Below are positions 1 to 64,000 of a stretch of DNA of 64,000 nucleotides, piece by piece; the first letter of the stretch is position 1; the number at the start of each line of letters is the position of its first letter. The stretch covers positions 7,564,001 through 7,628,000 of the forward strand of contig NZ_CP109427.1 in the NCBI RefSeq assembly GCF_036250695.1, read 5' to 3'. The stretch comes from Streptomyces sp. NBC_01497. GTDB lineage: Bacteria > Actinomycetota > Actinomycetes > Streptomycetales > Streptomycetaceae. The notes below the pieces were generated by a model. That model did no database searches and was not told the origin of the DNA. It worked only from the letters and a program-made list of their open reading frames with translations. The position numbers and the translations under genes were made by a program.

Positions 1-26
1 CACCACCGTCGGCTGAAGCGGCCATG
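1..26 (-). CDS. Possible 5' end of a leftward gene cut by the window edge
   Basis: Reading leftward from 26, an ATG opens a frame (MAASADGG) that runs off the window after eight codons. An AGGA sits five bases before the ATG, a usable ribosome site, and the next genes to the right are also leftward. Eight codons are too few to identify a family, so this is only a candidate start. Confidence 0.25.
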
Positions 27-452
27 TGTCCTCATCTGTGCGGTGCGGGGTCGGCCCGTGTCCGGGGGCGCCGGGCGGCACCGGGGCGCCGGCGCCGCGC
101 GTATCTCGGCGGTGCGGGACGCGCTGGGAGCCATGATGCCTGCCGCCGTGTATCAGCCACGTATCACCCGGATGCGATGAGGTGCCCGGGTACGGACGGT
201 GAGAGGTCGAACGGCGGTGAGAGGGCGCCCGGCGGTGAGAGGGCGCACGGCGGTGAACGGCCGCGCCGGGGCGCGTCCCGCTCACCGCCGCGCCGCAGCC
301 ACGCGTCCCGCCGTGGCGAGCCCGCCGATCGGTCAGGGAGGACGGAGGAGAGTCAGGGCGGACGGAGGAGACCGGACGGAGGTGGACCGGCCGGACGTTC
401 AAGGCCCGGCCGGAGGTGAGGCCGGCCGGACAGGTGCCGGGCCGGCCGGAGG
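27..452. other. Intergenic stretch, no convincing gene
   Basis: This gap lies downstream of the M81 metallopeptidase gene. Open frames here are artefacts of GC-rich repeats. It holds an 18-bp tandem repeat (192-264) and, nearer the gene, several GGCCGGCC-containing stretches around 400-450 that can pair with each other and may end transcription of the M81 gene. No promoter stands out. Confidence 0.6.
192..264. repeat. 18-bp tandem repeat, about four degenerate units
   Basis: Three 18-bp units start at 211, 229 and 247 and share the core CGGCGGTGA. A fourth, more diverged 19-bp unit (192-210) precedes them. The period is a multiple of three, which is why long open frames cross the array without being genes. 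Confidence 0.75.
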
Positions 453-2030
453 TCAGAGCAGGACCGGTGTGAGGTCGGGGCCCGTGCCGTCCTCGTACGC
501 GTTCTCGTCGAACGGGTACAGCGGACGTGCCACCTTGTGGTGCCCGAGCCGCAGCAGATCCTGGTCGACCCCGCCGGGCGTCAGCGCGAGCAGCCAGTCC
601 GCGGCCATGTCGTACAGCTCCGGCTCCAGGTAGCCGATCTTCACGACCACCAGGTCGAAGGTGCGCGGGTCGATGCCGAGCCCGCCCTCGGCGGGTCCCA
701 TGAAGTCGGCCAGCGTGTGGAAGGGCTTGCGGCGTTCGGTGACCACGACCGTGAGACCGCCGGAGGTGATGGCCGCCATGTCGCAGCCGCGGTCGTAGGC
801 GCCCCCCTCGGCGCCGTCGGGCTTGTCCGCGGCGCGCTGGAGCGCGGTCACGGTGCCGGTCAGCAGGTACGGGCCGCCCTGCGTGGTGTCGACCTTGTTG
901 CCGATCCCGAGAGTGACCTCGGCGCCCGTCCCGGCTTCGAAGCAGGCGGCCACGGCGGCCGGGTCCATGATCCCCGGATGGACGGCCGTCACCTTCCCGG
1001 AGGCGATCTCCTCACGCTCCAGCAGCTTCCCGAGCATGTACGCGAGGTCGCCGGCGCCGCCCGCCGTGGGGTTGTCGCCCGAGTCGGAGAGGAGGAACGG
1101 GCGCTTGTCGGACGCCACGGCCCGGTCGATGGAGTCCTCGGCGGTGCCGGTGGGGCCCACGAACACGAAGTCGCGCCGCGCGTCCCAGTACTGCCGGGCC
1201 AGCGACTCGGCCTCGGCCGCCGCCAGTTCCGCGTCGTCCCCGCTCACCACGACGGCGGCGCGGCAGCGCGCCTGGTCGGCCCAGGCGTAGCCGACCCAGA
1301 TCGCCGCGTCCACGATGCCCGGCTTGGCCTCGATGCCGGGCAGCCGCCCGTACAGGCCCTTCGCGGGCTCCAGCCGGGTGCTGGTCTTCTCACCGGGCAG
1401 CAGGACCGGCACCTGGACCCAGGCGCGGTGCGGACGACGCTGGTCCGCGGGCAGTCGGAGCCGCTCGACGAGCTTGCGGGCGGCGCGCTCGCGGGTGTGC
1501 CAGGCGTCCTCGTGGGGCGCCATGCGGTGCGCGGTCAGCAGGTCGAGCGGTTCGGCGAACCGGCGCGAGACGTTGCCGTGCAGGTCCATCGCGGCGGAGG
1601 CCAGCGGACGTCCGTGCTCCGGGTCGTCGGGGGTGCCGACGAAGTCCAGCGCGGCGCGCACGGCCTCGGTGAGGTCGCCCTCCGCGTCGTCCAGGCCCAT
1701 GACGCTCATCGCGCCGTGCAGGTCGTAGACCATGCCGTCGAGCGGTCCCGCGGAGCGGATGCGCTCCACGAGTTCGTCCTTGAGCAGCAGGTACGAGTCG
1801 GCCTCGACCGGACCGCCGGGCAGCGCGGTCGCGTGCAGCAGCGGGACCCACTCCACGAGGTCCGCCAGGTCGCAGTCCGGCCGTGTCCACGTGTAGCGGT
1901 CGAGGAGGGCCTGCCCGCGGGTCTGCCGGAAGTCGTCGGCAGTGGAGCGGTGCGGGCAGAAGGTCGAGGACTCGATGCCGATTCCGCCGATCGCTATGCG
2001 CAGTCGGCGGGCAGGGGTGGCGGTCGTCAT
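453..2030 (-). CDS. M81 family metallopeptidase (MlrC-like)
   Basis: Predicted 525-residue cytoplasmic metallopeptidase of the M81 family, named after microcystinase MlrC. The order of conserved elements fits: an ESSTF near residue 20, DLHGAMS near 103, DLHGN near 149 and HRMAPHEDAWHT near 168, which contain the probable metal ligands, followed by the C-terminal MlrC domain with GDNPTAGG. The ATG at 2030 follows CCGGAGAGC and begins directly at the conserved fold; the same frame stays open further upstream but that part looks non-coding. It lies downstream of a ROK regulator on the same strand and beside a peptide ABC transporter, which suggests hydrolysis of an imported peptide or amide. The substrate cannot be told from sequence, and microcystin itself is not implied. 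Confidence 0.85.
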   Translation of the reverse strand: MTTATPARRLRIAIGGIGIESSTFCPHRSTADDFRQTRGQALLDRYTWTRPDCDLADLVEWVPLLHATALPGGPVEADSYLLLKDELVERIRSAGPLDGMVYDLHGAMSVMGLDDAEGDLTEAVRAALDFVGTPDDPEHGRPLASAAMDLHGNVSRRFAEPLDLLTAHRMAPHEDAWHTRERAARKLVERLRLPADQRRPHRAWVQVPVLLPGEKTSTRLEPAKGLYGRLPGIEAKPGIVDAAIWVGYAWADQARCRAAVVVSGDDAELAAAEAESLARQYWDARRDFVFVGPTGTAEDSIDRAVASDKRPFLLSDSGDNPTAGGAGDLAYMLGKLLEREEIASGKVTAVHPGIMDPAAVAACFEAGTGAEVTLGIGNKVDTTQGGPYLLTGTVTALQRAADKPDGAEGGAYDRGCDMAAITSGGLTVVVTERRKPFHTLADFMGPAEGGLGIDPRTFDLVVVKIGYLEPELYDMAADWLLALTPGGVDQDLLRLGHHKVARPLYPFDENAYEDGTGPDLTPVLL

Positions 2031-2283
2031 GGTGGTGCTCTCCGGTTCCGGTGTGGACGTGGTGGTGTGACGGACTCGGTGGCGCGGTCGTGCCGGTACT
2101 CGGCGGGTGGCGTGGCGTTGTTCGGCGATGCGGCGATGTGGTGTGACGGGTTCGGCGAGCGGGTGGTGCGGTGCTCGCGGCTGTCGGCGGCCCGGGTGGG
2201 GCACGTCCCACCGGAGCGCGGGCCCCCGGTGCGCCCTTCGTCGCGCGGGCGCGGCCCGGGGCTGTCCGTCCCGCCCGACCCTC

Positions 2284-3426
2284 TCAGTCCGCCGGTGCGT
2301 GCGGCAGCGCCTGGTGCAGGACGGTCAGTCCGGCACCGAGCAGCCCCGCGTCCCGGCCGGTGACGGTGGTGGTGATCTCCAGACCGGCCGTGGCCATCGG
2401 CAGGCAGCGCTCGTAGAGCACGCCCCGCACCGAGGCGACCAGTGGTTCCGCGACGGCGAGCGCGCCGCCGAGCACCACGGCCTCGGGGTTGAAGAAGTTC
2501 ACGACGACGCTCAGCACGGTACCGATGTGCCGCCCCGCCGCCCGTACCAGTGTCGTCGCGTACGGGTCCCCGTCGGCGACCAGGCGCAGGAGGTCGTTGG
2601 TGCCGTCCACGGTCGGGCCGTGGAGCGCCAGTTCGCGCTGGAGCGCGGCGCCGCTCGCGACCGTCTCCAGGCAGCCGATGTTGCCGCACGAGCAGGGACG
2701 GTCCTCGGCGGCGTCGACCCGGACATGGCTGATGTCGCCCGCCGCGCCGTTCGCGCCCCGGTAGGGGCGCCCGGCGGAGATGACACCGCAGCCGATGCCG
2801 CGGCCCACCTTGACGACCACCAGATGCCGCAGGTCCTGCCGTGCGCTCAGGTGCTCGCCGACGGCCATCAGCGTGGCGTCGTTGTCGACGGTGACCGGCA
2901 TGCCGAGCCGCTTCGAGAGGACGTCGGCGAGCGGGTAGCGGTGCCAGCCCGGCATCCGCGAGGGGGTCTGGACGCGGCCCTGCGCGTCCACGGGACCGGG
3001 GAAGGCCACCCCGGCCCCGGCGACGGTACGGCCGGCCTCACGCTGCCGCGCGGCGGCGGTGCCCAGATGCTCCACCAGCCACTCGACCGCCGGTTCCGGG
3101 CCTGCCGCGAGGTCGTGCCGGTGGTCGTCCACGTCCATCACCATGCCGTCGAGCGCGACCGCACCGATCCGGGCGTGGTGGGAGCCGAGGTCCGCGGCCA
3201 CGCACACGTCGTCGCGCTGGCGTACCCGCAGCAGCCGGGGACGGCGGCCGCCGCGGGAGGCGCCCTCACCGGACTCGGTGAGCAGCCCGGACGTCACCAG
3301 CTCCTGGACGCGCAGGGAGACAGTCGACGCGGCAAGGCCAAGTTCGCGCACCAGGTCGGCCCGTGAGGAGGCCACCCCGGAGGACACCATGCGGATGATG
3401 TCCTTCGTCGAGGCACTGTCCGTCAT
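2284..3426 (-). CDS. ROK family transcriptional regulator
   Basis: A 380-residue repressor-type ROK protein. Residues 1-65 form a winged helix-turn-helix (SRADLVRELGLAASTVSL region), followed by an actin-like sugar-kinase fold with a DxGxxxxR-like segment (ADLGSHHAR) and the ROK zinc motif CSCGNIGCLE near residues 244-253. ROK regulators usually bind a sugar or related ligand. The gene is transcribed away from the adjacent peptide ABC transporter; the shared upstream region holds a near-perfect palindrome at 3440-3460, so it likely represses itself, the transporter, or both. The leftward M81 gene 253 bases downstream could be co-transcribed. The ATG at 3426 is the only good start. Confidence 0.9.
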   Translation of the reverse strand: MTDSASTKDIIRMVSSGVASSRADLVRELGLAASTVSLRVQELVTSGLLTESGEGASRGGRRPRLLRVRQRDDVCVAADLGSHHARIGAVALDGMVMDVDDHRHDLAAGPEPAVEWLVEHLGTAAARQREAGRTVAGAGVAFPGPVDAQGRVQTPSRMPGWHRYPLADVLSKRLGMPVTVDNDATLMAVGEHLSARQDLRHLVVVKVGRGIGCGVISAGRPYRGANGAAGDISHVRVDAAEDRPCSCGNIGCLETVASGAALQRELALHGPTVDGTNDLLRLVADGDPYATTLVRAAGRHIGTVLSVVVNFFNPEAVVLGGALAVAEPLVASVRGVLYERCLPMATAGLEITTTVTGRDAGLLGAGLTVLHQALPHAPAD

Positions 3427-3439
3427 GGTGTCCCCTGTC

Positions 3440-3460
3440 TTGGTTCGATATATGAATCAA
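3440..3460. promoter_or_regulatory. Near-perfect palindrome, probable ROK operator
   Basis: TTGGTTC, seven bases, GAATCAA: the arms match at six of seven positions. It lies 14 bases before the ROK start codon, in an AT-rich pocket of otherwise GC-rich DNA. Position and symmetry suggest autoregulation. Confidence 0.5.
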
Positions 3461-3606
3461 GTTGCTGTGGTCTCGATGCAAGTTACCGACTTCGATCGGA
3501 CTTCCGCCACCATGTGGGAAAGATTTTTCGGCATTGGGGTGGAACGAAACGGGTCATATAGCCTCAACTGTCAGCAAGTAGTGCCTGTGAGCTGTACGGA
3601 AGGGCC

Positions 3607-3636
3607 TTGACTTACTTTTCGTTACGGACCTAACTT
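3607..3636 (+). promoter_or_regulatory. Probable promoter of the first peptide transporter operon
   Basis: TTGACT at 3607-3612 and TAACTT at 3631-3636 are separated by 18 bases, close to the main vegetative consensus. This lies about 60 bases upstream of the substrate-binding protein start at 3698. Confidence 0.5.
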
Positions 3637-3697
3637 TCATCCATCCTTGGTCGAACATCTGTCGGCCTTTTCACTGGTTCCGATGGAGGCCCCCTAC

Positions 3698-5545
3698 ATG
3701 CGCTCAGGGCGTTCACCCGCGCGGTTTCGCGTCATCGCCGCAGCGCTTGCCGCCGCGCTCGCCGTAGTGCTCTCCGGCTGCACGCAGCAGAGTGGCAAGA
3801 TCGACATGGCCCCCACCGGGGGTACGCCCGTCAAGGGCGGCACCGTCACCATGGCGCTGCCGCCCGCCGCCGCACCGAACTGGATCTTCCCCATCGGGCC
3901 TCCCGGATTCAGTGCGACCTACAACTCCTCCTTGCAGGAGCTGTTCTTCATGCCGGTGTACGACGCCGTCCAGCAGGGCAGCGACCTGGTGCCCACCGGG
4001 CCGAGCACACTGGGCGAGAAGCCCGTCTACAGCGACGGGGACAAGACGGTGACGGTGCCGCTGCGCACCGACATCAAGTGGTCCGACGGCACACCGGTGA
4101 CGGCCAGGGACATCGAGTTCTGGTTCAACATGGTCAAGGCGAACAAGGCCGACTGGGCTAGCTACTCGGTCGGCACCATGCCGGACGACGTGAAGAAGTT
4201 CGAGGTGGTCGACGACCACACCGTCCGGCTGCACCTCGACCGCTCGTACAACCCTGACTGGTTCACCGCCAACCAGCTCACCCTGATGAGGGCGCTGCCC
4301 CAGCAGGCATGGGACGCGAAGACCGACGGCGGGAAGATCGGCGACTTCGACCGCACCACCGCGGGCGCCAAGGCGGTGTTCACCCGTCTGACGAACCACT
4401 CGAAGAACCTCGGCTCGTACGGCACCGACCCGCTCTGGCAGACCGTGGACGGGCCCTGGAAGATATCCCAGTGGCAGGACACCGGCCAGGTCACCATCGT
4501 GCCCAACCCGAAGTACACCGGCACCCAGGTCCCGCATCTGGACAAGGTCGTCTTCAAGCCCTTCACCACCGCGGACTCCGAGTACAACGTGATGCGCTCC
4601 GGCGGTGTGGACTACGGCTACATACCGCCGTCCGTCCTCGCCCAGAAGTCGCAGTTCGAGAGCCGGGGCTACCGCATCTCCCCGTGGACCGGCTGGGCCG
4701 TCAGCTACATCGTCTACAACTTCAACTCCACCCACGCGGGGCCGGAGATGAGCCAGCTCTACATCCGCCAGGCCATGCAGCACCTGGTCGACCAGAACGG
4801 CATGAGCAAGGTCGTCTGGCAGGGCAGCGCGAAGCCCAGCCTCGGCCCGGTGCCCGTCTCCCCGAAGACGCAGTACCTCTCGCCGCAGATGACGCGGAAC
4901 CCCTACCCGTACGACGTGGCCGCCGCGCGCGACCTCCTCACCTCGCACGGCTGGACGGACCGCGGCGGCCACGCGCTCTGCACCCGGCCCGGCACCGGCG
5001 CGGACGAGTGCGGCGCCGGCATCAAGAAGAACGCGCCCCTGGACCTCACCCTGCTCTCCCAGTCGGGCTCGACCGAGACGACGAACATGATGCAGGTGCT
5101 CAAGTCCTCGCTGAGCCAGGCCGGGATCGACCTGAAGGTGCGGCAGCAGCCGCTGAACTCGGTCCTCGGCAACTCGGTCGCCTGCAAGGCCACCGACCCG
5201 GGCTGCGACTGGGACATGTCGTTCTTCGGCACGGCGGGCAGCTGGTACTTCCCGCTCAACCCGAGCGGTGAGGAACTGTTCTCCACCGGCGCCTCCGCCA
5301 ACTTCGGCAACTACTCCTCCCCGCAGGCGGACAAGCTGATCCACGCGGTCCTGTACTCCTCCGACCAGGACGCCATGCACGCCTACGGCGAGTACCTGGA
5401 ACAGCAGCTCCCGGTGATGTGGATGCCGAACCCCGCCTACCAGGTGTCCGTCATCCGGAACGACCTGCGCGGCGTCCAGCAGAACCCGACCGCCACCTTC
5501 TCCCCGCAGAGCTGGTACTACGTCAAGAAGGGGGCCAGCAAGTGA
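3698..5545 (+). CDS. Peptide ABC transporter substrate-binding lipoprotein (family 5)
   Basis: A 615-residue extracellular solute-binding protein of the DppA/OppA family. The N-terminus has a basic segment, a hydrophobic helix and the lipobox LSGC, with Cys28 as the lipid anchor. The mature part follows the SBP_bac_5 pattern, including the KWSDGTPVTARDIEFWFN segment. The ATG at 3698 is chosen because GGAGG lies eight bases upstream and it gives a normal lipoprotein signal; ATG 3683 and GTG 3647 are in frame but less likely. It heads a tightly coupled operon with two permeases (its stop overlaps the next GTG) and a fused ATPase. Peptide or glycopeptide uptake is likely; the ROK regulator next door leaves open a sugar-containing ligand. 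Confidence 0.9.
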   Translation: MRSGRSPARFRVIAAALAAALAVVLSGCTQQSGKIDMAPTGGTPVKGGTVTMALPPAAAPNWIFPIGPPGFSATYNSSLQELFFMPVYDAVQQGSDLVPTGPSTLGEKPVYSDGDKTVTVPLRTDIKWSDGTPVTARDIEFWFNMVKANKADWASYSVGTMPDDVKKFEVVDDHTVRLHLDRSYNPDWFTANQLTLMRALPQQAWDAKTDGGKIGDFDRTTAGAKAVFTRLTNHSKNLGSYGTDPLWQTVDGPWKISQWQDTGQVTIVPNPKYTGTQVPHLDKVVFKPFTTADSEYNVMRSGGVDYGYIPPSVLAQKSQFESRGYRISPWTGWAVSYIVYNFNSTHAGPEMSQLYIRQAMQHLVDQNGMSKVVWQGSAKPSLGPVPVSPKTQYLSPQMTRNPYPYDVAAARDLLTSHGWTDRGGHALCTRPGTGADECGAGIKKNAPLDLTLLSQSGSTETTNMMQVLKSSLSQAGIDLKVRQQPLNSVLGNSVACKATDPGCDWDMSFFGTAGSWYFPLNPSGEELFSTGASANFGNYSSPQADKLIHAVLYSSDQDAMHAYGEYLEQQLPVMWMPNPAYQVSVIRNDLRGVQQNPTATFSPQSWYYVKKGASK

Positions 5546-6492
5546 CCGGCTTTCTCGTCAAGCGCCTGCTCCAGGCACTGGTTGTCCTCTTCCTCGTCAC
5601 GATCATCGTGTTCCTGCTGCTGCACTCCCTGCCGGGCGGCCCGGCGCGGGCCATCCTCGGCCCCAAGGGCACACCGCAGCAGATCGCCCACTTCAACGAG
5701 GTCCAGGGGTACAACGACCCGCTCCCCGTCCAGTACGGGGACTACCTCGTCCGCCTCTTCCACGGTGACCTCGGGCAGTCCTACAAGCTCAACGAGTCCG
5801 TCAGCTCCCTGCTCGGACAGCGGCTGCCCAAGACGCTGATCCTCACGGTCCTCTCGACCGTCCTCGCGGTGGTCATCGCCGTGCCGCTCGGCCTGCTCCA
5901 GGCCGTGCGCCGCGGCAAGCCGGTGGACTACCTGATGACCGCGCTCGCGTTCCTCGCGTACGCCACCCCGGTGTTCTTCCTCGGTCTGATCTTCATCATC
6001 GTCTTCAGCCAGGCGATTCCGATCTTCCCCGCCGAGGCCCCGCAGGGCACGACGATCGGCTCCATATTCAGTGGCTTCTCCGGCATGGTGCTGCCCATCG
6101 TCACCATGGCGTTCGGCATCATCGCGATGTTCAGCCGGTACATGCGCTCGGCGACCCTCGACAACCTCACCGAGGAGTACGTGCGCACCGCGATGGCCAA
6201 GGGCCAGTCCAGCCGCCGCATCCTCGCCAAGCACGTCCTGCGCAACGCGCTGATCCCGCTGGTCACCCTGCTCGGCCTGTACCTGCCGACGCTGTTCAGC
6301 GGCGCGCTCGTCGTCGAGTCCATGTTCAACTTCCCCGGAATGGGCCTGCTGTTCTGGAACGCGGCCCAGGGCAGCGACTTCCCCGTCCTGCTCGGTGTGA
6401 CGCTCGTCGTCGGTGTCGCCACCGTCATCGGGTCCCTGGTGACCGACATCGTCTACGCCCTCCTCGACCCCCGCATCCGGAGCGTGTCATGA
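5542..6492 (+). CDS. ABC transporter permease, DppB type
   Basis: A 316-residue inner-membrane permease with six predicted membrane segments and the typical DppB opening (FLVKRLLQALVVLFLVTIIVF, then the LPGGPA loop). The cytoplasmic EAA-type loop is at EEYVRTAMAKGQSSRRILAKH, where the ATPase docks. GTG at 5542 overlaps the stop codon of the binding protein by GTGA, so translation is coupled. An upstream in-frame ATG lies inside the previous gene and is rejected. Confidence 0.92.
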   Translation: MTGFLVKRLLQALVVLFLVTIIVFLLLHSLPGGPARAILGPKGTPQQIAHFNEVQGYNDPLPVQYGDYLVRLFHGDLGQSYKLNESVSSLLGQRLPKTLILTVLSTVLAVVIAVPLGLLQAVRRGKPVDYLMTALAFLAYATPVFFLGLIFIIVFSQAIPIFPAEAPQGTTIGSIFSGFSGMVLPIVTMAFGIIAMFSRYMRSATLDNLTEEYVRTAMAKGQSSRRILAKHVLRNALIPLVTLLGLYLPTLFSGALVVESMFNFPGMGLLFWNAAQGSDFPVLLGVTLVVGVATVIGSLVTDIVYALLDPRIRSVS

Positions 6493-7394
6493 GTGTGATC
6501 TCACCTGCCGTCGCCCCCGGGCACGAGGAGGCGGCCCAGGCCACGCCCTCGCTCGCCCGGCGCACCGTCCAGGTCTTCACCCGGAACAAGCTCGCGCTCG
6601 CCGGTGTCGTCGTCCTGGTGCTGCTCCTGCTGTTCTGTTACGTGGGACCGCTCGTCTACCACACCGACCAGGTCCACACCGATCTGGCGCAGGCCAATCT
6701 GGCACCCGGCGCGTCCGGCCACCTGCTCGGTACCACCGACCTCGGGTACGACCTGATAGGCCGGCTCATGGTGGCGGGCCAGTCCTCCCTCGAAGTGGGT
6801 CTCGCGGCCGGCGTCCTGGCGACGGTCTTCGGCACCGTCTGGGGCGCGGTCTCCGGCTACTTCGGCGGCTGGGTCGACGCCGTCATGATGCGCGTCACCG
6901 ACGCGGCGCTCGCCATCCCGGCGATGTTCCTGCTCGTCGTGGTCTCCGCGATCATCACCCCCAGCAAGATCGTCCTGATCCTGATCATCGCGGCCGTCGC
7001 CTGGCTCTCACCCGCCCGCCTCGTGCGCGGCGAGGCACTGTCCCTGCGCGACCGCGAGTACGTCCAGGCCATGCGGATGATGGGCGGCGGCGGTGCACGA
7101 GCCGTGTTCCGCCACATCGTCCCGAACGCCATCGGCACGGTCATCGTCAACGCGACCTTCCAGGTGGCCGACGCGATCCTCTACGTCAGCTACCTCGCCT
7201 TCCTCGGCCTGTCCATACCGCCGCCCGCCACGGACTGGGGCTCGATGCTCTCCTCCGGCATCACGTACACCCAGAACGGCTACTGGTGGCTGATCTTCCC
7301 GGCCGGTGTCGCGATCGTTCTCGTCGTCGGCGCGTTCAACTTCATCGGCGACGGTCTGCGGGACGCCTTCGAAGTACGGCTGCAGAAGAAGTGA
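6489..7394 (+). CDS. ABC transporter permease, DppC type
   Basis: A 301-residue partner permease. After about 30 cytoplasmic residues come a first membrane helix, an extracellular loop with GTTDLGYDLIGR (the DppC hallmark) and five more helices. The EAA loop is REYVQAMRMMGGGGARAVFRH. Its ATG overlaps the preceding stop (ATGA). With the DppB-type protein it forms the membrane channel for this oligopeptide importer. Confidence 0.92.
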   Translation: MSVISPAVAPGHEEAAQATPSLARRTVQVFTRNKLALAGVVVLVLLLLFCYVGPLVYHTDQVHTDLAQANLAPGASGHLLGTTDLGYDLIGRLMVAGQSSLEVGLAAGVLATVFGTVWGAVSGYFGGWVDAVMMRVTDAALAIPAMFLLVVVSAIITPSKIVLILIIAAVAWLSPARLVRGEALSLRDREYVQAMRMMGGGGARAVFRHIVPNAIGTVIVNATFQVADAILYVSYLAFLGLSIPPPATDWGSMLSSGITYTQNGYWWLIFPAGVAIVLVVGAFNFIGDGLRDAFEVRLQKK

Positions 7395-7560
7395 CGACGC
7401 AGCGGGGACACGGTCCCCTGACCACTCACCGCGCCCGCACCGCCCGCGCCACGCCCGTACGCCGGCCCCCGGCCCCCCGATCCCCGGCTCCCCGGCCCGC
7501 TGCCCGCGAAGCGGCGGCACACCGGCCGGCCGTCCGCGCCACCGCCCTAAGGACCCAGCC

Positions 7561-9591
<2,031 letters not shown>

Positions 9592-9609
9592 CGGGCGGGA
9601 CGACAGCCC

Positions 9610-9640
9610 GAGGCGCCGAGCCGTACAGGCCCGGCGCCTC
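9610..9640. terminator. Weak terminator-like hairpin after the transporter
   Basis: A 9-bp perfect stem GAGGCGCCG / CGGCGCCTC with a 13-base loop lies just after the fused ATPase stop codon. There is no T tract, which is common in Streptomyces. It could serve the rightward transporter or the leftward CoA transferase. Confidence 0.4.
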
Positions 9641-9723
9641 GCCGGCGTCCGGAACCGGGACACCCACGCGTGTGGCCGGGTACCGGCGCCCTGAGCGTGG
9701 CCGCGACTCCAAGCGGTGATCTT

Positions 9724-9779
9724 CGAGCCGTGAGCCGTGAGCCGTGAGCCGTGAGCCTGAGCACGAGCGGTGAGCCGTG
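9724..9779. repeat. 7-bp tandem repeat (GAGCCGT)
   Basis: The heptamer GAGCCGT is repeated head to tail about four times from 9725 and recurs at 9772. It sits between convergent genes and contains no open frame worth calling. Confidence 0.6.
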
Positions 9780-9784
9780 AACGG

Positions 9785-11125
9785 TCAGTCCTCGGCCGCC
9801 AGGCGGTCGTCGGGCGCGGCTCCGGGGCCGGCGAGTGGATCGGCGCAGGCGCCCGCCGGGTGGTCCAGCACCGCGCCGCCCGCGACGAGGTCCACCGCGC
9901 CGCGCACCGTCCAGTCGTCCAGCACCTGCCCGCCGTCGCCGCCCACCGGACGGGCCGCGGGCGCCACCCGGGTCGGAGTGGCGGAGAACCGGGGCGCGGG
10001 GGAGGGGACGTCGCCGCCGTCCACCCGGTCGTGCGTGCCGCGCGCCGCCAGGTGCGGGTCGCGTACGGCCTCCGCCCAGTCGAGGACGGGGGAGGCGCAC
10101 GCGTCCGAACCGTCGAAGACGTGCTCCCACGCGTCGCGGGTACGGGAGGCGAACGCGGCGGCGAACGCTTCCCGCATCGCGGGCCAGCCCGCCGGGTCGT
10201 ACTGGCTCCCGGCCCACTCGGGCAGCTCCAGCAACTCCACCAGGCGTGCGTAGAACCGCGGTTCCAGCGCGCCGACCGCGAACCACCCGCCGTCGGACGT
10301 CTCGTACACGTCGTAGAACGGCCGCCCCGTGTCCAGCAGGTTGGTGCCCCGCTCGTCGCGCCACCCGTGGTACCGGCGCTGGGCCCACACCATCGAGGAC
10401 AGGTGGGTGAGGCCGTCCACGATGGCCGCGTCCACCACCTGCCCCTGACCGCTCGCGCCGGCGTGGTGCAGCGCGGACAGGATGCCCACGAGCAGGTACA
10501 TCGCGCCGCCGCCGAAGTCCCCGAGCAGGTTCACCGGCACCTGCGGGGGCCCGCCCGCGCGGCCGATCGCCGACAGCGCCCCGGTGAGCGAGACGTAGTT
10601 GATGTCGTGTCCGGCGGTCGTCGCCCGCGGGCCGGACTGACCCCAGCCCGTCATCCGCCCGTACACCAGCCGCGGGTTGCGGCGCAGTGCCTGTTCGGGT
10701 CCCACACCGAGCCGCTCCGCCACCCCCGGCCGGTACGCCTCGATCAGTACGTCGGCGCGTTCCGCGAGCCGCAGTACGGCCTCGGCGCCCTGAGGGTGTT
10801 TGAGGTCGATGACGACGGAGCGCCGGCCGCGGTTCAGCCCGTCGGTGACCGGCGAGGGCACCGGCCGGTCGACCCGTACGACATCGGCGCCGAGCTCCGC
10901 GAGGGTCATGGCGGCCATCGGCGCGGGGCCGATGCCCGCGAGTTCCACGACACGGATGCCCGCGAGCGGGCCCCCGGTGGTGCGTACAGGACCGGGCCAC
11001 GGATGTGGCCCGCCGCCGGGTCGCCCCGCCGGATCCGCCGGATCGGTGGGGTGCGGCGGGCAGCCGGGGGCCGGCGGGTGCCCGTCCTTCGGTGCGGTCG
11101 GGGCGCGGTCGCGGTCGTCGGTCAC
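9785..11125 (-). CDS. CaiB/BaiF CoA transferase family protein, alpha-methylacyl-CoA racemase-like
   Basis: About 446 residues. The core starts at LAGIRVVELAGIGPAPMAAMTLAELGADVVRVDRP and contains GRMTGWGQSGP and GHDINYVSLTGALSAIG. GHDINY carries the catalytic aspartate of alpha-methylacyl-CoA racemases, a class III CoA-transferase subgroup that epimerises 2-methyl branched acyl-CoA thioesters before beta-oxidation. GTG at 11125 is chosen because GGAGG lies just upstream; GTG at 11149 is in frame but has a poor ribosome site. The first 50 residues are a proline-rich, low-complexity lead-in absent from typical members, so the true start may be later. It is divergent from a TetR gene, a plausible regulator. 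A plain CoA transferase role cannot be excluded. Confidence 0.8.
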   Translation of the reverse strand: MTDDRDRAPTAPKDGHPPAPGCPPHPTDPADPAGRPGGGPHPWPGPVRTTGGPLAGIRVVELAGIGPAPMAAMTLAELGADVVRVDRPVPSPVTDGLNRGRRSVVIDLKHPQGAEAVLRLAERADVLIEAYRPGVAERLGVGPEQALRRNPRLVYGRMTGWGQSGPRATTAGHDINYVSLTGALSAIGRAGGPPQVPVNLLGDFGGGAMYLLVGILSALHHAGASGQGQVVDAAIVDGLTHLSSMVWAQRRYHGWRDERGTNLLDTGRPFYDVYETSDGGWFAVGALEPRFYARLVELLELPEWAGSQYDPAGWPAMREAFAAAFASRTRDAWEHVFDGSDACASPVLDWAEAVRDPHLAARGTHDRVDGGDVPSPAPRFSATPTRVAPAARPVGGDGGQVLDDWTVRGAVDLVAGGAVLDHPAGACADPLAGPGAAPDDRLAAED

Positions 11126-11497
11126 GGAACCTCCGTCGTCGTGCGGCACGTCGGGCGTCCCCGGCGGGGGCCGGGGAGCCCGGCGGGATCAGGGGCCCTT
11201 CCGCGACGATGTTACTGACCGGTCCGGGTAAGGGGACGGGCTCCGCGACGGGTCCTTCGGCCGACCTCTCGGCCCTGCCCTCCCCGTACGCTGCCCGGCC
11301 CGCACCGTGACCCATGTGGGCCGCATGCGCCCACGTACCCGCGGCCCACGTACCCGCGGCCCACGTACCCGCGGCCCACGTGCTCGCGCCCTGCGCCCGC
11401 GCCCCGGGCGCCCCCGCGTACCCGGGCCCCAGGCGCCGGGCAGCCCCCGCTACCCTGACGCACCGGAAGTGCGGCTCTGGCAGGGGGAGGCCGGCTC
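11126..11497. other. Divergent intergenic region between CoA transferase and TetR genes
   Basis: This 372-base gap separates two divergent starts, so it should hold both promoters. I could not pick out convincing -35/-10 pairs. Its one clear structure is a 15-bp tandem array at 11330-11388. Confidence 0.6.
11330..11388. repeat. 15-bp tandem repeat upstream of TetR gene
   Basis: Three identical units of CCCACGTACCCGCGG (11330, 11345, 11360) are followed by a degraded fourth. Each unit contains the small palindrome ACGT. The array ends about 110 bases before the TetR start codon. Confidence 0.85.
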
Positions 11498-12139
11498 ATG
11501 GCGGGGCAGGGGCGGCGGGTACCCGGGCCGGGCGGGGAACGCGGTGACGAGCGCGAACGGATCGTCGAGGCCGCCTACCGCTGCCTGGAGGCAGGCGACG
11601 GCGCGTCCGTGTCCGTGTCCGTGGGACGCATACTCGCCGGAGCCGGCCTGTCCACGCGGGCCTTCTACCGCCACTTCGGGTCCAAGGACGACCTGCTCAT
11701 CGCCATGTTCCGCAAGGACGCGGACCTCTTCACCGCCGAGATGCGCGCCACCGCGGCGGCCACCGCGTCGCCGGCCGACGCGCTGCGCCGGTTCGTACGC
11801 GGCACCCTGCGGCTGACCTCGGACCCGCGGCGTCGCCGGCGCGTGCTGGTGATGGTCTCGGAAGAGGCCCTGCGCGCCAGGGGATACGCGGCGGAACGGG
11901 CCCGCGTCGACGCGGCGGCCGAGTCCGTGATCGCCGGGATCATCGAGCGCGGCCGGGCCGCCGGGGACTTTCCCGCTGTGAGTGATGTCGCGGCGGACGC
12001 CGGGTCCATCGGCGCCCTGCTGCGCCACGCGGTCGACGAACAGCTCGCCCGGCCGTCGCCGGACGGCGCGCGGGCCGCCGCTGACCGTGTGGTCGGCTTC
12101 GCCCTGCGGGCACTGGCCGGCCCGGGAAAACGGCCGTAG
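11498..12139 (+). CDS. TetR family transcriptional regulator
   Basis: A 213-residue regulator. After 18 polar residues comes the TetR DNA-binding domain: ERIVEAAYRCL, then a helix-turn-helix ending in GLSTRAFYRHFGSKDDLLIAMF, which is the family signature. The C-terminal ligand domain is divergent, as usual. GGGGGAGG lies nine bases before the ATG at 11498. It is divergent from the CoA transferase gene and 39 bases upstream of the metallo-hydrolase gene on the same strand, so it may regulate both. The ligand may be an acyl-CoA, but that is inference from context only. Confidence 0.88.
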   Translation: MAGQGRRVPGPGGERGDERERIVEAAYRCLEAGDGASVSVSVGRILAGAGLSTRAFYRHFGSKDDLLIAMFRKDADLFTAEMRATAAATASPADALRRFVRGTLRLTSDPRRRRRVLVMVSEEALRARGYAAERARVDAAAESVIAGIIERGRAAGDFPAVSDVAADAGSIGALLRHAVDEQLARPSPDGARAAADRVVGFALRALAGPGKRP

Positions 12140-12178
12140 TACGTTACGGTGCCTGATCGCGAGAGGGAGGGCCGACCG

Positions 12179-13214
12179 ATGCCGCGCACCACCACCGCGG
12201 CCGACGCCGCGATACCGGGTACCCGGCGGGAACCGCCGCCGGTCGAGCGGGTGGCGCCGGGCGTGTGGAGCGTCCCGGTGCCGCTGCCGGCCGCCGCCCC
12301 GCCCTACGTCCTCGTCCATGTCTTCGAGACGGACGAGGGCCCGTATCTGGTCGACGCGGGGTGGGACACCGACGAGGCGTGGGACGCCCTGCGCGGGGGG
12401 GCTCGCCGCTGCGGGCACACGCGTCGAGGACGTCCGCGGGGTGATCGTCACCCACGCCCACACCGACCACTACGGTCTCGCCGGACGGATCCGCGAGGCG
12501 TCGGGCGCCTGGATCGCGCTGCACGAACTGGACGTGCCGCTGCTGGCCGCCGCCGAGTGCGACCCCGCGGGGCGCCTCGCCGGGCTGCTGGAGCGTGTCG
12601 GCGCGCCCCCGCGCCTGGCCGACCGGCTCGTCTCACGGGCCCGCACCCGCCGGCGTCCCGAGGACCTGCCGCACCCCGACCGGATCCTCCAGGACCGTGA
12701 GCGGCTCGCCGTCCCGGGCTTCGACCTGCGGGTCCTGTGGACCCCCGGGCACTCACCCGGCCATATCTGCCTGTGGGAGGACCGCCGGCGCCTGCTGCTG
12801 TCGGGCGACCACGTCCTTCCCGAGTTCGCCGTGGGCCTGCACGAGCCCGCGCCGGGCCGCGAGGACCCCCTCGGCGGCTATCTGAGCTCCCTGGACCGCC
12901 TCGCCGGCCTCGACCCGGCCGAGGTGCTGCCCGCCCACGAGCACCGTTTCACCGGGCTCGACGCCCGCCTCGCCGCCCTGCGCGCCCACCATCGACGGCG
13001 CCTCGCGCAGGTCGCGGGCGCCCTGAGGATCGGGGCGGTGCACGGCTGGGACATCGCCGCCGCCGTCACCTGGCACCGCCCGTTCGAGGAACTGCGCGGC
13101 TTCGCGCTGCGCGCCGCCCTCCAGGACACCCTGGCCTGCCTGGGCCTGCTGGACGCCCGGGGGCTCGTACGCCGGGAAACCGGGCCGCCGGAGCGGTGGT
13201 ACCCGAGGGCCTGA
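12179..13214 (+). pseudogene. MBL-fold metallo-hydrolase, frameshifted at a run of seven G
   Basis: Two overlapping frames together make one metallo-beta-lactamase-fold hydrolase of about 344 residues. The first part runs from ATG 12179 (ribosome site GGGAGG) through PYLVDAGWDTDEAWDALRGG. The second part, shifted by one base, carries GGLAAAGTRVEDVRGV, the metal-binding THAHTDH, then LWTPGHSPGH, LLSGDH and the C-terminal winged-helix-like segment, ending at 13214. The break is at 12395-12401, seven consecutive G; with six G the reading frame is continuous and matches the expected fold. This is either an assembly error or a real inactivating insertion. The family includes glyoxalase-II-like and lactonase-like hydrolases; substrate unknown. 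Confidence 0.85.
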
Positions 13215-13479
13215 GCCCCGCGACCGGGCGCGGGCCCTGAACGACGCGAGCCGATTTCGTGCCGGGGGGCGCGGGCCGCGTGCCGCGGGCCGGTGCCGGG
13301 CACCCGGGGCCACATCGTCCGGATCCCGTGCCCGCCACCGCTGCGGCTCCTCCCGGCACCCGGCCGCGGGCGCCCCGGCGGAGGGTCCGGGGCGGGACTT
13401 GCGGCATGATGACTTCTCTCCGTCGGCATCGTTCAGAGTGCGGCGGCACTTCCGCACGCACCCTCCAGAAGTGGATTCC

Positions 13480-14313
13480 ATGAGCGCGATCAGCATCGGG
13501 CAGTCAGTCATCCTCGGAGCGGTCGAGGGGCTGACCGAGTTCCTTCCGGTCTCTTCCACCGGGCATCTGAAAATCGCCGAGGGGCTGATGAACATCCCCG
13601 TCGAGAACGCTTCGGTGGTGGGTTTCTCCGCGGTCATCCAGGTCGGCGCGATCGTCGCCTGCATCCTCTACTTCTTCAAGGACCTGGTGCGCATCATCGG
13701 CGCCTGGGGCCGCGGCCTGCTGCACAAGGAGGAGCGCTACCACCACGACTACAGGTTCGCGTGGTGGGTGATCGCGGCGACGGTCCCGATCGTGGTGGTG
13801 GGCCTGGCGGCCAAGCCCCTGATCGACGGGCCGCTGGCGTCCCTGTGGGTGGTGGCGGGTTCCCTCATCGTCGGCAGTGGCGTGATGTGGGCGGCCGACC
13901 AGATGGGCCGCCACAAGCGCGGCGAGGACGACACGTCCTTCAAGGACGCGATGCTGGTGGGCTGTTCACAGATCCTGGCACTCCTCTTCCCAGGCTTCTC
14001 CCGCTCCGGCGCCACCATGTCCACCGCCCTCGTCCTCGACCTCGACCGGGTCGCCGCCACCAAGGTGTCGTTCTTCCTCGGTATCCCGGCCCTGACCGGC
14101 GCCGGGATCTACGAGCTCAAGGACGCGCTCGGCGCGGGGGTGGGTGCGGCCCCGCTGGCCGTCGGGACGATCGTGTCGTTCCTGGTGGCCTACGCCTCCA
14201 TCGCCTGGCTGATGAAGTTCGTGGCCAGCCATTCGCTGAACTCGTTCGTGATCTACCGGCTCATCATCGGTGTGCTCCTCTTCGGACTGCTCGGCACCGG
14301 CGTTTTGAACTGA
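13480..14313 (+). CDS. uppP: Undecaprenyl-diphosphatase (bacitracin resistance protein)
   Basis: A 277-residue membrane enzyme that dephosphorylates undecaprenyl pyrophosphate so that the lipid carrier for cell-wall synthesis is recycled. Both family motifs are present: EGLTEFLPVSSTGHL near residues 15-29 and the LFPGFSRSGATMSTAL phosphatase motif in the second half, with about eight membrane segments. ATG 13480 is chosen since the conserved N-terminus begins there; the frame is open 27 codons further up but that part is not family-like. The ribosome site is weak. The gene is alone and is followed by a very strong terminator. Confidence 0.95.
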   Translation: MSAISIGQSVILGAVEGLTEFLPVSSTGHLKIAEGLMNIPVENASVVGFSAVIQVGAIVACILYFFKDLVRIIGAWGRGLLHKEERYHHDYRFAWWVIAATVPIVVVGLAAKPLIDGPLASLWVVAGSLIVGSGVMWAADQMGRHKRGEDDTSFKDAMLVGCSQILALLFPGFSRSGATMSTALVLDLDRVAATKVSFFLGIPALTGAGIYELKDALGAGVGAAPLAVGTIVSFLVAYASIAWLMKFVASHSLNSFVIYRLIIGVLLFGLLGTGVLN

Positions 14314-14353
14314 CGCCGTGGCGCCCGCACGGGCGCCGCTCGCGCGGTACGCG

Positions 14354-14395
14354 AGGGGCACGGACCCGATTCCATCGGGTCCGTGCCCCTTTTTG
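14354..14395 (+). terminator. Strong rho-independent terminator of uppP
   Basis: A perfect 17-bp stem (14354-14370 with 14374-14390) with a three-base loop is followed directly by five T. It lies 40 bases after the uppP stop and insulates the regulator gene downstream. Confidence 0.92.
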
Positions 14396-14413
14396 TTGTC
14401 GGCGCTGTTAAAC

Positions 14414-14429
14414 GTTCATTACAGTGAAC
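14414..14429. promoter_or_regulatory. 16-bp palindromic operator, site 1 of first XRE-cupin gene
   Basis: GTTCATTACAGTGAAC; its reverse complement matches GTTC-RCT-N-TA-NN-GAAC exactly. It is the centre of a larger inverted repeat ACGTTCA / TGAACGT. Copies occur at 15183, 34936 and 35730, with imperfect ones at 14437 and 35696. Confidence 0.75.
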
Positions 14430-14436
14430 GTGGAAT

Positions 14437-14452
14437 GTGCGTTATAGCGAAC
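14437..14452. promoter_or_regulatory. Second, imperfect operator of first XRE-cupin gene
   Basis: GTGCGTTATAGCGAAC: reversed, it matches the 16-bp consensus with one mismatch in the outer arm. It lies 23 bases centre to centre from site 1 and ends 18 bases before the GTG start, so binding here should block expression of the regulator itself. Confidence 0.6.
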
Positions 14453-14470
14453 GCTCAGGGGGTGTGACCG

Positions 14471-15064
14471 GTGGGTTCCGAGCCGCACGAAGGGTCCGTC
14501 AGGGATCTGCTCGCCGCCAATCTGAAGGCGGCCAGAGCCCGCAGGCAAGTGTCGCTCTCGGAGGTCGCGCGCCTCTCCGGTATCAGCAAGGCGACCCTCT
14601 CGCAGCTGGAGTCCGGCACCGGCAACCCCACCATCGAGACGGTGTTCAGCCTCTCCCGCGCGCTCGGTGAACCCCTCTCCGGCCTGCTGGAGCCGCCCGC
14701 GCCCGGCGGCATGACGGTCATCCGCGCGGCCGACGTCGCGCCCCTGGTCGGCGAGGGCGTCGACCTGCGCCCCTACGGCCGTGTCGAAAGCGCCGGGTTG
14801 ATCTGCGAACTCTACGACCAGCAGGTCAGAGCGGGTGCGCGGCAGGAGTCCCCGGGGCATGCCGGGACCGAGCACACCGTCGTGCAGTCGGGGCTCCTGC
14901 GGGTCGAAGTGGACGAGGTGCGGGTGGAACTCGGCGCCGGGGACTATCTCTCCTTCGACGCTGTCACGCCGCACGTGTACACCGCGCCCGAAGGACCCGT
15001 ACGGTCGGTGCTGCTCATCAACTACCGTGCGGACGGCCGGGGCCCGGCCGAGGCACCGCACTGA
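14471..15064 (+). CDS. XRE family regulator with C-terminal cupin domain (paralogue 1)
   Basis: A 197-residue two-domain regulator. Residues 10-70 form an XRE helix-turn-helix (VSLSEVARLSGISKATLSQLE); residues about 85-190 form a small-molecule-binding cupin with PGHAGTEHTVVQSG and LGAGDYLSFDAVTPH. It starts at GTG 14471. It is very similar along its whole length to the protein encoded at 35072-35668; the helix-turn-helix and cupin signature stretches are nearly identical. Both have the same 16-bp palindrome upstream, so each probably controls itself and cross-talk is likely. It precedes the Xaa-Pro aminopeptidase gene, whose promoter bears the same operator. The likely ligand is proline, hydroxyproline or a derivative, by context only. 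Confidence 0.88.
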   Translation: MGSEPHEGSVRDLLAANLKAARARRQVSLSEVARLSGISKATLSQLESGTGNPTIETVFSLSRALGEPLSGLLEPPAPGGMTVIRAADVAPLVGEGVDLRPYGRVESAGLICELYDQQVRAGARQESPGHAGTEHTVVQSGLLRVEVDEVRVELGAGDYLSFDAVTPHVYTAPEGPVRSVLLINYRADGRGPAEAPH

Positions 15065-15093
15065 CCCGCGCCCCGGGAGCCGCCGGGGCGGGT
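15064..15093 (+). terminator. Terminator-like hairpin after first XRE-cupin gene
   Basis: An 11-bp stem with a two-base bulge (ACCCGC..CCCCGG with CCGGGGCGGGT) starts at the stop codon. No T tract. It separates the regulator from the promoter at 15148. Confidence 0.45.
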
Positions 15094-15147
15094 GACCGGT
15101 CGCTGACGTGCGAGGTTACGGCGGGCGAACTCCGCGTGGAAAGAGCA

Positions 15148-15176
15148 TTGACACCCCCTGGGTGGTGGCCTACGTT
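15148..15176 (+). promoter_or_regulatory. Promoter of Xaa-Pro aminopeptidase gene
   Basis: TTGACA (15148-15153), 17 bases, TACGTT (15171-15176): a near-consensus vegetative promoter. The operator at 15183 begins six bases after the -10 box, over the expected transcription start. Confidence 0.75.
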
Positions 15177-15182
15177 CTGGGT

Positions 15183-15198
15183 GTTCGCTCTATGGAAC
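15183..15198. promoter_or_regulatory. 16-bp operator over the start of the Xaa-Pro aminopeptidase transcript
   Basis: GTTCGCTCTATGGAAC matches the GTTC-RCT-N-TA-NN-GAAC consensus exactly. Its place immediately after the -10 box predicts repression by an XRE-cupin regulator. Confidence 0.78.
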
Positions 15199-15299
15199 AA
15201 AGCCAGTTCGGTTCCATGTACGAGAACGCGTCCGGGGGAGAACTGATCGTCCGCCACGGCAGCCCCCACAGGATCACTGCACCGAAGGGCGGATCCGGC

Positions 15300-16715
15300 A
15301 TGAACGAACTCATCTCCACGGCACCTCCCCGACTGCCCCGGCTGGGCGAACTGCCCTCCTTCATCAGCTTGATGGGCAGCGGCTGGGCCGACGCCGACCG
15401 CACGCCCGACCTCGTGCCGGGCGCCGTCGACGCGGCTGCCGCGCACCGCGGACTGCTGAGCGCGCTGTACCCCGGCAGGGCCCTCGTCGTGGGCTCGGGC
15501 ACCGCGCCCGTCCGCAGCAACGACACGTACTACGACTTCCGGCCGGACAGCGACTTCCTCTGGCTGACCGGAGCCGCCGTCGAGCGCGCCGTCCTCGTCC
15601 TGACCCCGTCCGGGGCGGGGCACGACGCCGCGCTGTACCTGCCGGCCCCGGCCCGTCCCGGTGGCCGCGAGTTCTTCACGGACGCGGCGCGGGGCGAGCT
15701 GTGGGCCGGGCCCGTGCCCGGCCTGACCGAATGGCGCGACGCGCTCGGCATCGACGTGCACGACACCGCGGACCTCGACACCGCGCTCGGCCGGCTGCGT
15801 GACCCGCTCGTCGCCGGGGCGCCCGCCCCGGACCTGCTGGCCGCCCACGGCCTCATGCCGTCCGGCCGGCTGGGCCGGAGCCTGGCCGACCTGCGGATGA
15901 TCAAGGACGACTGGGAGATCGAGCGGCTGCGCGAGGCCGTCGACCGTACCGTCGAGGGGTTCGCGGCCGTCACCGCGGAGATACCCGCCGCTGTCCGCGG
16001 CGGCGGCGAACGCTGGCTCCAGGGCACCTTCGACCGCTACGCCCGCACCGTGGGCAACGGTCCGGGCTACGCCACCATCGTCGGCAGCGGCAAGCACGCG
16101 CCGACCCTGCACTGGGTGCGCTGCGACGGACCGGTGGCCGAAGAGGAACTGCTCCTGCTGGACATGGGCGTGGAGACCCGCAGCCACTACACGGCCGACG
16201 TGACCCGCACCTTCCCCGCGTCCGGCGCCTTCTCGCCCGTCCAGCGCCAGGTCCACGACCTCGTCGAGCGCTCCCACCGGGCGGGGCTGGCGGCCGTCGG
16301 ACCCGGCCGCCCCTTCACCGACTTCCACCACGCGTCGATGGAGGTGATCGCACGGGGCCTGCACGACTGGGGGCTGCTGCCGGTCTCCGTCGACGAGGCG
16401 CTCAGCGACCAGGGCCAGCACCACCGCCGCTACCTGGTCTGCGGCATCGGCCACCACCTCGGCCTCGATGTCCACGACTGCGCCCGCTCCCCCTACGAGG
16501 CCTACCACGGCCGGGCGATGGCGCCCGGCATGGTGATCACCGTCGAACCGGGCCTCTACTTCCACGCCCACGATGAGACGGTGCCGCCGGAGCTGCGCGG
16601 TCTCGGCGTCCGCATCGAGGACGACATCGTCGTCACCGCCGACGGCTCCGAGGTGCTCTCCGGCGAACTGCCGCTCGACGCCCCGGGGCTCGAACGCTGG
16701 ATGCGGGCGCACTGA
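15300..16715 (+). CDS. Xaa-Pro aminopeptidase (M24, aminopeptidase P family)
   Basis: A 471-residue cytoplasmic metallopeptidase that removes the residue preceding proline from peptides. An N-terminal aminopeptidase P domain (SNDTYYDFRPDSDFLWLTG) is followed by the pita-bread catalytic domain. Metal ligands are visible as Asp288 (LLDMG), Asp300 (YTADVTRT), His385 (GIGHHLG), Glu416 (TVEPGLY) and Glu440 (RIEDDI). ATG 15300 starts the family-like sequence (GSGWADAD near residue 30); ATG 15192 and 15216 are in frame but fall on or next to the operator. It is monocistronic between its own promoter and a hairpin. Context with proline iminopeptidase and hydroxyproline catabolism argues for peptide nutrition. 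Confidence 0.9.
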   Translation: MNELISTAPPRLPRLGELPSFISLMGSGWADADRTPDLVPGAVDAAAAHRGLLSALYPGRALVVGSGTAPVRSNDTYYDFRPDSDFLWLTGAAVERAVLVLTPSGAGHDAALYLPAPARPGGREFFTDAARGELWAGPVPGLTEWRDALGIDVHDTADLDTALGRLRDPLVAGAPAPDLLAAHGLMPSGRLGRSLADLRMIKDDWEIERLREAVDRTVEGFAAVTAEIPAAVRGGGERWLQGTFDRYARTVGNGPGYATIVGSGKHAPTLHWVRCDGPVAEEELLLLDMGVETRSHYTADVTRTFPASGAFSPVQRQVHDLVERSHRAGLAAVGPGRPFTDFHHASMEVIARGLHDWGLLPVSVDEALSDQGQHHRRYLVCGIGHHLGLDVHDCARSPYEAYHGRAMAPGMVITVEPGLYFHAHDETVPPELRGLGVRIEDDIVVTADGSEVLSGELPLDAPGLERWMRAH

Positions 16716-17030
16716 CACCGGACGGGCCGCCGCGCGAAGGGGGCGGCCCGCCGAAGCCGTGACCGGCGGGGCGCCACCCGGCCCGCCCGGCCCGCGGCCG
16801 TCCCCACCGCACGGACCGCACCGCAGGACCCGTCAGCGTCCCACCGCACGACCCGCGAGCACCGCACCGTCGCGGGCCCCCCATACCGTCCAGTCCGTAT
16901 GTACCGGCACCCGAATCCGCAACCCGGCCCCTACCGCCCCGTCCCGCCTCGCTCCGGCTCAGGCCCAGGATCGCGCCACAGCCGTGGGCCCCGGCTCATC
17001 CCCTGCCCACGCGCAACCCATCGAGGACTC
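16716..17030. other. Intergenic region before the second peptide transporter
   Basis: This 315-base gap should contain the promoter of the seven-gene transporter and peptidase run. It holds the hairpin at 16723 and an imperfect dyad ATACCG..CCGTAT near 16883-16900 that could be an operator. I found no copy of the 16-bp XRE-cupin palindrome and no clear -35/-10 pair. Confidence 0.5.
16723..16750 (+). terminator. Hairpin after Xaa-Pro aminopeptidase gene
   Basis: A 9-bp perfect stem CGGGCCGCC / GGCGGCCCG with a ten-base loop begins eight bases after the stop codon. No T tract. Confidence 0.5.
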
Positions 17031-18575
17031 ATGCGTCCACGCACCTTCGCCGCGGGAGCCACCGCGGCCGCGGCAGTCCTGCTGCTCTCCTCCTGCTCCA
17101 CGCCCGGCGGTGGCACCACCGCCGGCGCCGGTTCCAACACGCTCGTCGTCTCCACCCCGACGGAACCCGACAGCCTGGACCCGACGCTCGCCAACACCTT
17201 CGCCGCGCGCCTGGTGTTCACGAGCTTCTGCGAGAAGCTCTACGACGTCGACTCGCACCTCAAGGTCGTCCCGCAGCTGGCGGCCTCCCTGCCCGTCATG
17301 TCCAACGGCGGGAAGACCATGGACATTCCGCTGCGCCAGGGCATCAAGTTCAACGACGGCACACCACTCGACGCGTCCGCCGTGAAGACGACACTCGACC
17401 GCGACCTGACGATGAAGGCGTCGGCGCGCGTCAACGAGCTGAACGCCGTCTCCAAGGTCGAGGTGAAGGACCCGCACACCGTACGGCTCGTCCTCAAGCA
17501 CCCCTCGGCCCCGCTGCTCTCCCAGCTCGCGGACCGATCCGGCCTCGTCATGTCGCCCACCGCGCTCAAGAGGCTCGGGGACGACTTCGGTACCGCGCCG
17601 GTGTGCGTGGGCCCCTTCTCGTTCAAGAGCCGCGTCTCCGGCAACGAGATCTCCTTCGTCAAGTCGCAGGACTACTACGACCGCAGCAAGGTGAAACTCA
17701 AGGGGATCGTCTACAAGTTCATCACCAACTCCAGTGTGGCCACGGCCAACCTGGAGTCAGGTGACGTGCAGGCGGCGGAACACCTCGACCCGAGCGACGC
17801 GGTCAACCTGAAGAACGAGAAGGGGGACACGGTCCTCCACTCCGACACCATCGCGTACCAGTCGCTCTCCATCAACGTCCGCAAGGGTGCGAAGACCGCC
17901 CTCAGCCAGTCCCCGGACCTGCGCAAGGCGTTCGAGATGAGTATCAACCGGAGCGCCCTCAACCAGGCGGTGTGGAACGGGCAGATGGTGCCCGACTGCG
18001 GGCCGCTACCGGTGCAGAGCGCCCTGCACACCAAGGTGAATTGCACGCCCTTCGACCCGGACGCGGCCCGCGCCCTCGTCAAGAAGTCGGGTGTGAAGAC
18101 CCCGATACCGGTCGAGCTGATGGTGGCGACCGGTTCGGCCACCCAGCGCGAGGCGCAGGTCGTCCAGTCGATGGCCAACGACGTCGGGTTCAAGGTCAGC
18201 GTGCGCCCCATCGACCTGGTCTCGGGCCTCGACCTCGCGCGCAAGGGCCAGTTCGACACGTTCCTCGAAGGCTGGTCCGGCCGGGTCGACCCGGACGGTG
18301 ACACCAACGACATCATCACCACCGGCGGCGCGAACAACTTCTCGGGATCGAACGACAAGGTGGTCGACCGGCTGATCGCGCAGGCGGCGCAGACCACCGA
18401 CGGCAAGAAGCGCGCCGCCCTGTACGGCGCAGCGGTCAAGCGTGTCGGCGAACAGCGCCCCCTGCTGTACCTGTACCACGACCGCTGGTTCCTCGGCACG
18501 AGCGACAAGCTGCACGGTGTCGTCTACCCGCCGGACGGCATCCCCCGGTTCAAGAGCGCGTACTTGTCCCACTGA
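17031..18575 (+). CDS. Peptide ABC transporter substrate-binding lipoprotein (second system)
   Basis: A 514-residue family 5 solute-binding lipoprotein. It has an Arg-rich start, a hydrophobic stretch and the lipobox LSSC (Cys near residue 22), then a mature domain with IKFNDGTPLDASAVK. ATG 17031 follows GAGG at five bases and gives a standard lipoprotein signal. It is the first gene of a run of seven (binding protein, two permeases, two ATPases, gamma-glutamyltransferase-like enzyme, proline-iminopeptidase-like enzyme) with gaps of 33 bases or less. The company of proline-specific peptidases suggests a preference for proline-containing peptides, which needs direct testing. Confidence 0.9.
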   Translation: MRPRTFAAGATAAAAVLLLSSCSTPGGGTTAGAGSNTLVVSTPTEPDSLDPTLANTFAARLVFTSFCEKLYDVDSHLKVVPQLAASLPVMSNGGKTMDIPLRQGIKFNDGTPLDASAVKTTLDRDLTMKASARVNELNAVSKVEVKDPHTVRLVLKHPSAPLLSQLADRSGLVMSPTALKRLGDDFGTAPVCVGPFSFKSRVSGNEISFVKSQDYYDRSKVKLKGIVYKFITNSSVATANLESGDVQAAEHLDPSDAVNLKNEKGDTVLHSDTIAYQSLSINVRKGAKTALSQSPDLRKAFEMSINRSALNQAVWNGQMVPDCGPLPVQSALHTKVNCTPFDPDAARALVKKSGVKTPIPVELMVATGSATQREAQVVQSMANDVGFKVSVRPIDLVSGLDLARKGQFDTFLEGWSGRVDPDGDTNDIITTGGANNFSGSNDKVVDRLIAQAAQTTDGKKRAALYGAAVKRVGEQRPLLYLYHDRWFLGTSDKLHGVVYPPDGIPRFKSAYLSH

Positions 18576-18608
18576 CCTGCCTTCATCCCAGGAAGATCCG
18601 CATGTCTC

Positions 18609-19562
18609 ATGATTGAGTTCATACTCCGTCGCACAGGCGCTGCCGTGGTCACCCTCTTCCTCGCCAGCATCGCGGTGTTCCTCGGCGTACGGGCCCTGCC
18701 CGGCGACCCGGCCACCGTGCTGGCGGGCGAGAGCCCCACCCCGCAGGCCATCGCCGCGATCCGCAAGCAGTTCGGCCTCGACCAGCCTCTGCCCCTGCAG
18801 TACCTCCACTACATGGGCCAGGCGCTGCAGGGCAACCTCGGCCTGTCCACGCAGGACAAGGCGCCCGTCACCCAGGTGCTCGGCGAACGCCTGCCGGTCA
18901 CCCTCGAACTGACCTTCCTCGCCATCGTCGTCGGCGTGCTGGTCGGGGTGCTCGCCGGTATCCTCTCGGCGGTCCGCCGGGGCACGGCCGTCGACTACGC
19001 GGCCAACGGATTCGGCCTGTTCGGCCTGTCCGTGCCGCACTTCTGGCTGGGCCTCCTCGGCATCGTCGTCTTCTCCGTGCACTGGCACGTCCTGCCCGCG
19101 TCGGGGTTCGTGGGACTCGCCGACGATCCCGTCGGCAACCTCGAACGCATGGTGATGCCGGTCCTCGTGCTCGGGCTCGGGCTCTCCGCCGTCGTCATGC
19201 GCCAGACCCGCTCGTCGCTGCTCAGCCAGCTCAACGCGGAGTACGTGCGCACCGCCCGGTCCAAGGGCCTCTCCCGGGCCCAGCAGATCCGGCACGCGCT
19301 GCGCAACAGCCTCACCACCGTCACCACGGTCGTCGGCCTCCAGCTCGCCGGCCTCATCAGCGGCGCCGTCATCACCGAGCAGATCTTCGTCATCCCGGGC
19401 TTCGGCAAGCTCATCGTCGACGGGGTCTCCTCCCGCAACTACCCCGTCATCCAAGGCGCCGTACTGGTCACCGTCGCGGGCTACGTGGTGATCAACCTCC
19501 TGGTGGACATCACCTACGCCTACCTCGATCCCCGCCTGCGGATGGCCGGAGGCTCCCAGTGA
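18609..19562 (+). CDS. ABC transporter permease, DppB type (second system)
   Basis: A 317-residue membrane protein with the DppB-type N-terminus (MIEFILRRTGAAVVTLFLASIAVF then ALPGDPA) and an EAA loop at AEYVRTARSKGLSRAQQIRHALRNS. ATG 18609 follows AGGAAG; an earlier ATG at 18602 is out of frame and stops after four codons. Its end overlaps the next GTG. Confidence 0.92.
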   Translation: MIEFILRRTGAAVVTLFLASIAVFLGVRALPGDPATVLAGESPTPQAIAAIRKQFGLDQPLPLQYLHYMGQALQGNLGLSTQDKAPVTQVLGERLPVTLELTFLAIVVGVLVGVLAGILSAVRRGTAVDYAANGFGLFGLSVPHFWLGLLGIVVFSVHWHVLPASGFVGLADDPVGNLERMVMPVLVLGLGLSAVVMRQTRSSLLSQLNAEYVRTARSKGLSRAQQIRHALRNSLTTVTTVVGLQLAGLISGAVITEQIFVIPGFGKLIVDGVSSRNYPVIQGAVLVTVAGYVVINLLVDITYAYLDPRLRMAGGSQ

Positions 19563-20461
19563 ACGAGACAGCGATCGACACCACGGACCCCGCCGCCGCC
19601 GGCGCGGACACCGAGGACATACCTCCGCAGGTCTCCTGGCGGCGGACCGTGCGCAGACTGCTGCGCCGCAGGATGGCCGTGATCGGCGCGGTCATGGTCA
19701 TCGTCTTCCTCGGCGTGGCCCTCATCGGGCCGCTGGTCGCGGGCAGTTCGACGAAGCTCGGGCTGACGGACATCCTCGCGAGCCCCTCCGGCGCGCACTG
19801 GCTCGGCAGCGACGACCTCGGCCGTGACGTGCTCGCCCGCATCTGCAACGGCGCCCGTGTCTCCCTGCTGGCCGGTGTGGTGTCCTCCGCGCTCGCCATG
19901 GCCGTCGGTGTGCCGCTGGGCCTTGCCGCCGGCTACTTCAGGGGCTGGACCGACTCGGTGCTCATGCGCGTCACCGACGTCGTGCTGTCGTTCCCGTACC
20001 TGATCTTCGCGGTCGGCATGGCGGCCATCCTCGGCCCGTCCCTGCGGAACGTCATCATCGCCCTCGCGGTCGCCGAGGTGCCGTCCGTCATCCGCGTCGT
20101 GCGCGGTGAGACGCTCGTACTGCGGCAGCAGGACTTCGTGCAGGCCGCCGTCGCCGACGGCGCCCGGGACCTCGCCATCATGTGGCGGTCCATCCTGCCG
20201 AACATGACGAACACCCTCATCGTCAAGGCGACCGTCGCGATCCCGGCCGGCATCCTCGGCGAGGCGGCGCTCAGCTTCCTCGGCCTCGGCGTCCAGCCGC
20301 CGCAGGCGTCCTGGGGCGTCATGCTGACGAGCGCGCAGCAGTTCCTCGCGCAGGACCCGCTGCTCGCCGTCTTCCCGGGCGTCGCGATCGCCCTGACCAC
20401 GCTCGGCTTCAACCTCCTCGGTGACGGCCTGCGCGACGTGCTCGACCCCAGGGAGCTGTGA
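19559..20461 (+). CDS. ABC transporter permease, DppC type (second system)
   Basis: A 300-residue permease. A cytoplasmic lead of about 35 residues precedes the first membrane helix; the extracellular loop has LGSDDLGRDVLARI, the DppC hallmark, and the EAA loop is QDFVQAAVADGARDLAIMW. GTG 19559 overlaps the previous stop by four bases, and its own stop overlaps the ATG of the ATPase gene. Confidence 0.92.
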   Translation: MNETAIDTTDPAAAGADTEDIPPQVSWRRTVRRLLRRRMAVIGAVMVIVFLGVALIGPLVAGSSTKLGLTDILASPSGAHWLGSDDLGRDVLARICNGARVSLLAGVVSSALAMAVGVPLGLAAGYFRGWTDSVLMRVTDVVLSFPYLIFAVGMAAILGPSLRNVIIALAVAEVPSVIRVVRGETLVLRQQDFVQAAVADGARDLAIMWRSILPNMTNTLIVKATVAIPAGILGEAALSFLGLGVQPPQASWGVMLTSAQQFLAQDPLLAVFPGVAIALTTLGFNLLGDGLRDVLDPREL

Positions 20462-21444
20462 TGCCACTCCTCGAAGTGCGGGACCTGCGGGTCCAGTACC
20501 GGACCGAGGACGGTCCGGTGTACGCGGCGAAGGACGTGTCGTTCTCGCTGGAGCGCGGCGAGATCCTCGCCCTCGTCGGTGAGTCCGGGTGCGGCAAGAC
20601 CGCCACCGCCATGGCCATCCCGCGCCTCCTCGACAACACCAACGCCACCATCGGCGGATCGGTCGTCCTCGACGGCACCGACCTGACGGCCCTGTCCGAG
20701 AAGCGGATGCAGGACATCCGCGGCAAGGACATCTCCGTCGTCTTCCAGGAGCCGATGACCTCCCTCAACCCCGCCTACACGGTGGGCAAGCAGATCGGTG
20801 AGGTCATCAGGCGCCACACCGGCCTGAACCGGGCCCAGGTGCGGGCACGGGTCGTGGAACTGCTGGAACTCGTCGGCATTCCCGACGCGGCACAGCGGGC
20901 GAGCGCCTACCCGCACGAGCTGTCCGGCGGCATGCGGCAGCGGGTGATGATCGCGACGGCCGTCGCCTGCGACCCCAAGGTCCTCATCGCGGACGAGCCG
21001 ACGACGGCGCTCGACGTCACCATCCAGGCGGCCGTGCTCGACATCATCAAGAGGCTCCGCGACGAACTCGGCACCGCCGTCGTCCTGATCACCCACGACC
21101 TGGGGGTGGTCGCGGAGGTCGCCGACCACGTCGTCGTCATGTACTCGGGACGCCATGTCGAGCACTCGCCCACCGCCGCCGTCTTCGCCGGCCCTCAGCA
21201 CCCCTACACGGTGGGCCTGATGGAAGCGCTGCCCTCCCGCGCGGCCCGCACCCCCGGCCGCCGCAGGCTCACCGAGATCCCCGGCATGGTGCCACCGCCC
21301 ACGACCGACCCGGACGCCTGCCAGTTCGCGCCCCGGTGCGTCCGCGCCACCGCGGACTGCACCGCGAAGCGGCCGGCCCTCGCCCGTGTCGGGGAAGACC
21401 ACCTGGTCGCCTGCTACCACCCGGGCCCTGGAGAGACCGCATGA
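20461..21444 (+). CDS. ABC transporter ATP-binding protein, DppD type
   Basis: A 327-residue ATPase with Walker [10 protein letters not shown], signature LSGGMRQRV, Walker [13 protein letters not shown] and the oligopeptide-class C-terminus (CQFAPRC). ATG 20461 has GGGAG five bases upstream; GTG 20458 is one codon earlier and possible. It overlaps both neighbours, so the transporter subunits are translated together. Confidence 0.92.
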
Positions 21445-22508
21445 ACGACACAGCACACCGCGCGGACGCCGCGCAGGAGGGACCGGTCCTCGACGTCAGG
21501 GGCCTGGTCAAGCACTACGCGGGCCGCTCGCGCGCAGCCCGCAGGAACGGGCCCATCCGCGCCGTCGACGGCGTCGACCTGCGCATCGGGCAGGGCGAAG
21601 TCCTCGGCCTGGTGGGGGAGTCCGGCAGCGGCAAGTCGACCGTCGGCAAGTGCGTCTCGCGGCTCACCGACCCCACGGCCGGCCGGATCGAACTCCTCGG
21701 GCGCGACATCTCCACCATCAACCGGCGCGAGATGCGGCCCCTGCGCCGCGACGTCCACGTCGTCTTCCAGGACGCGTACTCGTCCCTCGACCCCCGGATG
21801 AAGATCGGCGACATCGTCGGGGGGCCGCTGCGCCAGCACGGTGAGGGCGACGCGGCGCAGCGCCGCCGGCGCGTCTCCGAGATGCTGGAACGCGTCGGAT
21901 TCCGGGCTCACATGGCGGCCCGTTTCCCGCACGAACTCTCAGGCGGCCAGCGCCAGCGCGTCGCGCTGGCCCGCGCGCTCGTCATGAACCCCCGGCTCGT
22001 CGTCGCCGACGAGCCGGTCTCCGCGCTGGACGTGTCCGTGCAGGCGTCCATCCTCAACCTGCTGCTCGACCTCCAGGCCGACCTGGGTTTCTCGTGCCTG
22101 TTCATCACGCACGACCTGTCCGTCGTGGAGTTCATCAGCGACCGCATCGCCGTCATGTACCTCGGCAGGATCGTCGAGACGGCCACCCGCGAGGAACTCT
22201 TCGCCCACCCCCAGCACCCGTACACCCAGGCGCTCCTGTCGGCGGCCCCGGTCCCGGAGCCGGGTGGCACGAGGACGCGTGAGCGTGTCGTGCTCAGCGG
22301 TGACCTGCCCAGCCAGTCCAAGCGCGTCCCCGGCTGCCCCTTCCATCCCCGCTGCCCCGTCGCGGTGGACCGCTGCCGCACCGAGGTGCCCCCGCTGGCG
22401 GGCGTCACGGTGCCCGATCACCTCGTCTCCTGCCATCTGGTGGACGCGGCCACCGGCGGGCCCGACATCTCCCAGGGAAGGAACGGCATTGTTCACCACA
22501 CGTCCTGA
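21441..22508 (+). CDS. ABC transporter ATP-binding protein, DppF type
   Basis: A 355-residue ATPase with Walker A GESGSGKST, signature LSGGQRQRVALARAL, Walker B LVVADEPVSALD and a C-terminal GCPFHPRCP segment. Its ATG overlaps the stop of the previous gene. Its last 20 bases are shared with the start of the gamma-glutamyltransferase-like gene. Confidence 0.92.
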   Translation: MNDTAHRADAAQEGPVLDVRGLVKHYAGRSRAARRNGPIRAVDGVDLRIGQGEVLGLVGESGSGKSTVGKCVSRLTDPTAGRIELLGRDISTINRREMRPLRRDVHVVFQDAYSSLDPRMKIGDIVGGPLRQHGEGDAAQRRRRVSEMLERVGFRAHMAARFPHELSGGQRQRVALARALVMNPRLVVADEPVSALDVSVQASILNLLLDLQADLGFSCLFITHDLSVVEFISDRIAVMYLGRIVETATREELFAHPQHPYTQALLSAAPVPEPGGTRTRERVVLSGDLPSQSKRVPGCPFHPRCPVAVDRCRTEVPPLAGVTVPDHLVSCHLVDAATGGPDISQGRNGIVHHTS

Positions 22509-24264
22509 ACTCGTGGGCGACTTCGGCATGGTCGCCTCCACCCACTGGCTCGCCTCCGCCACCGGCATGAGCGTGCTGGAACGGGGCGGCAACGCCGCCG
22601 ACGCCGCCGTGGCCGCGGGCTTCGTCCTCCAGGTCGTGGAACCGCACCTGAACGGGCCCGGCGGCGACGTCCCGATCCTGATCTTCGATCCGGCGCAGGG
22701 CAAGGTCGAGGTGGTCTGCGGCCAGGGCACCGCGCCCGCCGCCGCGACCGGTGAGGCGCTCGGCGCGCTCGGGCTCGACCTCGTGCCCGGCACGGGCTTC
22801 CTCCCGAACGTCGTGCCCGGTTCGTTCGGCGCCTGGCTGCTCCTGCTGGAGCGCTGGGGCACCTGGACCGTACGCGACGTCCTCGCGCCGGCCATCCACT
22901 ACGCGGACAAGGGCCATCCGCTGCTCGGCCGGGTCTCGTCCGCGCTGGAGACCGTGGCCGACATGTTCCGTACGCACTGGCCCACGTCCGCGGCCACCTG
23001 GCTGCCCGGCGACGCGGTGCCGAAGGCCGGGAGCCACTTCACCAACCCCGTGCTGGCCGCCACCTACCGGCGGATCGTGGACGAGTCGGAGGCCGCGGGC
23101 GGCACCCGCGAGCACCGGATCCGGGCCGCGCGCGACGCCTGGTACCGGGGCTTCGTGGCGGAGGCCATCGGCGCGTACTGCGGCGGTACGGAGGTGATGG
23201 ACACCTCCGGCACCCCGCACCGCGGCCTGATGACCGCTGACGACCTCGCCGCGTGGGAACCCACCGTGGAAGAACCCGTCACCTTCGACTACCACGGGCA
23301 CACCGTCTGCAAGACGGGCCCCTGGGGGCAGGGACCCGTCTTCCTCCAGCAACTCGCCCTGCTGGAGGGCTACGACCTGGCCGCGATGGGCCCCGGTTCC
23401 GCCGACTGGGTGCACACCGTGGTCGAGGCGGCCAAGCTCGCCTTCGCCGACCGCGAGGCCTGGTACGGCGACCCGCGGTTCAGCGACGTACCGCTCGGCG
23501 ACCTGCTCAGCCGTCCCTACGCCGAGGAGCGCAGGAAGCTCATCGGGGACACCGCGTCGCTGGAACTGCGCCCCGGCGCGCCCGGCGGCCGGGCACCGCG
23601 CCTGCCGCACTACCCGGACCTCCCCGACGGACCGGCCACGGCGGGGGCCGGCGAGCCGACCGTGGCCGCGTCCGGTGAGGTGCGGGGCGACACCTGCCAC
23701 CTCGACGTCGCCGACAGCGGCGGCATGATGATCTCGGCCACGCCCAGCGGCGGCTGGCTCCAGTCCTCGCCCACCGTGCCCGGCCTCGGCTTCTGCCTGT
23801 CGACGCGCGGCCAGATGTTCTTCGTCGAGCAGGGCCTGCCGAACTCGCTGCGCCCCGGCGCCCGCCCCCGCACCACGCTGACCCCGTCGTTCGCGATGAA
23901 GGACGGCAAGCCGTGGCTGGCGTTCGGCACGCCCGGCGGCGACTTCCAGGACCAGTGGACGCTCCACTTCTTCCTGAACGTCGTGCACGGCGGGATGAAC
24001 CTCCAGGAGGCCATCGACTTCCCCGAGTTCCACACCACCCACATGCCGAACTCGTTCTACCCGCGCGACACCCACCCGGGCCACATCCTGCTGGAGGACC
24101 GCCACGACCCGGCCGTCGTGCAGGAACTGCGTAGGCGCGGTCACCTCGCTACCGTCGGCGACGGCTGGTCGCTGGGCCACGTCAGTGCCGTCGCCCGCGA
24201 GGACGGCTGGCTCAAGGCCGCGGCCAACCCCCGCGGCATGCAAGGCTACGCGGTGGGAAGGTGA
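22489..24264 (+). CDS. Gamma-glutamyltransferase family protein, cytoplasmic type
   Basis: About 591 residues of the GGT Ntn-hydrolase family, normally an autoprocessed enzyme that transfers or hydrolyses gamma-glutamyl groups. Conserved parts include VLERGGNAADAAVAAGFVLQVVEPHLNGPGGD, and the probable nucleophile Thr402 in RGDTCHLDVADSGGMM, which would become the first residue of the small subunit. The start is inferred as TTG 22489, supported by GGAAGGA six bases before it; GTG 22513 is an alternative. There is no signal peptide, unlike secreted GGT, so it should act inside the cell on imported peptides, as in YwrD-like proteins. The overlap with the transporter ATPase indicates coupled translation. 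Confidence 0.85.
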   Translation: MFTTRPELVGDFGMVASTHWLASATGMSVLERGGNAADAAVAAGFVLQVVEPHLNGPGGDVPILIFDPAQGKVEVVCGQGTAPAAATGEALGALGLDLVPGTGFLPNVVPGSFGAWLLLLERWGTWTVRDVLAPAIHYADKGHPLLGRVSSALETVADMFRTHWPTSAATWLPGDAVPKAGSHFTNPVLAATYRRIVDESEAAGGTREHRIRAARDAWYRGFVAEAIGAYCGGTEVMDTSGTPHRGLMTADDLAAWEPTVEEPVTFDYHGHTVCKTGPWGQGPVFLQQLALLEGYDLAAMGPGSADWVHTVVEAAKLAFADREAWYGDPRFSDVPLGDLLSRPYAEERRKLIGDTASLELRPGAPGGRAPRLPHYPDLPDGPATAGAGEPTVAASGEVRGDTCHLDVADSGGMMISATPSGGWLQSSPTVPGLGFCLSTRGQMFFVEQGLPNSLRPGARPRTTLTPSFAMKDGKPWLAFGTPGGDFQDQWTLHFFLNVVHGGMNLQEAIDFPEFHTTHMPNSFYPRDTHPGHILLEDRHDPAVVQELRRRGHLATVGDGWSLGHVSAVAREDGWLKAAANPRGMQGYAVGR

Positions 24265-24268
24265 CACC

Positions 24269-25576
24269 ATGATCACAGCCGAGTACACACTGCCGGGCCT
24301 GCACGTCCGGGACCACCGCGTCGAGGTCCCGCTGGACTGGGCGGACCCCGAAGGGGCCACTCTCCACGTCTTCGCCAGGGAACTGGTCGATCCCGAGCGC
24401 AGAAGGGACGACCTGCCGTTCCTCGTCTACCTGCAGGGCGGCCCCGGCGGCAAGTCGCCGCGGCCGCTGACCAGGAGCGGCTGGATCGGCGAGGCCCTCG
24501 CCACCCACCGGGTGGTCCTGCTCGACCAGCGGGGCACCGGCCGCAGCACCCCCGTCGACGGGAGGGTGATGGCCGCGCTCGGCACGGCCGAGGCGGGCGC
24601 CGCGTACCTCTCGCACTTCCTCGCGGACTCGATCGTCGCGGACGCCGAGCACCTGCGGAAGACGGTCTTCGGCGGCCGGCCCTGGACCACGCTCGGCCAG
24701 AGTTACGGCGGCTTCCTGACCTTGTGCTACCTGTCGAGGGCGCCCGAGGGGCTGCACGCCTGCCTGGTGACCGGCGGCCTCGCGTCGGTGACGCCGGACG
24801 CGACCGACGTGTACCGGCACACGTATCCGCGGGTCGAGGCGAAGAACCGGATCTACCGTGAGCGCTACCCGCACGACGTCGACGTGCTGGGGCGGGTGGC
24901 GGACCGGGTCGCCGCGGGCGACGTGAGACTTCCGGACGGCGACGTCCTGACCGTTCGCCGGCTGCAGACGCTCGGCCTGGACTTCGGCATGAAGCCCGGC
25001 TTCGAGCGGGTCCACTGGCTGGTGGACGAGGCGTTCGCGGATGGTCCCGGGGACGCAGAACGGCTGACGGACACCTTCCTCGCGGGGGTCAGGGAGCGCA
25101 CGGCCTTCGACACCAACCCGCTGTTCGCCGCGCTCCAGGAGTCGGTCTACGCGAGCGGGTCGAACGGGCCCACCGCGTGGGCGGCCGACCGGGAGCGCGC
25201 CGACCGGCCGCAGTTCCGCGAGGACGCGAGGCCGCTGCTGCTGACCGGCGAGATGATGTACCCCTGGATGTTCGAGGAGATCAGGGCGCTGCGCCCGTTC
25301 GGTCCCGCGGTGGAACTGCTCGCCGCGCGCGAGCAGTGGCCCGACTTGTACGACCTGAAGCAACTCGCGGCGAATGATGTCCCGTTGGCGGCGGCGATCT
25401 ACTTCGACGACATGTATGTCGACTCCGCTCTGCAGCGGGAGACCGTCGCGCGGGTCGGCAACGCGCACGCCTGGGTCACCAACGAGTACGAGCACGACGG
25501 CCTGCACGAGGGCGACCACGTCTTCACGCACCTGACGGGCATGCTCAAGGACAGGGGCGGCTTCACCGGCCGCTGA
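24269..25576 (+). CDS. Proline iminopeptidase-like alpha/beta hydrolase (S33)
   Basis: A 435-residue serine hydrolase resembling prolyl aminopeptidase, which removes N-terminal proline from peptides. Visible landmarks are LQGGPGGKS near residues 55-63 (oxyanion region), VVLLDQRGTGRST near 82-94 and the nucleophile elbow GQSYGG with Ser145; a His in EHDGLHEGDHV near the C-terminus is the likely catalytic base. ATG 24269 lies four bases after the GGT stop. As the last gene of the transporter run it probably finishes breakdown of imported proline peptides. Activity on other small peptides or esters is possible. Confidence 0.85.
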   Translation: MITAEYTLPGLHVRDHRVEVPLDWADPEGATLHVFARELVDPERRRDDLPFLVYLQGGPGGKSPRPLTRSGWIGEALATHRVVLLDQRGTGRSTPVDGRVMAALGTAEAGAAYLSHFLADSIVADAEHLRKTVFGGRPWTTLGQSYGGFLTLCYLSRAPEGLHACLVTGGLASVTPDATDVYRHTYPRVEAKNRIYRERYPHDVDVLGRVADRVAAGDVRLPDGDVLTVRRLQTLGLDFGMKPGFERVHWLVDEAFADGPGDAERLTDTFLAGVRERTAFDTNPLFAALQESVYASGSNGPTAWAADRERADRPQFREDARPLLLTGEMMYPWMFEEIRALRPFGPAVELLAAREQWPDLYDLKQLAANDVPLAAAIYFDDMYVDSALQRETVARVGNAHAWVTNEYEHDGLHEGDHVFTHLTGMLKDRGGFTGR

Positions 25577-25906
25577 AGGACCCCGCCGCGGCGCTCCCGG
25601 AGCGGGGCCCGGAGCGGGCCCGCCGGCGACCGGAGCGCCGTACGCGGGCCCCCTCAGGCGCTCCAGCGTCGGGTCGGCCGGTGACCGGACCGCCGTACGC
25701 GCCGGCTTCCCGCCATGTGGCGGGGGGCCGGCGCGCGGTGTTTCCCGGGTCTGTCCGCGTGCTCCGGCCCCCGATGGATGCGCGGTCAATATTTCATGAT
25801 TCAATCACCGGGCCACCGGCGGCCGGACACACCTCTGTTGGTGGCACGCGGGGCCCGCCCGCGCACCTGGCCGCACCGCCCCAGGCCGACCGATCGAGGA
25901 GCGCTC
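25577..25906. other. Intergenic region before the flavin monooxygenase gene
   Basis: A 330-base gap that is very GC-rich at first, then has a 27-base AT-rich pocket at 25786-25812 (core CAATATTTCATGATTCAATC) about 95 bases before the monooxygenase start. The pocket probably contains promoter or operator elements, but I cannot assign exact boxes. Confidence 0.5.
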
Positions 25907-27670
25907 ATGCCACCCAGCGACACCTACGACACCGACGTCATCGTCGTGGGCAGCGGGCCCGCCGGCGGTTCCGCGGCCCTGCTCCTCGCCACCTACGGCG
26001 TGCGCACCCTGCTCGTCACCAAGTACGGCGGACTGGCGAACACCCCCCGCTCGCACATCACCAACCAGCGCACCATGGAGATCCTGCGCGACCTCGGCGT
26101 CGAGGAGGAGGCCCGCGCGGCCGGCACCCCGAACGAGCTGATGGGCGACACCGTGCTGTGCACCTCGCTCGTCGGCGACGAGATAGGCCGGATCCGGGCC
26201 TGGGGCTCCGGTCCCCGCTCGGCGACCGAGTACGGGGCCGCGAGCCCCAGCAGCCACATCGACCTCCCGCAGAACTACCTGGAGCCGATCCTCGTCAACA
26301 ACGCGGCGGAGCGCGGCGCGAAGGTCCGCTTCGACACCGAGTTCGTCAGCCTCACCCAGGACGACGACGGCGTCACGGCGCTGCTCCGCGACCGCCTCAG
26401 GGGCGACGAGTTCACCGTACGGGCCCGGTACCTGATCGGTGCCGACGGCGGCCGCAGCGCCGTCGTCGAACAGCTCGGCCTGCCCGTCGACGGGCAGATG
26501 GGCAAGGCCGGCAGCATGAACGTCGTCTTCAAGGCCGACCTGTCGCCGTACGTCGCGCACCGCCCGAGTGTCCTGTACTGGGTCCTCCAGCCCGGCGCGG
26601 AGACCGGCGGCATCGGCATGGGCCTCGTGCGCATGGTCCGGCCGTGGAACGAGTGGCTGCTGGTCTGGGGGTACGACATCGATCAGCCGGCCCCCGAGAT
26701 CGACGACGACGCGGCCCGCGCCATCGTGCGCGACCTCATCGGCGTGCCGGACCTGCCGGTCGAGATCACCTCAACCTCGCTGTGGACGGTGAACCACAGC
26801 TACGCCACCACCTACTCCGCCGGCCGCGTGCACTGTGCGGGCGACTCCGTGCACCGCCACCCGCCGTCGAACGGCCTCGGCTCCAACACCTCGGTCCAGG
26901 ACGCCTACAACCTCGCCTGGAAACTCGCGATGGTCATCAGGGGCGAGGCCGGCGAGGCGCTGCTCGACAGCTACAGCGCCGAGCGGGCCCCGGTCGGCCG
27001 GCAGATAGTGGAGCGCGCCAACCTCAGCCGCGACCAGTTCGGGCCGGTCTTCGAGGCGCTCGGAGTCGCCGACAAGCTGGACGAACAAGGCCTGCGCGAC
27101 GGCGTCGCCGCCATCCGCGAGACCACCCCCGAGGGGGCCGCCCTGCGCCGCCGCCTGGAGGCGGCCGTCGAGCTGAAGAACTACGAGTTCAACGCGCACG
27201 GCGTCGAGATGAACCAGCGCTACGTCTCCGGTGCGGTGGTCGCCGACGGGAGTGCGGCCGAGGTCTTCGCGCACGACCCGGAGCTGGTGCACCAGCCGAC
27301 GACCCGGCCGGGCGCCAAACTGCCGCACGCCTGGCTCGTCGACGGCGACGGCCGCAGGATCTCTACCCTCGACGTCGTCGGCAAGGGCGCCTTCACCCTG
27401 GTGACCGGCCTGTCGGGCGGCATCTGGGACGAGGCGGCGGCCGGTTGCCGAGACGCCCTCGCGCTCCCCCTGAACGTGGTGACGATCGGCGCCGAGGGCA
27501 GTCGCGACCCGTACGGGGACTGGAGCCGCGTCGCCGGGACGGCGGAGGACGGGGCGCTGCTCGTGCGCCCTGACGGCCACATCGCGTGGCGGACGGGCAC
27601 GGCGCCCGGCACGGCGGACGAGGCGCAGGACGCCCTGCTGGCCGCGCTGCGCACCGTGCTGGCCCGCTGA
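25907..27670 (+). CDS. FAD-dependent aromatic monooxygenase (phenol hydroxylase / TfdB-like)
   Basis: A 587-residue class A flavin hydroxylase. It has the N-terminal dinucleotide motif VVGSGPAGGSAALLLATYGV, the GADGGRS motif (DG fingerprint) in the middle, and HCAGDSVHRHPPSNGLGSNTSVQDAYNLAWKL (GD fingerprint) followed by a C-terminal thioredoxin-like domain. This pattern is closest to phenol and chlorophenol hydroxylases of the TfdB/PheA type, which ortho-hydroxylate phenols with NAD(P)H. ATG 25907 follows GAGGAGCG. It stands alone after the transporter run and ends at a convergent terminator. The substrate is unknown; no other aromatic pathway genes are nearby. Confidence 0.85.
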   Translation: MPPSDTYDTDVIVVGSGPAGGSAALLLATYGVRTLLVTKYGGLANTPRSHITNQRTMEILRDLGVEEEARAAGTPNELMGDTVLCTSLVGDEIGRIRAWGSGPRSATEYGAASPSSHIDLPQNYLEPILVNNAAERGAKVRFDTEFVSLTQDDDGVTALLRDRLRGDEFTVRARYLIGADGGRSAVVEQLGLPVDGQMGKAGSMNVVFKADLSPYVAHRPSVLYWVLQPGAETGGIGMGLVRMVRPWNEWLLVWGYDIDQPAPEIDDDAARAIVRDLIGVPDLPVEITSTSLWTVNHSYATTYSAGRVHCAGDSVHRHPPSNGLGSNTSVQDAYNLAWKLAMVIRGEAGEALLDSYSAERAPVGRQIVERANLSRDQFGPVFEALGVADKLDEQGLRDGVAAIRETTPEGAALRRRLEAAVELKNYEFNAHGVEMNQRYVSGAVVADGSAAEVFAHDPELVHQPTTRPGAKLPHAWLVDGDGRRISTLDVVGKGAFTLVTGLSGGIWDEAAAGCRDALALPLNVVTIGAEGSRDPYGDWSRVAGTAEDGALLVRPDGHIAWRTGTAPGTADEAQDALLAALRTVLAR

Positions 27671-27715
27671 AGGCTGCCGGTGCGCTGAGAACCGCGCCGG
27701 CCCGCTGAACGTCCC

Positions 27716-27754
27716 GACGGCCGCCGGGGGCTGTCCCTTCCCCCGGCGGCCGTC
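27716..27754. terminator. Bidirectional terminator between convergent genes
   Basis: A perfect 15-bp stem (GACGGCCGCCGGGGG and its complement) with a nine-base loop lies between the rightward monooxygenase and leftward phosphatase genes and can serve both. Confidence 0.85.
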
Positions 27755-27769
27755 ACCGAGCCGGTCGCG

Positions 27770-29386
27770 TCAGCGCCCGCCGTCCGAGCGCTTGCGGTGC
27801 AGGGAGAACGTCTCGAACACCGACAGGTCGCCGTTCGGCTTGTTCACGTTGTAGTACGTGACGTGCATCGTGGTGGTATCACCCGGGTGCCGGCCCGGGT
27901 CGACCGTGAACGCCGCGAAGCCGTAGGGGTGTTCGACGTCCCGGTTGCCCATCCAGACGGCCTGCTCCTTGACGTACGTCGGGGTGCGCTTGCCGTTGGA
28001 CCCGGCCGTGGCGGACACGGCGGTCAGCACCTTGCCCGTACCGTCCTTGAAGAAGGACTGGTTCGTCGTGCCGGACACACCGCCGCCGCCGAGCACCATG
28101 TGCACCGTGCCGTGCGAGGTGTCGATCGACTCGGTGTCGTGCGACGCGGGGTTGGGCGTCAGCGTCTCACTGCCGCCCACGACACCGCGCACGGCGAGCG
28201 AGCGCTCGTAGTTGTGCTCGTGGCCGCACACCACCAGGTCCACACCGTACTTGTCGAACAGTGGGCCGTACGCCTGCCGCAGGCCCAGGTCGGCGCCGTT
28301 GGCGTCCGAGGAGCTGATCATCACCTGGTGCATGGCGACGACGATCCAGTCGATGTCGCGCGATGCCCTGGCCTTCTTCAGCTCCTTTTCCAGGAAGGCC
28401 AGCTGCCGGCCTCCGGAGTACCCGTGGACGTAGATGTCCCCGCCGTCCTGAAGGGCGATGTCGTCGTTCTGCAGGACGAGGACCCGGACGGCGCCGGCCG
28501 TGAACGCGTACCAGAGGTTCTTCAGTTCGGTGTCCGTCTCGGTCGACGGCAGGTCGAAGTAGGTCTGGTAGGCGCCGAGTCCGATGGGACCGTTGGCCGA
28601 CTCGATCTCGTGGTTGCCGGCCGCCGGCATCCACGGGCGGAAGCGGGCCGAACGGGTGTTGTTCGTGAAGAAGTTGTTCCACGTACGGACCCGGTCGACG
28701 TCCAGGTTCGCGTAGCACAGGTCCCCGTTGAGCAGGTGGAACAGTGGCGCGACCTGCTCGATGCCGGTGACGATGTCCTTCGTCGCGGGCGTCGAGTTGG
28801 CGTCCAGCGCGACGGTGCCGTCCGAGGCCCAGGTCACCTGCGGCGCCGACTGGTCGCCGAAGCTGGTGAACGTCAGCGGGGCCCGGCCGCGCGGCGCGGT
28901 CTTGAACATGCCGCTGTCCGGGGCGGCCCCGTCGTGCGACACCAGGTACACGTAGTCCTCGCCCGGCCGCAGCCGCTTCAGCTCCGCGTGGTGCACATGG
29001 ACCGTACGGCCCGACGTGCCGTCCTGGTAGGTACGCGTCGACGCGTCCGCGCTCGAACCGAGGCCGTGCTCCAGGGTGCCGTAGAGCACACGCGGTCTCT
29101 TCACCGCGCCGTCGGTGATCCACGAGACGTTCATCTGCGTGCTCGGGTCAGGACCGAAGGTCAGGTGCAGGCCCTGGACGGGAGAGGCGCCGCCGGAGTC
29201 GGGCGAGGGGTGGAAGGCCGGTGAGGAGGAGTGCCCCGTGTCCGCCACCGCGGGCGTGGAGCCCAGCAGCGGTACGGCGGCGGCCCCGGCGCCCGCCGTG
29301 CCGAGCAGGCCGATGGCGTGGCGTCGGGACAGCCCGCCGCCGGACCTCCCACCGCCCTGTTCGACCACACCGTTCGCTGTGTCCAT
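27770..29386 (-). CDS. Secreted purple-acid-phosphatase-like metallophosphoesterase
   Basis: A 538-residue exported phosphatase. The N-terminus has a Tat signal (SRRHAIGLLGTAGAGAAAVPLLG) ending in AVA. A fibronectin-like purple acid phosphatase N-terminal domain follows, with QMNVSWITD. The catalytic domain shows the metal-binding series FGDQ, NGDLCY, AAGNHEIE, VAMHQ and CGHEHNYERS in the right order. ATG 29386 follows GGGAGGGGAC. Upstream on the same strand are two GTTCACC boxes and a perfect palindrome, suggesting phosphate-starvation control. It probably releases phosphate from organic esters outside the cell. Confidence 0.88.
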   Translation of the reverse strand: MDTANGVVEQGGGRSGGGLSRRHAIGLLGTAGAGAAAVPLLGSTPAVADTGHSSSPAFHPSPDSGGASPVQGLHLTFGPDPSTQMNVSWITDGAVKRPRVLYGTLEHGLGSSADASTRTYQDGTSGRTVHVHHAELKRLRPGEDYVYLVSHDGAAPDSGMFKTAPRGRAPLTFTSFGDQSAPQVTWASDGTVALDANSTPATKDIVTGIEQVAPLFHLLNGDLCYANLDVDRVRTWNNFFTNNTRSARFRPWMPAAGNHEIESANGPIGLGAYQTYFDLPSTETDTELKNLWYAFTAGAVRVLVLQNDDIALQDGGDIYVHGYSGGRQLAFLEKELKKARASRDIDWIVVAMHQVMISSSDANGADLGLRQAYGPLFDKYGVDLVVCGHEHNYERSLAVRGVVGGSETLTPNPASHDTESIDTSHGTVHMVLGGGGVSGTTNQSFFKDGTGKVLTAVSATAGSNGKRTPTYVKEQAVWMGNRDVEHPYGFAAFTVDPGRHPGDTTTMHVTYYNVNKPNGDLSVFETFSLHRKRSDGGR

Positions 29387-29408
29387 GTTCGTCCCCTCCC
29401 GGGTGCCT

Positions 29409-29454
29409 GGTGAACGCAGGAACACTCGCGCATCACCGCGACCGGGCGGTGAAC
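29409..29454 (-). promoter_or_regulatory. Possible PHO box: two GTTCACC repeats
   Basis: On the leftward strand GTTCACC occurs at 29454-29448 and again at 29415-29409, 39 bases apart, just upstream of the phosphatase start. GTTCACC is the core of the Streptomyces PhoP-binding direct repeat. The spacing is not the usual 11-base tandem, so this is only suggestive. Confidence 0.35.
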
Positions 29455-29477
29455 GGCAGCTTGCCGCGACGCGACGG

Positions 29478-29493
29478 GACATGACGTCATGTC
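29478..29493. promoter_or_regulatory. Perfect 16-bp palindrome GACATGACGTCATGTC
   Basis: Fully symmetric with no spacer, 92 bases upstream of the phosphatase start codon and downstream of the hydroxyproline operon. It is likely a protein-binding site; it does not resemble the XRE-cupin operator. Confidence 0.5.
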
Positions 29494-29668
29494 AGGAAAC
29501 GTCGGACCCGGGGCGCCGTCCGCGAGACCAGTTCGCGCCCCGGCGGTTGCGGCTCGACGGCTCGACGGCTCGACGGCATGAGGACGCCACGACGCGGCCG
29601 TCCGTACGGGAGCGGGGACCGCGTCGTGGTGGGGCACCGGAGGATCCCGGGGCGCCGGGGGAGGGGGC

Positions 29669-30670
29669 CTACAGCACGAACCCGTGCGGGAAGGGGTCCT
29701 GGGGATCGAGCAGATAGGTGGCGGTGCCGGTGATCCACGCGCGCCCCGAGAACTCGGGTACGACGGCGGGGAGCCCCGCGACCTCCGTCTCCGCCAGCAG
29801 CCGTCCCGTGAACCGGGTCCCGATGAACGACTCGTTGACGAACTCGGCCCCGAGCGCCAGCTCGCCGCGCGCGTGCAGCTGGGCCATCCGCGCCGACGTA
29901 CCCGTGCCGCACGGCGAACGGTCGAACCAGCCCGGCTGGATGGCCATGGCGTTGCGCGAGTGCTTCGCGTCCGATCCCGGGGCGAGGAACTGCACGTGCT
30001 TGCAGCCCCGGATCGCCGGATCGGCCGGATGCACGGGCGCGTTGTGCGCGTTGACCGCGTCGGAGACGGCGAGACCCGCCGCGAGGATCTCGTCCTTGCG
30101 CGCCCGGTCGAAGGGCAGGCCGATCGACGCGAGGTCCACGATGGCGTAGAAGTTCCCGCCGTAGGCCATGTCGTAGCGCACCTCGCCGAGGCCTGGGACG
30201 TCCACCGCGGCGTCGAGTTCCAGCGCGAACGCGTCGACGTTGCGCAGGGTCACCCGCTCCGCGACCCCGTCCCGGACCGCGACACGCGCCTCGACGAGCC
30301 CGGCCGGCGTGTCGAGCCGTACGACGGTCTCCGGCTCGCTCACCGCCACCATGCCGGTCTCCACCAGGACCGTCGCGACCCCGATCGTGCCGTGGCCGCA
30401 CATCGGCAGGAAGCCGCTCACCTCGACGTACAGGACACCCCAGTCGGCGTCCTCGCGCAGCGGCGGCTGGAGGATGGCGCCGCTCATCGCCGAGTGCCCG
30501 CGCGGCTCGTCCACCAGGAAGCGCCGCAGCTCGTCCAGATGCTCGATGGCGTACCGGCGCCGTTCGGCCATGGTGGTCCCCGGGATCGGCGGCACCCCGC
30601 CCGTGACGACCCGGGTCGGCATGCCCTCGGTGTGCGAGTCGACGGCGCTGAGGGCGCGGACGCTGCGCAT
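29669..30670 (-). CDS. 4-hydroxyproline 2-epimerase (proline racemase family)
   Basis: A 333-residue proline racemase family enzyme. Both active-site cysteines are present, Cys91 in MCGHGTIG and Cys254 in SPCGTGTSA; two cysteines mark racemases and epimerases, whereas trans-3-hydroxyproline dehydratases have Thr at the second. In hydroxyproline catabolism it converts trans-4-hydroxy-L-proline to cis-4-hydroxy-D-proline. The operon context supports hydroxyproline over proline. ATG 30670 overlaps the stop of the DapA-family gene (ATGA); the frame stays open upstream inside that gene but is not coding. It is the last gene of the operon, the one acting first in the pathway. Confidence 0.9.
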   Translation of the reverse strand: MRSVRALSAVDSHTEGMPTRVVTGGVPPIPGTTMAERRRYAIEHLDELRRFLVDEPRGHSAMSGAILQPPLREDADWGVLYVEVSGFLPMCGHGTIGVATVLVETGMVAVSEPETVVRLDTPAGLVEARVAVRDGVAERVTLRNVDAFALELDAAVDVPGLGEVRYDMAYGGNFYAIVDLASIGLPFDRARKDEILAAGLAVSDAVNAHNAPVHPADPAIRGCKHVQFLAPGSDAKHSRNAMAIQPGWFDRSPCGTGTSARMAQLHARGELALGAEFVNESFIGTRFTGRLLAETEVAGLPAVVPEFSGRAWITGTATYLLDPQDPFPHGFVL

Positions 30671-31614
30671 CAGACCCGCTGCCCGTCCATGCCGAGCGCG
30701 GCCAGCGCGTCGATGGCGCGCTTCATGTCGGCGGTGACCTGCTCGCGGAAGGCGGGCACCAGCGGCCCGCGCGGCGGGCGGCAGGGGCCGCCGTACCGGC
30801 CCACCATCTCCATCCCGAGCTTGATGGCCTGCACGAACTCGGTACGCGAGTCCCAGCGGAACGCGGCTACGAGGGGCTCGTACAGCGCCCGCGCCTCCTC
30901 CAGCTTGCCGGCCCGCGCGAGCTGGAACAGCCGGGCGGACTCGGCGGGGAAGACGTTCGGGAAGCCGGCGAACCACCCGGTGGCGCCCATCAGCAGGCTC
31001 TCCAGCACGACGTCGTCGGCGCCGCTGATGACATCGAGCCCGGGCGCCTGCTCCTTGATCTCCAGGACGCGCCGCACGTCGCCGGAGAACTCCTTCACGG
31101 CGACCACGTTGTCGATCGCGGCGATCTCCGCGAGCAGGGCGGGCGTGAGGTCGACCTTCGTGTCGAAGGGGTTGTTGTAGACCATCACGGGCAGACCGAC
31201 GGCGGCGACGGCCTCGAAGTGGGCGATGACCTCACCGGGGTTGGCGCGGTACATGGTCGGCGGCAGGCACAGCACACCGTCGGCGCCGTCCTCGGCTGCG
31301 GCCTCTGCCCAGTGGGCGGCCAGGTGCGAACCGACCCCGTGCACACCGACGACGACCTTGCCGCGCCCGGCGACGGCCGCGATCGCCGTACGGGCGACGG
31401 AGCGGCGCTCGTCGTCCGAGAGCGACGAGTACTCGCCGAGCGACCCGTTCGGGCCGACGCCGTCGCAGCCGTTGTCGACGACCCAGGCGCAGTGCTCGGC
31501 GTAGCGGTCGAGGTCGACGGCGAGGCCCGCCGGTGCGGAGGGGTCCTCCCGGTAGGGCAGGGCGGTGGCGACGACGACGCCGCCCAGGGCGCCGTCCAAG
31601 GATGTGGTGCTCAT
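30670..31614 (-). CDS. DapA-family lyase, probable 1-pyrroline-4-hydroxy-2-carboxylate deaminase
   Basis: A 314-residue class I aldolase-fold enzyme of the dihydrodipicolinate synthase family. The Schiff-base lysine is about residue 174 in VVAVKEFSGD, a conserved tyrosine is in VMVYNNPFDTK, and GSLGEYSSLS occupies the GTTGE position. In the hydroxyproline pathway this family deaminates the cyclic imine made by D-hydroxyproline dehydrogenase to alpha-ketoglutarate semialdehyde. ATG 31614 is preceded by AAGGAG at nine bases; ATG 31632 is in frame but has a poor site. It sits between oxidase and epimerase genes on the same strand, with a 300-base gap upstream. Confidence 0.85.
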   Translation of the reverse strand: MSTTSLDGALGGVVVATALPYREDPSAPAGLAVDLDRYAEHCAWVVDNGCDGVGPNGSLGEYSSLSDDERRSVARTAIAAVAGRGKVVVGVHGVGSHLAAHWAEAAAEDGADGVLCLPPTMYRANPGEVIAHFEAVAAVGLPVMVYNNPFDTKVDLTPALLAEIAAIDNVVAVKEFSGDVRRVLEIKEQAPGLDVISGADDVVLESLLMGATGWFAGFPNVFPAESARLFQLARAGKLEEARALYEPLVAAFRWDSRTEFVQAIKLGMEMVGRYGGPCRPPRGPLVPAFREQVTADMKRAIDALAALGMDGQRV

Positions 31615-31914
31615 GGGCTGGGGCTCCTTCATGACGAAGACTCGGTGGTGAGGGGGTGGGAGAGAACGGTGTCGGTGCCGGCGGCCACACCGGGGCGTGC
31701 CGGGACGGCCCGCTGGGGGGCGGGGGGCGGCGCCGGGGTGCGTACGCCCCCGTGCGGGGCCGTGCGCGGTGCGGCGGACGTGCGGTGCGGGCCAGTGGCA
31801 CGGGCGCGGCCGTTGTACGCCTGCGCCGGCATGCGCGCGGCCGCTGTACGCGTGCGGTGACACCGGCGCTGCCGCATCGTGCCGGGCTCGGGCGGGTGAT
31901 CCGGTGGGGGTCCT
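31615..31914. other. 300-base gap inside the hydroxyproline operon
   Basis: GC-rich spacer between the FAD oxidoreductase and the DapA-family gene. It contains an imperfect direct repeat, GCGGCCG-TTGTACGCCTGC and GCGGCCG-CTGTACGCGTGC, at about 31807 and 31839. No open frame looks real. The gap may hold an internal promoter, but none was identified. Confidence 0.5.
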
Positions 31915-33342
31915 TCACCCGTCGTACTCCCGTGCAGGGGCGGCCAGTTCGCCCAGGCGGACCGGTTCGGCCAGCGGCCTGCGGTGCGGTGCCGCGGCAT
32001 CCGCGTCCGGCGCGCCCAGACGCGCACGCAACTCCGCGACCGTCACCGCGCACATACGGCCCTGGCACGGCCCGAGGCCCGCCCGGGTACCGAGCTTCGC
32101 GACCCGGGCCTCCGTCGTCGCCGGGTCACCGGCCGCCGCGCGCACCGACGCGTAGTCGCTCTCCTCGCACCGGCACACCACGGTGTCGTCCCGCAGCCAG
32201 CCGGGCCATTCCCGGCCGATGGGGTGCGCGGCGGCGAGACGTCCCGCGAACGCCCGTCCCTGGTCCCGGCCGCGCCGCAGGGCGGTGAGCGGCCGGGCCG
32301 AGGGGGCGCCGCCTGCCGCGTGCCACCCCGCGACCGCGCCCTCGGCGCGCGATGCCGGGGCGCCCGCGATGCCGGTGACCTCGCCCGCCGCGTACACCCC
32401 GGGACTGCTGGTCAGCTGGTCGTCGTCCACCTGGACGAACACCGCGTCCGGGGTACCTCCGCGCACCGCGCAGCCCGCGGCGACCAGGAGTTCCAGACGC
32501 GGTGTGAAGCCGTGCCCGACGCAGACCGCGTCCACCGCGGTGACCCGCTCGCTGCCCGGTACGACCGACCAGTCGGCCCGCACCCGCGCGCTCACGATCT
32601 CCTCGACCCGCCCGTCGCCGCGCGCCTCGACCACCGCCCTGCCCAGCAGGTACGGCACGCGGGCCCGCGCCAGCGCGGCGGTGTACGAGACGAGTTCGCC
32701 GGTCTTGCCCGCCTGCGCCGCCAGCTCCCAGGGCCTGCGCAGCCAGCCGCGCGTCACCCGGGCGCCCCCGGCAGCCTCCAGCACCTCCGCCACCTGCGAC
32801 CCCGCCTCCAGCAGTGAGACCGCCACCGGCAGCAGGAAGGGGCCGGTGCCCGCCACCGCGACCCGCTCACCGACCGCGACCCGCTCGCCCTTCGCGAGGG
32901 CCTGAGCCGCTCCGGCGGTGAACACACCGGGCAACTCCCAGCCGGGGAAGGGCAGTACACGATCGTGTGCGCCCGGCGCCAGCACCAGTGCGTCGGGGGT
33001 GAGAACACCCCGACGGCCGGGAGAGCCCTCGCCCAGTACGTGCACGAGCGGCGCTCGCGCGGGGTCCTCCCGTTCGAGTGCCCACACCGACGTCCCTGCC
33101 AGCCAGGTACAGCGGTCGTGCGCGAGCACCCGGCGCACGCGCCGGTCGAACGCGGCCCAACCGTGGTGCAGTACCTCCGGATTGGCCGCCTCGTACGCGT
33201 CCGGCAGCATCCGGTGGTACTGGCCGCCCGGCCGCTCCGCGGAGTCGACCAGGGTCACCCGCGCACCTGCGGCCAGGGCCGCGTCGGCCGCCGCGAGGCC
33301 CGCGGGCCCCGCGCCCACGACCACCACATGACGGCGGCTCAC
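31915..33342 (-). CDS. FAD/NAD(P)-binding oxidoreductase, D-hydroxyproline dehydrogenase subunit
   Basis: A 475-residue flavoprotein of the type found as one subunit of heterotrimeric D-hydroxyproline dehydrogenases, opine oxidases and HcnB-like enzymes. It has the FAD motif VVVGAGPAGLAAA at the N-terminus, a second GTGPFLLP dinucleotide motif, and a C-terminal cysteine cluster (VCRCEE, about 30 residues, GPCQGRMC) like a BFD-type 2Fe-2S domain. GTG 33342 follows GGAGGAGG and overlaps the stop of the small 2Fe-2S gene, so the three subunit genes are coupled. It likely passes electrons from cis-4-hydroxy-D-proline oxidation to an acceptor. Confidence 0.88.
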   Translation of the reverse strand: MSRRHVVVVGAGPAGLAAADAALAAGARVTLVDSAERPGGQYHRMLPDAYEAANPEVLHHGWAAFDRRVRRVLAHDRCTWLAGTSVWALEREDPARAPLVHVLGEGSPGRRGVLTPDALVLAPGAHDRVLPFPGWELPGVFTAGAAQALAKGERVAVGERVAVAGTGPFLLPVAVSLLEAGSQVAEVLEAAGGARVTRGWLRRPWELAAQAGKTGELVSYTAALARARVPYLLGRAVVEARGDGRVEEIVSARVRADWSVVPGSERVTAVDAVCVGHGFTPRLELLVAAGCAVRGGTPDAVFVQVDDDQLTSSPGVYAAGEVTGIAGAPASRAEGAVAGWHAAGGAPSARPLTALRRGRDQGRAFAGRLAAAHPIGREWPGWLRDDTVVCRCEESDYASVRAAAGDPATTEARVAKLGTRAGLGPCQGRMCAVTVAELRARLGAPDADAAAPHRRPLAEPVRLGELAAPAREYDG

Positions 33343-33683
33343 GATGCCTCCTCCGGTCCCTGGCGGATGCCGTCCGCTTCCGGAGGCCGACGGTTCTGGG
33401 TGGAGACCGCGTCGCCGTCCGCGGCGCGCCGCCGGCAAGCCCGCACGTCCTGCTCGCCGTTGACGCTCACGAGGCAGTCGAAGCACACGCCGATCCCGCA
33501 GAACACACCGCGCCGCGCACCCGAGGGCCCGGTCCGCCAGGCGCGTCGCCCCGAGGCGAGCAGCAGCCCCGCGATCGTCTGGCCGGCGATGCCCGTGACG
33601 GCTTCGCCGTCGACCGTGACGGCGACCGGCCGCTCCGTACGGCGCACCGGGTCCGACCCGGCCGGTACGAGCCTCGGACTCAT
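33339..33683 (-). CDS. Small 2Fe-2S ferredoxin-like subunit
   Basis: A 114-residue protein with the plant-type 2Fe-2S pattern: Cys62, Cys67, Cys70 and Cys83 in FCGIGVCFDCLV...VRAC. Proteins of this size between two flavoprotein genes are the electron-transfer (gamma) subunits of D-hydroxyproline dehydrogenase and related amine oxidases. Its ATG overlaps the preceding stop by four bases and its own stop overlaps the next GTG. Confidence 0.88.
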   Translation of the reverse strand: MSPRLVPAGSDPVRRTERPVAVTVDGEAVTGIAGQTIAGLLLASGRRAWRTGPSGARRGVFCGIGVCFDCLVSVNGEQDVRACRRRAADGDAVSTQNRRPPEADGIRQGPEEAS

Positions 33684-34924
33684 GCTTCCTCCTCGTCGCG
33701 CCCCTCGGACGCTCCTGTCCCGGACGTGTCGTGCCCAGCGGCCGCCGCTTCGCCCGAGGCGGCGTGCGAGCCGCCCAGGACGGCGGGCCGGTCGACCCGG
33801 AACGGTGCCGCGTCGATCTCCGGCTCCTCGCCCGTCAGCAGCGCCCGCAGCAGCCGGGCGGTCCCCACCGACAGTCCGATGCCCGCGCCCTCGTGGCCGC
33901 CGGCGTGCCACAGCCCGGCGAGCCGGGGGTCGGCGCCGATCACCGGCAGGTGGTCCGGCACGTACGGGCGGAAACCGCCGTACGCGCGCATGACCGGCAC
34001 CCCCGCGAGCGAGGGGAAGAGTCGCAGTGCCTTGGCCGCGATCGCGGAGAGCACCTCGGGGCGTGTCCTGTCGTCGAAGCCCACCCGCCGGCGTGACGAG
34101 CCGAGCAGCACACTGCCGGCGAGCGTGGCCTCCACGACCGCCGACGTCTGCAGCTCCCCGTCGCCGCTGCCGACCGCGCCCACGTAGTCGGCGTCGTAGA
34201 CCTTGTGGAACACCGTCGGCGGCAGCGGGGTCGTCACCAGTACCTCGCCGCGCCGGGGCCGGATGTCGACCGGTGCGCCGAGGCGTGCGGCCAGCTCGCC
34301 GGACCAGGGGCCCGCCGCGTTGACGAACACGTCCGCCTCCAGCGAGCCGTGCGAGGTGCGCACGGCCGTGAGCCGGCCGCCGCGGACGACGGCGCCGAGC
34401 ACCTCGCGGCCGGTGCGCAGGGCCGCACCGGCCGCGAGGGCGTCCGAGAGGAGGGCCGTGGCCGCCCCGGCCGGCTGCACCTGGGCGTCCTGCGGGTAGG
34501 AGACGGCCGCCGTGTGGTCGCGGGTGACGTACGGTTCCGCGGCCCGCAGCGCGTCCGCGTCGAGTGCCTCGGCGCGCACGCCCGCCGCGCGCTGGGCATC
34601 GGCGAACGGTCGCAGGCCGGCGGCGCCCGCCTCGGTGGTGGCGACGACGATGCCACCCTTGGGCTGCCATTCGACCTGCGCGGCGCGGTCCCCGAGCTCG
34701 GCGAGGACCTCGGGCCACAGCCGCCTGGACCATTGCGCGAGCGCGAGTTCGGGTCCCGGCCCCTTGTCGGAGACCAGGATGTTCCCCTCGCCGTGGGACG
34801 TGGTCGCGGCGGCGGCGCCACCGCGGTCGACCACCAGCACGTCGAAACCCGCGAGGGCGAGTTCACGGGCGCAGGCCGAACCGACGATCCCGGCGCCCAG
34901 GATGACCACGCGCGTTCGGTCCAC
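33680..34924 (-). CDS. FAD-dependent amine oxidoreductase (DAO family), D-hydroxyproline dehydrogenase catalytic subunit
   Basis: A 414-residue D-amino-acid-oxidase-fold flavoprotein starting with VVILGAGIVGSACARELALAGFDVLVVDRG and ending with the conserved GHEGAGIGLSVGTARLL. With the next two genes it forms the three-part enzyme that oxidises cis-4-hydroxy-D-proline to the pyrroline. GTG 34924 has GAGGAGG close upstream and is the first codon of the operon; the transcript leader is short because the promoter and operator lie at 34936-34986. Sarcosine or D-proline oxidation are alternatives, less likely beside an epimerase and a DapA-family deaminase. Confidence 0.9.
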   Translation of the reverse strand: MDRTRVVILGAGIVGSACARELALAGFDVLVVDRGGAAAATTSHGEGNILVSDKGPGPELALAQWSRRLWPEVLAELGDRAAQVEWQPKGGIVVATTEAGAAGLRPFADAQRAAGVRAEALDADALRAAEPYVTRDHTAAVSYPQDAQVQPAGAATALLSDALAAGAALRTGREVLGAVVRGGRLTAVRTSHGSLEADVFVNAAGPWSGELAARLGAPVDIRPRRGEVLVTTPLPPTVFHKVYDADYVGAVGSGDGELQTSAVVEATLAGSVLLGSSRRRVGFDDRTRPEVLSAIAAKALRLFPSLAGVPVMRAYGGFRPYVPDHLPVIGADPRLAGLWHAGGHEGAGIGLSVGTARLLRALLTGEEPEIDAAPFRVDRPAVLGGSHAASGEAAAAGHDTSGTGASEGRDEEEA

Positions 34925-34935
34925 CCGTCCTCCTC

Positions 34936-34951
34936 GTTCTGTAAAGCGAAC
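34936..34951. promoter_or_regulatory. 16-bp operator of the hydroxyproline operon
   Basis: On the operon strand it reads GTTCGCTTTACAGAAC, an exact match to GTTC-RCT-N-TA-NN-GAAC. It begins six bases after the -10 box, the same spacing as at the Xaa-Pro aminopeptidase promoter. Confidence 0.78.
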
Positions 34952-34957
34952 GCCTTG

Positions 34958-34986
34958 AGATTAAGTCGCCCCGTGGGGGGTGTCAA
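34958..34986 (-). promoter_or_regulatory. Promoter of the hydroxyproline catabolic operon
   Basis: On the leftward strand TTGACA (34986-34981), 17 bases, TAATCT (34963-34958): close to the vegetative consensus. The operator covers the expected start of transcription. Confidence 0.8.
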
Positions 34987-35071
34987 CGGGCGCCCGGCCA
35001 CCCGCGTACGGACGCCGAGGCGAACGGGGGACCGCGCCCGCCGGGCGGGACCGGCGCGCTTCCCCCACGGC

Positions 35072-35668
35072 TCAGTGCGGGGCGTTCCCCGGCTCCTGCG
35101 GGTCACGCAGCCCCGAGCGGTAGTGGAGCAGGAGCACCGAACGGACCGGCCCGTCGGGCGCCGCGTAGCAGTGCGGCAGCGAGGCGTCGAACGACACGTA
35201 GTCGCCGGGTCCGAGCTCCACCCGGTGCCCGTCCACCTCGACCGCGAGGGTGCCGCTCTGCACCACCGTGTGCTCCGTGCCCGCGTGCCCCAGCGACGGC
35301 TGCCGGGAGTCGGCCCTGACCTGCTGGTCGTAGAGTTCCATGATCACGCCGCCGGTCTCGATCCGCTGGAGCGGCCGCAGGTCGACGCCCTCCCCGCTGA
35401 GGACGTCCGTCTCCGCCGCGCGCACCACCGTGACCGTGTCCACGTGGTGCGTGTCCAGCAGGTCGGAGATGGGCATCTCCAGAGCGCGGGAGAGGCTGAA
35501 GACGGTCTCGATCGTCGGGTTCCCGGTGGCCGACTCCAACTGGGAGAGCGTCGCCTTGCCGATCTTCGACAGGCGTGACAGCTCGGACAGCGACAGGCCG
35601 CGGCGCGTCCTCTCGCGTCTGAGGTTCGCGGCCAGCACGTCTCGTACCGCACTGTTGACCGGCTTCAC
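35072..35668 (-). CDS. XRE family regulator with C-terminal cupin domain (paralogue 2)
   Basis: A 198-residue protein with the same two-domain plan as the one at 14471: XRE helix-turn-helix (LSLSELSRLSKIGKATLSQLE) and a cupin (LGHAGTEHTVVQSG, LGPGDYVSFDASLPH). The two share long identical stretches, so they arose by duplication and probably read the same DNA site. GTG 35668 has GGAG at about eight bases. It lies 147 bases upstream of the hydroxyproline operon on the same strand, with two palindromes before it. It most likely represses both itself and the operon until a pathway compound binds the cupin. Confidence 0.9.
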   Translation of the reverse strand: MKPVNSAVRDVLAANLRRERTRRGLSLSELSRLSKIGKATLSQLESATGNPTIETVFSLSRALEMPISDLLDTHHVDTVTVVRAAETDVLSGEGVDLRPLQRIETGGVIMELYDQQVRADSRQPSLGHAGTEHTVVQSGTLAVEVDGHRVELGPGDYVSFDASLPHCYAAPDGPVRSVLLLHYRSGLRDPQEPGNAPH

Positions 35669-35695
35669 GCGGAACTCCTAGGGGCTGTCGGGCAC

Positions 35696-35711
35696 GTTCG
35701 CTTCAGCGTAC
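35696..35711. promoter_or_regulatory. Second, imperfect operator of paralogue 2
   Basis: GTTCGCTTCAGCGTAC: two mismatches to the 16-bp consensus. Lies 27 bases before the GTG start of the regulator, 34 bases centre to centre from the better site, mirroring the strong/weak pair at 14414 and 14437. Confidence 0.5.
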
Positions 35712-35729
35712 GGGCGGCGGGATCCATCC

Positions 35730-35745
35730 GTTCGACATAGTGAAC
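35730..35745. promoter_or_regulatory. 16-bp operator of paralogue 2
   Basis: Reads GTTCACTATGTCGAAC on the gene strand, one mismatch to GTTC-RCT-N-TA-NN-GAAC, with perfect GTTC/GAAC arms. Upstream of the second XRE-cupin regulator. Confidence 0.7.
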
Positions 35746-35889
35746 GGTCGGGGAGGGTGAGGCGGAACGTACCTGGCCTCGGAGTGTAAAGCGCCCGTCC
35801 CACCCGCCTGCCCCGGGCTCCGGATGGGGGCAGAGTGGGATGACGGCACTCGTGCCGGACGACGACACTCTCGCCAGGGGAGCGCACCG

Positions 35890-37038
35890 ATGACCGTGAA
35901 GCGGATGGGGCTCGTGGTTCACCACGGCCGCAAGGAGGCGATGCGGGTCGCCGCGGCCGTCCACACCTGGGGCGCCCTGCACAACGTGCAGTGCACGGAG
36001 ATCGACGTGTGGGACCAGGACAAGCCGCGCCACGGCGAGAAGCACGATCAGAGCGCCGCGGGCAACCCCGACCTCGTCGTCACCCTCGGCGGGGACGGCA
36101 CCTTCCTGCGCGGGGCGCGGATCGCGGCGAAGGGCGACGGGGCCGTGCTCGGTGTGGACCTCGGCACGGTCGGATTCCTCACCGAGGTGCCCGCCGAGGA
36201 CGCGGTGGCCGCGCTGGACGCGGTCGACCAGGGGCGCGCCATCGTCGAGCACCGCATGACGCTCTCGCTGCGTGCCTCCCGCCCGCTGCGCATCCCGTCC
36301 CGGATGGAGGCGCTCCTGCGCTACGGGCGCGGGCCGTCACTGCCGCCGCCCGAGGTGCGCGAGGACACGAACGGCATGGACGACTGGGGCGTCGCCCTGG
36401 ACACCATGGCGCTCAACGACATCGTCGTGGAGAAACTCGCCCGCGACCGGCAGGTGAGCCTCGGTGTCTACCTCGCGGGCCGGCTGTTCGCGTCGTACTC
36501 GGCGGACGGCGTCATCGTGTCCACGCCCACCGGTTCGACGGCGTACAGCTTCGCCGCGGGCGGCCCGGTGCTCTCACCGCGCATGGACGCGGTGGTCTTC
36601 ACGCCGGTCGCCCCGCACATGAGTTTCGACCGCACGGTCATCGCCGCCCCCGACGAGCCGGTGGCCCTGCGGGTGCTGCCGCACTCTGGCGCCGCCGCGC
36701 TGAGCATCGACGGCCAGTTGCGCGGCGTGCTCGATCCCGGCGACTGGATCGCCGTCTACGCGAGCCGGTACCGGCTGCCGCTCATCAGGCTCGCGCCCAC
36801 GGATTTCTACCAGCGGCTGCGCCACCGCTTCCGGCTCAGCGACGCGCCCGCGACGGACGTGGACGCCCAGACGGACCCGCTGGCGAGGCCGCCGGGGCCC
36901 GTCCCCCCGGACCTCGCCCACCTGCGCCTGCCACCGGAACGCGCGCGCCCCGGCGCGCCGGGGCACGGAGGGGAAGGCGGCGACGCGGACGGGAGCGGCG
37001 CGCACGAGGAGGAGGGCGGGAGCGGCCGGGGCGCCTGA
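35890..37038 (+). CDS. NAD kinase
   Basis: A 382-residue ATP-NAD kinase that makes NADP. The nucleotide-binding LGGDGTFLRGAR is near residues 66-77 and the second signature STPTGSTAYSFAAGGP is in the middle of the protein; the C-terminal NAD-binding half continues to about residue 315. The last 60 or so residues are a Pro/Gly/acidic tail not typical of the family. ATG 35890 follows GGGGAG. Streptomyces usually have another NAD kinase gene in the recN region, so this is probably a second copy. Its stop lies inside a hairpin shared with the convergent gene. Confidence 0.9.
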   Translation: MTVKRMGLVVHHGRKEAMRVAAAVHTWGALHNVQCTEIDVWDQDKPRHGEKHDQSAAGNPDLVVTLGGDGTFLRGARIAAKGDGAVLGVDLGTVGFLTEVPAEDAVAALDAVDQGRAIVEHRMTLSLRASRPLRIPSRMEALLRYGRGPSLPPPEVREDTNGMDDWGVALDTMALNDIVVEKLARDRQVSLGVYLAGRLFASYSADGVIVSTPTGSTAYSFAAGGPVLSPRMDAVVFTPVAPHMSFDRTVIAAPDEPVALRVLPHSGAAALSIDGQLRGVLDPGDWIAVYASRYRLPLIRLAPTDFYQRLRHRFRLSDAPATDVDAQTDPLARPPGPVPPDLAHLRLPPERARPGAPGHGGEGGDADGSGAHEEEGGSGRGA

Positions 37039-37058
37039 CGGCGGGCCGCCCCGGCCGC
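37022..37058. terminator. Hairpin spanning the NAD kinase stop codon
   Basis: A perfect 12-bp stem, GCGGCCGGGGCG (37022-37033) with its complement (37047-37058), brackets the stop codon and sits between convergent genes, so it may end both transcripts. Confidence 0.6.
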
Positions 37059-37061
37059 GAC

Positions 37062-37580
37062 TCAGTGGCTGACGTCGTGCGAGAAGTCGTCGGCGCACTT
37101 GTGCTGGTCGGCCCGGCCGTGGGCGTGCTGGAGGCAGTCGCTGTAGCTCTTGAAGCCGTCCGAGTTCAGGATCGAGACGCCGAGGCCGAGGATGACGCCC
37201 CCCGCGATCAGCCCCAACACGCCGAGCACGACGCCCACTACGGCCATCCCGCGCCGCGGCGCCCGCCCGCCGCGCGCCCTGCGGGCACCGACGAACCCCA
37301 GCACGATCGCGACGACGCCGAGCACGATGCCGCCGAAGACCGTCCAGAACAGGACGCACGCCACGATTCCCAGCACCAGCGCGGCGACCGCCATGCCGTT
37401 GCCGGGCCGGGGCCGGGGTCCGGCGTCCGCGTAGGGCGGCGCGGACGGGACGCCGTACGAGGAACCGGCGCCCGGCCCGCCCGCGCCCCAGGGCGAGGCC
37501 TCGCCAGGACCGGGGGAACCGGAGTGTTCCGAGGGCTCCGGCTGACGCGGAGGTTCCGAAGGACTGGAGGAGGACGGCAT
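37062..37580 (-). CDS. DUF4190 domain membrane protein
   Basis: A 172-residue protein. Residues 1-60 are a Pro/Gly/Ser-rich cytoplasmic arm. Two membrane hairpins follow: GMAVAALVLGIVACVLFWTVFGGIVLGVVAIVLGFVG and GMAVVGVVLGVLGLIAGGVILGL, joined by a basic loop (ARRARGGRAPRRG), the DUF4190 pattern. A short outside tail has two cysteines (SDCLQHAHGRADQHKCADD). Function is unknown; this type is widespread in actinomycetes. The ribosome site before ATG 37580 is weak. Confidence 0.8.
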   Translation of the reverse strand: MPSSSSPSEPPRQPEPSEHSGSPGPGEASPWGAGGPGAGSSYGVPSAPPYADAGPRPRPGNGMAVAALVLGIVACVLFWTVFGGIVLGVVAIVLGFVGARRARGGRAPRRGMAVVGVVLGVLGLIAGGVILGLGVSILNSDGFKSYSDCLQHAHGRADQHKCADDFSHDVSH

Positions 37581-37671
37581 CTGACATCACTTCTTTCCGC
37601 GGGCTCGGCGGATCGTCCTTCCGCTTGTGCCCCCGCACGGCGCGGCCAGTCCGGCCCGGTCCCCTCGCGCG

Positions 37672-38685
37672 TCAGTGCGCCCAGTCGAGCAGGTCCGCCA
37701 ACTCCCAGGTGTTCACGACCCGTTCGCGCGGCACACCGCACTCCTGCGCACGTGCGCAGCCGAGTTGCCGCCAATCGAGCTGACCCGGGGCGTGCGCGTC
37801 GGTGTCGATGGCGAACAGGGTGCCCGCCGCCACCGCGGCACGCAGCAGCCGGCGCGGCGGATCGAGGCGCTCGGGACGGCAGTTGATCTCCACGGCCGTA
37901 CCGGACTCCGCGCACGAGGCGAACACCGCGTCCGCGTCGAAGTCCGACTCGGGCCGCCGCCGCCCCGACAGCAGTCGGCCGGTGCAGTGCCCGAGCACAT
38001 CCGTGTGCGGATCGCGTACGGCCGCGACCATGCGGCGGGTCATGGCGGCCCGGTCCATGCGCAGTTTGGAGTGCACCGAGGCGACCACCAGGTCGAGTCG
38101 TGCGAGGAGCCGCGGATCCTGGTCCAGCGAGCCGTCGTCCAGGATGTCGCACTCGATACCGGTGAGCAGCCGGAACGGCGCCCAGCGGGTGTTGAGTGAG
38201 GCGACGACGTCCAGCTGTTCGCGCAACCGGTCCGCGGAGAGCCCCCGTGCGACGGTGAGCCGGGGGGAGTGGTCCGTGAGCACCGCCCACTCGTGACCGA
38301 GCGCGATCGCCGTGCGGCCCATCACCTCGATCGGACTGCCGCCGTCCGACCAGTCGGAGTGCAGATGGCAGTCGCCGCGCAGGGCCGCGAGCAGCCGCTC
38401 CCCGCCCTCCACGAGCGGGCCGCCCGCCTCCTCCTCCAGCCGGGCCAGGTATCCGGGCACGGACCCGTCGGCGGCCTCCCGTACGACCTCGGCGGTACGC
38501 GGACCGATGCCCGCCACCTCGGTGAGCGTTCCCGCGGCGAGACGGCGCGCCAGCTCCTCACCGGGCATCTTCGACACCACGGAGGAGGCGGTGCGGAACG
38601 CGCGCACCCGGTACGTCTTCGCCCCGGACCGCTCCAGCAGGAACGCGATCCTGTCGAGCGCCGCAACCGGGTCCATGCCCGCCAT
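37672..38685 (-). CDS. PHP domain phosphoesterase with N-terminal helix-hairpin-helix
   Basis: About 337 residues. The first 75 residues resemble the helix-hairpin-helix of DNA polymerase X (AGIGPRTAEVVREA); the rest is a PHP domain with metal-binding motifs GDCHLHSDWSDG, LTDHS, GIECDIL, VASVHS, LGHCTG and DTDAHAPGQLDW in the expected order. It resembles the C-terminal half of bacterial PolX, an exonuclease or phosphoesterase, without the polymerase palm. The start is uncertain: ATG 38685 and ATG 38676 both lack a good ribosome site. Upstream is a large 18-bp minisatellite that may influence its promoter. Confidence 0.82.
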   Translation of the reverse strand: MAGMDPVAALDRIAFLLERSGAKTYRVRAFRTASSVVSKMPGEELARRLAAGTLTEVAGIGPRTAEVVREAADGSVPGYLARLEEEAGGPLVEGGERLLAALRGDCHLHSDWSDGGSPIEVMGRTAIALGHEWAVLTDHSPRLTVARGLSADRLREQLDVVASLNTRWAPFRLLTGIECDILDDGSLDQDPRLLARLDLVVASVHSKLRMDRAAMTRRMVAAVRDPHTDVLGHCTGRLLSGRRRPESDFDADAVFASCAESGTAVEINCRPERLDPPRRLLRAAVAAGTLFAIDTDAHAPGQLDWRQLGCARAQECGVPRERVVNTWELADLLDWAH

Positions 38686-38730
38686 TGTCGGCGAGGGGCC
38701 GCGGACGCGCATCCGCCGGGTGCGGGGCCG

Positions 38731-39018
38731 AGCGCCGGGACGCGAGGAGGCCCCGCGATACGGGCGGGCCCCGGGACACGAGCCGGCGCCGGGACGCGAG
38801 GAGGCGCCGGGACGCGAGGAGGCCCCGCGATACGGGCGGGCCCCGGGACACGAGCCGGCGCCGGGACGCGAGGAGACCCCGCGACACGAGGAGGCCCCGC
38901 GATACGGGCGGGCCCCGGGGACACGAGCCGGCGCCGGGACGCGAGGAGACCCCGCGACACGAGCAGACCCGGGGACGCGAGGAGCCCCGGGATGCGAGCG
39001 GGCCCCGGGACACGACGA
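38731..39018. repeat. 18-bp minisatellite, 16 units with higher-order structure
   Basis: Sixteen head-to-tail units of about 18 bases. Four unit types recur: A GGCGCCGGGACGCGAGGA, B GGCCCCGCGATACGGGCG, C GGCCCCGGGACACGAGCC and D GACCCCGCGACACGAGGA. The order is A-B-C-A, A-B-C-A, D-B-C-A, D then diverged units, giving a 72-base super-repeat. One unit has 19 bases (911-929 of 38 kb) and one has 17, which breaks any coding frame. Confidence 0.9.
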
Positions 39019-39050
39019 GGCCCCGCAGCGCGAACGCTGCGGGGCCTCGT
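39015..39050. terminator. Perfect 16-bp hairpin
   Basis: Stem 39015-39030 with 39035-39050, loop CGAA, no mismatch. It abuts the minisatellite and lies about 240 bases downstream of the sortase-anchored protein gene, so it could end that transcript. No T tract. Confidence 0.75.
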
Positions 39051-39292
39051 ACGCCCTGCCTGTCCTCGAAGAGGCGCCGCGTCCCCCGACGCACCGCTCC
39101 TTGCCGTACGGAACCTGCCCGGCCGCCCCGGTGGGGGCGGCCGTCCGTTCCCTGCCTCGTGGTCGGCGGTCAGCCGGCCGGGTGCCGCCGAGTGCCGGCG
39201 GTGGAAGACCCGGCCGTGAACCGACATGGCCGGCGGAACGGGGCGATCCGGTTCATTGCTGATCCGGTCGCGCGGACCTCAGCGGGAACGGG

Positions 39293-39940
39293 TCAGTGCT
39301 GAGCGGCGCGACGCCTGCGCGACGCCCACAGGATGCCCGCACCAGCGACCACGACGACCGCGGCGGCACCGGCGATGACCGGCGTCGAGCTGGACGAACC
39401 GGTCTCCGCGAGGTCGCTGCCCGACGGGCTCGGCGAGGAGACCGGGGCGGCAGCGGCGGACGAGGTGGACGACGACGGCGCCGGGGTGGCGGGCGTCGAG
39501 CTCGCCGGGGTGGAGCTCGCCGGCGTCGACGGCGGCGTGGACGCCGGAGTCGTGGCAGGCGGGCTCGACGGCGGAGTGGACGGCACGGGGCAGCCCGTGG
39601 CCGTCTTCGTCTCGTCGTCGTTGTACTGGGAGCCGTCCCCAGCCGTCACTACGAGGTGGACCGACTGGCTGCTCTGGGTGGGCAGCTTGAAGTCCTGGTG
39701 GAACGTGCTCTTGAAGTCCTGGTCCACGGTGAGCGAGTCGTCACCCTGGACCGTGACCTTGACGTGGTTGGTCGCATTGCCGTTGTAGGCGGACAGGTCG
39801 ACCGTCGCGGTCGAACAGTCGACCGTCAGGTGCGGTGTGTGCGCGGATGCCGAGCCGGCCGAGAGGCCCACGCTCAGCACGCCGGCCGCCGCGACCGATA
39901 TCAGGGCACCGGGGCGCCTGAGCGATCCGAAACGAGTCAC
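39293..39940 (-). CDS. Sortase-anchored surface protein with LAETG motif
   Basis: A 215-residue secreted wall protein. Signal peptide residues 1-33 end in ASA; a compact domain to about residue 110 (HLTVDCSTATVDLSAYNGN...KVTVQGDDSL) has two cysteines; a Pro/Thr/Ser-rich wall-spanning region follows; then LAETG at 177-181, a membrane helix and an RRRR tail. LAxTG is the class E sortase signal of Streptomyces. GTG 39940 has GGAGG at six bases. The Shine-Dalgarno lies in the loop of a small possible hairpin (ATTTCC / GGAAAT). Function unknown; similar proteins carry a thioester or adhesive role elsewhere, but no such motif is visible here. Confidence 0.85.
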   Translation of the reverse strand: MTRFGSLRRPGALISVAAAGVLSVGLSAGSASAHTPHLTVDCSTATVDLSAYNGNATNHVKVTVQGDDSLTVDQDFKSTFHQDFKLPTQSSQSVHLVVTAGDGSQYNDDETKTATGCPVPSTPPSSPPATTPASTPPSTPASSTPASSTPATPAPSSSTSSAAAAPVSSPSPSGSDLAETGSSSSTPVIAGAAAVVVVAGAGILWASRRRRAAQH

Positions 39941-40571
39941 AGATTTCCTCCGCGGAAATTACAGCGCCGCCTCCGATGGCGGTCGCGCGCGCACAGTACC
40001 GCCCTCCCCTCGCGTGCCTTCAATCGCCGGGGTCAACTCAGGCTCCTCACGCACCGGATGTCCCAGGTTGGGAGGGTGCCGGCGCCCTGGAAGCGATCGT
40101 TCGGGCGGGCGAAATGCGCCGAACTTCCCCACGTCAGGCCGCGTTTGTCACAACTAAACGATAGGTGAGTAAAGAATCAGTCAAGTGTCGTGGTGGCGCC
40201 TCTGTCCGCCGTCACCGACACCCCGGCGCACCAGCGAAGGCACCTCCGCGGCGCACTCCCTGACGCCCGGACAGCGGCAGCGCGGCCCCCCGCATGCCCT
40301 CCGGGCCCGGCCCGTCAGGACAGCCTCCGCGTCGGCCCCGGACCGCCCCCGGACTGCCCGGGCCGCCGCATCGCTGCCCGACCCCTGCCGCCGGCCAGTG
40401 CATCACGCTCCCGCCGGATCGGGCCCCAGCCCAGGCGCGGTCCGGCCGAGTCCGCAGATTCGGGCCGGTCCCGGCGGGTCCCGGCCCGGGGCCGCGCGGT
40501 CCGGCTCCCCGGATCCCGGCGACGGGCCGTGGTCCTGACGGACCGGCCGGCCGGCCGTCGAAGGACCCGCC
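39941..40571. other. 630-base gap with a possible distant promoter
   Basis: On the leftward strand, an unusually AT-rich pocket at 40150-40187 contains TTGACT (40184-40179) and TATCGT / TTTAGT candidates for a -10 box. If real, the LAETG gene has a leader of roughly 200 bases. The rest, 40190-40571, is GC-rich and shows no gene. Confidence 0.45.
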
Positions 40572-41858
40572 TCACCTGCCGCTGCCCGCCCGCTCCCGGC
40601 GGGCCGCCCGCCGCGCGTCCCACGCGCTGCGGGAACGGCGGGACATCCGGCGGGTCCGGGCGCGGGCCTCGGTCAGCCGGGGGTGCCGCTCGCGCTGCTC
40701 CCGTGTCGAGCGGTCCAGTTCCTCCATCAGCCGTTTGGACCGGCTCTCCATGTCCAGCTCGGCGAGGATGCGGTCGAGTTCCGCGAGCAGAGCACCGTGC
40801 AACTGCCACTGGCGGGGGTGCTCCTGCACGACGTCGAGCAGCAGCTGTGCCGCGTACTCCCGCTCCCTGCGGGCCCCCTCCAGGTCCTCGGCGAGCCGGG
40901 TCTCGGCCCGCTCCGCGCTGGAGCTCGCGGACGAGGTCACGAGGACCGCGAAGCTCACGATCGCGTCGGCGATCCTGCCGATGGCGCTCTCCAGCGCGGC
41001 GCCCGTCTCCGGCGGGAAGAGCGGTTCGTCCCTGCGCTCCTTCGCCAGGTCGGTCAGGGTCCGCGCGAGGACCCGTACGACCACGGCGCAGATCTCCAGC
41101 GTGTCGAGCCCCGTTCGCAGCACCACGCGGTGCAGCAGTCCCTCCCGTACGCGGGGATTGAGGCGCAGACTCTCCTCGGCCTGCCGCAGCTCGGCGTCCA
41201 CCTCGGTGATCTCCTGGTCGATACGGCGCGCCTCGTGCAGCCTGGCCGCAGCGGTCTCCACCGCCGTACGGCTCGTCAGCCCGTCGCTGACCCGCAGCAG
41301 CAGCTGGCGCATGCGGCGCGCCAGGCCTTCCATGGACTCGCCCGCCGTGTCGACCCACACGGGCGGGATGAACAGGAAGTTGAACAGCAGGCCGACCCCG
41401 GCGCCGATGAGCGTGTCGAGGATCCTCGTCCACGCGGTGGACTCCACCTGCACCTGGGTCACGCCCAGCACGAGCATCGCGCTGATCGCCACCTCGACGA
41501 CGAAGTCCCCCGCGCGCACGATCCGTCCCACCACGAGCGCGAGCAGGATGATCGACGCGAGGCTCCACCAGGCGAGGCCGACCAGGGAGCTGAAACCGAC
41601 CGCCACCAGCACGCCGGTGACCACGGCGTTCACCCGCGTGAGGCTGAGCCGGATGGTCGAGTACAGCGTCACCTGCGTCACGAGCAGCGCGGTCAGCGGC
41701 GCGGTGAGCGGTGCCGCCTCGTTGGACAGCCGCTCCGCCACGATGAACGAGATGGTCGCCGCCGCCGTCGAACGGAGGATCTGGACGACCACCGGCTCCT
41801 TGCGCAGCCGAAGGAGGCGCGCGAACGCGGCCTTCACACTCTCTCGGACGTCGGACAC
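40572..41858 (-). CDS. FUSC / aromatic acid exporter family membrane protein
   Basis: A 428-residue membrane protein. Residues about 20-175 contain six hydrophobic helices (LRSTAAATISFIVAERL to LIGAGVGLLFNFLFIPPVWV) in the pattern of the FUSC/ArAE exporter family; the remainder is a long cytoplasmic helical region rich in Glu and Arg, probably coiled coil. Such proteins export aromatic acids or other small organics, though the actinobacterial members are uncharacterised. GTG 41858 follows AAGGGA. It is divergent from the uracil-DNA glycosylase gene with a 70-base shared upstream region. Confidence 0.78.
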   Translation of the reverse strand: MSDVRESVKAAFARLLRLRKEPVVVQILRSTAAATISFIVAERLSNEAAPLTAPLTALLVTQVTLYSTIRLSLTRVNAVVTGVLVAVGFSSLVGLAWWSLASIILLALVVGRIVRAGDFVVEVAISAMLVLGVTQVQVESTAWTRILDTLIGAGVGLLFNFLFIPPVWVDTAGESMEGLARRMRQLLLRVSDGLTSRTAVETAAARLHEARRIDQEITEVDAELRQAEESLRLNPRVREGLLHRVVLRTGLDTLEICAVVVRVLARTLTDLAKERRDEPLFPPETGAALESAIGRIADAIVSFAVLVTSSASSSAERAETRLAEDLEGARREREYAAQLLLDVVQEHPRQWQLHGALLAELDRILAELDMESRSKRLMEELDRSTREQRERHPRLTEARARTRRMSRRSRSAWDARRAARRERAGSGR

Positions 41859-41928
41859 GTCACGTCCCTTCCCCCTCGTAGGTCACTCGGAACGGCGCGG
41901 ACCTGCGTCCTCAGGTACCGTCACCCGA

Positions 41929-42684
41929 ATGCGAGACCCGGAGGACCCGGCGTTTCCGGTGGCGGCGGCCGGATCCGCCACCACGGTGACGGAACTGGAC
42001 GAGCGCCTGCCCCAGTGCGCCGCGTGCCCGCGGCTGGTCGCCTGGCGCCGCGAGAAGGCGCACGACGACCTCCCGGCCTACCGAGGGCAGGAGTACTGGG
42101 CACGTCCCGTACCCGGCTTCGGCCCCGTCGACGCACCCCTGCTGATCGTGGGTCTCGCCCCGGCGGCGCACGGCGCGAACCGTACGGGCCGCATGTTCAC
42201 CGGCGACCGGTCGGGCGACGTGCTGTTCGCCGCCCTGCACGAACTGGGGCTCGCGTCCCGCCCCGACCCGGTCTCGGCGGACGACGGCATGACCCTGCGC
42301 GGCGTCAGGATGAGTTCGCCCGTGCGGTGCGCGCCCCCGCAGAACCGCCCGACGCCGGGCGAACGGGACACCTGCCGCCCCTGGCTCGCCCGCGAGCTGG
42401 AGCTCCTCGCCCCCACGCTGCGCGCGGTGGTCGTCCTCGGCGCGTTCGGCTGGCAGGCGCTGATGCCGCCCCTCGCCGCGGCGGGCTGGTCGGTTCCGCG
42501 CCCCCGCCCGGCCTTCGGGCACGGCACACGCGTGACCCTGCGCGATCCTGCCGGGAACCGGCCCCTCGACGTATTCGGCTGCTACCACGTCAGCCAGCGC
42601 AACGTCTTCACGGGGCGTCTGACGCCCGGCATGCTGCGGGAGGTACTGGCCGGCGCCGCCGGCGTGGCGGGCGCGCTGCCCTGA
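41929..42684 (+). CDS. Uracil-DNA glycosylase, family 5-like (iron-sulfur)
   Basis: A 251-residue DNA repair enzyme that excises uracil. Four cysteines suitable for a 4Fe-4S cluster are visible: CAAC near 30-33, one in VRCAPPQNRPTPGE and one in DTCRPW. Motif A is GLAPAAHGANRTGRMFTGDRSG, with Ala where family 4 has a catalytic-region Glu, which fits family 5 (UdgB). The C-terminal motif is GCYHVSQRN. A TACCGT box at 41916 ends seven bases before ATG 41929 and no ribosome site is present, so the mRNA may be leaderless. Confidence 0.88.
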   Translation: MRDPEDPAFPVAAAGSATTVTELDERLPQCAACPRLVAWRREKAHDDLPAYRGQEYWARPVPGFGPVDAPLLIVGLAPAAHGANRTGRMFTGDRSGDVLFAALHELGLASRPDPVSADDGMTLRGVRMSSPVRCAPPQNRPTPGERDTCRPWLARELELLAPTLRAVVVLGAFGWQALMPPLAAAGWSVPRPRPAFGHGTRVTLRDPAGNRPLDVFGCYHVSQRNVFTGRLTPGMLREVLAGAAGVAGALP

Positions 42685-42741
42685 CGCCCGGCGCGGGCGC
42701 CGCGGCCCCGAGCCGGCGCGGCCCGGGCCCGGAGAGCGCCC

Positions 42742-43707
42742 TCACAGCTCCCGCAGTGCCGGCAGCAGCTCCTCGCGCGACCACTGAAGGAACGGCTCCT
42801 GCTGGTCACCGCCCACCTGGATCAGCGCCACCTCCGTGAACCCTGCCTCCACGTAGGGTCGTACGGCGTCGACGAACGCGCCGACGTCGTTCCCGCAGGG
42901 CACCGCGGCCGCGACGTCCTGCGGTGTCACGTTCGATGTCGCACCCGCGAACGCCTTCGTGGTGGGGAGCTCCGCGTTGACGGGCCACGGGTTGACGTTC
43001 CACCGGAACTGCTCGTGGGCCCGCTCGATCGCCGCCGAGCGATCCCGGTCGAACGCCACCGGAACCTGGCCGACCACGGGCTTGCCCGCGCCGCCCGCGC
43101 GCCCGAAGTCCGCGACGACGGCGGCGTCCGGGTCCGTCGCGATCAGCAGATCGGCCGACCGCCCCGCGAGCGCCGCGGACTTCGGGCCGGACGCGGCCAC
43201 CCCGATCGGCGGTGCCTCGTCCGGCAGGTCCCAGAGTTTCGCGTGCTCGACGTCGTAGTGCGCGCCGTGGTGCGTCACGTACCCGCCCGCGAACAGCGCG
43301 CGGATGATCTCCACGGCCTCCTCCAGCATCTCGTGCCGGACGCTCGCCGCCGGCCACCCGGCCCCCACCACGTGCTCGTTGAGGTTCTCGCCCGCGCCGA
43401 GACCGAGCCGGAACCGGCCCTTCGAGAGCAGCTGCAGGGTGGCGGCCTGCTGCGCCACCACGGCCGGGTGGTAGCGGATCGTCGGACAGGTCACGTACGT
43501 CATCAGCGGTATGCGTTCCGTAGCCCGCGCGGCTGCCCCCAGTACGCTCCAGGCGTACGGGGCATGGCCCTGTTCGTCCAGCCACGGGAAGTAGTGGTCC
43601 GAGGTCACGGAGAAGTCGAAGCCGGCCTGTTCGGCGCCGACCACGTGCTCCACCAGCTCCAAGGGCCCGGCCTGCTCCGTCATCATCGTGTATCCGATAC
43701 GCACCAT
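42742..43707 (-). CDS. LLM class F420-dependent oxidoreductase
   Basis: A 321-residue TIM-barrel luciferase-like protein, close in pattern to the F420-dependent glucose-6-phosphate dehydrogenase-like group. Typical segments are VRIGYTMMTEQAGP, SDHYFPWLDEQGHAPYAWSVLGAAA, CPTIRYHPAVVAQQAATL and GRFRLGLGAGENLNEHV. Such enzymes transfer hydride between F420 and varied organic substrates; the substrate here is unknown. ATG 43707 starts the conserved fold; the frame continues upstream without support and the ribosome site is weak. Confidence 0.85.
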   Translation of the reverse strand: MVRIGYTMMTEQAGPLELVEHVVGAEQAGFDFSVTSDHYFPWLDEQGHAPYAWSVLGAAARATERIPLMTYVTCPTIRYHPAVVAQQAATLQLLSKGRFRLGLGAGENLNEHVVGAGWPAASVRHEMLEEAVEIIRALFAGGYVTHHGAHYDVEHAKLWDLPDEAPPIGVAASGPKSAALAGRSADLLIATDPDAAVVADFGRAGGAGKPVVGQVPVAFDRDRSAAIERAHEQFRWNVNPWPVNAELPTTKAFAGATSNVTPQDVAAAVPCGNDVGAFVDAVRPYVEAGFTEVALIQVGGDQQEPFLQWSREELLPALREL

Positions 43708-43866
43708 GGGCGCCGGGTAGCCGGATCGCGGCGCTCGAAACTCCGCCTTTCGGTGCGCGGTCCGCGTTTCGCCGCCGCGCCGGGGGTAACCGGAAGCGTC
43801 GTACGGCGAGCCGAGCCGGCCGGCCGGGCCGCCAGGGACAACCAAGGGACAACCAGGGGAGAGCCG

Positions 43867-44139
43867 ATGGACGGACGGGGACGGACTCGCCCCGCGGCGT
43901 TACCGCCTCGCGGTGTGCTACTGCCGATCGGACTGGGAGCGCTGGCCGGGGCGGTGATCGGCGCCCTCGGCGTCGCGCTGCTGTGGCACGGGCGCCCCGA
44001 AAGGCCGGACGCCCCCGCCCGCCCGGCGGCGGTCACCGGGCACGTCGCCGAGGAGCGCGCCGGGTCCGCGCGGACCTGCCGGGAGTACGGCCCGCGCGCC
44101 GGGCACGCCCGCGCGGCCCGTCACCATGCGGGATCCTGA
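43867..44139 (+). CDS. Small membrane protein, unknown function
   Basis: A 90-residue protein with a basic N-terminus, one hydrophobic helix (VLLPIGLGALAGAVIGALGVALLW) and a charged, Ala/Arg-rich tail with a single cysteine. GGGGAG lies before ATG 43867. I do not recognise a family. It is followed at 67 bases by the flavin-reductase-like gene on the same strand. Confidence 0.5.
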   Translation: MDGRGRTRPAALPPRGVLLPIGLGALAGAVIGALGVALLWHGRPERPDAPARPAAVTGHVAEERAGSARTCREYGPRAGHARAARHHAGS

Positions 44140-44206
44140 CCCGGGTCCGCCGGGCCGAGGCGGAGGACCCTGGCCGCCGTCTGGCGGCCGAAGAAGGGAC
44201 CACGGC

Positions 44207-44689
44207 GTGAGCGGGATCGCTGACCTCCATGACGGCCCGATGTTCGTCGTGACCGCTGCCGCGGCCGGTGACCGCGCCGGCTGCCTCGTCGGTTTCGCCG
44301 CGCAGTGCTCCATCGAGCCGGAGCGCCACATGGTGTGGCTGTCGAAGGCGAACCGCACCTGGCGGGTGGCGTCGGCCGCCGCGTACCTCGGGGTGCATCT
44401 GCTGGGGCCCGACCAGCGCCCGCTCGCGGAGCTGTTCGGCGGGCGGACCGGGGACGACACCGACAAGTTCGCCGGGGCCGGGGCTCAGGACGGCCCTGGG
44501 GGTGTGCCGCTGCTGCCCGGCGTCCCCGCCTGGTACGTGGGCCGGATCGAGAGCCGCACGGACGGCGGTGACCATGTCGGCCATCTGCTGACGCCCGTCG
44601 CCTCGGGGGTCGGGAGCGGTGCGCGGCGCGGCCGCGTACTCACCCTCGCGGACTGCCTCGACATCACCCCGGGACACCCGGCCGGCTGA
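44207..44689 (+). CDS. Flavin reductase-like FMN-binding domain protein
   Basis: A 160-residue protein matching the flavin reductase-like split-barrel fold: MFVVTAAAAGDRAGCLVGFAAQCSIEPERHMVWLSKANRTWR is the typical opening, followed by YLGVHLL and DKFAGAG. Members bind FMN and act as flavin reductases or as small flavin proteins. GTG 44207 has AAGGGA at seven bases. A strong terminator follows. Confidence 0.8.
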   Translation: MSGIADLHDGPMFVVTAAAAGDRAGCLVGFAAQCSIEPERHMVWLSKANRTWRVASAAAYLGVHLLGPDQRPLAELFGGRTGDDTDKFAGAGAQDGPGGVPLLPGVPAWYVGRIESRTDGGDHVGHLLTPVASGVGSGARRGRVLTLADCLDITPGHPAG

Positions 44690-44721
44690 GGCGCCGGGCC
44701 CGCGGCGGGCCCGTACGCGAT

Positions 44722-44760
44722 CGACGGCCGGTACGTGCTCAGAGCACGTACCGGCCGTCG
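44722..44760. terminator. Strong bidirectional terminator
   Basis: A perfect 18-bp stem (44722-44739 with 44743-44760) with a three-base loop lies between the rightward flavin-reductase-like gene and the leftward small membrane protein gene. Confidence 0.9.
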
Positions 44761-44811
44761 GGCCGTTGTCCACCCTCGCGGGTCCCGGTGCGGGGCCCGC
44801 CCTGCGGCGTC

Positions 44812-45162
44812 TCAGGCGAGCGGCGGCGGCCCCTTGGGTTCCTCGTCCGAGCCGTCGTGCGGCTTGACCTCGTCGCCGTGACCCCCGAGTTCGTGCGGCA
44901 GCAGCCGCCCGCCGTCGGTCGGGAAGGTCTCGTTGGAGTCCGCGGAGCCTTCCACGTGGCTCTGGTGCTCCGGCCTGCGGGGCTGGTCGCCCGGCTTCGG
45001 GTGGCGGTTGAACTCGGACCTGCGGCGGAAACCCAGCCAGAATCCTCCGATCAGGATGAGCACCACGACCAGCCCGATCACGAACGCCCAGACGCCCGTC
45101 GTATTGCTCATCGCCAGGACGATGTCGTGTGCCTGAAGTGTGTGCGGTGGGTTCATGGTCAT
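44812..45162 (-). CDS. DUF6479-like small membrane protein
   Basis: A 116-residue protein with a short N-terminus, one membrane helix (VWAFVIGLVVVLILIGGFWLGFRRR) and a hydrophilic cytoplasmic tail (HPKPGDQPRRPEHQ...). This resembles the Streptomyces family DUF6479, function unknown. ATG 45162 follows AAAGGGG at seven bases; ATG 45156 is an in-frame alternative. Confidence 0.7.
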   Translation of the reverse strand: MTMNPPHTLQAHDIVLAMSNTTGVWAFVIGLVVVLILIGGFWLGFRRRSEFNRHPKPGDQPRRPEHQSHVEGSADSNETFPTDGGRLLPHELGGHGDEVKPHDGSDEEPKGPPPLA

Positions 45163-45679
45163 CCGGGTACCCCTTTGCCCGCGGGTGATGACCACGGCTC
45201 GGCCGTGAGCGGCGTTTTCTTCACCCGGCTGGGCGAAAACCGGGCAGACCGCGTGTTTGTGCACCGTCCGCAGGGGCGGGCCCGCTGCCGCGAACGCCCG
45301 CCGCACCAGGAAGGGCCGGGCCGCGGGTCTCCTGCCACCGGGCCACGCGGACCGTCCCGCCGGGTGGCCCGGCGAGCGTAGGGGCGGGCGTTTGCGCCCG
45401 GGGGCCGAGGGCACGCGGTGACCGTGCGCGTCCGGTGCGCACACCGGCCCACCGGCCGCCCCCCGGGGCGCGCGGTAGGAGGTGTGCCACACCGGTGATG
45501 CCCCGCTCGCATGTCGGTACGGCGTCCCCGTCCGCGTGGTTGTGCGCCCCGCCCCGGCCCGACGGCGGCGGGGTGCCGTGCGACGCCATGGCGGTCCCCT
45601 CGCCGTCCCGCCGTGCCCGAGAGGCCTCGCGCCGGGCAGTCGGCAGACGAGGCCCCGAACACGTCGGGGCAGAGGTGGG
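45163..45679. other. Divergent 517-base gap, no gene seen
   Basis: The gap lies between a leftward membrane protein gene and the rightward cation transporter gene, so it should contain promoters for both. I see no convincing promoter boxes, repeats or hairpins. The open frames here are composition artefacts. Confidence 0.45.
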
Positions 45680-46867
45680 GTGGGGCGATTGAACCGGGAA
45701 CAGCCCGAGACGACGTACGACGCGGCGCACGGCGGCGCCGACGGCGACCAGCGGGGCGCGACAGCGGGGGAGGCGGCACGGACCGCCCGGGCCGGCGGCG
45801 CGCCCGGTCGCGAGGAAGCGACTGCCCCGGACGCCGGGCCCGCGGACGGCGAACGGGGCATGGACACGGACGGGGACCGCGCCGGGGACACCGGCGGTGA
45901 AGACACGCCGGAGACGGCGGGAAAAGCGCAAGGGTCGGGAGAGGCGGCCGACAGCAAGACGCGCGTGACCGTCCTCATCGCTCTCGCGGCGAACCTGGTC
46001 ATCGCCGTCGCCAAGGCGGTGGGCGGACTGCTCTCCGGCTCACCCGCGCTGCTGTCCGAGGCGGCCCACTCCGTCGCCGACTCGCTGAACGAGATCTTCC
46101 TGCTGGCTTCCCTGAAGCGCAGCCGCAAGGCGCCCGACAGCGACCACCCCTTCGGCTACGGCAAGGAGCGCTACTTCTGGGCACTGCTCGCGGCCGTCGG
46201 CATCTTCGTGATGGGCGGGTGCTTCTCCGTCTTCCAGGGGGTGCAGGCGCTCGGTTCCGACGAGAACGAGGGCTCAACCGGTTATATCGTCGGCCTGATC
46301 GTCCTCGCCGTGGCTCTCGTGGCGGAAGGCACCTCGTTGACGCGGGCCCTGATCCAGCTGCGCGCGTCGAAGAAGGGCGCCGCGCAGGATCCGACGCTGC
46401 GCACCGTGCTCGCGGAGGACTCGACGGCCGTGCTCGGTGTCGTCCTCGCCATGCTGGGCATGGCGCTGCACTGGATCACCGGGAACATCGTGTGGGAGGC
46501 GAGCGCGTCCTTCGCGATCGGTGCCCTGCTGGTCTACATCGCCTACCGCCTCGGCTCCGAAGCCCGTGCCCAGCTGATCGGCGAGACGGTCGACAAGGAG
46601 ACGGTCCGGCGTATCCGGGGGCTCCTCGACGAGCAGCCCGAGATCGACAACGTCGCCGCCCTGCTGACCATGAAGCTCGGCCTGGACTCCGCGCTGGTGG
46701 CCGCGCGCGTCGACCTCTCGCCGGGCATGGACAGCGAACGGGTCGAGCTGGTCTGCGAACGCATCAAACGCGACGTCACCCGGACCTGGCCCGAGGCCGA
46801 TCAGGTGTTCATCGACATCACCGAGGCGCCTCCCGCCGAGGGACGCGACGCTGAACGGCAGAGGTGA
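45680..46867 (+). CDS. Cation diffusion facilitator family transporter (ZnT9-like)
   Basis: About 395 residues. The first 95 are a long acidic, low-complexity cytoplasmic arm; the CDF core then starts at KTRVTVLIALAANLVIAVAKAVGGLLSGSPALLSEAAHSVADSLNE with the HxxxD metal site, followed by further helices and a C-terminal ferredoxin-like domain. In helix five the usual HxxxD is replaced by LAEDSTAVLGVVLA, the form seen in the ZnT9/SLC30A9-like branch, so canonical zinc transport is doubtful. The start is uncertain: GTG 45680 (AGAGG close upstream), TTG 45689 and ATG 45860 are all in frame. Confidence 0.82.
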   Translation: MGRLNREQPETTYDAAHGGADGDQRGATAGEAARTARAGGAPGREEATAPDAGPADGERGMDTDGDRAGDTGGEDTPETAGKAQGSGEAADSKTRVTVLIALAANLVIAVAKAVGGLLSGSPALLSEAAHSVADSLNEIFLLASLKRSRKAPDSDHPFGYGKERYFWALLAAVGIFVMGGCFSVFQGVQALGSDENEGSTGYIVGLIVLAVALVAEGTSLTRALIQLRASKKGAAQDPTLRTVLAEDSTAVLGVVLAMLGMALHWITGNIVWEASASFAIGALLVYIAYRLGSEARAQLIGETVDKETVRRIRGLLDEQPEIDNVAALLTMKLGLDSALVAARVDLSPGMDSERVELVCERIKRDVTRTWPEADQVFIDITEAPPAEGRDAERQR

Positions 46868-47076
46868 ACCGCGGCCTCATGCGACGCCCGCGGCGGTTCC
46901 CGGCCCGCGACGCCGTGCGGCACCGGCGCGCGTCGTCGTGCGCAGGCCCCGTGGGGCGCCCTTCCGTGTCGTCGTCCGACGGCGCGGGTGGACTCGCGCG
47001 TCGTGTCCTGGCCGTCCCCGGCCCGGTGCTTTCATGGCCGGACCCCGGGACCGTCACGAGTGGAGGTGAGCGGACC

Positions 47077-47253
47077 ATGGCCCACAAGGGTGTTCTCGCC
47101 GCGGAACTCGTTGGCTGGTGGGCGGCTCTCGTCGCGCTGTGGCTGATGCTGATCGGCCCCGTCGACCCGGTGGAGTGGGCTGTCGGTGTTCCCGCCGGGC
47201 TGCTCGGCGCGCTGGCCGCGTGCGGGGCACGGCGGGCTGTGGGGCGGTGGTGA
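47077..47253 (+). CDS. Short MnhE-like subunit of Mrp antiporter operon
   Basis: A 58-residue protein with two hydrophobic segments (VGWWAALVALWLMLIGPVDPVEWAVGVPAGLLGALAACG) that match only the N-terminal helix pair of Mrp/Mnh subunit E, normally near 150 residues. GGAGG precedes ATG 47077 at ten bases. It is the first gene of the antiporter operon and its stop overlaps the next GTG, which supports it as a real subunit in minimal form. Confidence 0.65.
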   Translation: MAHKGVLAAELVGWWAALVALWLMLIGPVDPVEWAVGVPAGLLGALAACGARRAVGRW

Positions 47254-47738
47254 ACGGCTGGCTGCTCGCCGCGGTCCTCGTCCTCGGCTGTGGGGTGGGA
47301 CCCGCCCTGTGGGGCGCGGCGACGGGTCCCGTACGGCGGCGGGTCGTCGCACAGAACGTCGCGACCCTGCTGGTCTGCCTGGTGCTGATGCTGCTCGCGC
47401 AGGGGTACGACCGTCCGTCGGCCTATCTGGACGCGGCGTTGCTGCTCGCCCTGCTCGGTCCGGCCGGCACGCTGATCTACGCCCGGCTGTTCGCCGAGGA
47501 GCTGGCCGCGGACCCGCCGCGCGCACGCGCCACCGATGTGGCGGGGGTCCTCGCCTCGGCTGCCGTCGTCGTCGCGCTGTGCGCGGTCACGACGCCCGGC
47601 AGGGCGACCGTGAAGATCGTGCTCATCGGGGTGCTGCTGGTGGTGGGCAACCAGGTCTCGTCGAAGGCGCTGCGGGCCCGTCCCCCGACCGGGGCGCCGC
47701 GAGCGCCCGATCCCCAGGAACCGGTGCGCCATGAATGA
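47250..47738 (+). CDS. Fused MnhF-MnhG subunit of Mrp antiporter
   Basis: A 162-residue membrane protein combining two subunits. Residues about 1-85 resemble MnhF (three helices, with NVATLLVCLVLMLLAQGYDRPSAYLDAALLLALLGPAGTLIYAR), and the rest resembles MnhG (DVAGVLASAAVVVALCAVTTPGRATVKIVLIGVLLVVGNQVSSKAL). GTG 47250 overlaps the preceding stop, and its end overlaps the next gene by eight bases. Confidence 0.78.
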   Translation: MNGWLLAAVLVLGCGVGPALWGAATGPVRRRVVAQNVATLLVCLVLMLLAQGYDRPSAYLDAALLLALLGPAGTLIYARLFAEELAADPPRARATDVAGVLASAAVVVALCAVTTPGRATVKIVLIGVLLVVGNQVSSKALRARPPTGAPRAPDPQEPVRHE

Positions 47739-48102
47739 CACCGTGATCGTCGTCGCGCTGCTGCTCGTCGCCGCCGCCGCGACGTCCGCTGTCCTCGTGC
47801 GCGATCCGGCCCGGCAGGCGCTGGTCCTCTCGATGCTCGGGCTGAGTCTCGCCGTCCTCTTCCTGGTCCTGCAGGCCCCCGACGTGGCGCTGTCCCAGCT
47901 GGCCGTGGGCTCCGCGCTCACACCGCTGCTGTTGCTGCTGTCCGTGCGCAAGATCAGGCGCGCCCCGGCGCGGGCACCCGAAGCGCGGACGGAGCCGGGC
48001 GGGCAGGCGGGCTCCGGCACGGTGGCGGGGTCCGATGGCCGGGCCGGCCCTCCGGGCGAGGGGAGCGGCGGCGCCGCGGACGGCCCGGGGGAGGGGCGTT
48101 GA
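47731..48102 (+). CDS. DUF4040 (MbhD-like) subunit of Mrp antiporter
   Basis: A 123-residue protein. Its first 75 residues are three hydrophobic helices with the DUF4040 signature ALVLSMLGLSLAVLFLVLQAPDVALSQLAVGSALTPLLLLL, which corresponds to part of the C-terminal region of MrpA or to MbhD in archaeal complexes. The tail is a Gly/Pro-rich arm. It overlaps the genes on both sides. Confidence 0.8.
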   Translation: MNDTVIVVALLLVAAAATSAVLVRDPARQALVLSMLGLSLAVLFLVLQAPDVALSQLAVGSALTPLLLLLSVRKIRRAPARAPEARTEPGGQAGSGTVAGSDGRAGPPGEGSGGAADGPGEGR

Positions 48103-48907
48103 GCCGCCGCACCCGCCTGTGGACGCTCGCCCTCGGCATGCTCGGTGTCGCCGCGCTGCTTGTCTGGGCGTACACGGGGCTGCCGCACTTCGGGCAGCCG
48201 CACCATCCCTACGGCGACCGGGCGGTGCACGCCTCGCTGTCCCGGCGGACCGCGAACGTCATCTCCTCCGTCAACTTCGACCAGCGGGGCTTCGACACCC
48301 TCGGCGAGGAGTCCATCCTCTTCGGGGCGGTGCTCGGCACTGTCGTCCTGCTGCGGCAGACCCGCGACGAACGCACGGTGGCGCCCCGTCCGGCCGGCGT
48401 GCACCCGGCCGTCCGGCGCTACGCCCTCCTGCTGCTGCCCGTCACCCTGGTCGCCGGGATCTACATCGTCGCCCACGGGCAGCTCAGCCCCGGCGGCGGC
48501 TTCCAGGGCGGCGTGGTGATCGCGACGGCCATGCACCTGCTGTACATCGCGGTCGACTACCGCGCCCTGGAGCGGATCAGGCCCCTCGCCCTGTACGAAC
48601 TCGCCGACGCCGTCGGAGAGGGCGCGTACCTGATGCTGGGCATCGCGGGAACGCTCGCGGGAACCTCGTTCCTCGCCAACTTCCTGCCGCTCGGGACGTT
48701 CAACACCATCGCATCCGGGGGGACCGTGCCGCTGCTGAACGCGGCGATCGGGGTGGAGGTGGCCTCGGCGGTGGTCGTGCTCCTCGCCCGCTCCTCGACC
48801 AGGCCCTGGAGATCGAGCACCGGCCCGGCAACGGAGGGCAGCGCGGCGGACGGTCGGGCGGCAGCCGGATCGGCCGGAGCAACCTGCCGCCAGAGAACGG
48901 AAAGTGA
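48099..48907 (+). CDS. MbhE-MnhB fused subunit, probable 1-nt deletion near 48792
   Basis: The N-terminal part (VISSVNFDQRGFDTLGEESILFGAVLGTVVLL) matches MbhE or the end of MrpA; the following part (YALLLLPVTLVAGIYIVAHGQLSPGGGFQGGVVIATAMHLLY) is MnhB. Near 48792 the frame reads ARSSTRPW, whereas adding one T gives ARFLDQALEIEHR, the expected MnhB ending, and a stop at 48905-48907. As written, the frame instead runs on into MnhC to 49265, making a 388-residue fusion with a nonsense linker. This is either a sequencing error or a real frameshift. Coordinates given are those of the repaired gene. Confidence 0.75.
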
Positions 48908-48917
48908 GTCGGCCCCG

Positions 48918-49265
48918 ATGTCCCTGCTGCCCTACCTGATCGCTGCCTGGATCTTCCTCGTCGGCGCCTACGGCCTCGCCACCAGCCGGAACCTGATCCA
49001 CGCGGTCGGATGCCTCGCTGTGTGCCAGTCCTCGACGTACGTCCTGCTGCTGGCGGTCGGTTACCGCACGGGCGGCACGGCTCCCGTCTTCTCCGACCTG
49101 AAGCCCGGCTCGCGCCCGCTCGTCGACCCGGTCGTCCAGGCCCTCACCCTCACCGATGTCGTCGTGGGCGCCACCCTGACCGCCCTGCTGCTCGCCCTGG
49201 TCATCCAGATCGACAAGCGGCACGGCACGGTCGACCCCGACCACCTCTCCGAGCTGCGCGGATGA
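48918..49265 (+). CDS. Na+/H+ antiporter subunit C (MnhC/MrpC)
   Basis: A 115-residue, three-helix membrane protein of NuoK type (LLPYLIAAWIFLVGAYGLATSRNLIHAVGCLAVCQSSTYVLLLAVGY, then DPVVQALTLTDVVVGATLTALLLAL). ATG 48918 follows GGAAAG. In the given sequence it is in frame with the upstream gene because of the suspected deletion, but its length and start fit a free-standing subunit. Its stop overlaps the ATG of subunit D. Confidence 0.85.
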   Translation: MSLLPYLIAAWIFLVGAYGLATSRNLIHAVGCLAVCQSSTYVLLLAVGYRTGGTAPVFSDLKPGSRPLVDPVVQALTLTDVVVGATLTALLLALVIQIDKRHGTVDPDHLSELRG

Positions 49266-51049
49266 ACGAGCTCCTGCCGTTGATCGTGGCGGCGCCGCTG
49301 GTCGGTGGCGCCCTGCTCGTCGCGTTGGGCCGGCGGCTGCCGCGCCGGGCCGCCGAGACGCTCGGCATGGTCTTCGCGGCCGTGCCCGCCGCCCTCGCCC
49401 CGGCGCTGCTCGCCGGCTCGTCCGCCACGGCGGGCCTGAGCGAGTGGGTCGGCGGCTGGACCCCGGTGCACGGGCACAGCGTCGGCATCGTCCTGACCGG
49501 CGACCACGTCGGCCTCGGTCTCGCCGCACTGGTCTCGCTGCTCGTCCTTGCCGTACTGGCCTATTCCTGGCGGTACTTCGACGAGCCGCCGCACCGCCAC
49601 TCGGGGTCGTTCCCCGCGCTCGTGCTGCTGTTCCAGGCCGGTATGTGCGGATTCGCGATCACCGGGGACCTGTTCAACGCGTTCGTCTTCTTCGAGCTGA
49701 TGAGCGTCGTGGCGTACGCGCTGACCGGCTACCGGGTCGAGGAGGCGCGGGCCGTCCAGGGCGCCTTCACCTTCGGTGTCGTCAACTCGCTGGGTGCGTA
49801 CGCCACTCTCACCGGCATCATCCTGCTGTACGCCCGTACCGGCGAACTCGGGATGCGCGCCGTCGGCCGGGCGCTCGACCGTCAGGGTGGGCCCGACGGC
49901 CTGGTCCTCGCGGCCTTCGTGCTCGTGCTGACCGGGTTCCTGGTCAAGGCCGCCGTCGTGCCGTTCCACTTCTGGCTGCCCGACGCGCATGCCGTCGCCC
50001 CCACCCCGGTCTGCATGCTGCTGTCCGGGGTGCTGGTCGAACTCGGCGTGTACGGCGCGTGGCGGGTGTACTGGACGGTGTTCGCGGGACCCGGCGGCGT
50101 GCCGCACCCCGACGCGGGGCGCGCCCTGATCATCCTCGGTACGCTCTCCGCGCTGGTCGGGGCCGTCATGTGCTGGAAGCAGCGTCATCTCAAGCGGATG
50201 CTCGCCTACTCGACCGTCTCCCACACCGGCCTGTTCCTCATCGGTGTCGGCGTGCTCACCCCGGCCGGCGCGAGCGGTGTCGCCCTGTACGTCATCGGGC
50301 ACGCGGGCACCAAGGCAGCGCTGTTCGCGTGCGTGGGCATCCTCCTGGACCGGTACGGCAGCGTCGATGAGCACGAACTCCACGGGAAGGGCCGTGAACT
50401 CCCCGTCGTCGGTGTGCTCTTCGCCGTCGGCGGGCTGGCACTCGCCGGAGCACCGCCGCTCGGCACGGCACTGGGCAAGGCACTCACCGAGGGGGCGTCC
50501 GGCGCGTGGCTGACCGTGGTGTTCGTGCTGACGTCGGCCGTCACGGGTGGTGCCGTCCTGCGGGCGGCGGCCCGTGTCTTCGGCGTGAGCGCCCTGACCG
50601 GTCGCGCCGCCCCGCCGCCCGGCCACCAGGCGTACGAGACGAGCGGAGAGGACGAGGAGCCCGAGTCCACCGGCACCCTCACCAGGGTGCCCGTCACGAT
50701 GCTCGCCGTTCCGGCGGTGCTCCTGCTCGGCTGCCTGCTCACCGGTTCCGTGCCGGCCGTGGCGCGGGCCGTCGCCCGTTCCGTGGACGGCGCCCTGCCG
50801 GGCGGGGTGACCGCGCCCGCCGTGTGGTCCGTGCCCGGGGTGCTCCTCGGGCTCCTCTCGACGGGCCTTGCCGCGGGGCTGGCCGCGTACGCCGTCCGGC
50901 GCCCGCACGGCTCCCGCTCCGGGGGCCGCGACCTGACGGCCCCGCTGCGCAGGCTGCACTCAGGGCACGTCGGGGACTACGTCGCCTGGATGCTCGTCGG
51001 GATGGCCGTGCTCGGGGCTCTGGCCCTGCCCGGTGTCATCAGTGGCTGA
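49262..51049 (+). CDS. Na+/H+ antiporter subunit D (MnhD/MrpD, NuoM/N-like)
   Basis: A 595-residue membrane protein with about 14 helices, homologous to complex I proton-pumping subunits. Key segments are GDLFNAFVFFELMSVVAYALTGYR (conserved Glu in helix 5), FLVKAAVVPFHFWLPDAHAVAPTPVCMLLSGV (helix 7-8 Lys and His) and KQRHLKRMLAYSTVSHTGLFLIG. It is the only large antiporter-like subunit in the operon; the N-terminal part of MrpA is absent. ATG 49262 overlaps the previous stop. Confidence 0.9.
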   Translation: MNELLPLIVAAPLVGGALLVALGRRLPRRAAETLGMVFAAVPAALAPALLAGSSATAGLSEWVGGWTPVHGHSVGIVLTGDHVGLGLAALVSLLVLAVLAYSWRYFDEPPHRHSGSFPALVLLFQAGMCGFAITGDLFNAFVFFELMSVVAYALTGYRVEEARAVQGAFTFGVVNSLGAYATLTGIILLYARTGELGMRAVGRALDRQGGPDGLVLAAFVLVLTGFLVKAAVVPFHFWLPDAHAVAPTPVCMLLSGVLVELGVYGAWRVYWTVFAGPGGVPHPDAGRALIILGTLSALVGAVMCWKQRHLKRMLAYSTVSHTGLFLIGVGVLTPAGASGVALYVIGHAGTKAALFACVGILLDRYGSVDEHELHGKGRELPVVGVLFAVGGLALAGAPPLGTALGKALTEGASGAWLTVVFVLTSAVTGGAVLRAAARVFGVSALTGRAAPPPGHQAYETSGEDEEPESTGTLTRVPVTMLAVPAVLLLGCLLTGSVPAVARAVARSVDGALPGGVTAPAVWSVPGVLLGLLSTGLAAGLAAYAVRRPHGSRSGGRDLTAPLRRLHSGHVGDYVAWMLVGMAVLGALALPGVISG

Positions 51050-51142
51050 GAGTCCCGCTCGGAGAGGGCGGAGGCCGGCGGCGAGCCGCAGGGGCGCCCG
51101 CGTGCCGCGCGATCGCCCGCGGGGACGTCGTGTCCGGCCCGC

Positions 51143-51685
51143 TCAGACCTCGCTGACGCCCGGGCGCTCCAGCTCGCCCAGGTCCAGCCGCAGCCCCCGG
51201 CCGCGGCCCGCGGTCTCCAGGGTGCGCTGGAGCGGGGACGGCGGGACCGTGAGAACCGGGCACGCGGCGTGCGCCACGCAGTAGCGCGCCACGGACGGGA
51301 AGAGGGCCCGGTGCAGCAGGCCCCGGTGGCCGGTGCCCACCACGAGCAGGTCGTTCTCCCGGTCCGCCACGCCCACCAGGGCCTGCCCCGGCATGCCGCG
51401 CGCGACGAAGCACTCGGTCGGTACTCCCGGCTGCCCACCGCCGAACGCCCGCTCGACCGTCCCCAGGAGTTCGTGCACGGCGGCGCGGCGGCAGTCCTGC
51501 GAGAGCGAGGTCGACCCGACGGCGCCGCGCGGTCCCAGTTCCGCCGGTGGCGCCTCCCAGGCGAGCACGACCCAGAGTTCCCCGCCGGCGCCGCGTACCT
51601 CCGCCACCGCCCGGTGCAGGGCCGCGAGGCTGCCGAGCGACCCGCTCACCCCGACGACCACACGGCGTCCACCCGCTGTCTGCAT
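51143..51685 (-). CDS. Universal stress protein (UspA family)
   Basis: A 180-residue single UspA domain. It begins with VVVGVSGSLGSLAALHRAVAEV and has the ATP-binding signature VVGTGHRGLLHRALFPSVARYCVAHAACPVLTV (G-2x-G-9x-G-S/T pattern, here with G-x-G-HRG). A short tail follows. GAGGAG lies upstream of ATG 51685. It is convergent with the antiporter operon. Confidence 0.88.
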   Translation of the reverse strand: MQTAGGRRVVVGVSGSLGSLAALHRAVAEVRGAGGELWVVLAWEAPPAELGPRGAVGSTSLSQDCRRAAVHELLGTVERAFGGGQPGVPTECFVARGMPGQALVGVADRENDLLVVGTGHRGLLHRALFPSVARYCVAHAACPVLTVPPSPLQRTLETAGRGRGLRLDLGELERPGVSEV

Positions 51686-51881
51686 GGCTCTTCACACTCC
51701 TCGCCGAGGGTACGGCGCTTGTCCTCCGGTCTCCATTGAACTGCGGCCCGCACCCGAGGCGGGGTGGCGTTGGCACGTTCCTGACGCGCCGGGCCGCCGC
51801 CCTTGCGCGGCGTTGACGGACGGACGCGGGGCGATGCGCCCGCAGGGCCCACCGCGTCCCGTGGCACCGGTCCGGCGCGTC

Positions 51882-52340
51882 CTACTGGATCGGGAACGGC
51901 ACCCCGTACTCCGATTCGGGACGGGGCCCGTGGACGCGCCGCTCGCTCTCCTCGATACGGACGTCGTTGATGCTCGCCTCGCGGCGCCTCATCAGGCCCT
52001 GCTCGTCGAACTCCCACAGTTCGTTGCCGTACGAGCGCCACCACTGGCCGTACGCGTCGTGGCTCTCGTACTGGAAGCGTACGGCGATGTGGTCGCCGTC
52101 GAAGGCCCACAGCTCCTTGCGCAGCGCGTAATCGAGTTCCCGCTGCCATTTGTCCGTCAGCATCGCGACGATCTCGGCCCGGCCGGTGAGGAAGGTCTCG
52201 CGATTGCGCCATACCGAGTCCTCGGTGTACGCGAGCGAGACCTTCTCGGGGTCGCGGGTGTTCCAGGCGTCCTCGGCGGCCTGGACCTTCTGCCGCGCGC
52301 TCTCGGCGGTGAAGGGCGGGAACGGGGGCTTGGCGCTCAT
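51882..52340 (-). CDS. DUF1348 family protein (NTF2/SnoaL-like fold)
   Basis: A 152-residue protein matching DUF1348: [86 protein letters not shown]. The fold is a cone-shaped NTF2-like barrel; function is unknown. ATG 52340 follows GGAAGG at eight bases. It is divergent from a TetR gene, which probably regulates it. Confidence 0.85.
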
Positions 52341-52387
52341 GGGACGGGCCTTCCGACAACGGGGAGAACCAGCGTTCTCCCTTCCGC

Positions 52388-52414
52388 TGATACCGTATGG
52401 ACGACCGGATATCA
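52388..52414. promoter_or_regulatory. Imperfect dyad between DUF1348 and TetR genes
   Basis: TGATACCG and CGGATATCA flank a ten-base centre in the AT-rich middle of the divergent region. The size and place fit a TetR operator. Confidence 0.4.
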
Positions 52415-52446
52415 GGTCAAGCTCACGCGACGAACGGGACGAAACC

Positions 52447-53001
52447 ATGGATGGCACGGCCGCCCGGCAGCAGGCGCTGGACGCGGCGGAACACCTGTTC
52501 TACGGGCGCGGCATCCGGACCGTGGGCATGGACGAGATACGTACCGCGTCCGGGGTCTCGCTGAAACGGCTGTACCAGCTCTTTCCGGCCAAGGATCAGC
52601 TCGTGCAGGCGTACCTGGAGCGGCGCGACATCGCATGGCGGCAGCGGCTCGCCGATCGCGTGGACCGGGAGAGCGACCCCGCCGCCCGCATCCTCGCCGT
52701 CTTCGACCATCTCGGCGAGTGGTTCTCCGAGCCCGGCTTCCGGGGCTGCGCCTGGATCAACTCCTACGGAGAGCTCGGCGCCACCAGTGCGCCCGTCGCC
52801 GCGCTCGCCCGGGCGCACAAGGCGGCCTTCCGCGGATACCTGCAGGGGCTCGTCGAGGCGGCGGACCTGCGGGACGAACTCGCCGACCACCTGCTGCTGC
52901 TCGCCGAGGGCGCGATGGTCACGGCGGCCATCTTCGGCACGCCGGACCCGGCGGCCCAGGCCCGCTCGGCCGCGGCCCTGCTGCTCGCCGCCCAGGCCTG
53001 A
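52447..53001 (+). CDS. TetR family transcriptional regulator
   Basis: A 184-residue regulator with the DNA-binding domain [55 protein letters not shown] and a C-terminal domain like the TetR_C group common in actinomycetes ([12 protein letters not shown]). ATG 52447 begins right at the domain. It is divergent from the DUF1348 gene with a dyad between them. Confidence 0.88.
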
Positions 53002-53162
53002 TCGGGTCTGCTCCACCCGCGAGACGACCGCTCGCCCGGGGCCGCGCACCGACCCCACCTGGAGCAGTATGGAACGAACGGGCCCAAAGAGCTCGTACGC
53101 GTGTGAAAGGGGCGGTGGCCGGGGGACCACGCGCCGGGACAGCGGGCGACGGGACGCAGGTG

Positions 53163-55328
53163 ATGGCCGAATCCACCGCAGGGGCCGCGTGGGCGGCGCT
53201 CGACGCGTCGGGCCTCGCGGAGGCCGCGACGGCGGTGATCGACGGGGAGGGAACCGTCCTCGCGTGGACCGGGTCGGCGGAGCGCGCCCTCGGGCACCGT
53301 GCCGCGGACGTCGTGGGCCGGCCGGTCACGGCCCTGCTCGCGGAAGGTGACGGCGCCGAGCGGACGGCGAACTGGCGCGAGCAGGCCCGCACCCGCCGGC
53401 CCTGGTCGGGGGTGCTGTTCCTGCGGCGCCGCGACGGCAGTGGCCTCAAGGCCGTCGTGGAGGCCCAGCCGCTGCTCGGCGAAGGGCGCGCGGACTGGCT
53501 GGTGTCGGCGACGGACCCCTCCGGATCGTCCGCGTGGCCGCCCGCCCGGTCCGCGGTCGCCACGACGCTCCTCGCGCGCGCACCCGTCGGCCTGTCGATC
53601 TGGGACACGGACCTGCGGTGCGTCTGGGTGAACGGCACGGCGGCCCGGCAGGACGGCTTCCTGCGCAGGCGGCGCCTGGGCCGCCTGATGACCGAGGTGC
53701 AGCCGGGGCCTCCCGGACGGGCGATCACCGCCGCGATGCGTCAGGTGCTCAAGACCGGCGAGCCGGTGATCGAGCGCGAGTACCCCTGGCGGGTGCCCGG
53801 CGAGAGCGAGGACCGGGTGCTGTCCGCGAGCTACTTCCGCCTCGACGGGGCCGACGGGCAGCCGATCGGCGTGTGCAACATGGCGACCGACATCGAGAAG
53901 TCCCTCGTGCGCCAGCACCTGCTCACTTTGGGCGAGGTCGGCAGCCGGATCGGCACCACCCTCGACGTCCTGAAGACCTCCCAGGAACTGGCCGACGCGG
54001 CCGTGCCGCTGCTCGCCGACTACGTCACGGTCGACCTGGCGGACACCGTCCCGATCGGTGGCGAGCCGCTCCAGCGGCTGGCGTCGTCGAAGGGCGGCAT
54101 CCCGGTCTTCCGCCGGGCGGGGATCGCCTCCGTCCACGAGGGGGTGCCGGAGTCCCCCTGGAAGGTCGGCGAACCGGTCTTCGTCCCGCGCACGTCCCCC
54201 TTCACCCAGGCCCTGCTCTCGGGCGAGACCCATTTCGAACCGGTCCTCGACACCTCGATGGACACCTGGTTCGGAAGGGACCCCGAGCGGCGGGCCAGGG
54301 CCATCGAGACCGGCATGCACTCCCTGATCATCGTTCCGCTGCGGGCACGCGGGGTGGTCCTCGGAGAGGTCGTGTTCGTCCGTACGGAGAACCGGACGCC
54401 CTTCTCCCGCGACGATCTGCTGCTGATCGAGGAACTGGTCGAACGGGCCGCGCTGAGCCTCGACAACGCGCGGCGGTACACCCGGGAGCGTGAGGCGGCG
54501 GTCGCCCTCCAGCGCAACCTCCTCCCGCGCACCCTGTGGGGCGGTCCCGCGGTCGACATCGCCTTCCGCTACCTGCCCGCCGACATTCACGAAGGGGTCG
54601 GCGGCGACTGGTTCGACGTGATCCCCCTGCCGGACGCCCGGGTCGGCCTGATGATCGGCGACGTCGTGGGCCACGGCATCAACGCCGCCGCGCTGATGGG
54701 CCAGTTGCGTACCGTCATGGGCACCCTGGCCGACCTGGACCTGCCGCCGGAGGTACTGCTCGCGCGGCTGGACCGGCGGGTCGTGCAGATGGCGGGCGGG
54801 AGTGACCGCCCCGAGGGCCCCGCCGCGCCGGTGATGAGCTGCACCTGCGCCTACGCGGTGTACGACCCGGTGACCATGCGCTGCACCGTCGCGTCGGCCG
54901 GACACCCCCCGCCCGCCGTCAGGCGTCCGGACGGTGAGGTCTCCTTCGTGACCGTGCCGCCGGGTCCGCCGATCGGCCTGGGCACCATGACGTACGAGTC
55001 GGCCACCGTCGAGCTGCCCGAGGACAGTGTCATCGCGCTGTACACCGACGGTCTTATCGAGACCCGCAACGCCGATATCGACGACGGTCTCGACCGGCTC
55101 GGCGCGGCCCTGTCGTGGGACGCACCCTCCCTGGAGGAGCTGGGCTCGCATGTGACGGAGACACTGGCGCCGCGCCGGGCCCGCAGGGCCCAGGCGGCGA
55201 GCGCCGCGGGCGGGGAGTTCGTGGGCGGATCCGGCCGGTTGCCGCGTTCCGAGGACGACGTCGCGCTGCTGCTCGCGCGCACCCGCCTGCTCAGCCAAAG
55301 GGACGCCGCCGCGCAGAAGCGGGCGTGA
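53163..55328 (+). CDS. PAS-GAF-SpoIIE family serine phosphatase
   Basis: About 721 residues. Two PAS-like domains (residues about 10-110 and 135-250) are followed by a GAF domain (about 260-430) and a PP2C-like SpoIIE phosphatase domain with LQRNLLPRTLW, VGGDWFDVIPLPDARVGLMIGDVVGHGINAAALMGQLRT, SAGHPPPAV and ALYTDGLIETR, carrying the metal-binding aspartates. These sensor phosphatases usually act on anti-sigma-factor antagonists. The start is uncertain: ATG 53163 and GTG 53160 are adjacent, GTG 53103 is also in frame, and none has a strong ribosome site. No kinase or antagonist gene is nearby. Confidence 0.88.
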   Translation: MAESTAGAAWAALDASGLAEAATAVIDGEGTVLAWTGSAERALGHRAADVVGRPVTALLAEGDGAERTANWREQARTRRPWSGVLFLRRRDGSGLKAVVEAQPLLGEGRADWLVSATDPSGSSAWPPARSAVATTLLARAPVGLSIWDTDLRCVWVNGTAARQDGFLRRRRLGRLMTEVQPGPPGRAITAAMRQVLKTGEPVIEREYPWRVPGESEDRVLSASYFRLDGADGQPIGVCNMATDIEKSLVRQHLLTLGEVGSRIGTTLDVLKTSQELADAAVPLLADYVTVDLADTVPIGGEPLQRLASSKGGIPVFRRAGIASVHEGVPESPWKVGEPVFVPRTSPFTQALLSGETHFEPVLDTSMDTWFGRDPERRARAIETGMHSLIIVPLRARGVVLGEVVFVRTENRTPFSRDDLLLIEELVERAALSLDNARRYTREREAAVALQRNLLPRTLWGGPAVDIAFRYLPADIHEGVGGDWFDVIPLPDARVGLMIGDVVGHGINAAALMGQLRTVMGTLADLDLPPEVLLARLDRRVVQMAGGSDRPEGPAAPVMSCTCAYAVYDPVTMRCTVASAGHPPPAVRRPDGEVSFVTVPPGPPIGLGTMTYESATVELPEDSVIALYTDGLIETRNADIDDGLDRLGAALSWDAPSLEELGSHVTETLAPRRARRAQAASAAGGEFVGGSGRLPRSEDDVALLLARTRLLSQRDAAAQKRA

Positions 55329-55685
55329 GGGCGCGCGGCCCCGGGGGGCTCGTGGGCCCCGGCGGCCCGAAGCTGCGCCGGCCGGTGGAGGCCTGAAGCC
55401 CGACGGCCCGAGGCCCGGGTGGCGAGTGGCGGCCCGGACCCCCGTGGCCCGTAGCCCGTACGGCGCGGGGCGCCCGCCTGCCGCTGCTCCCGGCACCGTC
55501 CGCCGGGACCCGGGCAACGCGTGGCTCCCGGGCTCCGGTGGACGGTCGCGGGGGGCGGGGCCCTGCGGGCATGCTGGTCGCGCACACCGCTCGCCAAGGA
55601 CGCGTTCGCCGCAGAACGCTCCGTCGTCACCCGCGAACCGCTTGCGATCCACCAGGATCCCGTTCATGACAGGAGCCGCGCCCGA
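55329..55685. other. Intergenic, 357 bases, no gene seen
   Basis: Very GC-rich spacer between the phosphatase and the dehydratase gene. It contains repeated GGCCCG-type stretches that could fold, but no clean hairpin with T tract and no clear promoter. Confidence 0.45.
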
Positions 55686-56903
55686 ATGAAGATCATCGCA
55701 GCCGACACCGTGGTCACCGGCCCCGGCCGCAACTTCGTCACCTTGCGCATCACCACCGAGGACGGTCTCACCGGCGTCGGCGACGCCACCCTCAACGGCC
55801 GGGAACTGGCCGTCGCCTCCTATCTCCGGGACCACGTGGCGCCGTTGCTGGCCGGCCGGGACGCGGGACGGATCGAGGACACCTGGCAGTACCTCTACCG
55901 GGGCGCCTACTGGCGGCGCGGTCCGGTGACGATGGCCGCCGTCGCGGCCGTCGACACCGCGCTGTGGGACATCAAGGCGAAGGCCGCGGGCATGCCGCTG
56001 TACCAGCTGCTCGGCGGCGCCTCCCGCGTCGGCGCGCTCACCTACGGACACGCGTCGGGCCGCGACATACCGGAAGTCCTCGACTCCGTGCGGGAGGTGC
56101 TGGCCCAGGGCTTCCGCGCGGTGCGCATCCAGTCGGGTGTCCCAGGACTCGCCTCCGTCTACGGTGTGGACGACGCGACGCGGGCCGCGGGCGGCACCGC
56201 GCCGAACGGGCACCCGAGGCCCCACGAGGAGACGTGGGACACCCCGGCCTACCTGCGCCACATCCCGCGCGTCTTCGAGGCCGTACGAGCCGAGTTCGGC
56301 CCCGAACTGCCGCTGCTGCACGACGGGCACCATCGGCTGACGCCCATCCAGGCGGCCCGGCTCGGCAAGGACCTCGAACCGTACGACCTGTTCTGGCTGG
56401 AGGACGCCACACCCGCCGAGGACCCGTCGGCGCTGCGCCTCGTGCGGCAGCACACCACCACGCCGCTCGCCATCGGCGAGGTCTTCAACTCGGTCCACGA
56501 CTACGGTCCGTTGCTGACCGAGCGGCTCATCGACTACGTCCGCTCCGCGGTCACCCACGCCGGCGGGGTGAGCGGTCTGCGCAAACTCCTCGACCTGGCC
56601 GCCGTGCATGGTGCGAAGTCGGGCATCCACGGACCCGCCGACATCTCGCCGGTCGGGATGGCGGCGGCCGTCCATCTCGACCTGGCCGTGCACAACTTCG
56701 GCATCCAGGAGTACACCCGGCACACCGACGAGACGCTGGAGGTCTTCCGGCCGTCGTACACCTTCGCCGACGGCATGCTGCGCCCGTCGGAACTGCCCGG
56801 TCTCGGCGTCGACTTCGACGTGGAGGCGGCGGCCAGGTTCCCCTACGAACCGGCCTACCTGCCGGTCAACCGGCTGCTGGACGGCACGCTGCACGACTGG
56901 TGA
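55686..56903 (+). CDS. Mannonate dehydratase family protein (ManD, enolase superfamily)
   Basis: A 405-residue enolase-superfamily enzyme of ManD length. The N-terminal capping domain starts with [27 protein letters not shown]; barrel metal ligands are visible in [21 protein letters not shown] and AIGEVFNS; the final catalytic segment is [20 protein letters not shown]. This is the pattern of D-mannonate/D-gluconate dehydratases related to RspA, which make 2-keto-3-deoxy sugar acids. ATG 55686 follows AGGAG at ten bases. Many ManD-like proteins have low or no activity, so the function is only probable. Confidence 0.88.
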
Positions 56904-57313
56904 CGGTGCTCGGCGTTCGGTGTTCGCCGGGCCCGGCCGACCCTGGTGACCACCCTCGGACTGCTCGCCGCGCACGGGACACCGGCCGCGCACGGGACAC
57001 CGGCCGCCCCGGCCGCGTCCGGCGGGGCGGCGTCCGAGCGGGCGGGAGCCGCCGAGGCGCTGCCCGGCGGACCCGTGCCGTAAGGCCCCGCGGCCGCGTC
57101 CGACGGGCGCGCGCCCGCCACGTCCGCGGCGGGCGGGCCGGCGCGCCGGCAAAGCCGTCACCTGTGACAAGGGCGCCGGCGGCGAGGCCCCGGGACGGAA
57201 ACCGTGAGCCGCGCTTGTTTTGTCCGAACGAGCGGTACGGCGCGCCGCCGCGTGCGATGCTCGTCACGGAAGGTGGCGGTCCGTCCACACGGGGAACGAA
57301 GGAAAGTGACGCC
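56904..57313. other. 410-base gap with 18-bp repeat and possible gene remnant
   Basis: Two copies of an 18-base unit (GCCGCGCACGGGACACCG) lie at 56967 and 56985. One frame, from about GTG 56952 to a TAA at 57081, reads VTTLGLLAAHGTPAAHGTPAAPAAS..., like the end of a signal peptide plus a short secreted tail, without a ribosome site. It may be a decayed small secreted protein gene. I do not call it as a gene. Confidence 0.4.
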
Positions 57314-57574
57314 ATGCCCGCCCTCTGGCTCCAAGTGCTGCACTCGCTCTCCCGGCCCGGCGCGGCGCGCGACGGCGACATCCTGGCCCGTGCCGCCGCG
57401 GACATCGCCCTGCGTGACCATCCGCGGCCCCCGGCGAGCGCCGACGTGGTCCTGGAGATCGCCAGGACCGAGTTCGCCGCCGTGCTGAACCGGACCCAGG
57501 CGCAGACCGCCCTGGACCGCGCCCGCAGGGCGTCCCGCGACCGCGGCGACGGAGCCCGTACACGCGACGGCTAG
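57314..57574 (+). CDS. Small protein of unknown function
   Basis: An 86-residue basic, mostly helical soluble protein (MPALWLQVLHSLSRPGAARDGDILARAAADIALRDHPRP...). GAAGGAAAG precedes ATG 57314. I do not recognise the family. It ends 14 bases before the methyltransferase gene, so they may be co-transcribed. Confidence 0.5.
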   Translation: MPALWLQVLHSLSRPGAARDGDILARAAADIALRDHPRPPASADVVLEIARTEFAAVLNRTQAQTALDRARRASRDRGDGARTRDG

Positions 57575-57587
57575 CCTGTTCACCACC

Positions 57588-58775
57588 ATGGACGGTTTGA
57601 CGACACCCTGGGGCGAGTTCGTCCTCACGCGCTATCCGGAAGATCCGCACGACCCTCTGCGCGCCTGGGACGGCGCCGACAGCTATCCGCTGCGCCACCT
57701 CGCGGACACCGGGGCCGACCTGTCGGGCGCCGTGACCGTGCTGGGCGACCGGTGGGGCGCCCTGAGCACCGCCCTCGCCGCCGCCCGCCTCGAAGCGCCG
57801 GCGGCCGGGCCGCTCGACCAGATCACGGACTCGTACCTCACCCAGCGCGCCACGCGTGCGAACCTGCGCCGGGCGGGTATCGACCGCGCCGCCGTGCGCC
57901 TGCTCTCCTCCCGCGCCGCGCCGCCCGAGCGAGTCGACGTGCTCCTCGTCCGCGTCCCCAAGAGCCTCGCCCTGCTGGAGGACCAACTGCACCGGCTGGC
58001 GCCAGCGCTGCACCCCGGCACCGTCGTCGTCGGCACCGGCCGCACCACCGAGATCCACACCTCCACGCTGCGCCTCTTCGAGGGGATCGTCGGGCCGACG
58101 AGGACCACCCTCGCGGAACGCAAGGCACGCCTCATCCTCACCACCCCCGCCGGGAGCCTCGTCGGCGACGGGCGTGCGGGCCCAGCCAACCCCTGGCCCG
58201 CGCGGTACGCGCTGCCCCGCGACGTGGGCGTCATGTCGGGGCGCCAGGTCACCGGCCACGCCGGGATCTTCTGCGCGGACCGGCTCGACCTCGGCACCCG
58301 TTTCCTCCTGCGCCATCTGCCGCAGCGGCACGGCCACGAGCACGTGGTCGACCTCGGGTGCGGCAACGGCGTCGTCGGCACCGCGGCCGCCCTCGCCAAC
58401 CCCGGCGCGAGGGTCACCTTCATCGACGAGTCGTACGCGGCCATCGCCTCGGCCGAGGCCACGTACGGACAGAACGTCGGCTCACCCGCCGCCCCCGCCG
58501 CCTTCGTGCTCGGCGACGGACTCAGTGAGGTGCCCGCGGGCAGCGTGGACCTCGTACTCAACAATCCACCGTTCCACAGCCACCAGGCGACCACCGACAC
58601 GACCGCCTGGCGGATGTTCACCGGATCGAAGTCGGCGCTGCGAGCAGGCGGTGAACTCTGGGTCGTCGGTAACCGGCACCTGGGATACCACGCGAAACTC
58701 CGCCGCCTCTTCGGCAATTGCGAGGTCGTGGCCGGCGACCCGAAGTTCGTCGTGCTGCGCGCGGTCAAGGCCTGA
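57588..58775 (+). CDS. Class I methyltransferase, RlmG/RsmC-like
   Basis: A 395-residue protein with the two-domain plan of RlmG and RsmC: a degenerate N-terminal methyltransferase-like half and an active C-terminal half. The S-adenosylmethionine-binding motif is VVDLGCGNGVVGTAAA and the catalytic motif is VLNNPPFHSH, typical of N2-guanine rRNA methyltransferases. ATG 57588 has no ribosome site; a TAGCCT sequence 12 bases before it could be a -10 box of a leaderless transcript. Target base not determined. Confidence 0.85.
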   Translation: MDGLTTPWGEFVLTRYPEDPHDPLRAWDGADSYPLRHLADTGADLSGAVTVLGDRWGALSTALAAARLEAPAAGPLDQITDSYLTQRATRANLRRAGIDRAAVRLLSSRAAPPERVDVLLVRVPKSLALLEDQLHRLAPALHPGTVVVGTGRTTEIHTSTLRLFEGIVGPTRTTLAERKARLILTTPAGSLVGDGRAGPANPWPARYALPRDVGVMSGRQVTGHAGIFCADRLDLGTRFLLRHLPQRHGHEHVVDLGCGNGVVGTAAALANPGARVTFIDESYAAIASAEATYGQNVGSPAAPAAFVLGDGLSEVPAGSVDLVLNNPPFHSHQATTDTTAWRMFTGSKSALRAGGELWVVGNRHLGYHAKLRRLFGNCEVVAGDPKFVVLRAVKA

Positions 58776-58837
58776 GAACGCCCCTTGGACTTTCCTCCGC
58801 CTGGGCACGCATCTGCCCGGTAGATTCCCATGAAGAG

Positions 58838-58867
58838 TTGTAAATGCCAGGCCAGGCGGCCTATCTT
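58838..58867 (+). promoter_or_regulatory. Promoter of the molybdate-type regulator, leaderless
   Basis: TTGTAA (58838-58843), 18 bases, TATCTT (58862-58867). The -10 box ends seven bases before the ATG at 58875 and there is no ribosome site, so transcription should begin at or next to the start codon. Confidence 0.6.
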
Positions 58868-58874
58868 GTCGCGT

Positions 58875-59270
58875 ATGCAGTCGTACACAATCGGTCAGGC
58901 GGCCAGGCTGCTCGGGGTGAGCCCCGACACGGCACGCCGCTGGGCCGACGCAGGGCGGGTCGCCACGCACCGCGACGACGGCGGCCGCCGTCTCATCAGC
59001 GGCCCGGATCTCGCGGCCTTCTCCGTGGAGATCGCCCAGATCGACACCGAGGACGAAGACCCCCAGGTCACCTCGGTGCGTAACGCTTTTCCCGGCATCG
59101 TCACCGCGGTCAAGGTGGGCGACGTGGCCGCGCAGGTGGAAATCCAGGCGGGCCCCCACCGGCTCGTCTCCCTGCTCACCCGGGAGGCCGTGGAGGAACT
59201 CGGCCTGGAAGTGGGCATGCGGGCCACCGCCCGGGTGAAGGCCACCAACGTGCACGTCGACCGCACCTGA
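58875..59270 (+). CDS. MerR-type HTH / TOBE domain molybdenum-responsive regulator
   Basis: A 131-residue protein. Residues 1-55 are a MerR-like excisionase-type helix-turn-helix (YTIGQAARLLGVSPDTARRWADAGRVATHRDDGGRRLI); residues about 68-131 are a TOBE (Mop-like) domain (SVRNAFPGIVTAVKVGDVAAQVEIQAGPHRLVSLLTREAVEELGLEVGMRATARVKATNVHV), which binds molybdate or tungstate. It lies 98 bases before modA on the same strand and probably controls it, in the role of ModE but with a different DNA-binding domain. The frame is open 15 codons upstream but that part overlaps the promoter. Confidence 0.88.
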   Translation: MQSYTIGQAARLLGVSPDTARRWADAGRVATHRDDGGRRLISGPDLAAFSVEIAQIDTEDEDPQVTSVRNAFPGIVTAVKVGDVAAQVEIQAGPHRLVSLLTREAVEELGLEVGMRATARVKATNVHVDRT

Positions 59271-59368
59271 CCCACCGTCGTACGACCGGCGTCGTCCGTC
59301 CCCGGCGCTCCTTCCCCATCCGCTCGCGGGGCCCCGCGGCCCCGTCACGCCCAAGGAGTCCCAGACCC

Positions 59369-60199
59369 ATGTCTCTTGTGACCCGCCGCCGCTCAGCCGC
59401 CGTCGCCGTCGCGGCCCTCGTCCTGCCGCTCGCGGCGGCCTGCGGCAGCAGCGACGACAGTGGGAAGAAAGCCGACGCGGGATCGTCCGCCTCCGCGGCC
59501 GCGCCCTCCGCCTCCTCGTCCTCAGGCAGCGCCCCCGCCGCGAACCTGACGGTGCTCGCCGCCGCCTCGCTGACCGACGTGTTCAAGACGGCCGGCGACA
59601 CGTACATGAAGGAGAACCCGGGCACCAAGCTGGCCTTCTCCTTCGCCGGCTCCCAGGACCTGGTCGCCCAGGTGAAGCAGGGCGCTCCCGCGGACGTGCT
59701 GGTCACGGCGGACACGAAGACCATGGACAGCGCGAAGTCCGAGGTCGACGTCCCGACGGTCATCGCCAAGAACCGGCTCGTGATCGTGACGCAGAAGGGC
59801 AACCCGGACCACGTCACGTCCCTCAAGGACCTGGCGAACCCGAAGCTGTCCGTCGTCCTGGCCGCGCCCTCGGTGCCCGTCGGCAACTACGCCGACCAGG
59901 TGCTGAAGAAGCAGCACGTCACCGTCCACCCCAAGTCCGAGGAGACCGACGTCCGTTCGGTGCTCACCAAGGTGGAGACCAGCGCGGACGCCGGCATCGT
60001 CTACAAGACCGACGCGGCCACCGCCACCGACAAGGTGGACGCCGTCACCATCCCCGACGCCCAGAACGCGGTCGCGTCCTACCCGGCCGCCGCCCTCAAG
60101 GACTCCAAGCAGTCCGCCGCCGCCCAGGCGTTCGTGAAGTGGCTCAGCACTCCCGAGGCCCAGAGCATCCTGCAGAAGGCGGGCTTCCAGCAGCCGTAG
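59369..60199 (+). CDS. modA: Molybdate ABC transporter substrate-binding lipoprotein
   Basis: A 276-residue lipoprotein. Signal with twin-Arg-like RRR and a lipobox AAAC (Cys26), a Ser/Ala-rich linker, then the ModA fold: LTVLAAASLTDVFKTAGD, FAGSQDLVAQVKQGAPADVLVTAD, KNRLVIV and DAGIVYKTDA. It captures molybdate (possibly tungstate) outside the cell. AAGGAG precedes ATG 59369. Next are the fused permease and ATPase. Confidence 0.93.
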   Translation: MSLVTRRRSAAVAVAALVLPLAAACGSSDDSGKKADAGSSASAAAPSASSSSGSAPAANLTVLAAASLTDVFKTAGDTYMKENPGTKLAFSFAGSQDLVAQVKQGAPADVLVTADTKTMDSAKSEVDVPTVIAKNRLVIVTQKGNPDHVTSLKDLANPKLSVVLAAPSVPVGNYADQVLKKQHVTVHPKSEETDVRSVLTKVETSADAGIVYKTDAATATDKVDAVTIPDAQNAVASYPAAALKDSKQSAAAQAFVKWLSTPEAQSILQKAGFQQP

Positions 60200-60298
60200 C
60201 CTCCGCTCCCCTCCGCCGCGCCGCCCGGCCCCGCTCGCCGGACGGCGCGACGGTGCCCGGCTCCCACCCCCAGGCGCACCCAGGTCAGGACGCACCGG

Positions 60299-62251
60299 AT
60301 GACTCGGACGACTCGCATACGAACGCGTGGGGTGGGCACCCCGATCGCCCTCGCGCTGCCGGCCCTGCTGGCGGTGGCGTTCCTGCTGCTGCCGCTCATC
60401 GCGGTGATCACCAACACCGAGTGGCACGAGCTGTGGCACCACCTGACGACCCACGACACCCTTCTCGCGCTCAAGCTCTCCCTGGTGGTCTCGTTCAGCG
60501 CGCTCGGCCTCTCCCTGCTGTTCGGCGTGCCGCTGGCCTGGCTGCTCGCGCGCGTCGACTTCCCCGGCAAGACGCTGGTGCGTTCCCTGGTCCTGCTGCC
60601 GATGGTCCTGCCGCCGACCGTCGGCGGTGTGGCGCTGCTCCTCGGCTTCGGCAGGCGCGGCCTGATCGGGCCGTTCCTGGAGAACACCTTCGGCATCGTC
60701 CTGACCTTCCACACCTCAGGGGCCATCGTCGCCGCCGCGTTCGTCGCGATGCCGTTCCTCGTCATCAGCCTGGAAGGCACCCTCGCGGGGCTCAGGCCCG
60801 CCTACGAGGAGACGGCGGCGTCCCTCGGCGCCTCGCCCGTACGGGTGTTCCTCACTGTCACCCTGCCGATGGTGGCCCCCGGCCTCGTCGCGGGGTCCGC
60901 CCTGACCTGGGCACGCGCGCTCGGCGAGTTCGGTGCCACCATCACCTTCGCGGGCAACCTGCCCGGCACCACCCAGACGCTGCCGCTGGAGGTCTACCTG
61001 CTGCTGCAGGACTCGCCAGAGGCCGCCACCTCGGTCTCACTGCTGCTGCTCGTCATCGCCATGGTCGTGCTGGTCGGACTGCGTGGCCGGTGGGCCGGCG
61101 TGAGCGCGCGCCGCGGGCCCGAGCCCGGACACCGGGCCGAGGAGCCGGGCGGCGCGGGCGCCGCGCCACCGCCGCAGCGGCCGGAGCCGCCCGAGGAGCC
61201 GGCCGTCCCGGCCGAGACCTGGAACCTGCACGCCGACGTCACCGGCTTCAACCAGCTCACCCTGGACGCGGAGGGCGGCACCACCATCGCCGTCGTCGGC
61301 CCCAACGGAGCCGGGAAGACGACGCTGTTGCGCGCCCTGCTCGGCCTCACCCCCCGGGCCCGCGCCGACCTGCGCCTCGGCGGCCACGACGTCAGCCGGC
61401 TGCCGCCGCACCGGCGCGGTGTCGCCTGGGTGCCGCAGAACGGCGCCCTGTTCCCGCACCTGAACGCGCTCAGCAACACCGCGTACGGGCTCCGCGCGCA
61501 CGGTGTCGCCCGTGCCGAGGCGCGGCGCAGCGCGCAGCGCTGGCTCGACCGGCTCGGCGTCGGGCACCTCGCCCACCGCAAGCCGCACGAACTCTCCGGG
61601 GGGCAGGCCCAGCGCGTCGCCCTGGCCCGCGCGCTCGCCGCCCGCCCCCGGCTGCTCCTCCTGGACGAGCCGCTCGCGGCGCTCGACCAGACGACCCGCG
61701 CCCAGGTGCGCCACACGCTCCGCAGCCACCTCGGCGGCTTCGGCGGGGTCTGCCTGATCGTCACCCACGACCCCGTCGAAGCGGTCTCGCTCGCCGACCG
61801 TGTCCTGGTCCTGGACGGCGGCCGCAGTCTTCAGGACGCGCCGCCCGCCGAGGTCTCCCGCCACCCCCGTTCGCCCTGGGTGGCCCGCATGCTCGGACAC
61901 AACGCCTGGTCGGGCACGTGCCAGGAGGGAGCGCTCGACGTGGTGCCCACCGGCCGGCTCGTGGTCGCCGAGTCGCTGCCCGAGGCGACCGCCGCGCTCG
62001 CGGTGATCGGTCCCGAGGCGGTCGCCCTGCACCGCCGGCGTCCCGAGGGCAGCCCCCGCAACGTATGGCCGGGTACCGTACGGGAGATCACCGCGAGCGG
62101 CAGCAGACTGCGCGTCCTCGTCACCTCCGACGAGGTGCCCGATCTGGTGGCCGAGATCACTCCTGCCGCCGCCGCCGAACTCGCCCTGGCCGACGGGGTC
62201 CGGGTATGGACCAGCGTGAAGGCCACCGAGGTCACCCTGGTGGCCCTGTGA
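60299..62251 (+). CDS. Fused molybdate ABC transporter permease and ATPase (ModB-ModC)
   Basis: A 650-residue single-chain transporter. Residues about 1-265 are a ModB permease with five or six helices and the loop YEETAASLGASPVRVFLTVTLP; a Pro/Gly-rich linker of about 45 residues follows; residues about 310-540 are a ModC ATPase with Walker A GPNGAGKTT, signature LSGGQAQRVALARAL and LLLLDEPLAALD; a TOBE domain ends the protein (PGTVREITASGSRLRVLV). The start at ATG 60299 is 99 bases after modA and has a weak ribosome site. The fusion fixes the permease to ATPase ratio. Confidence 0.93.
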   Translation: MTRTTRIRTRGVGTPIALALPALLAVAFLLLPLIAVITNTEWHELWHHLTTHDTLLALKLSLVVSFSALGLSLLFGVPLAWLLARVDFPGKTLVRSLVLLPMVLPPTVGGVALLLGFGRRGLIGPFLENTFGIVLTFHTSGAIVAAAFVAMPFLVISLEGTLAGLRPAYEETAASLGASPVRVFLTVTLPMVAPGLVAGSALTWARALGEFGATITFAGNLPGTTQTLPLEVYLLLQDSPEAATSVSLLLLVIAMVVLVGLRGRWAGVSARRGPEPGHRAEEPGGAGAAPPPQRPEPPEEPAVPAETWNLHADVTGFNQLTLDAEGGTTIAVVGPNGAGKTTLLRALLGLTPRARADLRLGGHDVSRLPPHRRGVAWVPQNGALFPHLNALSNTAYGLRAHGVARAEARRSAQRWLDRLGVGHLAHRKPHELSGGQAQRVALARALAARPRLLLLDEPLAALDQTTRAQVRHTLRSHLGGFGGVCLIVTHDPVEAVSLADRVLVLDGGRSLQDAPPAEVSRHPRSPWVARMLGHNAWSGTCQEGALDVVPTGRLVVAESLPEATAALAVIGPEAVALHRRRPEGSPRNVWPGTVREITASGSRLRVLVTSDEVPDLVAEITPAAAAELALADGVRVWTSVKATEVTLVAL

Positions 62252-62301
62252 ACGAGCCGATGCCCGCCGGGCGGTGAGGGCGGGGGACAGGGGAGCGGGC
62301 C

Positions 62302-63234
62302 GTGCTGCTGCGTCAACTGGAGTACCTGGTCGCACTCGCCAGGGAGCGCCACTTCGCCCGCGCCGCAGCCGCCTGCTACGTCTCCCAGCCCTCGCTCTCC
62401 GCGGGCATACGCAAACTGGAGCGGGAACTCGACGTGCCCATCGTCCGGCGGGGCCGCCGCTTCGAAGGACTCACGCCCGAGGGCGAGCGGGTCCTGCTGT
62501 GGGCCCACCGCATCCTCGCAGAACGGGACGCCCTGCGCCACGAACTCTCCGCGATGCGCGGCGGGTTGGCCGGGACCCTGCGGCTCGGCGCCATCCCCAC
62601 CGCGCTGACCGTGGCGTCGCTGCTCACCACACCCTTCTGCGAACGCCATCCACGGGCCCTGGTCGTCATCGACTCGCTGCCGTCCCGGGACATCACCCAC
62701 CGCCTCGCCGAGTTCGAAATCGACATCGCCCTGACCTACCTGGACGACGACAGCCTCGGCAAGGTGCGCAGGACACCGCTGTACGAGGAGCGCTACCTGC
62801 TGCTCACACCGAAGGACGGGCCGCTGGCCGGGCAGCGGGAGGCCCAGTGGTCCGAGATCGCCCGGCTGCCGCTGTGCCTGCTCACCCGCCAGATGCGCAA
62901 CCGCCGCATCATGGACGAGTTCTTCGCCGCGGACGGTGTCGGAGCGGTCACCCCGTCCGTGGAGACGGACTCCGTCGCGGGCCTGTACGCGCACCTGTCG
63001 GCGGGCCACTGGTCCAGTGTCATCTCGCACGCGTGGCTGCACATGTTCGGCGTGCCCGAGGGCATGCGGGTGCTGCCGCTGTCCCGCCCCGACCACGGGC
63101 CGCGCGTCGGGCTCGTCATCGCCGACCGCAGCCCCGAACCCCTCCTCGCCCGCGCCCTGCTGGAGACCGCCCGTCAGGCGGGGGTGCGTGAGGCGCTCGA
63201 CCGCCTTCTCGACGTGTATCTCCAGAAGTCCTGA
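62302..63234 (+). CDS. LysR family transcriptional regulator
   Basis: A 310-residue LysR regulator. Residues 1-60 hold the winged helix-turn-helix (RQLEYLVALARERHFARAAAACYVSQPSLSAGIRKLERELDVPIVRRGRRF); the rest is a periplasmic-binding-protein-like co-inducer domain. It starts at GTG 62302, 50 bases after the molybdate transporter. It lies just upstream of the formate dehydrogenase gene in the same direction and probably activates it; similar LysR genes often accompany fdh in actinomycetes. Confidence 0.9.
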   Translation: MLLRQLEYLVALARERHFARAAAACYVSQPSLSAGIRKLERELDVPIVRRGRRFEGLTPEGERVLLWAHRILAERDALRHELSAMRGGLAGTLRLGAIPTALTVASLLTTPFCERHPRALVVIDSLPSRDITHRLAEFEIDIALTYLDDDSLGKVRRTPLYEERYLLLTPKDGPLAGQREAQWSEIARLPLCLLTRQMRNRRIMDEFFAADGVGAVTPSVETDSVAGLYAHLSAGHWSSVISHAWLHMFGVPEGMRVLPLSRPDHGPRVGLVIADRSPEPLLARALLETARQAGVREALDRLLDVYLQKS

Positions 63235-63266
63235 GATCACCCCCGTTTCCAACGACCCTGCGGGCG

Positions 63267-63293
63267 GCCGGATCGTGAGCGACCGGATCCGGC
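63267..63293 (+). terminator. Hairpin after the LysR gene
   Basis: An 8-bp perfect stem GCCGGATC / GATCCGGC with an 11-base loop, 32 bases after the LysR stop. No T tract. Confidence 0.4.
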
Positions 63294-63351
63294 GCGGCGG
63301 CCCGGACCGCCGGTGATAGCCGCCGTCTATCCGCGTACAGGAACTTTCACT

Positions 63352-63380
63352 TTGACCGCGCCCGCTGCACCCGCCACCGT
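63352..63380 (+). promoter_or_regulatory. Possible promoter of the formate dehydrogenase gene
   Basis: TTGACC at 63352-63357 and CACCGT at 63375-63380 are 17 bases apart, 39 bases before the start codon. The -35 box is good, the -10 weak, which would fit an activator-dependent promoter under the LysR protein. Confidence 0.4.
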
Positions 63381-63419
63381 GAGGACACGTTCCCGAAACA
63401 CACCGATGAGGAGTCTGTC

Positions 63420-64000
63420 ATGGCGAAGGTGCTGTGCGTGCTGTACGACGACCCGGTCGACGGGTACCCGACCTCCTACGCCAGGGACGACATCCCCGCC
63501 ATCACGAGCTATCCCGGCGGGCAGAGAGCGCCCACGCCCGAGGGCGTCGACTTCACCCCCGGGGAGCTCCTCGGCAGTGTCTCCGGCGCGCTCGGCCTGC
63601 GCGACTGGCTGGAATCGGCCGGGCACACCCTCGTCGTCACCTCGGACAAGGACCGGGAGGGCTCGGTCTTCGACCAGGAACTCGCCGACGCGGACGTGGT
63701 GATCTCCCAGCCGTTCTGGCCGGCCTACCTGACGGCCGAACGGATCGCGCGGGCCAAGAACCTCAAGCTCGTCGTCACCGCGGGCATCGGCTCCGACCAC
63801 ACCGACCTCGACGCGGCCGTCGCCCACGGCCTCACCGTCGCGGAAGTCACCTTCTCCAACAGCATCAGCGTCGCCGAGCACGTCGTGATGATGATCCTCT
63901 CGCTCGTGCGCAACTACCTGCCCAGCCACCAGTGGGTGCGGGACGGCGGCTGGAACATCGCGGACTGCGTGGCCCGTTCGTACGACCTGGAGGGTATGCA
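63420..64000 (+). CDS. NAD-dependent formate dehydrogenase, 5' part, cut by window edge
   Basis: The first 193 codons of a D-2-hydroxyacid-dehydrogenase-type formate dehydrogenase, usually about 390-400 residues, that oxidises formate to CO2 without metal. The N-terminal catalytic domain is complete enough to identify: [43 protein letters not shown] and [23 protein letters not shown] are signature segments. GAGGAG lies six bases before ATG 63420. Although next to molybdate uptake genes, this enzyme type does not use molybdenum. Confidence 0.93.

What the first reader, a model, noticed from the sequence alone, without database searches (positions are those of the whole stretch)
14414..35745. 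One 16-bp palindrome links two XRE-cupin regulators, a prolyl peptidase gene and the hydroxyproline operon
Six copies of GTTC-RCT-N-TA-NN-GAAC lie only upstream of genes in this island. Read in one orientation they are: 14414 GTTCACTGTAATGAAC, 14437 GTTCGCTATAACGCAC, 15183 GTTCGCTCTATGGAAC, 34936 GTTCGCTTTACAGAAC, 35730 GTTCACTATGTCGAAC, 35696 GTTCGCTTCAGCGTAC. Three are exact, two have one mismatch and one has two. Both regulator genes carry a strong/weak pair. The regulators have nearly identical recognition helices. This defines a regulon motif that I do not know to have been described.
Basis: partly seen in the sequence, partly recalled or inferred. Interest (0 to 1): 0.85.

Follow-up and report, generated by a model that had tools for sequence, protein, structure and literature searches.

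The report
Shared repressor site for hydroxyproline use
A short mirror-symmetric DNA site, conserved across many soil actinobacteria, appears to be the switch by which XRE-cupin repressor proteins turn hydroxyproline breakdown off, and in this Streptomyces a duplicated copy of the repressor seems to use the same switch on a peptidase and peptide-uptake operon.

Summary
The six palindromes are real and all lie before two XRE-cupin genes, an aminopeptidase-P-like gene and the hydroxyproline (Hyp) operon. A matrix trained only on other genomes ranks exactly these six first in the window. GTTC-N8-GAAC precedes the first Hyp gene in 80 of 81 relatives' loci that hold that gene near an XRE-cupin gene (the 81st is an N gap) and is the commonest palindrome there without any prior motif. 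It mostly sits 6-7 bases after a -10-like box, where a repressor would block transcription. Of 30 Streptomyces Hyp promoters examined, 12 of 12 with an XRE-cupin in the genome carry it and 0 of 18 without do; 9 of those 18 carry the published HypR site. So this looks like a repressor-operator system standing in for HypR, with a duplicated regulator (A; three genomes) attached to a peptide-uptake operon. A tempting distant hit before an aldehyde dehydrogenase gene most likely belongs to a divergent IclR regulator and is rejected. Binding, ligand and cross-talk are untested. Known kind of regulator, apparently new site and role.

The parts
14414..14429 (.). Operator A1 (strong) before XRE-cupin A; GTTCATTACAGTGAAC; overlaps a candidate -10 (TACAGT), by eye
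   Evidence: top matrix score in window, 26.4; same 16-mer in L051, GTTCAGTACAGTGAAC in L052
14437..14452 (.). Operator A2 (weak) before XRE-cupin A, 23 bp from A1
   Evidence: score 18.7; same sequence in L051, one-base variant in L052, spacing 32 and 23 bp there
14471..15064 (+). XRE-cupin regulator A (197 aa)
   Evidence: HTH_3 plus Cupin_2 above cut-off; 67% identical to B; clade of 3 rows
15183..15198 (.). Operator before M24 peptidase gene; TTGACA-N17-TACGTT-N6-operator, by eye
   Evidence: identical 16-mer before M24 in L051 and before SBP in L052
15300..16715 (+). Aminopeptidase-P-like protein (AMP_N plus Peptidase_M24); start at 15300 chosen by eye
   Evidence: translated from 15291
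16899..22508 (+). Peptide-type ABC transporter: SBP (SBP_bac_5), two permeases, two ATPases (ORF bounds)
   Evidence: no curated cut-off met among the families shown
22264..25576 (+). Gamma-glutamyltransferase family protein and alpha/beta hydrolase (ORF bounds; true start of the first is probably near 22510)
29669..30976 (-). Hydroxyproline epimerase / proline racemase family (ORF bounds)
   Evidence: Pro_racemase 1.6e-132; PRK13971 353.5 bits, below its cut-off 376
30670..31863 (-). DHDPS-family protein, presumed pyrroline-4-hydroxy-2-carboxylate deaminase (ORF bounds)
   Evidence: PF00701
31915..33486 (-). Presumed D-Hyp dehydrogenase alpha subunit (Pyr_redox_2)
33339..33683 (-). Presumed 2Fe-2S gamma subunit, read in the sequence; no family search run on it
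   Evidence: translation
33680..34924 (-). Presumed D-Hyp dehydrogenase beta subunit (DAO), first gene of the Hyp operon
   Evidence: PF01266
34936..34951 (.). Operator of the Hyp operon; TTGACA-N17-TAATCT-N6-operator, then the ribosome-binding site, by eye
   Evidence: 80 of 81 relatives' DAO promoters have GTTC-N8-GAAC
35072..35668 (-). XRE-cupin regulator B (198 aa)
   Evidence: HTH_3 plus Cupin_2 above cut-off
35696..35711 (.). Weak operator before regulator B
   Evidence: score 14.8; identical sequence in L069 before its B-like gene
35730..35745 (.). Strong operator before regulator B
   Evidence: score 21.9; same 16-mer in L063, L070 and L090

Best explanation
The palindromes are operators of a small family of XRE-cupin repressors. 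A dimer of regulator B would bind CGTTC-N2-T-N2-A-N2-GAACG just downstream of the -10 box of the Hyp operon and cover the transcription start, keeping the operon off; a metabolite of the Hyp pathway sensed by the cupin domain would release it. B would also repress itself through a strong/weak operator pair. Regulator A is a duplicate of the Hyp regulator that kept the operator and now controls itself and the operon of an aminopeptidase-P-like enzyme and a peptide-type ABC transporter, presumably for Pro/Hyp-rich peptides. The system takes the place of the GntR repressor HypR known from S. coelicolor. Shown computationally: sites, conservation, promoter geometry, co-occurrence, close paralogy. 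Inferred: binding, repression, ligand, peptide substrate.
For: With no motif given, GTTC-N8-GAAC is the commonest gapped palindrome before the DAO gene (80 of 81) and before the regulator (36 of 93); its shuffle mean in the regulator set is 0.4 over 20 shuffles. Before the internal genes EPIM and PYR it is found in 0 of 63 and 0 of 69. In 1.52 Mb of relatives GTTCNNTNNANNGAAC occurs 105 times; the 11 other orderings of the half-site occur 0-3 times each. A -10-like box was found in 57 of 68 promoters, 6-7 bp before the site in 55 of these, with a -35-like box in 54 of 68 (permissive search, no shuffle control). A second site 22-23 bp on stands in 21 of 41 Streptomyces-group DAO promoters. Site follows regulator: 12 of 12 DAO promoters in genomes with an XRE-cupin hit, 0 of 18 in genomes without. 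A clade supported 100/96, in a 16-row set with B (99/85). XRE-cupin factors of P. aeruginosa are local inhibitors; palindromic motifs are given for several (PMC7901475, passages).
Against: No binding or expression data. Exact sites before the regulator's own gene: 35 of 50 in the Streptomyces group, but 1 of 30 distant and 0 of 13 Amycolatopsis, so autoregulation is not general. The A operon rests on three genomes. Only 2 of 19 M24 homologues in these loci have an exact site within 400 bp upstream. Eight of the 105 consensus sites had no named gene behind them; some follow regulators with no Hyp operon in the locus, so their targets are unknown. Two of six window sites score within the range of shuffled maxima. 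At one mismatch the consensus has 77 places in the own genome against 31 for the reversed control.
Confidence: 0.85

Rival explanations
1. The palindromes are bound by another regulator, for example an IclR-type protein, and the XRE-cupin genes are only neighbours or targets.
For: An IclR gene lies divergent to the aldehyde dehydrogenase gene, whose promoter carries a near-identical palindrome GTTCAGNATANCGAAC, so GTTC-N8-GAAC need not mean an XRE-cupin protein.
Against: That IclR gene is present in Streptomyces with and without the XRE-cupin, while the Hyp-promoter site was found only with it. In 11 genomes examined for both, the IclR gene and its palindrome are present but the Hyp promoter has no site at up to one mismatch.
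Confidence: 0.06
2. The XRE-cupin proteins bind these sites but activate, not repress.
For: No expression data exist to exclude it.
Against: The operator mostly lies 6-7 bp downstream of a -10-like box, a place typical of repressors; XRE-cupin proteins studied in P. aeruginosa are described as inhibitors (PMC7901475, passages).
Confidence: 0.06
3. The regulon extends to the last pathway enzyme, a presumed alpha-ketoglutarate-semialdehyde dehydrogenase at G000:C1:6392155-6393687, through the one-mismatch site at 6392080.
For: The site starts 75 bp before the gene and scores 18.9 with the matrix.
Against: It breaks the conserved T/A pair of the Hyp operator. It is present at up to one mismatch in 18 of 18 examined genomes that have the gene but no XRE-cupin hit, as well as in 27 of 28 close homologues from genomes with one. 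A divergent IclR gene lies beside it; L219, the one close homologue without the site, has no IclR match. The enzyme name is unproven: none of the 25 of 41 NCBIfam matches shown met its cut-off.
Confidence: 0.08

Closest known systems
XRE-cupin regulators of Pseudomonas (PsdR, PauR, ErfA and others; PMC7901475 and PMC10965056: passages seen)
   Same: HTH plus cupin; mostly local; palindromic sites; PsdR controls a peptidase gene and a dipeptide-binding protein through two sites around its own gene, much like regulator A here.
   Different: PsdR site is given as TTAAG-N5-CTTAA, not GTTC-N8-GAAC; no Hyp operon in the passages seen; here two close paralogues go with one site.
HypR (SCO6294), GntR/FadR repressor of the Hyp operon in S. 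coelicolor (PMC6608401: abstract, results parts 1-2 of 3 and one discussion section seen)
   Same: Represses the equivalent five-gene Hyp operon; reported motif CTNTGC(A/C)ATGTCAC.
   Different: Different protein family and site. The window has no HypR-like site before DAO, and the best HypR match in the own genome is 47%, the level of a second paralogue seen in most of the 17 genomes.
LhpR (AraC, P. aeruginosa) and HypR (GntR, S. meliloti), as described in PMC6608401 and PMC5343134 (passages)
   Same: Control of the same pathway.
   Different: Unrelated regulator families; LhpR is described as an activator.

Membership tests
XRE-cupin transcription factors | N-terminal XRE-type HTH and C-terminal cupin domain | tested here: met
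   HTH_3 and Cupin_2 above cut-off in A and B
XRE-cupin transcription factors | Palindromic site in the promoter of neighbouring genes | tested here: met
   that the protein binds it is not shown
XRE-cupin transcription factors | Inhibition of the neighbouring genes | not testable with these tools
   Only promoter geometry points to it
XRE-cupin transcription factors | Cupin domain senses a metabolite of the regulated pathway | not testable with these tools
   No ligand data
HypR (GntR/FadR) control of Hyp operon | TGCAATGTCAC-like site before the first gene | tested here: not met
   Best match 4 mismatches in own DAO promoter; none near DAO at 2 mismatches in window
HypR (GntR/FadR) control of Hyp operon | HypR orthologue in the genome | tested here: not met
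   Own best hit 47% identity, against 87-100% in three genomes with the gene beside the Hyp operon and 63-74% in nine others
Hyp catabolic operon | Epimerase, DHDPS-like deaminase, three-part D-Hyp dehydrogenase | tested here: met
   Pfam for four of five; 2Fe-2S subunit by eye only; activities untested

The most novel reading that the evidence does not exclude
A and B both read the same operators, so the peptide-uptake operon and the Hyp operon form one two-input circuit: both repressors must be released, each by its own ligand (a Pro/Hyp peptide and a Hyp metabolite), before either operon is fully on. The shared operator would be the trace of a duplication in which the regulator moved to a new operon while the DNA code stayed fixed. 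The second operator placed on the start codon of the first Hyp gene in about half of the Streptomyces-group loci would add a further block.
Probability: 0.3. Interest if true: 0.65.

Novelty: new member of a known kind. Interest (0 to 1): 0.48.

Why it matters
It gives a sequence-defined operator and a candidate repressor for hydroxyproline use in actinobacteria whose Hyp operon lacks the HypR site. It suggests that one pathway is held by two unrelated repressors within one genus, and it offers a case of a regulator duplicated and attached to a functionally linked operon while its DNA code stayed the same, so that cross-talk between paralogues can be measured directly.

Tried and rejected
1. 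Regulon reaching the aldehyde dehydrogenase gene at 6392080: looked decisive, rejected after controls. 18 of 18 examined genomes without an XRE-cupin hit that have the gene (19 such genomes were given, one had no match) carry the same palindrome, and a divergent IclR gene lies beside it.

2. Searches read the wrong end of loci matched on the minus strand, because loci from the genome search are not turned. Their numbers are not used; one search repeats them with the strand taken from tblastn. Searches mishandled three minus-strand regulator rows (L040, L045, L049); one search repeats the regulator count, again 36 of 93. One search gave 79 of 81 for DAO by local-match starts, with starts corrected, gives 80 of 81.

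3. HypR site in the window: none near the Hyp operon. M9 collagenase in the own genome: no PF01752 match (2 of 11 genomes had one). One-mismatch genome scan with the relatives' consensus: 77 places against 31 for the reversed control; the printed list is cut, so it was not used to claim or exclude further targets.

4. Not done: structure prediction, homologous-protein search, ligand-pocket analysis, shuffle control for the promoter boxes.

5. Dropped rows and redundancy: one search pooled 13 loci with the best 80 of 95. Some rows are identical regulators, probably the same species twice (L038/L094, L039/L078, L043/L059, L045/L116), so 80 of 81 are not 81 independent cases; reduces to 68 sites with distinct flanks, 37 distinct 16-mers, after leaving out L051, L052, L063 and L069. 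One search examined 30 DAO loci, the best-scoring matches of 119 genomes. One search scored at most 21 candidates per genome at E 1e-30, so a distant XRE-cupin may have been missed. Of the 18 genomes called without XRE-cupin, G073 has a DAO 74% identical to the window's, at a contig edge with only 131 bases upstream; it may really belong to the other group.

Full report
Setting. The window is 64 kb of a 9.08 Mb Streptomyces-type genome (G000, two contigs). XRE-cupin regulator A (14471-15064, +) is followed by an AMP_N/Peptidase_M24 protein (aminopeptidase P type), a five-gene peptide-type ABC transporter, a gamma-glutamyltransferase family protein and an alpha/beta hydrolase. On the minus strand, regulator B (35072-35668) is followed by the Hyp operon: DAO, a 2Fe-2S subunit seen by eye, Pyr_redox_2, a DHDPS-family protein and a proline racemase/Hyp epimerase family protein. 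This matches the order of SCO6289-SCO6293, whose epimerase gene is needed for growth on L-Hyp in S. coelicolor (PMC6608401, results parts seen).

The sites. They lie before A (two), the M24 gene (one), DAO (one) and B (two). The consensus learned from other genomes, GTTCNNTNNANNGAAC, has four exact places in the own genome, three of them in the island, against none for the reversed control; the fourth lies, by eye, inside a transporter-like reading frame. At one mismatch it has 77 places against 31 for the control, so only strong sites single out the island.

Independent test of the motif. A scan of one genome per species with the A/B alignment gave the best 80 of 95 loci, in Streptomyces, Kitasatospora, Streptacidiphilus, Amycolatopsis, other Pseudonocardiaceae, Kribbella and Rhodococcus. 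With 13 loci this makes 93. Counting every 4-base inverted repeat with a 2-15 base gap, with no motif given, GTTC-N8-GAAC is the commonest before the DAO gene (80 of 81; the other is an N run) and before the regulator (36 of 93); in the regulator set its mean over 20 shuffles is 0.4 and the highest count of any palindrome in a shuffle is 18. The regulator counts split as 35 of 50 in the Streptomyces group, 1 of 30 distant and 0 of 13 Amycolatopsis, so operon control looks general and autoregulation does not. Before internal operon genes the palindrome is absent (EPIM 0 of 63, PYR 0 of 69). In 1.52 Mb of the 80 loci the consensus occurs 105 times and the other eleven orderings of the half-site 0-3 times each; eight of the 105 had no named gene behind them. 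A matrix from 68 DAO sites, leaving out the window's genome and the A-type genomes, puts the six window sites first to sixth, the two weakest within the range of shuffled maxima.

Mechanism. In 57 of 68 DAO promoters a -10-like box (TANNNT, sought 4-11 bases upstream) precedes the operator, in 55 of them 6-7 bases before it; 54 of 68 also have a -35-like box at a spacer of 16-18 bases. This search was permissive and had no shuffle control. The window's DAO and M24 promoters have the same layout, TTGACA, 17 bases, a -10-like box, 6 bases, operator, read from the printed sequence. The operator would cover the start of transcription, which fits repression. In 21 of 41 Streptomyces-group loci a second site follows 22-23 bp downstream; by eye these second copies hold an ATG or GTG at the start of the DAO match. 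In the window the second DAO site is degenerate, by eye. The weak partners of the regulator pairs recur in sister genomes: before A as GTGCGTTATAGCGAAC in window and L051 and GTACGTTATAGCGAAC in L052, and before B as GTACGCTGAAGCGAAC in window and L069.

Replacement of HypR. In 150 Streptomyces genomes the DAO protein is found in 119 at E 1e-80 and an XRE-cupin of this type at E 1e-30 in 14. I examined the 30 best DAO loci. In the 12 whose genome has an XRE-cupin hit, 12 promoters have the XRE site at up to one mismatch; in the 18 without a hit, none has. One of the 18, G073, has too little sequence upstream to judge. Of the 18, 9 carry the HypR site at up to one mismatch and 9 carry neither at that level; of the 12, none carries the HypR site at that level. 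The own genome has no close HypR: best hit 47%, as for a second paralogue in most of the 17 genomes searched. Seven XRE-type genomes (G031, G047, G085, G088, G103, G105, G138) keep a 64-74% HypR homologue away from the Hyp operon; in G103 it lies about 1.5 kb from an M9 collagenase match.

Duplication. A and B are 67% identical, the next own-genome match 31%. In a tree of 95 rows, rooted at the midpoint for drawing only, A forms a clade with L051 and L052 (100/96), inside a 16-row set with B (99/85). Two of those genomes, Streptomyces sp. 8L and 150FB, also hold a B-like copy (L063, L069). In 150FB no M24 match was found in the locus, and the identical operator stands before the peptide-binding protein gene. 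Identity between A and B is 39 of 54 in the HTH, 17 of 21 over helices 2-3 as I delimited them, and 52 of 69 in the cupin, so neither domain has diverged strikingly. Whether A and B share sites or ligands is open.

A false lead. The own genome has a one-mismatch site 75 bp before an aldehyde dehydrogenase gene that could be the last Hyp-pathway enzyme. The same palindrome stands before its homologue in 18 of 18 examined genomes that have the gene but no XRE-cupin hit, and in 27 of 28 close homologues (67% or more) from genomes with one. An IclR-family gene is found beside it in 46 of 48 loci at 80% identity or more. The two without are L219, which has no IclR match and no site, and L180, which has a 45% partial match and no site. 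I therefore assign that palindrome to the IclR protein. It shows that GTTC-N8-GAAC alone does not name the regulator.

Literature. Seven searches of the held open-access library showed no paper on an XRE-cupin regulator of Hyp use in actinobacteria, judged from titles and abstract starts; four of the seven had more than 12 hits and all but searches were listed only in part. PMC12565409 clusters 223 XRE motifs by computation; I saw its first part of six and passages, not its motif table, and this palindrome could be among them. Subscription papers are not covered.

Noticed in passing
L162 4081-4096 and KGSADH-like loci L163-L179, L193-L218, L220-L221: A palindrome GTTCAGNATANCGAAC or close variant lies between a divergent IclR gene and an aldehyde dehydrogenase gene in 46 of 48 Streptomyces loci examined: a separate, probably IclR, regulon with nearly the same half-sites.
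   Followed up: yes
L076 7781-9886 and 9966-10608: In Streptomyces iconiensis a second XRE-cupin gene, placed beside the A clade with weak support (95/53), lies directly after an M9 collagenase gene, with matrix hits before and after the regulator.
   Followed up: partly
G103:C1:7731502-7734441 (L237): In a genome whose Hyp operon has the XRE site, a 64% HypR homologue lies about 1.5 kb from an M9 collagenase match: the two regulators may have split the collagen pathway.
   Followed up: no
L222 7409-9806: In a genome with HypR beside the Hyp operon, an aminopeptidase-P-like gene lies next to hypR, so this peptidase type accompanies Hyp use under both regulators.
   Followed up: no
L181 (Streptacidiphilus jiangxiensis): An exact HypR-type site GTGACATTGCA lies 38 bp before the aldehyde dehydrogenase gene there, and the IclR-type palindrome is absent.
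   Followed up: no
window 25715-27670: FAD-dependent aromatic hydroxylase-type monooxygenase (FAD_binding_3, Rng_hyd_C) between the peptide operon and the Hyp operon; role unknown.
   Followed up: no
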